Origin: Thiomicrospira sp.
GTDB taxonomy: Bacteria; Pseudomonadota; Gammaproteobacteria; Thiomicrospirales; Thiomicrospiraceae
Length of the DNA stretch: 33,516 nucleotides
Direction of reading: 5' to 3'
Assembly: GCA_030826915.1 (NCBI GenBank)
Contig: JAUUDE010000034.1
Span: 1-33,516 of the forward strand
Of this stretch, positions 1 to 33,516 are shown in pieces (within the stretch, counting starts at the first letter, position 1; the number at the start of each line of letters is the position of its first letter). Under the pieces are notes generated by a model. The model was not told the DNA's origin, ran no database searches, and was given only the letters and a program-made list of their open reading frames with translations. The position numbers and the translations under genes were made by a program.

Positions 1-21
1 AAACAAAGGGCACCCCACTCC

Positions 22-139
22 ATAAATGGGCAAGTTCTAAGCTGTTCACTAACAATCTCGCAACTTGCTGAGCAAGCTCAGCTTCGAACAGTCGAGATTG
101 CTTAATCGTTCTCTACGCTAAGAACTTTGCACCATTTAT
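22..139. repeat. Nested imperfect fold-back (118 bp)
   Basis: Three concentric inverted repeats are visible. The outer arms 22-42 and 117-139 (ATAAATGG...GTTCT...AGC) pair with two single-base bulges. The middle arms are CAATCTCG (53-60) and CGAGATTG (93-100). The centre is a perfect hairpin, GCTGAG-CAAG-CTCAGC (67-82). No open reading frame fits it. It could be a structured RNA, a miniature inverted-repeat element or a recombination site. I do not recognise a family. Confidence 0.6.
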
Positions 140-277
140 TCCAAGGGGAGTTTAGGCATTTGCCGAAATATTTACTCAAACGCAAATCTCAATTATTCAC
201 TTATTTACCCAAATAAAAATCAAACAAAGATTTTTTATTGTTCTTGTTCTGCCATATTAAACCTAGTTTGTTACAAA
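140..277. other. A+T-rich non-coding stretch
   Basis: Between the fold-back and the first gene remnant I see only A+T-rich sequence with no convincing ORF, promoter or terminator. Confidence 0.4.
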
Positions 278-555
278 TTATTTAAGTGAGTAATTCGCTT
301 TATTTACTTTTTTATGTGCGATAACGACGATATTATCGATTTCTTGGTAACTATTTTGAATACCGCTTTCATTGATAAAGGTTTTAGTTTGATACGCAAT
401 GCGGTGGCGAACTTCTTTAACAATGTAATCTTCTAAATCGATATTAAGAACATGATTAATAGATGGCAAAGCAACTGCATGCGGATGCTGATAGTTTTTA
501 AAATTTGAGGTGGTTCCTGGTTATCAAAGCTCTGGATTTGGTAGTTGATACTCAT
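278..555 (-). pseudogene. Small hypothetical gene split by one frameshift
   Basis: An ATG at 553-555 is preceded by AGGA at a normal ribosome-binding distance and opens a frame beginning MSINYQIQSFDNQEPP. That frame stops at 433-435. From about position 510 a second frame carries on (SNFKNYQHPHAV..., then LPSINHVLNIDLEDYIVKEV...) to the stop at 278-280. The second frame alone has only a TTG start (467-469) with no ribosome-binding site. Restoring one base near 508-512 gives a single protein of about 92 residues. The family is not recognised. This is either a real pseudogene or a sequencing error; the good ribosome-binding site in front of the upstream ATG favours a once-intact gene. Confidence 0.5.
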
Positions 556-754
556 CCGTTTTTCCTAGGTTTTGTGACATGCTATTAATTGTAAATGATG
601 GTCATCAAAACCGAAAGAGAACAGGCCTCTAGTAGAGGGGAGTTTGCAGATTGCGGTAAAAGTTGAGCGGATTTTTTTCTACCATCTGTTTTAGGCTCTC
701 CTTAAATGGGTAACGTCCCTTTTTTCCTGAAAGGGTAGCGTCACGCTTCCTATA

Positions 755-1150
755 TTAAAACCAACCACTAAACCAACTGGTAACTTTTTCTTTAAACTCT
801 TCCCAAGAAAGTGGTTTTTGTTTCGGTTCTGGGGGTTTGGGTAAAATCTTAAACTCACCGTAAACTATCCCTTTTTCTCTTTCAGGAGGGTAATAGGCAC
901 TACCTTCATCATCTGCCATTATGTTGAGATTAAAAGTTTCACTTTTCATCTCATCCACTCCAAATTCTGGATGCGTAACGCGATTGTATTTAGCAGGTTT
1001 AATAAACTGGTTTTTGCCTTCCCCATCTCGAATTTTCATATAACAATACAAGTCAGTACCAAGCCTCTCAAAAAATTTCGTCCTACAAAAATGATTGCTC
1101 TCAGTCGCGATACGAAAATATTTTTTATCGGTGAATAATGTGCCTGGCAT
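755..1150 (-). CDS. Hypothetical protein, C-terminal part of a split secreted protein
   Basis: This 131-residue ORF starts with ATG overlapping the stop of the preceding ORF (TAATG). It has no signal peptide, no membrane segment and no family that I recognise. Visible features are several Cys and Tyr residues in the first 40 positions, a PPEPKQKP proline-rich linker near residues 106-113 and an aromatic tail. Because one base inserted in the upstream G8 tract places it in frame with ORF 1150-1461, it is probably the C-terminal half of one protein rather than an independent gene. Translational coupling through the TAATG overlap is the alternative. Confidence 0.5.
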   Translation of the reverse strand: MPGTLFTDKKYFRIATESNHFCRTKFFERLGTDLYCYMKIRDGEGKNQFIKPAKYNRVTHPEFGVDEMKSETFNLNIMADDEGSAYYPPEREKGIVYGEFKILPKPPEPKQKPLSWEEFKEKVTSWFSGWF

Positions 1151-1461
1151 TAAAGGGCGCCCCCCCCGCCTTTTATTCCAGTTTTATAGCCATAGTAAAT
1201 TGGCTTAACTTTTTGCTCTGTATCCAAAAGAATATGGGCCGAGTAGAGTTCTTTGTCATACTGGCGTCTTAATACCAGCTCAATACGCCTAAATTGATAA
1301 CCACATTGCCCGTCGGTTTCTTGTTGATAAACCGGGATTTCAATATGATAGTTTTCTTCAGTAATACGGTAGCTTTTGCCTGCAAGCATGGGTTTTCGGG
1401 TGGCGGTGCTTGGGTTTTTTTGTGTGCACTCTCTTGTGTTACTGGTGCCTTTATAAATCAC
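1150..1461 (-). CDS. Hypothetical protein, middle part of a split secreted protein
   Basis: This 103-residue frame has only a GTG start (1459-1461) and no ribosome-binding site. The same frame is open further upstream to about 1490, and a signal-peptide frame precedes that. The sequence has alternating hydrophobic and charged residues (IEIPVYQQ, RRIELVLRRQY) and two Cys residues that may form a disulfide if exported. It ends in four glycines encoded by the G8 tract (1160-1167 on the plus strand). No family is recognised. Confidence 0.45.
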   Translation of the reverse strand: MIYKGTSNTRECTQKNPSTATRKPMLAGKSYRITEENYHIEIPVYQQETDGQCGYQFRRIELVLRRQYDKELYSAHILLDTEQKVKPIYYGYKTGIKGGGGAL

Positions 1462-1613
1462 CGAAAAAGTCGCTTGTAGGCGTGGGTATTTTTACCTTAA
1501 AAGGTGTAAATTACCGGTGCACTGGTAACCGATTCACTGGAAAAAACTGAAAACGGTACATAACAAAATACAAAAACCAGCAAACTTTGATTTAGCGGTT
1601 TATTCTTAAACAT

Positions 1614-1827
1614 AATGCATATAACTCCCAACAATGTATTTTGGATTTTTGCCTGTTAAATATGTATTTCATTTTATCAGTGATTAGATATACGAATATT
1701 TCTTCATAATAGTGAAAATACAATAATAATTAAATAATTTTATTTTTTTGTTTGCTGCTTTTTAGAGTTACCACGCTATGAAAGTGCGAGATAAGGGCCA
1801 GTAACTTTAGTATAAGGTGTCAAAAAG
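1614..1827. other. A+T-rich intergenic region
   Basis: No ORF is convincing here. A short inverted repeat (AGTTAC near 1766 and GTAACT near 1801, about 30 nt apart) lies just past the stop of the minus-strand nucleotidyltransferase gene and could form a weak hairpin. I would not call it a terminator. The rest is A/T-rich. Confidence 0.35.
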
Positions 1828-2124
1828 TTAACTAATTTTGATAAGAGAACTTTGAATCTGTTGTTTAAATTCTTTGCTCAGAGTGAACCAGTCTTGAACA
1901 TCGACACGAAAAGGTAGCTCGGAAAATTCAAAGGCATCTTTGAGTTGGTATAGTGTTTGGATAGGCAGTTTTTCTGTTGCTTTAATCAATAAATCCAAAT
2001 CTGAATATTCCCTGGCTTGCTGCTTGGTTCTTGAACCATAGGCAAAGACTTCAGTTGATTCATCAAGCTTATTTTTAATAATCGCCTGTACTTGGTGAAG
2101 TTGAGTTTCAGAAAGTTGCAGCAT
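1828..2124 (-). CDS. MNT-type nucleotidyltransferase (antitoxin-like)
   Basis: This 98-residue protein is a minimal nucleotidyltransferase of the DNA polymerase beta superfamily. It shows the defining GS-x10-DxD motif (YGSRTKQQAREYSDLDLLI, about residues 29-47). A third acidic residue sits in RVDVQDW near residue 75, which completes a metal-binding triad. It starts 2 nt after the stop of the HEPN gene, so the two are surely co-translated in the order HEPN then MNT. In characterised HEPN/MNT pairs the MNT enzyme neutralises the HEPN ribonuclease by adding AMP residues to a tyrosine. That role is inferred here from motifs and pairing. Confidence 0.85.
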   Translation of the reverse strand: MLQLSETQLHQVQAIIKNKLDESTEVFAYGSRTKQQAREYSDLDLLIKATEKLPIQTLYQLKDAFEFSELPFRVDVQDWFTLSKEFKQQIQSSLIKIS

Positions 2125-2126
2125 GC

Positions 2127-2546
2127 TTAGTCTTTAGACTTTAGAGCGTTAAGAAGCTTAGTGGCTTCAGGTAGGAATTGCACGGCAACTTTAAAGACCT
2201 CGTCTGCGGTATTTTCATTGTAGGTATGACTGGTTTCATTACGCGCACGGTGGAATAACATCCAGTTTTCTACGGAATCAATCAATTGGTATTCTGCGGC
2301 TAAACGAAACAGCTCTTGGCGAGAAAGCCCATCCACTTGGCTTTTTCCTAAGTTTTCGCCAAGCCAGCGTTTTATAAATTTCCAGCTGAGTTCGTAGGTA
2401 AACTCAAAATGCTGAACCACTCCTGAAATTAAAGTACGAATCAGTTGTGGTTGTTCAGATGTTTTATATTCTTCAACCACATTCAGGCTTTCTTCAAGCC
2501 TTGTAACTGCTTTTTGCAGTGAAGAATAATCTAGTGTGTTATTCAT
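2127..2546 (-). CDS. HEPN protein, HI0074-type nucleotidyltransferase partner (toxin-like)
   Basis: This 139-residue, largely helical protein resembles the HI0074 'nucleotidyltransferase substrate-binding' family. Near residues 105-112 it carries RNETSHTY, an exact R-x4-H-x-Y signature. In studied HEPN toxins the Arg and His form the RNase site and the Tyr is the residue that the MNT partner AMPylates. The ATG is preceded by AAGG eight bases upstream. The gene follows metH on the same strand with a 48-nt gap, so it may be read from the metH transcript or from its own weak promoter. The substrate RNA cannot be told from sequence. Confidence 0.85.
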   Translation of the reverse strand: MNNTLDYSSLQKAVTRLEESLNVVEEYKTSEQPQLIRTLISGVVQHFEFTYELSWKFIKRWLGENLGKSQVDGLSRQELFRLAAEYQLIDSVENWMLFHRARNETSHTYNENTADEVFKVAVQFLPEATKLLNALKSKD

Positions 2547-2594
2547 TTAGTTACCTTAATAAAGTTTTTCAATAACAAAATACACTAACTTGTT

Positions 2595-5500
2595 TTACTG
2601 CGCAAAATCTTCTGGATCATAACCTAAGTTTGGTGCTAACCATTTCTCAGCTTCTTCAATTGACCAGCCTTTACGCACTGCATAGTCTTCTACTTGGTCA
2701 CGACCGACTGAGCCGACACCAAAATAGCGAGATTCTGGATGTGCAAAGTAGGTTCCTGAAACTGCTGCGGTTGGCGTCATGGCGTAACTGCTGGTGATTT
2801 CTAAGCCGATTTTTTCATCTGGTTTAAGAAGTTCCCAAAGCGTGCCTTTTTCAGTGTGGTCTGGGCAAGCAGGGTAGCCTGCTGCTGGGCGAATGCCTTG
2901 GTAACGTTCTTTGATTAAGTCTTCGTTATCCAGTTTTTCATCTGGCGCATAACCCCAGTCTGAGGTACGCACGATTTCATGTAGCGTTTCGGCAAAGGCT
3001 TCGGCAAAACGGTCGGCTAAGGCTTTTAGCATAATCGATTGATAATCGTCGTGATTGGCTTCAAAACGTTCAATGTGTTCGTCAATGCCAATCCCAGCAG
3101 TAACAGCAAAGAAACCAATGTAGTCGGCAATACCTGACTCTTTAGAGGCAATAAAGTCAGATAGACAGTTGTTGGCTCCCCCACGCTTTTTCTCCGCCTG
3201 TTGGCGAATGTGGTGGAATTTGTGAATCACTTCTGAACGCGTTTCATCCGCATAGACTTCAATGTCGTCACCCACACGGTTAGCTGGGTAAAAACCGTAC
3301 ACGGCTTTGGCGGTTAACCATTTTTCATCAATGATTTTCTTCAGCATTACTTGTGCATCGGCAAAGACTTTTTTGGCTTCTTCACCGACGACTTTATCTT
3401 CTAAAATGCGAGGATAAAGACCGTGTAGTTCCCACGATTGGAAGAATGGCGACCAATCGAAACGTTCTAATAGTGTTTCAAGAGGGAAGTCTTCCAAGAC
3501 TTTTGTGCCCAAGAAGGTCGGTTTAACCGGAGTGTAATCTGACCAGGCCTGGTCAGTTAACGATGGGTTTTCTCGCGCTTTATTAATGGGGATACGGCGA
3601 ACTTGTTTCGCACGTGCTTTACGTTCTTCACGCACGGTTTCATATTCGGCACGGACTTTACTGGCAAACTCTTCTTTTAGGTCGGCAGAAATTAAGCTTT
3701 GTGCCACACCTACTGCACGAGAGGCATCTTTAACGTAAACCACAGGGTGGTCATATTGAGGTTCAATCTTAACTGCAGTATGTGCTTTGGATGTGGTTGC
3801 GCCGCCAATTAATAGCGGTAAATCCATATTGCGTTCTTTCATCAACTTAGCCACATTTACCATCTCTTCAAGCGAAGGGGTGATTAGCCCAGATAGACCA
3901 ATGACGTTTGCACCTTGTTCGATTGCGGTATCTAAGATTTTCTCGGCGGGTACCATGACACCAAGGTCAATCACCTCAAAGTTATTACATTGTAAAACTA
4001 CGCCTACAATGTTTTTACCAATGTCGTGAACATCGCCCTTTACGGTCGCCATGACGATTTTACCTTGCACACGTCCAGAAGATTTTTCAGCGGCTAAGAA
4101 TGGGTCAAGATAAGCCACGGCGCGTTTCATTACACGAGCAGATTTTACTACCTGTGGCAGGAACATTTTCCCTGAGCCAAACAGGTCACCCACCACGTTC
4201 ATGCCGTCCATTAGAGGCCCTTCAATAACATTGATTGGGGCCCCGAGTTTGACACGAGCTTCTTCGGTGTCTTCTTCGATGAAATCGGTAATTCCTTTTA
4301 CCAGCGAGTGTTCTAGGCGTTTTTCTACGGATGCTTCACGCCAAGACAAATCGGCTTCTTTAGAGGCGGCAGAACCATCGCCCAAGAATTCAGCGGCAAT
4401 ATCCAGTAAGCGTTCGCCTGCTTCTGGGTCTTTGTTGAGAATGACGTCTTCTACGGCTAAACGTAGTTTTTCTGGTAGGTCATCGTAAATCGCCATTTGC
4501 CCAGCATTTACAATCCCCATGTCCATGCCTTCTTTTATGGCATAGTATAAGAATACGGAGTGAATCGCTTCACGAACTGGGTTGTTACCACGGAAAGAGA
4601 AGGAGACGTTGGATACTCCACCCGAAATCTTGGCATACGGTAGGTTAGCCTTAATCCAAGTTACTGCATTGATGAAATCTAAACCGTAGTTGTTGTGCTC
4701 TTCAATCCCAGTGGCGACGGCAAAGATGTTCGGGTCAAAAATGATGTCTTGCGGTAAAAATCCGACTTTTTCAGTTAAGACTTCATAGGAGCGTTTACAA
4801 ATTTCAATTTTACGCTCTAAGGTATCGGCTTGACCTTCTTCGTCAAACGCCATAACAATGGCGGCTGCACCGTATTTTTTGACCAATTTAGCGTGTTTTA
4901 TAAAGGCTTCTTCTCCCTCTTTTAGGGAGATGGAGTTGACCACGCCTTTTCCTTGAATGCACTGCAGGCCTGCTTCAATGACTTCCCACTTTGAGGAGTC
5001 AACCATAATTGGCACTCGAGACGCTTCAGGTTCAGAGGCTAAAAGGTTAAGAAAACGCACCATGCAGGCTTTTGCATCGAGCATCCCTTCATCCATATTG
5101 ACGTCTATAATCTGCGCGCCATCTTCCACTTGTTTTACCGCGATATTAATGGCATCGTCGTAGTTTTCTTCAATAATAAGACGTTTAAAAAGAGCTGAAC
5201 CTGTTACGTTGTTACGTTCACCTACGTTAACAAACAGGCTGTCTTCGTCAATGTTCAGAGGTTCTAAGCCCGATAGTCGACAAGCGGGTTTTATTGCTGG
5301 AAGTTTGCGGGCAGGTTGTGCTTGGGCGGCATTTGCCATGGCTTGCACGTGGTCTGGTGTGGTACCACAGCAACCACCAATAATGTTTATCCAACCACGT
5401 TTGGCCCAAACGTCAATCTCTTCAGCCATTTGTTCTGGGGTTTCGTCATACTCACCAAATTCATTAGGCAGGCCTGCATTAGGGTGAATAGACACATAGG

Positions 5501-6305
5501 TTTCACAAACACGGCTTAACTCTTCTACATAAGGGCGCAGCTCTTGAGGGCCTAATGCACAGTTAAGTCCAACTGAAAGTGGTTCAGCATGCGCAACGGC
5601 ATTGTAAAAGGCTTCGGTGGTTTGACCCGATAATGTACGGCCAGAAGCGTCGGTAATGGTTCCAGAAAGTTGAATCGGAATCTCATAACCGACTTCATCT
5701 TCCACCTCTTTTACTGCAAAAATAGCGGCTTTGGCGTTGAGTGTATCGAATATGGTTTCAATCAGAATGGTGTCAACGCCACCTTCTAAAAGCGCATGGG
5801 TGGCTTGTTTGTAGGCCGTGACCAGTTCATCAAATGAGGTATTACGGAAGCCGGGATCATTGACGTCAGGTGAAATAGAGGCGGTACGGTTGGTTGGCCC
5901 TAACACACCGGTAACAAATCTTGGTTTACCATCTTCTTGTTCAGCAATATCACACGCTTCTCGTGCCACTTTTGCGGCCGCCAAATTAATCTCACTAACA
6001 TACTCCTGCATGTCGTAATCGGCTTGTGCAATGGTGGTAGCGTTAAATGAGTTGGTCTCAAGAATATCGGCACCTTTGCGCAAAAACTCAAGGTGAATAT
6101 CACGAATAACATCGGGCTTGGTAATGACAAGAATATCGTTATTACCTTTGATATCCATGTGATAGTCGGCAAAACGTTCACCACGAAAATCTTCTTCAGT
6201 CAGATTTAGGTTTTGAATCATTGTTCCCATGGCGCCATCAAGAACGACAACACGTTCTTTAAGAAGATTGCGTAATGTTTCAATGCGTTTTGTGCGATTT
6301 GTCAT
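2595..6305 (-). CDS. metH: Cobalamin-dependent methionine synthase
   Basis: This 1236-residue protein matches the usual length of MetH (about 1227) and transfers the methyl group of 5-methyltetrahydrofolate to homocysteine through methylcobalamin. The N-terminal homocysteine domain has the zinc cysteines in LNCALG (about 250) and GGCCGTT (about 313). A pterin-binding domain follows ([16 protein letters not shown]; later [20 protein letters not shown]). The B12 domain has the cobalt-ligand motif [11 protein letters not shown] near 765. The C-terminal AdoMet reactivation domain contains [12 protein letters not shown]. All parts look intact. It ends 48 nt before the HEPN gene and is separated from the divergent barrel gene by 312 bp. 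Three CAGGCCTG palindromes lie inside it. Confidence 0.98.
3542..3553. repeat. ACCAGGCCTGGT palindrome, copy 1 (in metH)
   Basis: This copy is part of the 14-bp perfect palindrome GACCAGGCCTGGTC and is read on the metH strand as Asp-Gln-Ala-Trp. Two shorter relatives in metH, GCAGGCCTGC at 4964-4973 and 5468-5477, are read as Ala-Gly-Leu. Confidence 0.8.
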
Positions 6306-6617
6306 GGTGTACCGATTTTATGTTTTATTAAAAGAGAAATAGTGGTTAAAGCTGTTTTAAATTTTTTTCCAGTAAAGGACTCATTTTTTATTTTTATGAG
6401 CTTCTATGGATTCTAATTTATCTTATGAATTTTATTGAGCCAAATGAAGTATTTTACCCGATTTCTGTTTTTGAACAGAGTATTAATCAAAAGTAATGAT
6501 TAAAGCCCATCTATTTTAGTAGGTTTTTATCTTTTTGGTAAATCAAAGAGTAAATAAGTTGTATAATTAGCTTAACTAATACCATCATAAATTAAACTTA
6601 TTAAGGATGATAAAATT
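6306..6617. other. 312-bp divergent intergenic region between metH and the barrel gene
   Basis: This A+T-rich region must carry the metH promoter (minus) and the barrel-gene promoter (plus). I see no recognisable SAM or cobalamin riboswitch. A weak hairpin (CTCAT near 6381, ATGAG near 6397, T/A-rich loop) is the only inverted repeat that I noticed. Confidence 0.45.
6562..6567 (+). promoter_or_regulatory. Possible -10 element of the barrel gene
   Basis: A perfect TATAAT lies about 50 nt before the ATG at 6618. The best -35-like hexamer, TTGGTA at 6535-6540, is 21 bp away, which is longer than ideal. This is therefore only a candidate. Confidence 0.4.
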
Positions 6618-7556
6618 ATGTTTTTTATAGATAAACAACAATTTAAAACACTGGGCTCTTTAGCTGGTGGAGTAATGCTTTTTGCTTTTGGAAGTTTTAA
6701 TCAAGCACAGGCTTCTGAGATTCAGATGGGGTCTGGAACAATGAGTATGCAAGCTGGAATTTTTGGACTGGAAAGTGCGATTGAATCTTCAGTTAATGTT
6801 CTGACCTTGAAAGAAAACCATGCGAACTTGTTTAAAAGTGATGTCTTTTATAATTACAGTTTAAGTACCTATACATCTGGTAAGTTTCAGAATGAGAATA
6901 ATAGCTTAAGCACGATTGGTGGTGGTGATATCTCCTTGCCAAATACTGACTATTCTTGGGATGGCATCGATGCTCAGTTAACACTAGGTTACGATGTGTT
7001 TAAAGAGAGCGAGTTTGATTACTTGGCATTAGGTGTCTCTTTAGGAATCGCTCTTCCTTACATTGGTAACAATGGTACAGGCGATTCATCCAGCACATCA
7101 AGCACAACTACAACCGTGCCTTTTGGTACAACTTCTTCGGTTGATTTTATTGCCTCAGATACCGAGTTAACTGCATATAAAATTGGCCCTAAATTACTGT
7201 TTAGTAAAAGCCTAAACCCAATAACATCGGTGTATGGAGAAGTGAGTTATGCAACCCAAAGGATTGAGGTGAAAAATTCGCCATTAAAAATGGCTTACAG
7301 TACATCAGGTGACTATTATTCATATGGTTTAGGCATGAGATATATGCCGCTTAGAACAAAAAAAGAGATTGGTTTTGATTCAATAGGTTATTTTACGATT
7401 GAACCAAGTTTGTATTTTACGTTGGGTGTGAATTACGCTGAACTGACAATGGATAAGTTGAATGTAGACCTAACAGGTATGAAATATTCGGTGGATTCGG
7501 CTAAAACTCGTATTTCATCTACAACACTTAATTTAGGCGTAGGGTACTCTTTTTAA
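6618..7556 (+). CDS. Outer-membrane beta-barrel protein, hypothetical
   Basis: This 312-residue protein has a typical signal peptide: a Lys-containing N-terminus, the hydrophobic stretch LAGGVMLFAFG, and a probable cut after AQA at residue 32. The mature part alternates aromatic and polar residues (DVFYNYSLSTYT, SVYGEVSYATQRIEV, YFTIEPSLYFTLGVNY). It ends in Phe (GVGYSF), the terminal residue recognised by the barrel assembly machinery. A Ser/Thr-rich loop of about 20 residues near 152-172 is probably surface exposed. AAGGATG precedes the ATG. It stands alone, divergent from metH. The general barrel fold is well supported; the transported substrate or role is unknown. Confidence 0.75.
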   Translation: MFFIDKQQFKTLGSLAGGVMLFAFGSFNQAQASEIQMGSGTMSMQAGIFGLESAIESSVNVLTLKENHANLFKSDVFYNYSLSTYTSGKFQNENNSLSTIGGGDISLPNTDYSWDGIDAQLTLGYDVFKESEFDYLALGVSLGIALPYIGNNGTGDSSSTSSTTTTVPFGTTSSVDFIASDTELTAYKIGPKLLFSKSLNPITSVYGEVSYATQRIEVKNSPLKMAYSTSGDYYSYGLGMRYMPLRTKKEIGFDSIGYFTIEPSLYFTLGVNYAELTMDKLNVDLTGMKYSVDSAKTRISSTTLNLGVGYSF

Positions 7557-7694
7557 TGAAGTCATTACAATTTGAATATTCTCGGTAATTATTTAGGTTT
7601 TTTATGGCTTAGGTAGAGCATTAACACAACAATAAAGGTATATTTTGATGCAATTTCAAGCGAGGTTGTAAATATAAATTTGAAGGTTTTAAAT

Positions 7695-7703
7695 TGCTAT
7701 AAT
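7695..7703 (+). promoter_or_regulatory. Extended -10 promoter candidate for trmA
   Basis: TGCTATAAT fits the extended -10 form (TGn-TATAAT), which can work without a good -35. It lies about 34 nt before the trmA start codon. Confidence 0.5.
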
Positions 7704-7736
7704 TAGCGCTTTATTGAAAACATAGATGTAAATTTT

Positions 7737-8834
7737 ATGCTCTGCCAAGTTTTTCCTGAACAATATGATTCTCAATTAGCGGATAAAGTCGATCGATTAA
7801 ATGATCTACTGCCAGCATCGGCACGAAGTTTACCTCAATCGGTTTTTGCCTCTTCCCCAGAACACTATCGGGCTAGAGCCGAGTTTCGTATTTGGCATGA
7901 AGGCAATCAATCTGATTACATAATGTTTAATCAAGAGACCAAAGAGAAGGTGGCGATTAAGCAGTGCCCAATGGCGATTAAATCCATTGCCAATTTAATG
8001 CCAATATTGATGGAAGAAATTACTCAAAAACCTGTATTGAGAGAGCGCCTTTTTCAAATTGATTTTTTAGCCACATTAAGTGGTCAAATGTTAGTGACAT
8101 TGATTTACCGTAAATCAATTGCAGATGACCAGGCCTGGTTAGATGCGGCGAATGCCCTAAAAGCAAAGCTAGCAATTACCCATATTATTGGCCGAGCACG
8201 TAAACAAAAAATTGTTTTAGATGAAGATTTTGTGGTTGAGAAACTGAACGTAGACGGCAAAACCTTTATTTACCAGCAAGTAGAAAATAGCTTTACTCAG
8301 CCTAATGCGGAGATGGCACAAAATATGTTGTCTTGGGCTCGTAAAATGTCAAAAAATGCAAAGGGTGACTTAATTGAACTCTATTGCGGTAACGGACATT
8401 TCTCGATTGCTTTGGCCGAGCATTATAATCGTGTATTGGCTACAGAAATCTCTAAAACATCCGTTGCTTCTGCAAAATACAACATAGCCGCCAATCAGGT
8501 TGAAAATGTCACTGTCATTAAGATGGCGGCTGAAGAAATCAGTGCTGCGTTACAAGGACAAGAGTTTTTTAGACTGAAAGAGATTGATTTGAAAGGTTAC
8601 GATTTTCAAACCATTTTTGTTGATCCTCCACGTTCAGGTTTGGATGACTTAACCCGCAAAATGGTCACGGAGTTTGACCAAATTATTTATATCTCCTGTA
8701 ACCCTGAAACCTTAGCGGTGGATTTACAATCGATTCAACAAACGCATGACATTATAGAAACGGCTTTGTTTGACCAATTTCCGTATACGCACCACATAGA
8801 GTCGGGTGTGTTCTTAAAAAGAAAGGCAAATTAA
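7737..8834 (+). CDS. trmA: tRNA (uracil-5-)-methyltransferase TrmA
   Basis: This enzyme makes 5-methyluridine at position 54 of tRNA using S-adenosylmethionine. At 365 residues it matches the E. coli protein (366) closely in length. Family hallmarks are AEFRIWH near 44-50, the SAM-binding [13 protein letters not shown] near 217-229, [10 protein letters not shown] near 298, and the nucleophilic Cys in YISCNPET near 323. The C-terminus contains [15 protein letters not shown] with the general-base glutamate. It lacks the Fe-S cysteine cluster of RlmC/RlmD paralogues, which supports TrmA. The exporter gene starts at the very next base after its stop codon, so the two form an operon. A GACCAGGCCTGGTT palindrome encodes DQAWL near residue 131. 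Confidence 0.96.
8128..8139. repeat. ACCAGGCCTGGT palindrome, copy 2 (in trmA)
   Basis: This copy is within GACCAGGCCTGGTT and is read as Asp-Gln-Ala-Trp-Leu. At this place E. coli TrmA, as I remember it, has one residue fewer (DDEW against DDQAW), which hints at insertion or local rewriting. Confidence 0.8.
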
Positions 8835-9602
8835 ATGGTTTTAGCTTGGATTGGAGCGCTTTTCATTGGTGTGACATTAGGTCTGTTAGGTTCAGGTGGT
8901 TCAATTTTAACCGTACCGGTTTTAACCTATTTAGTGGGTCAAGAAACCAAAGTGGCTATTGCCGGATCTTTGATGATTGTTGGGGTTATCAGTCTGTTTT
9001 CAGCTATCCCGTACGCTAGGCAAAAACTGGTGAAATGGCGCACAGTCATTCTGTTTGGTGTTCCAGGTATGGTTGGTGCGGTGGTGGGTGCATGGTTGGC
9101 GCACTTTGTCAGTGATGCTTTGCAAATGTTGATATTTTCGGTTCTGCTTTTGGCCGCATCTTATCTTATGTTTAAACCAATGAAGTTGGACGAAGCAGAT
9201 AAAGAGCACGCAGAGCGCGGCATGAGCAAAATTGCCATTGATGGTTTTGTTGTAGGCGCGGTAACAGGCCTGGTTGGCGTTGGGGGTGGGTTTCTCATTA
9301 TTCCTGCTTTAGTTCTGCTAGGTGGTTTGTCTATGCGCTTAGCGGTAGGTACCAGTTTGGTGATTATCTCTGTTAAGTCGTTTGCTGGTTTTATTGGATA
9401 TTTAGGTGTTTTAGAAACCCTCAACCTAAGTATTGATTGGCAAATTATTTGGATATTCTCCATCATTGGTGTGGTGGGCGGCTGGTTAGGCCATAAGATT
9501 AGTAGCAAGGTGAATCAACAGCAATTAAAGCGCGGCTTTGCCCTGTTTTTGGTGTTAATGGGTGCGTTTATTCTTTATAAAAATATCCCTAATTTGTTTT
9601 AG
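8835..9602 (+). CDS. TauE/SafE-family sulfite/anion exporter
   Basis: This 255-residue integral membrane protein has about eight hydrophobic segments. It is built as two related halves with Gly-rich repeats (GLLGSGGSILTVPVLTYLVG at about 15-35 and GLVGVGGGFLIIPALVLLGG at about 140-160), the hallmark of the TauE/SafE (formerly DUF81) family. Members move sulfite, sulfoacetate or other anions across the inner membrane; the substrate here is not known. The start ATG directly follows the trmA stop codon. In a sulfur-oxidising host a sulfite role would make sense, but that is speculation. Confidence 0.85.
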   Translation: MVLAWIGALFIGVTLGLLGSGGSILTVPVLTYLVGQETKVAIAGSLMIVGVISLFSAIPYARQKLVKWRTVILFGVPGMVGAVVGAWLAHFVSDALQMLIFSVLLLAASYLMFKPMKLDEADKEHAERGMSKIAIDGFVVGAVTGLVGVGGGFLIIPALVLLGGLSMRLAVGTSLVIISVKSFAGFIGYLGVLETLNLSIDWQIIWIFSIIGVVGGWLGHKISSKVNQQQLKRGFALFLVLMGAFILYKNIPNLF

Positions 9603-9650
9603 CTTGATTTCGCATATTAAAAGCTTTTGTTTACTGGCTAAAAGTGAATT

Positions 9651-9662
9651 ACCAGGCCTGGT
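9651..9662. repeat. ACCAGGCCTGGT palindrome, copy 3 (intergenic)
   Basis: This copy lies in the 95-bp gap between the exporter and the MOSC gene, free of coding constraint. As RNA it could form a short hairpin, but no clear U-tract follows. Confidence 0.8.
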
Positions 9663-9697
9663 TGTTTAAGGTTGTCGTTTAATTGAAGGACATAACT

Positions 9698-10375
9698 ATG
9701 AAGATTGTTTCACTCAATATAGGTCAACGTAAAGAGCAACCATGGCGTAACGGCACTTTTACTGCTATTCACAAAGAAGCGGTTACAGGAGCGTTGCAGT
9801 TAACTGAAACAGGCCTGCAAGGTGATGAGCAGGTTGATACCAAAAACCACGGTGGTGAGGAAAAAGCAGTATTAATTTTGCCAAGCAATGCCTATATGCG
9901 ATTTGAAATCAGTGAGCCTTACGGTTTTTTAGGTGAAAACCTCACTATTGACGATATTGATGAAGCGCAGGTGTGTTTAGGCGACCGTTTACAAATTGGT
10001 TCGGTTTTGTTGGAGGTGACACAGCCTAGATCACCGTGTTGGAAACTGGATGCTTTAGCTGCCGACAATACCAATTGGCAAACAGGAAAGTTTTTGCAAG
10101 CCTATAGCGACAGTGGTCGTGTTGGGTTTTATTGCCGAGTGCTTGGTACAGGTGAGTTACAAAAAGGCCAATCGGTTACTTGGTTAACTCGCAATAAAGA
10201 CAGCAACAAAGATAAAAAATATCCAAAAATCACAATTCAAAAACTGTTTTTAGCCAAACATAAGCCTAGTACAGATAAGGATTGGTGTTTGCTCGAAAAG
10301 GCCTTAGAACATCCAGCGCTTTCCAAGGCTTGGCAAAATCAATTGATGCATTTGTTACAACAACGTCATCCTTAA
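9698..10375 (+). CDS. MOSC domain-containing protein (YiiM-like)
   Basis: The start is taken as ATG 9698, because GAAGGA lies ten bases upstream; the longer frame from TTG 9683 would include the ribosome-binding site itself. This gives 225 residues. MOSC domains are the C-terminal molybdenum-cofactor-binding domain of cofactor sulfurases, and stand-alone members such as YiiM act in molybdoenzyme-linked reduction of hydroxylated compounds. Visible motifs are KNHGGEEKAV near 49, GFLGENLT near 80, and the conserved cysteine in TQPRSPCWKLD near 118, the likely Mo ligand. It converges with the DUF3616 gene 39 bp away. Confidence 0.85.
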   Translation: MKIVSLNIGQRKEQPWRNGTFTAIHKEAVTGALQLTETGLQGDEQVDTKNHGGEEKAVLILPSNAYMRFEISEPYGFLGENLTIDDIDEAQVCLGDRLQIGSVLLEVTQPRSPCWKLDALAADNTNWQTGKFLQAYSDSGRVGFYCRVLGTGELQKGQSVTWLTRNKDSNKDKKYPKITIQKLFLAKHKPSTDKDWCLLEKALEHPALSKAWQNQLMHLLQQRHP

Positions 10376-10414
10376 CTATTTACCTATTTTCTATTGAGCT
10401 GATGCATCATTGGT

Positions 10415-11416
10415 TTAACGAATAGCACATTCAAATTGGCTAGGTTGACCATTTATTAAACCGTCTTGCACAACAACAAATTGAATGGATTGGCTGGTTT
10501 TTTGAATGAATTGAATGCCTTCTGGTTTACCTTGTGAACTAGGTAAATCGCATAAATGACGTAAGTTTTGTTGATTAGAATCTTTATTTTGTATCGAATC
10601 CTCACCATTCCAAACAAAGACTTGATAAGGCGAGGTTTGGTCGCCCACCGCACCAGTTAAAATCAGAAATTGATTGCCCATTTCTGACATTCCTCTTATG
10701 CCGTTGCCAGCAAGAGTTAAGTAACGTGTTTGTTGTTTTTTCACTCTAAATGTTTTTTTAGCCAACTTTAAGCGTAAAACAGGCACGATATTACCTCGTA
10801 AAACTGGGCCTCTAAACCCAAGCAATAAGCGGCCTTTTTTATCAATGGCTAGGCCTTCAATATCGATGCCATTCTCTTTGCTTGGAATGCCGACAAACGA
10901 CTTTAATATTGGGTGTTTTGATAGTTCAGCGGTTAAAGAGAGTGAGTTAATTTGACGAACGTTGGATTGATTATCCAACTCTATTCTAAATAGCTGTTGT
11001 CTGTCTGGTTCAGGATAGACTTTTTGTAAACGTTTTATATTCTCTTTTTCAGACAGGCCTGCTTTGATTTTTTTACGTTTGGCGCTGTGTGAACCCAAAG
11101 CATATAAATACGGCTTCTTCCAAGCTAAGGCTTCAATATCAATCTCATTAGATTTGTCGGTTAAGGTAATCAGTTTGTGAGGTTGCCACTGATGATTTTT
11201 AGCCCTTTTTAAAACTTCAATCTGATTGCCTTCGTCGCTTGCCAAAAACATCCAACTTTTATTTATGGCTATACCACTGATATTCATATTATCAATATTA
11301 AGAGGCTTAGAAACCAACCAGGCCTGGTTATTACTCGTTTTAGCAACCGTGTTTGCCCAGCAGTTTACACTGTAAAAGTTTAAAAACAGTAGGATAATGG
11401 GTATTAACAAACGCAT
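10415..11416 (-). CDS. DUF3616 family secreted protein
   Basis: This 333-residue protein has a clear signal peptide (MRLLIPIILLFLNFYSVNCW, then ANT). The mature sequence has several beta-propeller-like blades with the family features DIEALAWKKPYLYALGSHS (about 95-113) and DIEGLAIDKKGRLLLGFRGP (about 190-209). These resemble DUF3616 proteins, whose function is unknown. The AACCAGGCCTGGTT palindrome encodes NQAWL right after the signal peptide (about residues 29-33). It is divergent from ttcA and convergent with the MOSC gene. The DUF assignment is from memory of the motif and should be confirmed. Confidence 0.7.
   Translation of the reverse strand: MRLLIPIILLFLNFYSVNCWANTVAKTSNNQAWLVSKPLNIDNMNISGIAINKSWMFLASDEGNQIEVLKRAKNHQWQPHKLITLTDKSNEIDIEALAWKKPYLYALGSHSAKRKKIKAGLSEKENIKRLQKVYPEPDRQQLFRIELDNQSNVRQINSLSLTAELSKHPILKSFVGIPSKENGIDIEGLAIDKKGRLLLGFRGPVLRGNIVPVLRLKLAKKTFRVKKQQTRYLTLAGNGIRGMSEMGNQFLILTGAVGDQTSPYQVFVWNGEDSIQNKDSNQQNLRHLCDLPSSQGKPEGIQFIQKTSQSIQFVVVQDGLINGQPSQFECAIR
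11317..11328. repeat. ACCAGGCCTGGT palindrome, copy 4 (in DUF3616 gene)
   Basis: This is the core of a 14-bp perfect palindrome, AACCAGGCCTGGTT (11316-11329), read on the minus strand as Asn-Gln-Ala-Trp-Leu. Confidence 0.8.
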
Positions 11417-11496
11417 AATTTTCTCAAAGTTCTCATGATCATTAGTCCAAGTTTACATCAAAGCATTTATAAACGAAGCAGTTTGCTTAACTTCTT

Positions 11497-11525
11497 TTGG
11501 GGTTATCTGTTTGCCAGTGTAAAAT
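11497..11525 (+). promoter_or_regulatory. Sigma-70-type promoter candidate for ttcA
   Basis: TTGGGG (11497-11502) and TAAAAT (11520-11525) are 17 bp apart. The -10 ends 25 nt before the chosen ATG at 11551. This also argues against the TTG at 11497 as a start codon. Confidence 0.45.
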
Positions 11526-11550
11526 AGCGCAATTGAAAAAGGTTGAAGTT

Positions 11551-12381
11551 ATGACAGACGTTACAGAAAAGAAGTTAACTAAAAAAGAGCGTACCAAAGA
11601 TTGGATAAAACCACCTAAGGCGATTATGAAACCAGTTGGCAGAGCGATGGCGCAATATAAGATGTTGCGTGATGGAGATAGAGTTTTGCTTGGGCTGTCT
11701 GGTGGTAAAGATTCTATGGCACTTTTGGTGATTTTAAAACACCTGCAACGTCATGCACCGGTTAAATTTGAATTGGCAGCCTGCACTATTGACCCCGAAA
11801 TTCCAGGTTTTGATCCTTCGCCACTTAAAGCGTGGTGTGCCAAAATGGATGTGCCCTATTTTTATGAGTCAGAAGATATGGTGGGCATGGCGGATCAGCA
11901 TATGAAGGGTGACTCTTTTTGCAGTTTTTGTGCACGTCAAAAACGTGGCATTTTATATAGCACTTGTCGCAGAGAGGGTTATAACGTCTTGGCTCTGGCA
12001 CAACATTTAGATGATTTGGCGGAAAGCTTTATTATGTCCGCTTTTAATGCAGGGCAACTGCGAACAATGAAAGCGCATTATTTAAATGACGATGGGGATG
12101 TTCGTATTATTCGCCCGTTGGTGAGAGTGCGTGAAAACCAAACACGAGATTTTGCTGTCTCTGCTGACCTGCCAGTTATAGAAGATAATTGCCCAGCTTG
12201 CTACGCTAAACCTCAAGCAAGAGCAGAAACCAAAGCACTGCTTCTGGAACAAGAGAAAAAGAATAAACACCTCTATGCTAATTTATGGCGAGCGATGCAG
12301 CCGTTGATTGCCGATGATAATCACGAAGGTAAGGCGGCACTTGAACCAAGTGTTGAATTAGCCGATAAAAGCGATAAATAA
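11551..12381 (+). CDS. ttcA: tRNA 2-thiocytidine synthetase TtcA
   Basis: This ATP-dependent, Fe-S-cluster-containing enzyme thiolates cytidine 32 of tRNA. The ATG at 11551 is chosen because AAGG lies nine bases upstream and MTDVTEKKLTKKERTKDW is a natural N-terminus; the product is then 276 residues. It shows the PP-loop SGGKDSM near 52-58 and the paired cysteines of CSFCARQKRG near 130, which hold the cluster together with a further Cys. LAQHLDDLAES near 156 and CPACYAKPQ near 212 are also family motifs. Its stop codon overlaps the ATG of the acyltransferase gene (TAATG). Confidence 0.95.
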   Translation: MTDVTEKKLTKKERTKDWIKPPKAIMKPVGRAMAQYKMLRDGDRVLLGLSGGKDSMALLVILKHLQRHAPVKFELAACTIDPEIPGFDPSPLKAWCAKMDVPYFYESEDMVGMADQHMKGDSFCSFCARQKRGILYSTCRREGYNVLALAQHLDDLAESFIMSAFNAGQLRTMKAHYLNDDGDVRIIRPLVRVRENQTRDFAVSADLPVIEDNCPACYAKPQARAETKALLLEQEKKNKHLYANLWRAMQPLIADDNHEGKAALEPSVELADKSDK

Positions 12382-13304
12382 TGAGTAGAAAGTCTAAAAA
12401 AACAGTGAATGACCAGGCCTGGTTAGGTGCGATTCTAAAAGGATTAGTGGTTTTTTTTAGTTGGTTTCCATTACGTTTTAATCAGATTTTGGGCGCTGGG
12501 CTTGGTTATCTTTTATTTTGGATTCCAAATGAAAACCGTCGGGTTGCACAAATTAATTTAAGTCATGTTTATACGAATTTATCTAAAAAACAGCAAACGG
12601 CTTTACTCAAATCTAATCTAATCGAAACAGCGAAAGCGACTTTGGAATTAGGTCCCGCTTGGTGCTGGGATGGTCATAAACTTGTCCGTTTAGTAACCGA
12701 GGTTAAAGGGCAGGAACTCATTGACCAAGCTGTAGCGAAAGGTAAGGGAGTGATTTTTTTGGGCCCTCATCAAGGTTCTTGGGAGTTAATTGGGACTTAT
12801 CTTTCCGCTTTATACCCTTCCACTTTTTTATATCGCTCACCTAATATTCCATCTGTAGAAGGGTTTATGGTGAAAGCACGCGGGCGATTTGGTGCCAAAC
12901 TAGCACCAACTGATGTCAGAGGGGTGAGAACTTTAATGAAGTCGTTGAAGAATAATGAAGTTACTGTTATTTTGCCAGATCAAGACCCTGGCGAGTCTGG
13001 AGGTGAATATGCACCGTTTTTTGGCAGGCCTGCCAGAACCATGACTTTGGTTAGTAAATTGATTCAAAAAACCGATTGTGCCTGTTTATTTGTGGTGATG
13101 CAGCGCCTGCCTAAAGCACAAGGTTATGTTTTACACGTATTACCTGCCGATGAAAAGCTGGCAAGTGAAGATTCGCTAGAAGCAACCAAAGCACTTAACA
13201 ACGGTGTAGAACAATGTATTGCGCTTGCACCAGATCAATACCTATGGTCATACAAACGTTATCGTAAACCGCCCCCTGGTTTTGAAAACATTTACAAGAA
13301 GTAA
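12381..13304 (+). CDS. LpxL/HtrB-family lipid A acyltransferase
   Basis: This 307-residue protein belongs to the lysophospholipid/late lipid A acyltransferase family, which adds a secondary acyl chain to lipid A at the inner membrane. A hydrophobic N-terminal segment (ILKGLVVFFSWFPL, about 18-31) anchors it. The H-x4-E catalytic motif is GPHQGSWE near 127-134. LPDQDPGESGGEYAPFFGRP (about 198-217) is another family signature. The start overlaps the ttcA stop. GACCAGGCCTGGTT encodes DQAWL at residues 11-15, and TGGCAGGCCTGCCA encodes part of FGRPAR. Which lipid position it acylates cannot be told, so no symbol is given. Confidence 0.85.
   Translation: MSRKSKKTVNDQAWLGAILKGLVVFFSWFPLRFNQILGAGLGYLLFWIPNENRRVAQINLSHVYTNLSKKQQTALLKSNLIETAKATLELGPAWCWDGHKLVRLVTEVKGQELIDQAVAKGKGVIFLGPHQGSWELIGTYLSALYPSTFLYRSPNIPSVEGFMVKARGRFGAKLAPTDVRGVRTLMKSLKNNEVTVILPDQDPGESGGEYAPFFGRPARTMTLVSKLIQKTDCACLFVVMQRLPKAQGYVLHVLPADEKLASEDSLEATKALNNGVEQCIALAPDQYLWSYKRYRKPPPGFENIYKK
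12412..12423. repeat. ACCAGGCCTGGT palindrome, copy 5 (in acyltransferase gene)
   Basis: This copy is read as Asp-Gln-Ala-Trp-Leu near the poorly conserved N-terminus of the acyltransferase. Confidence 0.8.
13022..13035. repeat. TGGCAGGCCTGCCA perfect 14-bp palindrome
   Basis: This CAGGCCTG palindrome has different flanks that are still symmetric. It is read in the third frame as Arg-Pro-Ala. Confidence 0.75.
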
Positions 13305-13327
13305 CCAAGCTTGGTTGCTTTAATTTT
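13299..13327. terminator. Hairpin at the lpxL-like/EamA convergence
   Basis: AAGTAACCAAG and CTTGGTTGCTT form a 22-bp near-perfect inverted repeat with one G-T pair, covering the acyltransferase stop codon. TTTAATTTT follows on the plus strand. The core AACCAAGCTTGGTT resembles the AACCAGGCCTGGTT palindrome with two complementary changes. It probably ends transcription of the ttcA-lpxL-like operon. Confidence 0.5.
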
Positions 13328-14237
13328 AACTGTTTCGTTTATAACTCAGTAAAGAAACCCCGCCTAGAACAAATAACATACCTACTGCATGCCACAGGGT
13401 AAAGGGTTCGTTTAGAATCCAGATGGCTAATCCCATTGTCATAATCGGGCCTAAAGTGCCAATAATGCCAGTTTGAGCTGGGCCAATTTTATGGATGGCT
13501 TCGCTAATCATAAAGCTGGGTATCACGGTACTGAAAATCGCCAATAAAATAAGCCAGAGCCAAGCCATGGGTGAAACGGTTAAATCGGCATAGTCGTTGA
13601 ACAACGCAAAATGAATCAGTACAAAGATGCTTGAAATGCTCATGGCCAGGCCTGTAAACCAAACACTGCCTATTTTTTGAATCTCTTGTTTACCAAATAG
13701 CACATAAAAAGAGAAAGAGAGTGCCGCTAATGCTACTAGTAATGTACCTAAAGGCACATTGTCGCCCGTGATAGAAAGCTCTTTATAAAAGACAATCCAT
13801 AAGCCTAGATAAGTAATGAAAAGCGATACGATGATTTTACGAGTCAGGGGTGTTTTGAAAAACCACGCACCTAAAAGAGCAACCATGATTGGGTAGGTAA
13901 ACAGCGTTAAACGCTCTAATTGAGCGCTGATCATCTCTAGGCCTTTAAGATCGAACCAAGAGGAGAGGTAGTAACCGATAAAGCCTAAAAAGGCGATTTT
14001 AATCCATTTTTGAGACAGGTTGTCTGGAACGGTTTGTTTTTTTGTTAACCAAATTAAAACAGTTAAATAAATCGGCAGTGCAATAGCCATTCTTAACATC
14101 AGCACACTGTCGGTATTTAAACCTTCGGCATAGGCGAGTTTGATAAAGATGGATTTGATTGAAAATAGGCCTGTGCCAATGATGGCAAGCCAGAGCCCAA
14201 TGGTAGTTGGTGACCAACCATATACAAAAGATTTCAC
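13326..14237 (-). CDS. EamA/DMT-family transporter
   Basis: This 303-residue membrane protein has about ten hydrophobic helices in two EamA-type repeats (GLWLAIIGTGLFSIKSIFIK near the start; LGTLLVALAALSFSFYVLFG in the middle). It ends with a short basic tail, YKRNS, as usual for drug/metabolite transporters. The start is GTG at 14235-14237, inside a GTGA overlap with the methyltransferase stop, so the two are translationally coupled. The substrate is unknown. A CAGGCCTG site at 13647-13654 is read as Thr-Gly-Leu-Ala. Confidence 0.85.
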   Translation of the reverse strand: MKSFVYGWSPTTIGLWLAIIGTGLFSIKSIFIKLAYAEGLNTDSVLMLRMAIALPIYLTVLIWLTKKQTVPDNLSQKWIKIAFLGFIGYYLSSWFDLKGLEMISAQLERLTLFTYPIMVALLGAWFFKTPLTRKIIVSLFITYLGLWIVFYKELSITGDNVPLGTLLVALAALSFSFYVLFGKQEIQKIGSVWFTGLAMSISSIFVLIHFALFNDYADLTVSPMAWLWLILLAIFSTVIPSFMISEAIHKIGPAQTGIIGTLGPIMTMGLAIWILNEPFTLWHAVGMLFVLGGVSLLSYKRNS

Positions 14238-14848
14238 TTTTTACGGCCAACGTACCAAGCGTAGCGCTGTTTGCTTGTTTCCGTTTCTTCTTCTTGTTTT
14301 GCTTTGGAAGAAGAGCGGTTTTCATTTGGCAACCAACCTTCTCCATACACAAGCGTTTCTAAATTTGACCAGGCCTGGTTGAGTTCATTGGTTTTTAGAT
14401 AAAAGTCTGGGTTTTGTGGTGCATTTTCTTGCACTGGAGCAAGAAACGTCTGATAAAACAGCAAACCATTGGGTTTTAGTGCGTCAGCAATGGCGCTAAA
14501 TTGATTTCTATCTAAATAACGACTGACTACGATGACATCATACTGCTGATAAGGCAGAATCATCTGCTGCAAATCGGTAAGCAATGGCGTGATGGGTAAT
14601 TGATTGAGACTTGCCCAATTATTGAGTATGGTAAGAGCGTTGTCAGAAATATCCCAAGCGTGAGTTTTAAGCCCACACTGCGCTAAGAAACGGGCATTAC
14701 CACCTAAACCACAAGCAAGCTCAAGGGCTTGTCCATGAAAGGGCAGTAAACGACTATGTTGTTTGAGCACAAAGCAAGGGTTAGCAGGTGTTTGCAACGT
14801 GGCCGTTTTATACTTTTCATCCCATTTTTGTGCGGTGCTATTGGTCAT
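14234..14848 (-). CDS. Class I SAM-dependent methyltransferase
   Basis: This 204-residue protein has the SAM-binding motif ALELACGLGGNARFLAQCGL near 41-60 and the acidic residue ending strand 2 in THAWDISDNAL. The later motif is YDVIVVSRYLDRNQF near 108. Length and sequence resemble TehB/UbiG-like small-molecule methyltransferases. It starts 12 nt after the trkH stop and overlaps the EamA start, so it is the second-last gene of the minus-strand series. The substrate is unknown. Confidence 0.8.
   Translation of the reverse strand: MTNSTAQKWDEKYKTATLQTPANPCFVLKQHSRLLPFHGQALELACGLGGNARFLAQCGLKTHAWDISDNALTILNNWASLNQLPITPLLTDLQQMILPYQQYDVIVVSRYLDRNQFSAIADALKPNGLLFYQTFLAPVQENAPQNPDFYLKTNELNQAWSNLETLVYGEGWLPNENRSSSKAKQEEETETSKQRYAWYVGRKK
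14368..14379. repeat. ACCAGGCCTGGT palindrome, copy 6 (in methyltransferase gene)
   Basis: This copy is within GACCAGGCCTGGTT on the plus strand. On the gene strand it is read as Asn-Gln-Ala-Trp-Ser. Confidence 0.8.
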
Positions 14849-14860
14849 AAATTTTACTGC

Positions 14861-16312
14861 TTATTTGCGCCAGAAAGCGGCTGTAAATAGAACTAAAAGG
14901 GTAAATATTTCAAGTCGCCCTAATAACATGGCAAAGGTTAACACCCATTTAACAGGATCACTCATTGACTGAAAATTCGCCGCTACTTCACCTAAACCGG
15001 GGCCTAAGTTATTCATCATCGCAGCAATCGCAGAAAATGCAGTGACTTGATCCACACCCAGCGCCATGATTGTTAGCATTAAGATGGCAAACGTAAAAAC
15101 GTAAACCGAGAAAAAGCCCCAAACCGCGGTCATGACTTTTTCTGGGATACTTTTACCACTGAGTTTAACTGGCATAATTGCATTTGGGTGAAGCAGGCCT
15201 GATATTTCTCGCATACCTTGTTTGAACAACAAGATAAAACGAATCACTTTCATTCCCCCTGCTGTTGAACCAGCGCTACCTCCAATAAAACTCATAAAGA
15301 TGAGTAGGATAGGCAGGAATCCAGGCCAAGCAGAGAAGTCTGCATTGGCATAGCCTGTAGTTGTGGCTAGAGACACGGTCTGAAATAGGCCGTAGCGTAG
15401 GGATTCTTCCCAAGTTGGATAGACATTTTGAAAATAGAGATAGGTGGTTACAATTGCAGCCGCGCCAAGTAACAAGCCTGCATACACTTTAAATTCAGGG
15501 TCGTGAAAATAGGCATAGCCACTCAGGCTTCGAAATGCCGTAAAATGCAATGCAAAGTTAACAGCAGATAAGAACATAAAAATAATCGCAACGATTTCAA
15601 TGTTGATGTTGTTAAAGTAACCAATACTAGCATCGTGAGTGGAGAACCCGCCAATAGCCACGGTTGAAAAACTATGGCTAAAAGCATCAAACCAATTCAT
15701 GCCAGCCATCCAATAACTAACAGCACAAGCTATGGTTAACCCCAGGTAGATGTACCATAGCGCTTTGGCAGTTTCAGAAATACGTGGTGCAATTTTAGAG
15801 TCTTTAATTGGTCCAGGTGTTTCCGCACGATAGAGCTGCATGCCCCCAATGCCAAGCATAGGCAAGATGGCAACGGCTAAAACGATAATACCCATACCGC
15901 CCATCCACTGTAACTGTTGGCGATACCAAAGTATGGCATGGGGTAGACTATCTAAACCGACAATAACGGTTGCACCTGTGGTAGTCAGGCCTGAAAAAGA
16001 TTCAAATATGGCATCGGTTAAACTCAATGGCACATCTTTGGCTAAATAAAACGGTAAAGCACCTGCTAAACCCAGTACGGTCCAGAACATGACCACAATT
16101 AAAAAGCCATCGCGAATCTTGAGTTCTCTGGAATGATTGCGAACCGGATACCAAATTAATAACCCTGTTAATAATACGCCAATTAGTACGCCACTAAAGG
16201 CATATAGCCCGCCATCTTGATAGTATGCGGCTACCATAATAGGCGGTAACAGGCTGATACTATAGACCATAAGTAGCAGTCCAAAGACTTTGAATATAAT
16301 TTTAGAATGCAT
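14861..16312 (-). CDS. trkH: Trk potassium uptake protein TrkH
   Basis: This 483-residue integral membrane protein is the K+-translocating subunit of the Trk system, with the usual length of TrkH. P-loop selectivity regions are visible as FSGLTTTGATV (about 108-118), SFSTVAIGGFSTHDAS (about 213-228), TVSLATTTGYANADFS and a final AMMNNLGPGLGEV. SFIGGSAGSTAGGMKVIR near 340 is a TrkH signature. It lies 24 nt after trkA, whose product regulates it. Two CAGGCCTG sites (15194, 15986) encode Ser-Gly-Leu. Confidence 0.97.
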   Translation of the reverse strand: MHSKIIFKVFGLLLMVYSISLLPPIMVAAYYQDGGLYAFSGVLIGVLLTGLLIWYPVRNHSRELKIRDGFLIVVMFWTVLGLAGALPFYLAKDVPLSLTDAIFESFSGLTTTGATVIVGLDSLPHAILWYRQQLQWMGGMGIIVLAVAILPMLGIGGMQLYRAETPGPIKDSKIAPRISETAKALWYIYLGLTIACAVSYWMAGMNWFDAFSHSFSTVAIGGFSTHDASIGYFNNINIEIVAIIFMFLSAVNFALHFTAFRSLSGYAYFHDPEFKVYAGLLLGAAAIVTTYLYFQNVYPTWEESLRYGLFQTVSLATTTGYANADFSAWPGFLPILLIFMSFIGGSAGSTAGGMKVIRFILLFKQGMREISGLLHPNAIMPVKLSGKSIPEKVMTAVWGFFSVYVFTFAILMLTIMALGVDQVTAFSAIAAMMNNLGPGLGEVAANFQSMSDPVKWVLTFAMLLGRLEIFTLLVLFTAAFWRK

Positions 16313-16336
16313 AATTATTGATGACTTATTTTGATA

Positions 16337-17737
16337 TTAACTAAACCAACTGCGTTTTTCTTCGGGAGAGAAGAGTTGAGCAATTTCAGCCGAATTTTCA
16401 GAGTTACTTAAAAAAAGGATAATATGATCTTCTGCTAAGATCTCTAGAGAACGGTGCGCAATAATAACCTCATCTTCACGGATAATGCAGCCTACGGTAA
16501 TATCACTAGGCCATTGAATTTCACCCACTTTCTTACCAATGATTTCTGAAGTGTTTTCACTTCCATGCGCAATCACTTCCATAGCTTCGGCCGCGCCTTT
16601 GCGAAGAGTGGCTACTTTAACTGTGTCGCCTTTGCGTGTATAACGCAATAAGTGACTGGTGGTAATACTATCTGCAGAAATCGCTACATCAATACTGTTT
16701 CTTTGAATAAGTTCAACGTATGACTGTTTGTTAACTAACGATATTACTCTGCGAACCCCAAGTTTTTTTGCAAGCATACCAGAGATAATATTGGCCTCAT
16801 CATTATTGGTCACGGATATAAAGAGGTCGATTTCATCAATGTTTTCTTCAAGCAATAAATCTTTATCAGAAACATCGCCATGAATGACAATTGTGTGTTC
16901 AAGAGACTCTGCGATTTCACGAGCTTGTTCTAGGTTGCGGTCAATCACCTTGACTTGATGATTGCCCTCTAAGGCTTGAGCGAGGCTAAAGCCAATATTA
17001 CCGCCACCACCAATCATAATTTTACGAGATGGTTTAGCTTTGCTTCGACGCAATTCATTAACAATAATGGAAATGTGTTCCGTTTTAGCTAAGAAAAAGA
17101 CTTCATCTCCCGCTTTAATAATCGTGTCACCAGTCGGCATAACAACTTTATTTCGGCGGTAAAGTGCAACAATACGTGTTTTGATGTTTTGTGGCAGATA
17201 CTGACTTAAAGAGCAAATCTTTTTACCAACTAACAAGCCTTCAGCATAAGCTCGTACTGCAACTAAACGCACCTTACCTTCAGCAAAGTCAATCACCTGT
17301 AAGGAGCCAGGATAATTAATAAGCTGGAGTATATAATCTGTTACTAGTGATTCAGGGCTAATCAATACATCGATTGGAATTGCATTAATATTGTCTTTAC
17401 TGTCAAACAGTTCGGGATGTTCAAGGTAGCTACTGCTGCGTACACGGGCTATCTTTTTGCCCGTTTTGTACATGCTGTGTGCTATGTGGCAGGCCAAAAT
17501 ATTGGTTTCATCATCTTGAGTTGCCGCAACGAGCATGTCAGCGTCTTCTAATCTCGCTTGAGCAAGGATATCAGGGTGCGAAGCATGGCCGATAACGGTA
17601 CGAATATCGAGCCTGTCTTGTAACCTTTGTAAATTAAGGCGGTCTAAGTCAACAACGGTGACGTCATTGCTTTCTTGAGCTAAAAGTTCTGCCAGAGAAG
17701 AACCAACCTGGCCTGCTCCCAATATCACAATATTCAT
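16337..17737 (-). CDS. trkA: Trk potassium channel regulatory protein TrkA
   Basis: This 466-residue cytoplasmic protein gates TrkH in response to nucleotides. It has two tandem RCK units. The first Rossmann motif is VILGAGQVGSSLAELLAQ (3-20), with Asp at the end of strand 2 (VVDLD). The second is MIGGGGNIGFSLAQAL near 241, with VIDRN. Each is followed by a TrkA_C domain. The length is close to the usual 458. A 165-bp gap holding a strong hairpin separates it from ntrX upstream. Confidence 0.97.
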   Translation of the reverse strand: MNIVILGAGQVGSSLAELLAQESNDVTVVDLDRLNLQRLQDRLDIRTVIGHASHPDILAQARLEDADMLVAATQDDETNILACHIAHSMYKTGKKIARVRSSSYLEHPELFDSKDNINAIPIDVLISPESLVTDYILQLINYPGSLQVIDFAEGKVRLVAVRAYAEGLLVGKKICSLSQYLPQNIKTRIVALYRRNKVVMPTGDTIIKAGDEVFFLAKTEHISIIVNELRRSKAKPSRKIMIGGGGNIGFSLAQALEGNHQVKVIDRNLEQAREIAESLEHTIVIHGDVSDKDLLLEENIDEIDLFISVTNNDEANIISGMLAKKLGVRRVISLVNKQSYVELIQRNSIDVAISADSITTSHLLRYTRKGDTVKVATLRKGAAEAMEVIAHGSENTSEIIGKKVGEIQWPSDITVGCIIREDEVIIAHRSLEILAEDHIILFLSNSENSAEIAQLFSPEEKRSWFS

Positions 17738-17819
17738 TATGTTTTATCATCTCAACATTAACGGAGTAAAGTGTTGCTATAGATGGTACCTATCACTATA
17801 CACTCGCCTCACAAAAGTT

Positions 17820-17840
17820 AATCCAAGCAATGCTTGGATT
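17820..17840 (-). terminator. Perfect inverted repeat in the ntrX-trkA gap
   Basis: AATCCAAGCA (17820-17829) and TGCTTGGATT (17831-17840) are perfect arms around one base. On the minus strand it lies 62 nt past the ntrX stop and is followed by AACTTTTG. It may be a terminator or attenuator for ntrYX, or an operator for trkA. The weak T-tract leaves the role open. Confidence 0.5.
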
Positions 17841-17902
17841 GGTCTTCTTAGTACGTTGCACGCTCAACACGTCAACGAAGTACTTGAATTATTTTACACC
17901 CA

Positions 17903-19243
17903 TTATTTCGGGTTTTTTGGATCGATTCCAAGCGCTTTTAATTTACGGTACAAATTGGTTCTATCTACTCCGGAACGCTTGGCTGTTTCGGAAACATTAC
18001 CACTGGTTTCTCTAAGCAATTGGCTTAGGTAACATGCTTCAAATTGTTCTTTTGCCGCCTTTAAAGAGAGGTTTGTGTCTACAACTTCTCTTAATGAACT
18101 GTTTTTTTGTGATTTTATTAACAGAGCTTTGGTTTCTTCATCGTTGACTTCGCCGTTGCCTAAAATAAGCAGTCTTTGAATTAAGTTTTTTAGTTCTTTG
18201 AGGTTGCCGGGCCAAGTATGTTGGCGCAAAGTGTTTTGTGCAGGGACGCTAAAATGGCGGTATTCAAGCCCTTCATGAGTCACAAAGTAGTTCACGAAGT
18301 ATTCAATTAATTCAGGAATGTCTTCAGTGTGTTGGCGCAAAGCCGGTATATTTATTGGCATGACTTTTAGGCGTTGGTATAGGTCTTCTCTGAAGTTCAA
18401 ATTTTCCACAGCATTGTCCAAATCGACTTTGGTTAAGGCGATGACTCGAATATCAATGGCTACAGGTTCGGCTAAACTGTCTACTTGATAACTCTGCTTT
18501 AAAACAACATTAGCCAGCAGGGTTTGTGCATCTTCTGAGAGTTTTTCAATATTGGATATAACCAGAGTTCCCTGATGAACCTCTCTTAAAGCTTTGGTGA
18601 GTTTATCTGAGTTTTCAGGCTGACATAGTTGGTTAAAATCCAATGCGTAATACTCTGATATAGTGTATTCATTGCGTTGACTGGTTTTATGAATGGCTTG
18701 GGCAAAATGATGTTTTCCAGTACCTGATTCTCCAGTAACCAAAATAGGCATCGTGAATTTAGATAGACGATCTAAAGTTTCACGAAGTTGGATGACCGAT
18801 TTACTTTTGCCAACAGGCAAAAACTGGTCTGGTTGTTTCTGTTTTAGCTGGCGGTTTTCTTGATTAAGCTGATTGTGTTCAAGCGCTCGCTCCGCGGTAA
18901 CAATCAGCTTAGCCAGTGAAAGTGGTTTTTCTAAAAAATCATAAGCGCCTAAACGGGTCGCTTCAATGGCGGTTTCAATAGTGCCATGTCCCGACATCAT
19001 GATGACTTTGCTGTTTTCTAAAATGCCTTCTTCTTGCATCTGTTTGAGTAGAGAAATTCCGTCTATATCTGGCATCCAGACATCTAAAAAGATAATATCA
19101 GGTAAAAAACTACGCCATGCATTTTGTGCTTGAACACCATTTGCAGCGGTTTCAACTTGATAACCTTCTTCGATAAAGATTTCCTTCATTAGGCTGCGAA
19201 TATCTTTTTCATCATCCACAATTAATAATTTGCCAGGTTTCAT
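17903..19243 (-). CDS. ntrX: NtrX-type response regulator with degenerate AAA+ domain
   Basis: This 446-residue regulator pairs with the adjacent kinase NtrY (ATGA overlap). The receiver domain is complete (Asp10/Asp11, phospho-acceptor Asp54, Lys106). The central AAA+ domain keeps Walker A (GESGTGKH, 171-178) and the arginine-finger region (FREDLYQRLKVMPINIPALR). Walker B is TLVISNIE (226-233) instead of the usual hydrophobic-DE form, and no GAFTGA loop exists in the shortened stretch between the two. The C-terminus has a Fis-type helix-turn-helix (SETAKRSGVDRTNLYRKLKA). It is therefore unlikely to activate sigma-54 promoters by ATP hydrolysis. Confidence 0.9.
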   Translation of the reverse strand: MKPGKLLIVDDEKDIRSLMKEIFIEEGYQVETAANGVQAQNAWRSFLPDIIFLDVWMPDIDGISLLKQMQEEGILENSKVIMMSGHGTIETAIEATRLGAYDFLEKPLSLAKLIVTAERALEHNQLNQENRQLKQKQPDQFLPVGKSKSVIQLRETLDRLSKFTMPILVTGESGTGKHHFAQAIHKTSQRNEYTISEYYALDFNQLCQPENSDKLTKALREVHQGTLVISNIEKLSEDAQTLLANVVLKQSYQVDSLAEPVAIDIRVIALTKVDLDNAVENLNFREDLYQRLKVMPINIPALRQHTEDIPELIEYFVNYFVTHEGLEYRHFSVPAQNTLRQHTWPGNLKELKNLIQRLLILGNGEVNDEETKALLIKSQKNSSLREVVDTNLSLKAAKEQFEACYLSQLLRETSGNVSETAKRSGVDRTNLYRKLKALGIDPKNPK

Positions 19244-21420
19244 TCACGCTCACTTGAAATTTTAGGTAGTTTAATTATAAAACACGTTCCCGTCTGGGGT
19301 GAAGACTTTAAGGTGATTAAACCATGATGTTCTTCTACAACTTTACGAACCACGGCGAGGCCCAAGCCAGTGCCTTTTGGTTTGTCGGTGGCATAGGGTT
19401 CAAAAATCCAATTTTGAGCTTCTTCAGGGATACCTGGTCCATTGTCACAAATAGACAAGGTAATCCAGTCTGTTTCTTCACAAGAAGTTGTTAGAGTGAT
19501 TTTTGGCAGAATGGTATTCTCAGTCGCTTCGATTGCGTTCTTAATTAAGTTATGCAGCAGCTGACGCAGTCGAGAATTATCGGCTAGGATTTTAGGGCAG
19601 TTTTCGTCCAAGTTTGCATACACTCTCCATAAAGCATCTGGATCACGGTACATCTCTGCGATATTGGCAATGAGTTTGTTGATTTGAGTTGGGTGTAGTT
19701 CTGTCTCGGGAGTGTTGGCGTAATCACTAAAAGCCTGTACTAGCTTTTGCATGGCAGAAACCTGTTCGGTAATGGTTTCAGTCATGCGAGAAAGTAGCGA
19801 TTGGTCAGCTTCGTCTAATTTGTTGTGTAGTTTAAATTTTAAACGTTCTGCAGAGAGTTGAATGGGGGTAAGTGGGTTTTTGATCTCATGCGCCAAACGT
19901 CGAGCAACATCACTCCAAGCCGCATTCAGCTGTGCTTGCACCAGTTCGGTTATATCATCAATAACAATAACATAACCGCCAATTTTTTGATCAATACTGG
20001 GTAAAGTCGAGCCATGAATTAGAAGAATTTTTTGCCCCTTCTTACAAGCAAAATCCAGTTGTAAAGACCAAGGTTTAGAGCTGGTTTCAAATTTAGGTAC
20101 AATTTTATGTATCAATTCTTCTAAGTGGGCGCTGTCTTCTCTATCGATTACCTCAATAATTTTTTTACCAATGTGGCGTTTTAAATCGACATTGAGAATT
20201 TCTTGAACTGAATCATTAATGGTGCGAATGCGATAGTGCATATCTAAAGTGATAACTCCACTGGAGAGATTTTTGATAATGGCTTGCAAGTAGAGTTTTT
20301 GTACCTCTGTTTGTTGGTGTCCAAGCTTAATATCGTTTCGTGCTTTAGAAATTCGTTGAATCATATCGTTAAAAGACTGAATCAAATCACCAAATTCATT
20401 GTTTTCAGGTGCAGGCATTTTTACCGAATAATCTCCCTTGGAGACCGCTTTAGTGCCCTTAGCGAGCGTACGAATAGGACGTGTGAAATTTTGCACAGCT
20501 TGAATGGTAAATAGAGATGCGGTGACTAAGGTAAGGAGTACAACCATAAACAGAACGAGAACAAAGCTGGTGATTAAAGGTCCTTTTAAATAGGAGAGTT
20601 CTTTATATTGGCCAGATGCAATACCAACAGACTCAGCAAGTAAAATAATATCGGAAGAGACTGGAAAAATAACTTGCAAAGCATACTGGGTGCTTAGCAA
20701 GGTGTCTGAAATAGGGATTACTACTCTAATAAAGCTTTCTTGGACTGTTGCACTAGGCCTGCTTTCAAGTGCGGCATAGGTTTTATTATTACGAATTTGT
20801 TGAAAGAGATTGGCACCTGGTGTGTCTGGCAGAATGTTCACGCCATACTGGCTACTAAAAGCAATTAGCTGTTGATTGGCATTATAAAGAGCGACTTCTT
20901 GCGCATTTAACTGGGTTCGTATGGTATTGACAGCATCACTAGGCGACGTTGTGATTAAATCACGATTTGCCTTAGCAATCGATAGGGTAAAGTTTAGACT
21001 GTCACGGGTTTTATTATCTAATGAAATTCTGGCTAAAGACGCGGCATTGTCCAACGCCACTTCTGTTTTTACATCAAACCACTGATTGATACCTTGTTGA
21101 ATAAAGGTCAACGAGAAATAGAAAATAATGGCCGTAGGGATACTCATTAATAGGGTTGAAATAAGCGTCAAACGAACGGTAACTTTGCTTCCTGGTACTT
21201 TTCGCTTGTATTGTCTAACAAGCTTGAAAACAGTACGGAATAGAATAAACAGAAGTAGAGAAACGCCACCAAAGGTAAAAAACAGAAGGGCAGAGTAAGT
21301 GTCAGCAAAGCTAGAGGCATTTTGCAATGTCTGGCTCATAATGACTAAAGCAATGAGTAGTAAGCTAGAAAGTAACGTTAACCAACCGTATTGTTTTAAA
21401 TAACGAAAAAATGCATTCAT
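19240..21420 (-). CDS. ntrY: NtrY-type sensor histidine kinase
   Basis: The start is taken as ATG 21418-21420, which overlaps the stop of the DUF4390 gene (ATGA) and gives MNAFFRYLKQYGWLTLL; a longer frame to 21459 would overlap that gene by 43 bp. The 726-residue inner-membrane kinase has about three N-terminal membrane helices, a periplasmic loop and a further helix. HAMP (FTRPIRTLAKGTKAVSKGDY) and PAS segments follow. The phospho-acceptor His lies in RRLAHEIKNPLTPIQLSAER. The ATPase boxes are NLIKNAIEATE, CDNGPGIP and GTGLGLAVVRKV. All catalytic motifs look intact. The signal it senses is unknown. Confidence 0.95.
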   Translation of the reverse strand: MNAFFRYLKQYGWLTLLSSLLLIALVIMSQTLQNASSFADTYSALLFFTFGGVSLLLFILFRTVFKLVRQYKRKVPGSKVTVRLTLISTLLMSIPTAIIFYFSLTFIQQGINQWFDVKTEVALDNAASLARISLDNKTRDSLNFTLSIAKANRDLITTSPSDAVNTIRTQLNAQEVALYNANQQLIAFSSQYGVNILPDTPGANLFQQIRNNKTYAALESRPSATVQESFIRVVIPISDTLLSTQYALQVIFPVSSDIILLAESVGIASGQYKELSYLKGPLITSFVLVLFMVVLLTLVTASLFTIQAVQNFTRPIRTLAKGTKAVSKGDYSVKMPAPENNEFGDLIQSFNDMIQRISKARNDIKLGHQQTEVQKLYLQAIIKNLSSGVITLDMHYRIRTINDSVQEILNVDLKRHIGKKIIEVIDREDSAHLEELIHKIVPKFETSSKPWSLQLDFACKKGQKILLIHGSTLPSIDQKIGGYVIVIDDITELVQAQLNAAWSDVARRLAHEIKNPLTPIQLSAERLKFKLHNKLDEADQSLLSRMTETITEQVSAMQKLVQAFSDYANTPETELHPTQINKLIANIAEMYRDPDALWRVYANLDENCPKILADNSRLRQLLHNLIKNAIEATENTILPKITLTTSCEETDWITLSICDNGPGIPEEAQNWIFEPYATDKPKGTGLGLAVVRKVVEEHHGLITLKSSPQTGTCFIIKLPKISSERE

Positions 21421-22076
21421 TGCCAGCTCAGTGGTGTCGTTAAGGTGGTTTCTAACCATTGGCTATCTAGTTGCCAATAAGGTGTAAATAGCGCACGCAA
21501 TATCAATGGGGCGGGTAAGTTCCAGTAATCCAAAGATATACGCATTCGTAAAGTATAACGCTGTTTAGAGTGTAATTCTAAAAGATTGGCAATCGGAAAA
21601 GCCTTTAAAGTGGCCAGCGTTTTTAATGCCTCTTCTAAGGTCTTAAAGGTTTGCGTTTTTTGATTGCGATTATTGTAGAGAGAGTAGACTCTATTAACGC
21701 CATAAGCGTAAAGCACGGTTCGATATTCTATTAAAGAGCGTGTACGTTGGTATTCAAACCCTAAAATGCTGCTTGCTTCGGTTAACTCTATTTGAGTTTT
21801 AAAGCTGAGTGGCACTTCATGATGAATGGCTTCAATAACTTCGTCGGGTAGATTAAAAACAGATTCCGAATCGAGAAGCAGTTGTTTGTCTTTTTGGTAG
21901 TCAGAAACATTAAGAATAACAATTTCGTTGTTAGCCCAACCAGCATGACTAGACAGTAACCCCATAATCATCACAAGCGTGGCTAACAAATTTTTTATAT
22001 AACTGGATGAGTTAGCCAAGAGCTGAACGCCTACTATTTGCTGACAATATTTGGCAAATATATGAGACGTAATCAT
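21417..22076 (-). CDS. DUF4390 protein of the ntrYX cluster
   Basis: This 219-residue protein is found upstream of ntrY in many proteobacteria and is annotated DUF4390; its function is unknown. A hydrophobic export segment lies near residues 30-48 (LLATLVMIMGLLSSHAGWAN), and cleavage after GWA is likely. The true start could be a later Met, since the first 25 residues are not typical of a signal peptide. The mature part contains repeated arginine-aromatic strands (YRTVLYAYGVNRVYSLYNNR). It starts 3 nt after rsmB and overlaps ntrY by 4 nt. Confidence 0.8.
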   Translation of the reverse strand: MITSHIFAKYCQQIVGVQLLANSSSYIKNLLATLVMIMGLLSSHAGWANNEIVILNVSDYQKDKQLLLDSESVFNLPDEVIEAIHHEVPLSFKTQIELTEASSILGFEYQRTRSLIEYRTVLYAYGVNRVYSLYNNRNQKTQTFKTLEEALKTLATLKAFPIANLLELHSKQRYTLRMRISLDYWNLPAPLILRALFTPYWQLDSQWLETTLTTPLSWQ

Positions 22077-22079
22077 GAG

Positions 22080-23423
22080 CTATTCGCCTTTTTTCAATAG
22101 GCAATAGAAAAAACCATCCATTCCTAATCGGCCAGGTAAATATTGATTGCCAGGTGTTTCAAAAGTTAGGGTAGATTCCAGCTCTAATGGAATCACGCTT
22201 GCGGTTGTCTCGGATTCGATAAAGCGTTGCATTTGCAAAGTGTTTTCTTGGGGAAGTACCGAGCAGGTTGCGTATAGGAGTTGACCACCTGGTTTTAAGG
22301 TTGCCCATAAGGCTTGTAAAATGTTCGCTTGGGTTTCGACTAAAGCTTCAATGTCTTCTTCTGTTCGATGCCATTTGATATCAGGATGACGACGAATAAT
22401 ACCTGTTGCCGAACAAGGCGCATCCAGTAGAATTTTGTCAAAAAGTTGTTTGTCCCACCATTGCTCAGGCATTGAAGCATCACCAGCGGCATACTCTGCT
22501 TCTAAATCCAGTCGGTAGAGGTTTTCAGCCAAGCGATCTATGCGATCGGGTGCTTTTTCTAAAGCAAATACTTTGGCTTTATTGTTGGACAACTCAAGAA
22601 GGTGAGTGGTTTTACCGCCTGGTGCGGCACAGGCATCTAAAATATGTTTGCCAGGTTTGGGTTGCAATATATTTGCCGCCTGTTGTGCGGCACCATCTTG
22701 CACACTAAAGCCACCTTCTTCATAGCTTGGCAGTTGAGTAATGTCCGTACTGCTTTCTAAAATAATACCTTGCGGTGCAGTTGGGTGTGGTTTGGCAACC
22801 ACTTCAGCTTCTTTTAATAACGCCAGAAAAGCTTCTCGTGATTGCTTCATGGTATTGACACGTAAGGTCAATGGAGCAATTTCATTATTGGCTTGCATAA
22901 TGGCTTGCCAATCATCTGGGTAGCCTTTACGCAAAGCTTTAAATAACCACTGCGGGTGCGAATATTTTTGAGCGGGTTTTAGATCTACTTCCGCACAAAT
23001 TTTTTCTTGTTCACGTAAAAAGGTACGTAATACTCCATTTACAAGTGCTTTAGCCCAAGGTTTTTTCAGTTTTTGAACCACACTAACTGTTTCAGAAACC
23101 GCGGCATGTTCGGGAGTTTCCATATACAGAATTTGATAAAGACCAATTAGAATTAATTGATTGATATCTTCATCTTTGTCTTTTAATTTCTTTTTGAGAA
23201 GTTGAGCGCGAATGGCTTCTAGGCGTGCTTGCCAGCGCAGAGTGCCAATGACTAAGTTTTGTGTGAAATTACGTTCACGACGATCTTGAAATTGCGCTAA
23301 ACCTTCTGGCAAGCTCTGACTCAATGAACGGCCGTTTTCAATCACGGTTAAACAAATTTTTAACGCAATAAAACGACTGTTGAGCCCAGAGTTATGATGA
23401 GCATTGTCTTGCTTGTTGCTCAT
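22080..23423 (-). CDS. rsmB: 16S rRNA (cytosine-967-C5)-methyltransferase RsmB
   Basis: This 447-residue protein has the NusB-like N-terminal RNA-binding domain (ALKICLTVIENGRSLSQSL) and a C-terminal SAM domain (LDACAAPGGKTTHLLEL near 262). The two conserved cysteines of m5C RNA methyltransferases are in LLDAPCSATGIIRRHPDI (about 330) and YATCSVLPQEN (about 385). The start overlaps the fmt stop (TGATG). Length and neighbours fit RsmB (Sun/Fmu) exactly. Confidence 0.96.
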   Translation of the reverse strand: MSNKQDNAHHNSGLNSRFIALKICLTVIENGRSLSQSLPEGLAQFQDRRERNFTQNLVIGTLRWQARLEAIRAQLLKKKLKDKDEDINQLILIGLYQILYMETPEHAAVSETVSVVQKLKKPWAKALVNGVLRTFLREQEKICAEVDLKPAQKYSHPQWLFKALRKGYPDDWQAIMQANNEIAPLTLRVNTMKQSREAFLALLKEAEVVAKPHPTAPQGIILESSTDITQLPSYEEGGFSVQDGAAQQAANILQPKPGKHILDACAAPGGKTTHLLELSNNKAKVFALEKAPDRIDRLAENLYRLDLEAEYAAGDASMPEQWWDKQLFDKILLDAPCSATGIIRRHPDIKWHRTEEDIEALVETQANILQALWATLKPGGQLLYATCSVLPQENTLQMQRFIESETTASVIPLELESTLTFETPGNQYLPGRLGMDGFFYCLLKKGE

Positions 23424-24391
23424 CAGAACTGATAACCAATTAAATGACGCGCTTGAGCAAAATCATAAGCACTCATGGCTTTTTTGCCTGCAGGTTGAAC
23501 TTGTTGCAAATAAATAGGTTTGTCTCCAGTAGCAACAATTAACCCCACCTTAGTTAATGCAACGACCAGGCCTGGTTGTGTTTGAGTATTTGCATATTCA
23601 GACTGTTCTTGCGTTGTTAGCTGGCGAGCTTGCCATACTCGTAATGGTTTTTCTTGAAAGGTTGTATAGGCAACCGGCCAGGGATTAAAGGCTTGAATTT
23701 TGCGTACAATGTTTAAAGCAGGTTGCTCCCATTGAATTAATGCTTCCTCTTTATGCATTTTTTCTGCGTAAGTCACCAATGATTCATCTTGTTTTTCAGA
23801 TATTATGGCGTTTTTTTGTAAACCATCAAGGGTGGCTAATAAGGCATCGCAGCCTAATGTACTCAAGCGGTCATGCAATGTTTGTGCGGTATCTTCTTCA
23901 CTAATATCGGTGCTGATTTTATAGAGCATATCGCCAGTGTCCAAGCCCGCATTCATCTGCATAATGGTGACACCGCTCTGCTTATCACCCGATTCAATAG
24001 CTCGCTGGATGGGGGCGGCACCACGCCATCTTGGTAATAGTGACGCGTGAATATTAAGGCAACCCATTTTCGGCATGTCTAACACCACCTGTGGCAGAAT
24101 TAAACCATAAGCAACCACAATCATAATATCGGCATTTAAACGGTTTAGAGTTTGTTGTGCATCTTCATTTCTTAAGGATTCAGGCTGGTAAACAGCAATG
24201 CCATTTTCTTCGGCAACTTGTTTCACAGGGCTAGCTGTTAATTTACGCCCACGCCCAGCAGGACGGTCAGGTTGTGTATAAACGGCAATCACTTCGTGAT
24301 GCGAATCTAATAAGGCTTGCAGTGGCGCAACTGAAAAATCAGGTGTGCCTGCAAAGATAATACGTAAAGCTGGGCTTGGTTGTTGATTCAT
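23423..24391 (-). CDS. fmt: Methionyl-tRNA formyltransferase
   Basis: This 322-residue enzyme formylates initiator Met-tRNA using 10-formyltetrahydrofolate. The N-terminal Rossmann part begins IIFAGTPDFSVAPLQALL. The catalytic motif is CLNIHASLLPRWRGAAPIQR near 105-124, and TIMQMNAGLDTGDML contains the conserved Asp near 145. The C-terminal tRNA-binding domain has IQAFNPWPVAYTTF. It lies 6 nt after def, the usual partner. A GACCAGGCCTGGTT copy is read here as Pro-Gly-Leu-Val. Confidence 0.97.
   Translation of the reverse strand: MNQQPSPALRIIFAGTPDFSVAPLQALLDSHHEVIAVYTQPDRPAGRGRKLTASPVKQVAEENGIAVYQPESLRNEDAQQTLNRLNADIMIVVAYGLILPQVVLDMPKMGCLNIHASLLPRWRGAAPIQRAIESGDKQSGVTIMQMNAGLDTGDMLYKISTDISEEDTAQTLHDRLSTLGCDALLATLDGLQKNAIISEKQDESLVTYAEKMHKEEALIQWEQPALNIVRKIQAFNPWPVAYTTFQEKPLRVWQARQLTTQEQSEYANTQTQPGLVVALTKVGLIVATGDKPIYLQQVQPAGKKAMSAYDFAQARHLIGYQF
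23565..23576. repeat. ACCAGGCCTGGT palindrome, copy 7 (in fmt)
   Basis: Unlike the five copies read as Gln-Ala-Trp, this one is read in another frame, as Pro-Gly-Leu-Val. Confidence 0.8.
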
Positions 24392-24397
24392 GGCGAT

Positions 24398-24904
24398 TTA
24401 GTGTTCTTGTTCTTCTAGGGATTTACGAAACTTTTGTATCGCACGGGTGCGTTTTAAACCAGATAGATGGTCAATAAACAGTTTGCCGTTAAGGTGGTCA
24501 ATTTCATGTTGTAGGCATACGGCTAACAGATCGTTTGCTTCCATTTCAATGATCTTGCCGTCACGATTCATGCCTCGCACAATAATATCGCTGGGTCTTT
24601 TTACCTTGGCGTAAATGCCAGGAATTGAAAGACAACCTTCTTCCCAAGTAATCTGGCCTGCTGTGCGTACAATTTCTGGATTGATTAAGGCAATGGGCTG
24701 ATCTTTTGTTTCGGAAATATCTACCACAATCAAACGCTGTTGAACGGCGATTTGTGGTGCGGCTAAACCAATGCCTGGTGCGTCGTACATGGTGTAGAAC
24801 ATATCATCAATGAGCTTGTCTATGTCATCGTTCATTTCAGGTACAGGCGCGCAGACTTCACGAAGTCCGGATTCAGGGTAGAGAACAATATCGAGTTTTT
24901 CCAT
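24398..24904 (-). CDS. def: Peptide deformylase
   Basis: This 168-residue metalloenzyme removes the formyl group from new polypeptides. All three family motifs are present: GIGLAAPQ (about 45-52), EEGCLSIPG (about 88-96, metal-ligand Cys) and QHEIDHLNG (about 131-139, two His ligands and the catalytic Glu). It is the first gene of the minus-strand series and diverges from dprA across 48 bp. A TATAAT on the minus strand (24940-24945) is a possible -10. Confidence 0.97.
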   Translation of the reverse strand: MEKLDIVLYPESGLREVCAPVPEMNDDIDKLIDDMFYTMYDAPGIGLAAPQIAVQQRLIVVDISETKDQPIALINPEIVRTAGQITWEEGCLSIPGIYAKVKRPSDIIVRGMNRDGKIIEMEANDLLAVCLQHEIDHLNGKLFIDHLSGLKRTRAIQKFRKSLEEQEH

Positions 24905-24952
24905 AGTGTCGTATATACTTCAGTAAATAATTGCGAACTATTATAGCCGACT

Positions 24953-26068
24953 ATGTCAAATTTTGCCGATTTACCCACAATATTACGCTTTCACGTCTGT
25001 CATGTCTCTTTTAAGCAGCTACAACAGTTAGAACGCCATTTTGGCAGTTTTGACAGTGTGTTTTCTGCTACTGAATCTGATTTGCAAAACAGTGAAATCC
25101 TAAATGACTTTCAATGTAGCAGTTTGCCGAGTGACAATACTAGCAAACTTGTAGAGCAAGCTTTGGATTGGGGAGAGCAGACTTCGCAAACATGGTTAAA
25201 GTTGGGTGATCAAAATTTTCCTAAACAACTCGCCGAGATAACAGACCCACCAATTGTTTTGGGTGTGCGTGGTAATACAGAATTACTGCATGATCCGCAG
25301 GTTGCGATAGTGGGCAGTCGGCATGCGTCAAAACAAGGTATATCAACCGCTAAAGACTTTGCTCAACATTTGTCGCAGCAAGGTTTGGGTGTAACCAGTG
25401 GTTTGGCTTTGGGAATTGATACGGCTGCACATCAAGGTGGCCTGCTCGGTATGGGAAAAACAGTCGCCGTGGTTGCGACAGGTTTAGATAGAATTTACCC
25501 CGCATCTAATCAGCGATTAGGTCATCAAATTGTGGAAGAAGGGGTGATGGTTTCTGAATTCCCACTTGGTACCAAGCCTTTGAATTATAACTTTCCGAAA
25601 CGTAATCGAATTATTAGTGGTTTAAGTGTCGGGACTTTGGTTGTAGAAGCGGCACTAAAAAGCGGCTCTTTAATCACCGCAAGAACCGCATTGGAGCAAG
25701 GACGAGAAGTATTTGCTGTACCTGGATCTATTCATAATCCGCAAGCCAAAGGCTGCCATCAACTGATAAAACAGGGGGCAAAACTGGTTGAATCGGGTCA
25801 GGATATATTAGAAGAGTTGGCCGCCAATTTACAGTACTCACTGCAACTCGAACAAAACGATAGTGCTGAACAGAATGGTGTAAATACAACTCAAAAAAGT
25901 AGCGAGCATTTTTTATTTGAGTGGATAGACTATGAGCCAATCGGTTTAGATGAGTTGGTTGTATTGAGCAAAATGCCAGTTTCTAGTTTGCAAGGTGAAC
26001 TGATGATGTTGGAATTATCGGGTGAAATAGAGGCAATGTCAGCGGCAAGATGGCGAAGAATTCAGTGA
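24953..26068 (+). CDS. dprA: DNA-processing protein DprA
   Basis: This 371-residue protein loads RecA on incoming single-stranded DNA during natural transformation. It has an N-terminal SAM-like region and the Rossmann core (AIVGSRHASKQGISTAKDFA, about 120-139, then TSGLALGIDTAAHQGGLLG). FPKRNRIISGLSVGTLVVEA follows near 219. A C-terminal winged-helix remnant (EPIGLDELVVLSKMPVSSLQ) completes it. It diverges from def. In many gammaproteobacteria dprA is followed by smg (DUF494) and topA; here smg is absent and the fold-back element plus an opposite-strand regulator lie between. Confidence 0.96.
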   Translation: MSNFADLPTILRFHVCHVSFKQLQQLERHFGSFDSVFSATESDLQNSEILNDFQCSSLPSDNTSKLVEQALDWGEQTSQTWLKLGDQNFPKQLAEITDPPIVLGVRGNTELLHDPQVAIVGSRHASKQGISTAKDFAQHLSQQGLGVTSGLALGIDTAAHQGGLLGMGKTVAVVATGLDRIYPASNQRLGHQIVEEGVMVSEFPLGTKPLNYNFPKRNRIISGLSVGTLVVEAALKSGSLITARTALEQGREVFAVPGSIHNPQAKGCHQLIKQGAKLVESGQDILEELAANLQYSLQLEQNDSAEQNGVNTTQKSSEHFLFEWIDYEPIGLDELVVLSKMPVSSLQGELMMLELSGEIEAMSAARWRRIQ

Positions 26069-26089
26069 TTGATTTTAGTAAACTCAGAT

Positions 26090-26369
26090 TAAATAGTCGA
26101 CCCTGAATAAATACTTTAAATTATGGCAAAGCCAGATTTTCCTCAACAAGGCAGAATTTTGAAATGCTATCTAGATAACATAAGAAATTCTAACGCAGTT
26201 GAGGGAAAACTGGCGCAGCCCCTTCGGGTGGGTGTTTAAGCAGGCATGCTCGTTGTTGTTGATCTTGGTAAGGAAACAACCCTTACCTGCGATCCACGCC
26301 TAGAGCCTACCTACTTAAACGTCCCACATAATTTTAAAGTATTTATTCAGAGTCGACTAAATAGTCGAC
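26090..26369. mobile_element. 265-bp fold-back element flanked by a 12-bp direct repeat
   Basis: Terminal arms 26094-26125 and 26327-26358 are near-perfect inverted repeats of about 32 bp (TAGTCGACyCTGAATAAATA...). Inside are further stems: GCCAG..TTTTCCTCAAC (26131-26147) with GTTGAGGGAAAACTGGC (26198-26214); TGGG.GTTTAAG (26229-26240) with CTTAAACGTCCCA (26314-26326); and GGTAAGG (26267-26273) with CCTTACC (26281-26287). The direct repeat TAAATAGTCGAC stands at 26090-26101 and 26358-26369. No ORF is present. It looks like a non-autonomous inverted-repeat element or a large structured RNA gene; I recognise neither family. It fills the gap between dprA and the next gene, whose stop codon it touches. 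Confidence 0.6.
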
Positions 26370-27304
26370 TATAGATTAATTTGGCAAACCACCTTAGAAC
26401 CATTATTTAGATAACGCATTGAATCAAAGCTGAAACGATTGGCAATTAAAATACCTCGCCCGTGATTATCCATAGCTCTTTCTTGCGAAAAATCTAAATA
26501 TTTTTGGTAATCAAATCCTTTGCCGCTATCTTCAATGCTTATCTCAATATTTTTTTCATTACGCTTAAAAGTGACTATTGCATATTTATCTTGATATTGT
26601 TTCTGTGTTAAACGGTGGGCAATTTCAGATTCAATAGAACCTTCCTTTATCAGCTTAGTTTTTGCTGCATAGCCTATATCTAAATTGCCATGCTCAATGG
26701 CGTTTAGCATGAGTTCAAATAAGCCAATGCTCGCGCGTTTTTGGTCGGGCGTTATATAGCCTAGGATTGATGAAATAGCTTGAGCATCAGTTAAGCTTTG
26801 AATGTGAAATACAGCTTGTTGAAGAAGAGGGTGCGCCTTATCAAAGTGTGTTAAGCGCCGTTTGATTTCATGGTGGTTCATCAAGCATTGTGATGAGGCT
26901 GATAGAACGGCTTTTAATAGGGACGAATTGTAGGGTTGAATAAGGTAGAAAAACATACCAAAATCCAGACCTTTTTGAATATTTTCAGAGAGGTTTGAAT
27001 GGATTTGCAAAATAATAGGCGTTAGGTTGTAGTGTGGATGTTGTTTTAAGGCCAGAAAACGATTGAAATCAGCAGAATCAAGCATGGATTCATCAAGTAA
27101 ATAAGCACTAAAATGGTTGTATGCTGACGACTGGATTGTATCTATTGCTTCCGTTAAGTTGTCTTTAAAGGTCAGTTCATAGGCTTGACCTTTAAGCATG
27201 GTTTGCAAGTTATTTTTAATTTCAGGGTCAACACCAATCACGAGTATATGTTTATTGAGTGTGAAATCTTTTGAATTTGGTTGCGTAACCATCCCTGCTT
27301 CCAT
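26369..27304 (-). CDS. Receiver-like and RsbW-type HATPase fusion regulator
   Basis: This 311-residue protein joins a receiver-like domain (about 18-140) to a histidine-kinase-type ATPase domain (about 180-311). The ATPase boxes are clear: ELMLNAIEHGN (N box), EDSGKGFD and NHGRGILIANRF, as in anti-sigma-factor serine kinases of the RsbW/SpoIIAB type. The receiver keeps an acidic site (YLLDESM), but the conserved Lys-Pro is Gln-Pro (YLIQPYN), so phosphorylation signalling may be lost. No histidine phospho-acceptor domain is seen. Related receiver-HATPase proteins sit in partner-switching pathways; no STAS antagonist or phosphatase gene is nearby. It is opposite in strand to dprA and topA. Confidence 0.75.
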   Translation of the reverse strand: MEAGMVTQPNSKDFTLNKHILVIGVDPEIKNNLQTMLKGQAYELTFKDNLTEAIDTIQSSAYNHFSAYLLDESMLDSADFNRFLALKQHPHYNLTPIILQIHSNLSENIQKGLDFGMFFYLIQPYNSSLLKAVLSASSQCLMNHHEIKRRLTHFDKAHPLLQQAVFHIQSLTDAQAISSILGYITPDQKRASIGLFELMLNAIEHGNLDIGYAAKTKLIKEGSIESEIAHRLTQKQYQDKYAIVTFKRNEKNIEISIEDSGKGFDYQKYLDFSQERAMDNHGRGILIANRFSFDSMRYLNNGSKVVCQINL

Positions 27305-27593
27305 TTAGTTGTTTATTTGTATTGTTTTATAAGTAGTATAACTAAAGCTTTAAGAGTATTAAATTTTTTTGGGTAAAAAAACGTATTGATGCCTATGAGT
27401 CGATTTTTATGGGTCATTCACATAAATCAAAATAAAAGTAAATTAGTGTTTGCAAATTATAAGAAAATTATGCATCTTAAAAAAAAGAAGAAGTTTTATT
27501 GATGAAAAGAAAATAAGTGAAATGGGTTTTATTTTTATCAAAAGAGATAACCGTACTCCTTGGTGCGCAACATTTTAAATTAGAGTTAACAAT
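27305..27593. other. 289-bp divergent intergenic region before topA
   Basis: This very A+T-rich spacer has to hold the topA promoter and that of the divergent regulator. No operator, riboswitch or terminator stands out. Confidence 0.35.
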
Positions 27594-30125
27594 ATGACCA
27601 ATTTGGTGATAGTGGAGTCCCCCGCTAAAGCAAAAACAATCGAAAAATATTTGGGTAAAGATTTTACCGTCCGTTCAAGTTACGGTCATATCCGCGATAT
27701 CCAGAAAAAAGGTATGGGAATCGATCTTGAAAATGGGTTTTTGCCAAATTACGAAATTTCACCCGATAAAAAGAAAAATGTTGCGGAGCTAAGAAAGTTA
27801 GCAAAGACGGCAGATGCAGTCTGGCTGGCGACGGATGAGGACCGCGAAGGGGAAGCCATTGCGTGGCACCTAGCGGAAGCCCTAAAGTTAGACATTAATA
27901 CAACCAAACGTATTGTTTTTCATGAAATAACCAAGCCTGCTATTCAAGCCGCGATTGCCGAACCAAGAACGGTCGATTTGGATTTGGTTGATGCACAACA
28001 AGCGCGCCGTATTTTAGACCGTATCGTGGGGTTTGAGCTTTCTCCAATCTTATGGAAAAAAATTCGTACAGGCCTGTCGGCTGGTCGAGTTCAATCCGTT
28101 GCGGTGCGTTTGATAGTAGAGCGTGAAAGAGAAGTGGAGGCTTTTGAAGCTAACTTTGTTTTTAGGGTTCAAGGTCAATTAAAACTACTGGATTCTAGTG
28201 GTAAACCGGTTGGTGATTTGGATGTAAAACGAACCGCTACCTTCGCAACTGAAGAAGAAGCTACCGCGTTTTTGGAAGTGGTGGCAAAAGCCAATCTTAG
28301 CGTTGTTTCGTTAGAAGAAAAGCCGGCTAAGCGTTCACCAAAAGCGCCTTTTACGACCTCAACTTTACAGCAAGAAGCTTCTTCCAAGCTTGGTTTTTCA
28401 GTAAAACAAACCATGATGGTTGCCCAGCGTTTATACGAATCTGGAAAAATAACTTATATGCGTACCGACTCGGTGAATTTATCCGAGTTGGCGATTGAAC
28501 AAGCTGAAAACACCATTACCGCTCAATATGGTGCAAACTATAGTCATCCAAGACGTTATAAAACTAAAAATGCGGATGCTCAAGAGGCTCACGAAGCAAT
28601 TCGTCCAACCGATTTTGCCGTTGATATGGTAACAGGTGAAAGAAATGAGCAACGTTTATATCAATTGATTTGGCGTCGAGCAATTGCCTCACAAATGGCA
28701 GATGCGCAGCTAAAAAGAACCACCGTTGATGTTGGTATTGATTTATTGCCTGATGATAAATTAACCGCTAAAGGCGAGGTGGTGACCTTTGATGGTTTCT
28801 TAAAAGTATACGACTTGGATAGTAAAGACGGGGGTGGTTTATTGCCACCTATGACCATTGGACAAGTATTAAGTGTGACGGAATTAGGCGCTAAACAAAG
28901 TTTTAATCGCCCGCCAGCTCGTTATAACGAAGCCAGCTTGGTTCGTACCCTTGAAGAGATGGGAATTGGTCGACCATCCACCTATGCGCCAACTATCGAT
29001 ACCGTTCAGCAGCGTGGGTATGTGGTTAAAGAGGATCGTGAAGGTAAGCCAAGAGATTATCGCCAAATTACTTTGGTTGATGGTCAGGTTAAAGCAGAAA
29101 CGCTTTCTGAAATGGCGGGTACAGAAAAAAATAAACTTTTCCCTACCGATATCGCAGGCATTGTTACCAATTTTTTAACCAAACATTTTGGCGATATTTT
29201 AGATTATCAATTTACAGCAAAAGTAGAAGATAAGTTTGATGTGATTGCACAAGGGAAAATGCAGTGGCAGGCTATGCTTGACGAGTTTTACTCGCAATTT
29301 CATCCTAAGGTGGTTGCCGCTGAAGATGTTTCACGAGAAGAAGCGGGCCAGGCACGCCCTTTAGGAAACCATCCTGAAAATGGCAAGCCGATGTTTGTAA
29401 AAATAGGGCGTTTTGGGCCTTACGTGCAATTGGGTGATGGTGAAAATGAAGAAAAACCCACCTTTGCTAGTTTAATGCCTGGCCAAAAAATGGATCTGTT
29501 AACACTAGAGCAAGCTTTAGATTTATTTAAACTGCCACGAGAAGTGGGTGAAATGCCTGAGAGCTTTAAAGCAAAAGCGGTTGATGGATCTGAATTTGGT
29601 GTTGAAAAAGGCCAAATGATTATTGCAAAACAAGGTCCGTTTGGTCCTTATTTGGAATATGGTGTGAAGATGTATGCGCCAATCAAAGGGTTTGATCCAT
29701 TAAATATTACTTTAGATGAAGCGGTGGCATTAGTTGAAAATAAGATTCAGGCGGATGCGGATAAAATTGTAAAAACGTTCCCTGGAACAGATGTCAAAAT
29801 TCTTAAAGGGCGTTGGGGACCATACATTACCGATGTAACCACTAAGAAAAACGCTAAGATAGCCAAGGACGAAGATGCATTAGCACTCACTTTTGAAGAG
29901 TGTGAAAAGCGTCTAGCGGAAGCTCCAGAACCTAAAAAACGTGGTCGAGGAGCCAAAAAAGCGCCGGCTAAGAAAAAGGCGCCAGCCAAGAGAACTACGG
30001 CTAAAAAAGCGCCAGCTAAAAAGACAACAGCTAAGAAAACCACCGCGAAAAAACCTGCGGCCAAAAAAGCTCCAGCTAAGAAGCCAGCCGTCAAGAAAGC
30101 TACCAATAAAACGGCTTCTGAATAG
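27594..30125 (+). CDS. topA: DNA topoisomerase I (type IA)
   Basis: This 843-residue enzyme relaxes negative supercoils. It has the Toprim domain (VIVESPAKAKTIEKYLG at 4-20, the acidic triad in ATDEDREGEAIAWHL) and the catalytic tyrosine in KITYMRTDSVNLSE near 290. Instead of Cys4 zinc ribbons, the C-terminus has three repeats around GPYVQLG, GPYLEYG and GPYITD, and only one Cys remains in that part. The last 70 residues are a Lys/Ala/Pro-rich, histone H1-like tail of repeated AKKAPAKK units that probably binds DNA or RNA without sequence preference. A CAGGCCTG site encodes TGLS. Confidence 0.97.
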   Translation: MTNLVIVESPAKAKTIEKYLGKDFTVRSSYGHIRDIQKKGMGIDLENGFLPNYEISPDKKKNVAELRKLAKTADAVWLATDEDREGEAIAWHLAEALKLDINTTKRIVFHEITKPAIQAAIAEPRTVDLDLVDAQQARRILDRIVGFELSPILWKKIRTGLSAGRVQSVAVRLIVEREREVEAFEANFVFRVQGQLKLLDSSGKPVGDLDVKRTATFATEEEATAFLEVVAKANLSVVSLEEKPAKRSPKAPFTTSTLQQEASSKLGFSVKQTMMVAQRLYESGKITYMRTDSVNLSELAIEQAENTITAQYGANYSHPRRYKTKNADAQEAHEAIRPTDFAVDMVTGERNEQRLYQLIWRRAIASQMADAQLKRTTVDVGIDLLPDDKLTAKGEVVTFDGFLKVYDLDSKDGGGLLPPMTIGQVLSVTELGAKQSFNRPPARYNEASLVRTLEEMGIGRPSTYAPTIDTVQQRGYVVKEDREGKPRDYRQITLVDGQVKAETLSEMAGTEKNKLFPTDIAGIVTNFLTKHFGDILDYQFTAKVEDKFDVIAQGKMQWQAMLDEFYSQFHPKVVAAEDVSREEAGQARPLGNHPENGKPMFVKIGRFGPYVQLGDGENEEKPTFASLMPGQKMDLLTLEQALDLFKLPREVGEMPESFKAKAVDGSEFGVEKGQMIIAKQGPFGPYLEYGVKMYAPIKGFDPLNITLDEAVALVENKIQADADKIVKTFPGTDVKILKGRWGPYITDVTTKKNAKIAKDEDALALTFEECEKRLAEAPEPKKRGRGAKKAPAKKKAPAKRTTAKKAPAKKTTAKKTTAKKPAAKKAPAKKPAVKKATNKTASE

Positions 30126-30143
30126 TTTTCGTTGTTTTTATCC

Positions 30144-30185
30144 AACCGGGCTTCATTCAAGCAGGCCTGGTTAGTTTGTTTTTGG
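30144..30185 (+). terminator. Probable topA terminator using a CAGGCCTGGTT arm
   Basis: AACCGGGC (30144-30151) can pair with GCCTGGTT (30165-30172) with one G-T pair, and AGTTTGTTTTT follows. The right arm is a CAGGCCTGGTT copy of the dispersed palindrome (30162-30172). Confidence 0.5.
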
Positions 30186-30332
30186 TAGTTTGTTCTTAAT
30201 CTAGATCTGAAAAGCCTTTCAAACATATAAATCACTTTAGTCTGCAATCGGGCAAAAGACAGGTTATTTAAAATTAACCTCGTTCATCAGTATTAATTTA
30301 GTAAAATATCCTGTTTTATAAAATATCTTATC

Positions 30333-30361
30333 TTGAGCGTCTGTTTAGCACGGTTTTATAT
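30333..30361 (+). promoter_or_regulatory. Sigma-70-type promoter candidate for argS
   Basis: TTGAGC (30333-30338) and TTATAT (30356-30361) are 17 bp apart, about 49 nt before the argS ATG. The -10 match is moderate. Confidence 0.4.
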
Positions 30362-30409
30362 GTTGTTAGCGCGTTTAAGATTCATCAGTTCAAGTAAAGA
30401 GACGTTCGC

Positions 30410-32173
30410 ATGAAGCAGCAAATTGCGCAGATTTTGACCGAGGTTGTTCAACAGCTAAAGCAACAGGGTGTCATTCCAGAAGACACATCACCACGAATCA
30501 ATGTGGAAAATACCCGAGATAAATCGCACGGTGATTTTGCAACGAATTTAGCCATGATGTTGACCAAGCAAGCAGGAATGCCGCCTAGAGATTTAGCTCA
30601 AAAGATTGTTGAGTTAGTGGCAGATGTGCCTGTTGTGCAAAAAGTTGAAATTGCTGGGCCTGGTTTTATCAACTTCTTTGTGGATGATTCGGCTAAATTT
30701 GACGTGGTTCAGACCGTTTTAGAACAGAAAGAAAACTTTGGTAAATGTAATGTAGGTCAAGGGCGTTCAGTATTAGTGGAGTTTGTCTCTGCTAACCCAA
30801 CAGGTCCGTTGCATGTTGGCCATGGTCGTGGTGCAGCCTATGGCGCAAGTGTCGCCAATTTGCTTGAAGTGGCGGGTTTTAAAGTTGCCAAAGAGTATTA
30901 CGTGAATGATGCTGGTCGTCAGATGGATATTTTAGCCACATCAGTGTGGTTACGTTATTTAGAACAGTGTGGTGAAACTTTTACCTTTCCAAGTAATGGC
31001 TATAAAGGCGATTATATTTACGCTATTTGCGATAGCTTACAGGCGCATTATGCAACCACTCTTCAAAAGCCTGTTTCTGAAGTGTTTGCTGGTGTGACAC
31101 CTGATGAAGGTCAAGAAGGTGGCGATAAAGAGAAACATATTGATGATTTAATCGTAAAGGCAAAAAATCTGCTTGGTTCTCAACATTATGAAGCGGTGTT
31201 TAAAGCGGCAATTGATGCGATTCTTTCTGATATTAAGGAGGACTTAGCCGGGTTTAATGTGAACTTTGATGAATGGTTTTCTGAACGTTCATTAATGGAT
31301 TCAGGTGTGATTGATGCGGCAATTGAAAAGCTACAGGCATCTGGAAAAATCTATGAAAAAGGTGGTGCTCTTTGGTTTAAATCGACCGATTATGGTGATG
31401 AAAAAGACCGTGTAGTGGTGCGTGATAATGGAATTAAAACTTATTTTGCATCGGATATTGCTTACCATTTTAATAAGTTGGAGCGTGGCTTTGATATATT
31501 GATTGATATTTGGGGTTCGGATCACCACGGTTATGTCCCGCGTGTTAAAGCGGCTATGGAAGCAATGGGAACCGATTCAGAAGCCTTAAAAGTGCTATTG
31601 GTGCAGTTTGCGGTTTTATATCGTGGTGGCGAAAAGCTAGCGATGTCTACCCGTAGCGGTCAGTTTGTTACTTTGCGTGAATTACGTGATGAGGTAGGCA
31701 GCGATGCAGCCCGATTCTTCTATGTTCAGCGTAAGTCTGAACAGCATATGGATTTTGATCTAGATTTAGCTAAATCAAAATCGAATGAAAACCCTGTTTA
31801 TTATATTCAGTATGCTCATGCGCGTATTTGTCGAGTTCTCGCTCAGGCTGTAGAAAAAGGTTATAGTTTGGATACTGAAGCAGGCCTGGGTAATTTAGCC
31901 AAACTTGAAAGTGAACAAGAAATTCACATTGCAACAGAATTAGCTAAATACCCTGAAATTGTGGCTCGTGCAGCAGCGGTGTATGAACCTCATCAAATTG
32001 CCTACTACCTTAAAGATTTAGCTCATGGCTTACACTCCTATTACAATGCGAATCAGTTCATTGTTGAAGATGATGAGATTCGTCAAGCACGTTTAACGTT
32101 AATTTCTGCTGTTCAACAAGTGTTGAAGAATGGTTTGGCAATTATTGGTGTTTCTGCTCCAGAGAAAATGTAA
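30410..32173 (+). CDS. argS: Arginyl-tRNA synthetase
   Basis: This 587-residue class I synthetase charges tRNA-Arg. The N-terminal Add-1 domain recognises the tRNA elbow. The HIGH motif is HVGH in ANPTGPLHVGHGRGAAYGAS (about 130-149). The KMSKS-equivalent is the family's altered form in EKLAMSTRSGQFV near 411. The C-terminal anticodon-binding domain contains YAHARICRVLAQAVEKGYS. An intact start and stop are present. The SPOR-domain gene starts at the next base. A CAGGCCTG site encodes Ala-Gly-Leu near residue 493. Confidence 0.97.
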   Translation: MKQQIAQILTEVVQQLKQQGVIPEDTSPRINVENTRDKSHGDFATNLAMMLTKQAGMPPRDLAQKIVELVADVPVVQKVEIAGPGFINFFVDDSAKFDVVQTVLEQKENFGKCNVGQGRSVLVEFVSANPTGPLHVGHGRGAAYGASVANLLEVAGFKVAKEYYVNDAGRQMDILATSVWLRYLEQCGETFTFPSNGYKGDYIYAICDSLQAHYATTLQKPVSEVFAGVTPDEGQEGGDKEKHIDDLIVKAKNLLGSQHYEAVFKAAIDAILSDIKEDLAGFNVNFDEWFSERSLMDSGVIDAAIEKLQASGKIYEKGGALWFKSTDYGDEKDRVVVRDNGIKTYFASDIAYHFNKLERGFDILIDIWGSDHHGYVPRVKAAMEAMGTDSEALKVLLVQFAVLYRGGEKLAMSTRSGQFVTLRELRDEVGSDAARFFYVQRKSEQHMDFDLDLAKSKSNENPVYYIQYAHARICRVLAQAVEKGYSLDTEAGLGNLAKLESEQEIHIATELAKYPEIVARAAAVYEPHQIAYYLKDLAHGLHSYYNANQFIVEDDEIRQARLTLISAVQQVLKNGLAIIGVSAPEKM

Positions 32174-32851
32174 ATGGCTCGAGATTTTCGTCACGGACAC
32201 GGACAAAGTAACAAACAGCAGTTTCAACGAAAGTCTCAAGCTAAGCCTGTTGGCGTGCAAGGTGGCAAAGCTTCGATATCGATGGTTTGGGCGGGTGGAT
32301 TTTTAGTATCAGCCGCTCTGTTAATCGGTTTTTTTGTTACTCAGCATTTTGTCACAGTGGGCGCTAAGTCTGATCAGCAAAATGAAAATTCTATTTTTAA
32401 AGCGGCCAAAGAGGTAAAACAGCCTGCTGTTGAATCTGTAGAAATCGTTAAAGAAAAGATTCAGTCTAAGCCAGTTGTTGTTGAAGCCGTGGATATAAAA
32501 AAACACGAAGCTTATAAAGAAGACAATAAACCACAATATAGTTTTTATGAAGGTCTGGGTAAGATGGAAGTGGTTGTGGATGCTGAACCGCTTTCTGTTG
32601 CCTTAGAGCAGCCTTATTATGTATTGGCAGGTACTTTTGGTTCTGAGAAAGTCGCTAGAGGTGAAAAAGCACGTTTAGCTAAGTTAGGACAAGAGGTTGA
32701 ACTGTCGGTACTACACAGAAAAACCAAGACTTATTACCGTTTAAGAATTGGGCCGTTTACCGATCGCCTGGTTATGAATAAGCGCAGAAATGAGTTAAGA
32801 CGTTTAGGCGTTGACACGCTTTTGATGAAGGCACCAAGGCCAAGCCAGTAA
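32174..32851 (+). CDS. SPOR-domain cell-division protein (FtsN candidate)
   Basis: This 225-residue bitopic inner-membrane protein has a basic cytoplasmic N-terminus, one transmembrane helix (MVWAGGFLVSAALLIGFFVT, about 37-56) and a Lys/Glu/Val-rich periplasmic linker. The C-terminal SPOR domain (about 150-222; PYYVLAGTFGSEKVARGEKA..., YYRLRIGPFTDRLVMNKRR) binds denuded peptidoglycan. It starts immediately after argS. In several gammaproteobacteria the gene after argS is an FtsN-type SPOR protein, and the topology fits. Sequence alone does not separate it from other SPOR proteins, so no symbol is given. Confidence 0.85.
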   Translation: MARDFRHGHGQSNKQQFQRKSQAKPVGVQGGKASISMVWAGGFLVSAALLIGFFVTQHFVTVGAKSDQQNENSIFKAAKEVKQPAVESVEIVKEKIQSKPVVVEAVDIKKHEAYKEDNKPQYSFYEGLGKMEVVVDAEPLSVALEQPYYVLAGTFGSEKVARGEKARLAKLGQEVELSVLHRKTKTYYRLRIGPFTDRLVMNKRRNELRRLGVDTLLMKAPRPSQ

Positions 32852-32876
32852 GTACTTATTCAGATTCGACTAAATA
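32851..32876 (+). repeat. Solo copy of the fold-back element end
   Basis: This 26-bp stretch (TTATTCAGATTCGACTAAAT in its middle) matches the right arm and flank of the fold-back element at 26338-26363 at 23-24 of 26 positions. It begins inside the stop codon of the SPOR gene. No partner arm is seen nearby. Confidence 0.55.
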
Positions 32877-32890
32877 AATGTGGTATTGAC

Positions 32891-32916
32891 AAAAAAGGGC
32901 ATAAATGCCCTTTTTT
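32891..32916. terminator. Bidirectional Rho-independent terminator
   Basis: This is a perfect 26-bp inverted repeat: arms AAAAAAGGGCAT and ATGCCCTTTTTT around AA. The run of T on each strand lets it end both the argS-SPOR operon and the converging diguanylate cyclase gene. Confidence 0.9.
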
Positions 32917-32940
32917 ATTGTTTGCTATTTGATAAGGTCT

Positions 32941-33516
32941 CTATTTATCAATCGGTTTTTCAGGAAGGTCTGTTTCTAATACAACTTGGTTTCGACCATT
33001 GCTTTTTGCATGATACAAGGCTTTATCTGCACGAGCGATTAAATCGTCCGCCGTTTCTTGGTTAGTTTTGTAGCATGCAACACCAAAAGAAGCGGTAATG
33101 GTTGATATTGGCTTGTCTTCATCTTTGCGCTTTAAATGCGCTGCCTGAATGGCTTTACGTATTTGTTCGGAACGTATTCGGGCTTCTTCTAAGGATGAGT
33201 TGGCTAATAAAATGGCAAACTCTTCACCACCATAGCGACATATGGTTTCATTCTGGGATGTGCTTTTTTTCATGAGACTAGCATAGTAGCGTAGTACACT
33301 GTCACCAACTAGATGGCCATAGGTATCGTTGAATTTCTTAAAGAAGTCGATATCATTTAAAATTATGCAAAGGGTAGATGAATTTTCACTTGCATCGAGC
33401 ATTAATTCTTGTATTGCATTGTTAAACGCTTTTCGGTTACCAACTTCTGTTAATTCATCTTGCATGGCTTCAGCACGAGCTTCAATCAGTTGTTGACGTA
33501 AATCTTTAACTTCATC
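32941..33516 (-). CDS. GGDEF diguanylate cyclase (partial at window edge)
   Basis: The frame is open to the right edge of the window, so the N-terminus is missing; the first Met inside (33463-33465) is internal. The 5' end seen is an acidic/basic helix (DLRQQLIEARAEA), probably a coiled-coil linker from a sensory region outside the window. The GGDEF domain starts at LTEVGNRKAF and has the active-site loop RYGGEEFAILL. It makes cyclic-di-GMP from two GTP. The inhibitory RxxD site normally five residues before GGEEF is not present (SQNE at that place). It converges on the argS operon with a shared terminator. Confidence 0.93.
   Translation of the reverse strand, partial: DEVKDLRQQLIEARAEAMQDELTEVGNRKAFNNAIQELMLDASENSSTLCIILNDIDFFKKFNDTYGHLVGDSVLRYYASLMKKSTSQNETICRYGGEEFAILLANSSLEEARIRSEQIRKAIQAAHLKRKDEDKPISTITASFGVACYKTNQETADDLIARADKALYHAKSNGRNQVVLETDLPEKPIDK

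Follow-up and report, generated by a model that had tools for sequence, protein, structure and literature searches.

The window, that is, the whole stretch of 33,516 nucleotides analysed here, raises the question of why one short palindrome, CAGGCCTG, recurs throughout it in genes and intergenic gaps.

A dispersed palindrome in the window and the whole genome

Direct counting recovers all 19 copies of CAGGCCTG that had been listed by eye in the original prediction (the one placed at 9266 starts at 9265, within the tolerance of one nucleotide), and 7 of the 19 extend to ACCAGGCCTGGT, as also reported. With 19 occurrences, CAGGCCTG outnumbers every other 8-mer in the window, the runner-up having 11 copies and the next palindromic 8-mer 7. 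The window has a G+C content of 40.6%, and an order-3 Markov model gives an expectation of 0.64 copies with the sites left in and 0.29 with the sites masked, in agreement with the hand estimate of less than one. Consistent with the description of sites in genes and two intergenic gaps, 17 of the 19 lie within open reading frames (ORFs) taken as genes, and those at 9653 and 30162 lie between genes. The features are as follows, no strand being assigned to the sites:

3542..3553, ACCAGGCCTGGT, in metH
4965..4972, CAGGCCTG, in metH
5469..5476, CAGGCCTG, in metH
8128..8139, ACCAGGCCTGGT, in a tRNA uracil-5-methyltransferase gene
9265..9272, CAGGCCTG, in a TauE/SafE-family gene
9651..9662, ACCAGGCCTGGT, intergenic
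9810..9817, CAGGCCTG, in ORF 9683-10375
11054..11061, CAGGCCTG, in a DUF3616 gene
11317..11328, ACCAGGCCTGGT, in a DUF3616 gene
12412..12423, ACCAGGCCTGGT, in a lipid A acyltransferase-family gene
13025..13032, CAGGCCTG, in a lipid A acyltransferase-family gene
13647..13654, CAGGCCTG, in an EamA-family gene
14368..14379, ACCAGGCCTGGT, in ORF 14234-14848; octamer intact in 6/6 near species aligned
15194..15201, CAGGCCTG, in trkH
15986..15993, CAGGCCTG, in trkH
23565..23576, ACCAGGCCTGGT, in ORF 23423-24391, presumably fmt, judging by position; octamer intact in 6/6 near species aligned
24953..26068, + strand, dprA, a transformation gene (PF02481; context only), in which this genome has no site
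28069..28076, CAGGCCTG, in topA
30162..30169, CAGGCCTG, between topA and argS
31881..31888, CAGGCCTG, in argS

The site at 30162 also falls within a mechanical antisense ORF (29747-30247), which was not taken as a gene.

The excess is not a property of the window alone, since the whole genome (Thiomicrorhabdus, 1.786 Mb) contains 655 copies of CAGGCCTG against one of its reversed control, and 197 copies of ACCAGGCCTGGT against none. The outcome that would have refuted the original prediction, confinement of the word to this window, thus did not occur.

Distribution in the family and along the chromosome

The comparison with related genomes proposed in the original prediction divides the family almost evenly: 18 of 37 genomes carry 236-1173 copies of CAGGCCTG (high-copy) and 19 carry 3-74 (low-copy). 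Outside the family, 365 genomes of the class were sampled, and none has more than five copies of ACCAGGCCTGGT. In two coding frames the word encodes common peptides, (P/A/T)GL and QAW, as a by-product of codon or amino-acid usage might; this reading, like chance, is refuted and keeps practically no probability, given a 34-fold enrichment over a masked order-3 model (371 copies against 10.8, samples of 14 species), a site density that is 3-fold higher in noncoding DNA of one sampled genome, G030, and the near absence of the word from sister lineages with the same genes.

In G030, where 122 of 181 sites lie in coding sequence, sites are evenly spread over 22 stretches (3-12 per 20 kb; variance 7.1, mean 8.2), with no trend along the chromosome across these stretches and no departure from random spacing. 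Two stretches picked for being site-poor, a 20 kb low-G+C region of G036 and the first 13.5 kb of a G030 stretch with an integrase gene at its start, contain no site at all. We take both to be foreign DNA, and their lack of sites, subject to that choice, counts in favour of an uptake role.

The extended form in G030 is approximately AAnTTACCAGGCCTGGTAAnTT, and information extends some 11 bp to either side of the dyad, around a strictly palindromic core. Alignment of near species shows that sites are either retained or lost whole. One-mismatch forms of CAGGCCTG are in slight excess when sites are masked (298 against 241 expected, 1.23-fold, the figure used here; leaving the sites in the background shows no excess), and this excess is restricted to the outer two pairs.

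Other words in low-copy relatives

Samples of the low-copy genomes reveal other dispersed words in place of CAGGCCTG. G023 carries TACCGGCCGGTA, in which palindromic symmetry is retained, and G020 (T. cannonii) a non-palindromic word, AACAGGCCGGGT, with an A-tract on one side; the latter is balanced between strands (19:18), its flank scan covering one strand and the short samples leaving room for weak words elsewhere. In a clade of six genomes the sampled word consists of G(7-12) followed by AAATTT, once per 2.6 kb. G tracts of at least seven number 77 in 197.7 kb of this clade, whereas 634 kb and 574 kb of comparison sequence have 11 and 3, respectively, and 46 of the 77 are followed within 12 nt by AAATT, AATTT or ATTTT, compared with a background of 6.5%. 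Slippage at the tract, or some other process unrelated to the other words, may account for this G-tract word. GGCC is common to CAGGCCTG, CCGGCCGG and CAGGCCGG, and CCGGCCGG, like CAGGCCTG, is a palindrome. No further convincing word was found in samples of the remaining low-copy genomes, the candidates in G032 and G034 looking like short repeats.

These words bear directly on the main rival explanation, namely that CAGGCCTG is the HIP1-like binding site of a putative dimeric chromosomal protein acting inside the cell in nucleoid organisation, recombination or repair, each site being held by weak selection in large populations. The strict core and the reach of information around its dyad are those of a dimer operator, the one-mismatch excess falls at the outer pairs as in HIP1, sites are conserved over long times, and the G023 word is still symmetric. 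However, the G020 word is asymmetric, one clade uses a G-tract word, and sites in G030 follow neither chromosome position nor any non-random spacing, so that we consider this explanation possible but rather unlikely. A structural-protein target, the third reading in the original prediction, is likewise possible.

Three methyltransferase families do not track the word

A DNA methyltransferase target had been offered as another alternative. The search covered three Pfam families, PF00145, PF01555 and PF02086, and none of them tracks the word. Of the 18 high-copy genomes, 7 have a PF00145 match above the cut-off, as do 8 of the 19 low-copy ones; 10 high-copy genomes have no match to it and an eleventh has a single match below the cut-off. 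Among the genomes searched for the other two families (12 high-copy, 11 low-copy), PF01555 is present in three and four, respectively, and PF02086 in three (one below the cut-off) and two. G000, G014, G017 and G021 have none of the three families, and two of these, G014 and G021, are single contigs and high-copy. Dcm/Vsr repair, which acts on CCAGG/CCTGG, was considered as CCAGGCCTGG amounts to two such sites head to head; it was rejected because the other dialects lack CCAGG/CCTGG and because of the high-copy genomes without a PF00145 match.

One form of the idea, following Elhai on cyanobacterial HIPs, is that an orphan methyltransferase marks GGCC or AGGCCT and that methyl-directed mismatch repair drives up the copy number of the word. 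The retention of GGCC in three words and the alternate palindromes of HIP genomes are in its favour, whereas the families searched are spread over high- and low-copy genomes alike, four genomes have none, and the G-tract word offers no such target. The three families thus give this HIP1-like methyltransferase model no support, and we regard it as very improbable.

Competence genes and receptor candidates

The original prediction saw in dprA a reason to consider a role in uptake or recombination. That neighbourhood adds little, because ComEC is present in the family with or without the word (33 of 37 genomes; 17 of 18 high-copy and 16 of 19 low-copy), and for the same reason ComEC is not discriminating. 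A search of the family for a GspH/FimT-type pilin as receptor yielded three weak matches, all in low-copy genomes, which we count against the uptake reading. Two other candidates were set aside: a four-pilin cluster, considered as competence pilins, which occurs in high- and low-copy genomes and resembles a type II secretion operon by gene order and sequence, and a lone pilin ORF in G030 (stretch L322), of which nothing came.

Comparison with known dispersed words

Like the DNA uptake sequences of Neisseriaceae (DUS; receptor ComP) and Pasteurellaceae (USS), the element is a short, far over-represented word dispersed on both strands, with dialects within one family (in samples) and competence machinery in its genomes. 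According to PMC3630211, DUS number hundreds to thousands per genome, differ in dialect between genera and species, one dialect having been made by insertion, and are not clearly recognizable in some members; the family studied here resembles that account in its hundreds of copies, its dialects and its members without a clear word. It differs in having fewer copies, a smaller one-mismatch excess (3-fold and 5.8-fold for the uptake words of PMC1939737) and a core that is palindromic in most word-bearing genomes, one clade using a G-tract. Since uptake words are described as non-palindromic (PMC1939737), a property of the G020 and G-tract words only, CAGGCCTG and CCGGCCGG depart from that description, and the palindromic CAGGCCTG is best said to work like DUS/USS rather than classed as a member.

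The main dialect is likewise set apart from USS by its palindromic symmetry. USS cores are flanked by neighbouring A/T-rich segments, and it is this combination that the G020 and G-tract words resemble most closely. PpdA/ComN has been proposed as the USS receptor (PMC12616744).

Cyanobacterial HIP1, GCGATCGC, is a strictly palindromic octamer found about once per 1-3 kb, with alternate palindromes in some genomes and deviations at outer positions (PMC4390886), and on all these points CAGGCCTG is alike. It differs in belonging to another phylum, in not being tracked by the three methyltransferase families and in the non-palindromic words of relatives: a GC-rich palindromic replacement is seen in G023 and not in G020 or the G-tract clade, so that the HIP pattern of replacement does not hold overall.

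Other classes fit less well. Chromosome-segregation motifs (matS, SlmA sites, KOPS) show origin/terminus or strand bias, unlike the sites of G030. Chi recombination sites are asymmetric and strand-biased, whereas CAGGCCTG is palindromic and the asymmetric G020 word is balanced. REP elements are intergenic hairpin repeats of 20-40 bp, whereas coding sequence holds most sites in G030 and in the window.

A possible self signature

The reading that we favour, and hold to be somewhat probable on sequence comparison, is that the word serves as a self signature of the DNA-uptake kind, its dialects switching between lineages and biased transformation upholding it. It is favoured because relatives bear different words, two of them non-palindromic, flanked by A/T-rich DNA and, where testable, without strand bias; neither a methylase nor a dimeric reader of palindromes predicts the G020 and G-tract words. 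The suspicion of an uptake or recombination role thus gains from the relatives rather than from dprA. A putative DNA receptor of the transformation machinery would favour word-bearing DNA, and such fragments would enter and recombine more often, restoring copies and spreading them at permissive places. A change of preference would let the old word decay and a new one accumulate, and the palindromic CAGGCCTG and TACCGGCCGGTA, the asymmetric AACAGGCCGGGT and the G tract with AAATTT would then be dialects doing the same job.

Dispersed words were already known in Neisseriaceae, Pasteurellaceae and cyanobacteria. Many Thiomicrorhabdus carry a HIP-like palindrome hundreds of times per genome, swapped for other words in related lineages, which would provide a new system for testing the reason for their existence, uptake bias or an intracellular protein. 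The group is free-living and includes cultured species; its HIP-like palindrome is untracked by three methyltransferase families, and its relatives have asymmetric or G-tract words at similar density, which makes a direct test of origin possible. Among cultured strains, T. chilensis DSM 12352 corresponds to G025, which bears CAGGCCTG, and T. cannonii HH3 to G020, the overlapping sequence being identical in both cases. It is plausible, if just short of probable, that genomes of this one family were remodelled several times around self-recognition words of unlike kinds (palindromes in full and shortened form, an asymmetric core bearing a single A-tract, and G tracts joined to AAATTT); if so, DNA uptake sequences would include palindromic and homopolymer-based ones, and a HIP-like genome would need no methyltransferase. 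Were the uptake reading true, the family would be a natural experiment on change in self-recognition, and its words would offer a handle for transforming chemolithoautotrophs.

The dispersed word in the window and in its genome

All 19 copies of the palindromic octamer CAGGCCTG reported for the window in the original prediction are present, and seven of them extend, as had been counted, to the dodecamer ACCAGGCCTGGT. The hand estimate of well under one copy by chance agrees with a third-order Markov model of the window (0.64 expected, or 0.29 with the sites masked), and the described placement in genes and two gaps is borne out, with 17 sites inside open reading frames taken as genes and two intergenic. 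The source assembly (1.786 Mb, 86.4% complete, the window being one entire contig) contains 655 octamers (reversed-pattern control, 1) and 197 dodecamers (control, 0), which answers the proposal to count both words genome-wide. Its genus is Thiomicrorhabdus: the three nearest named relatives of its MetH all belong there (86–89%; the next at most 66%).

Distribution within and outside the family

Octamer counts are bimodal over 37 Thiomicrospiraceae genomes, 32 of them in the genus: 18 carry 236–1,173 copies (one per 2.3–8.5 kb) and 19 carry 3–74. High-copy genomes account for 15 of the 32 within the genus and three of the five in other family genera. A tree built from seven proteins in 36 of these genomes (all but G004), for which the program warned of long branches for G032, G034, G035 and G036, requires at least six switches between high and low copy. 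Outside the family, 21 genomes counted alongside hold 0–222 octamers (reversed controls, 0–91), and the dodecamer reaches at most five copies in each of the 365 non-family genomes among 369 drawn from the class. The four family members in that draw are the source genome and G026, G035 and G331, the latter three with 0, 181 and 0 dodecamers, respectively.

Anatomy and upkeep of the sites

Sampled sequence of G030 holds 181 octamers in 440 kb (6.8 expected unmasked, 3.8 masked). Their flanks follow a consensus of about AAnTTACCAGGCCTGGTAAnTT, with information stopping ~11 bp from the dyad. The ACC/GGT extension is typical of G021, G030 and G009, with A and C each at ~77–90%. An A or G often precedes the core in G005, G008, G017 and G025 (the last identical to T. 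chilensis DSM 12352 over 7,275 overlapping bases), and dodecamer counts are low in these four genomes for that reason. In G030, spacing is random and there is no chromosomal trend, each of 22 sampled stretches containing 3–12 sites. With genes called as longest open reading frames, site density is 1.01 per kb in noncoding versus 0.32 per kb in coding sequence, 59 of the 181 sites being noncoding or overlapping a gene edge.

Between species, sites are kept or lost whole. Codon alignments of a syntenic region from six near species gave, for non-independent pairs from 14 site positions, 96 identical octamers, 3 with one mismatch, 12 with two, 24 with three and 11 worse, as compared with 116, 346, 401, 206 and 116, respectively, for control NNGGCCNN octamers; two of the 14 positions are intact in all six species. 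In masked samples of 14 species, one-mismatch forms number 298 versus 241 expected, the excess being confined to the outer two pairs (166 versus 101; inner two pairs, 132 versus 140), and two-mismatch forms match expectation (2,524 versus 2,564). For known uptake words, one-mismatch excesses are about 3-fold and 5.8-fold (PMC1939737). Retention or loss of whole sites is compatible with large populations under selection or drive, but is by itself no guide to mechanism.

Two stretches, picked for being site-poor rather than by survey (L327 is another), provide examples of apparently foreign DNA. An 83-kb gap among the listed dodecamer sites of G036 includes 20 kb (L358; C1, 235001–255000) with no CAGGCCTG, a G+C content of 0.452 versus 0.566 in samples of that genome, and genes for an exporter and for HipA and Fic families. 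In G030, stretch L329 is site-free over its first 13.5 kb (297–13500), which opens with an integrase and a replication-type (YagK/YfjJ-type) gene; the remainder has three sites.

Other words in related genomes

Dialects, that is, a lineage's own dispersed words, were sought in samples that mostly ran to ~40 kb per genome; those of G023 and G024 were larger (100 kb), and 8–33 kb was covered for each of G001, G002, G004 (scarcely sampled), G006, G011, G028, G032 and G034. In G023, 99.9 kb contain 47 copies of CCGGCCGG (expected, 1.2, or 0.38 masked), embedded in TACCGGCCGGTA, with CCGGCCGGTA present 48 times versus 0.19 expected; from its sequence, this word reads as the dodecamer minus its inner A/T pairs. 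The word of G020 (identical to T. cannonii HH3 over 8,183 overlapping bases) is asymmetric, AACAGGCCGGGT, with CTC or CTG and an A-tract in front of many copies. Over 65.6 kb there are 37 copies of its CAGGCCGG, split 19 to 18 between the strands and some of them unextended, and the 12-mer is found 13 times versus 0.01 expected. The left half of this word resembles the half-site of G017.

A clade of six genomes (G001, G011, G016, G022, G028 and G029), with 3–24 CAGGCCTG each, instead carries 77 G-tracts of 7–12 in 197.7 kb. This density, one per 2.6 kb, falls inside the palindrome's range. The typical form is A-G(7-12)-(A/T)(A/G)AAATTT (for example, in L020, L243, L245 and L246): AAATT, AATTT or ATTTT lies within 12 nt downstream of 46 of the 77, versus 6.5% of random positions, and 31 lack a close fit to such a pattern. 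Sixteen high-copy genomes, sampled over 634 kb, have 11 such tracts, and 12 other low-copy genomes have 3 over 574 kb. The tracts occur both within conserved genes, such as trkA, where the tract coincides with a glycine stretch, and outside them, in a listing that also counts runs of six. The G-tracts could be a dialect of the palindrome's system or a phenomenon of their own; we infer the former.

No dispersed word was found in the samples of G003, G010, G012, G013, G019, G024, G026, G031, G032 and G034. Within 25 kb of G034 (L036, L248) there are about four near-identical 28-bp repeats around GCAGGACTGGGGATT with a T-rich run downstream. G032 (L034, L249) has two sorts of dispersed short repeat, one containing CCCTTCCCCC and the other GTCTGAATA, some of the second sort forming inverted pairs. 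G036 has a tandem array of the 6-bp unit GAACCA (L038, about 810–910).

Methylation

The model for HIP, the iterated palindrome of cyanobacteria (PMC4390886), calls for a cognate methyltransferase, and the original prediction proposed seeking one. Three methyltransferase families do occur, but none tracks the octamer. PF00145 scores above cut-off in 7 of 18 high-copy versus 8 of 19 low-copy genomes. Across the 23 family genomes searched for the other two, PF01555 matches 3 of 12 high-copy and 4 of 11 low-copy genomes, and PF02086 3 of 12 (one below cut-off) and 2 of 11. All three are absent from G000, G014, G017 and G021, G014 and G021 being single contigs. A methylase target would account for the palindrome while leaving the asymmetric word and the G-tract unexplained.

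Relation to described systems

A genome-wide dispersed word with dialects within one family is a known kind of element. Open-licence literature was searched for the word strings; for HIP with methyltransferases; for Thiomicrospira, Hydrogenovibrio and Thiomicrorhabdus with HIP or uptake terms; and for palindromic or new uptake words, cyanobacterial uptake and DUS dialects. Titles and abstract openings among the matches listed contain no description of these words. The 12-mer does not occur in the matches listed for the word strings; judging from their titles, most of these papers are biomedical or deal with DNA chemistry, and none concerns these bacteria. As far as these searches go, a palindromic core that none of three methyltransferase families tracks is new, as are the asymmetric and G-tract words in relatives.

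Possible function

The window contains dprA, and ComEC is found in 33 of the 37 family genomes, including some where no word was found. Among the family pilins examined (GspH/FimT-type and a four-pilin cluster), no receptor for the word was recognized. In G003, stretch L357 (C1, 2005000–2020000) carries a run of large pilin-like genes (204–548 aa), and the four-pilin cluster of other genomes is absent among the matches listed (best 3 of 7). In G020, the ComEC frame (L177; C1, 85709–89269) is 594 aa versus 834–957 aa in most family genomes, and a D12-class methyltransferase gene adjoins it.

A chromosomal protein reading the word inside the cell would likewise explain a palindrome, but neither the asymmetric word nor the G-tract would follow from it, and we consider such a reader rather unlikely. 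On the sequence patterns, we lean towards a DNA-uptake preference signal. Uptake machinery preferring word-bearing DNA would account for all four words and their similar density, and also for their A/T-rich neighbours and the turnover of words between sister lineages.
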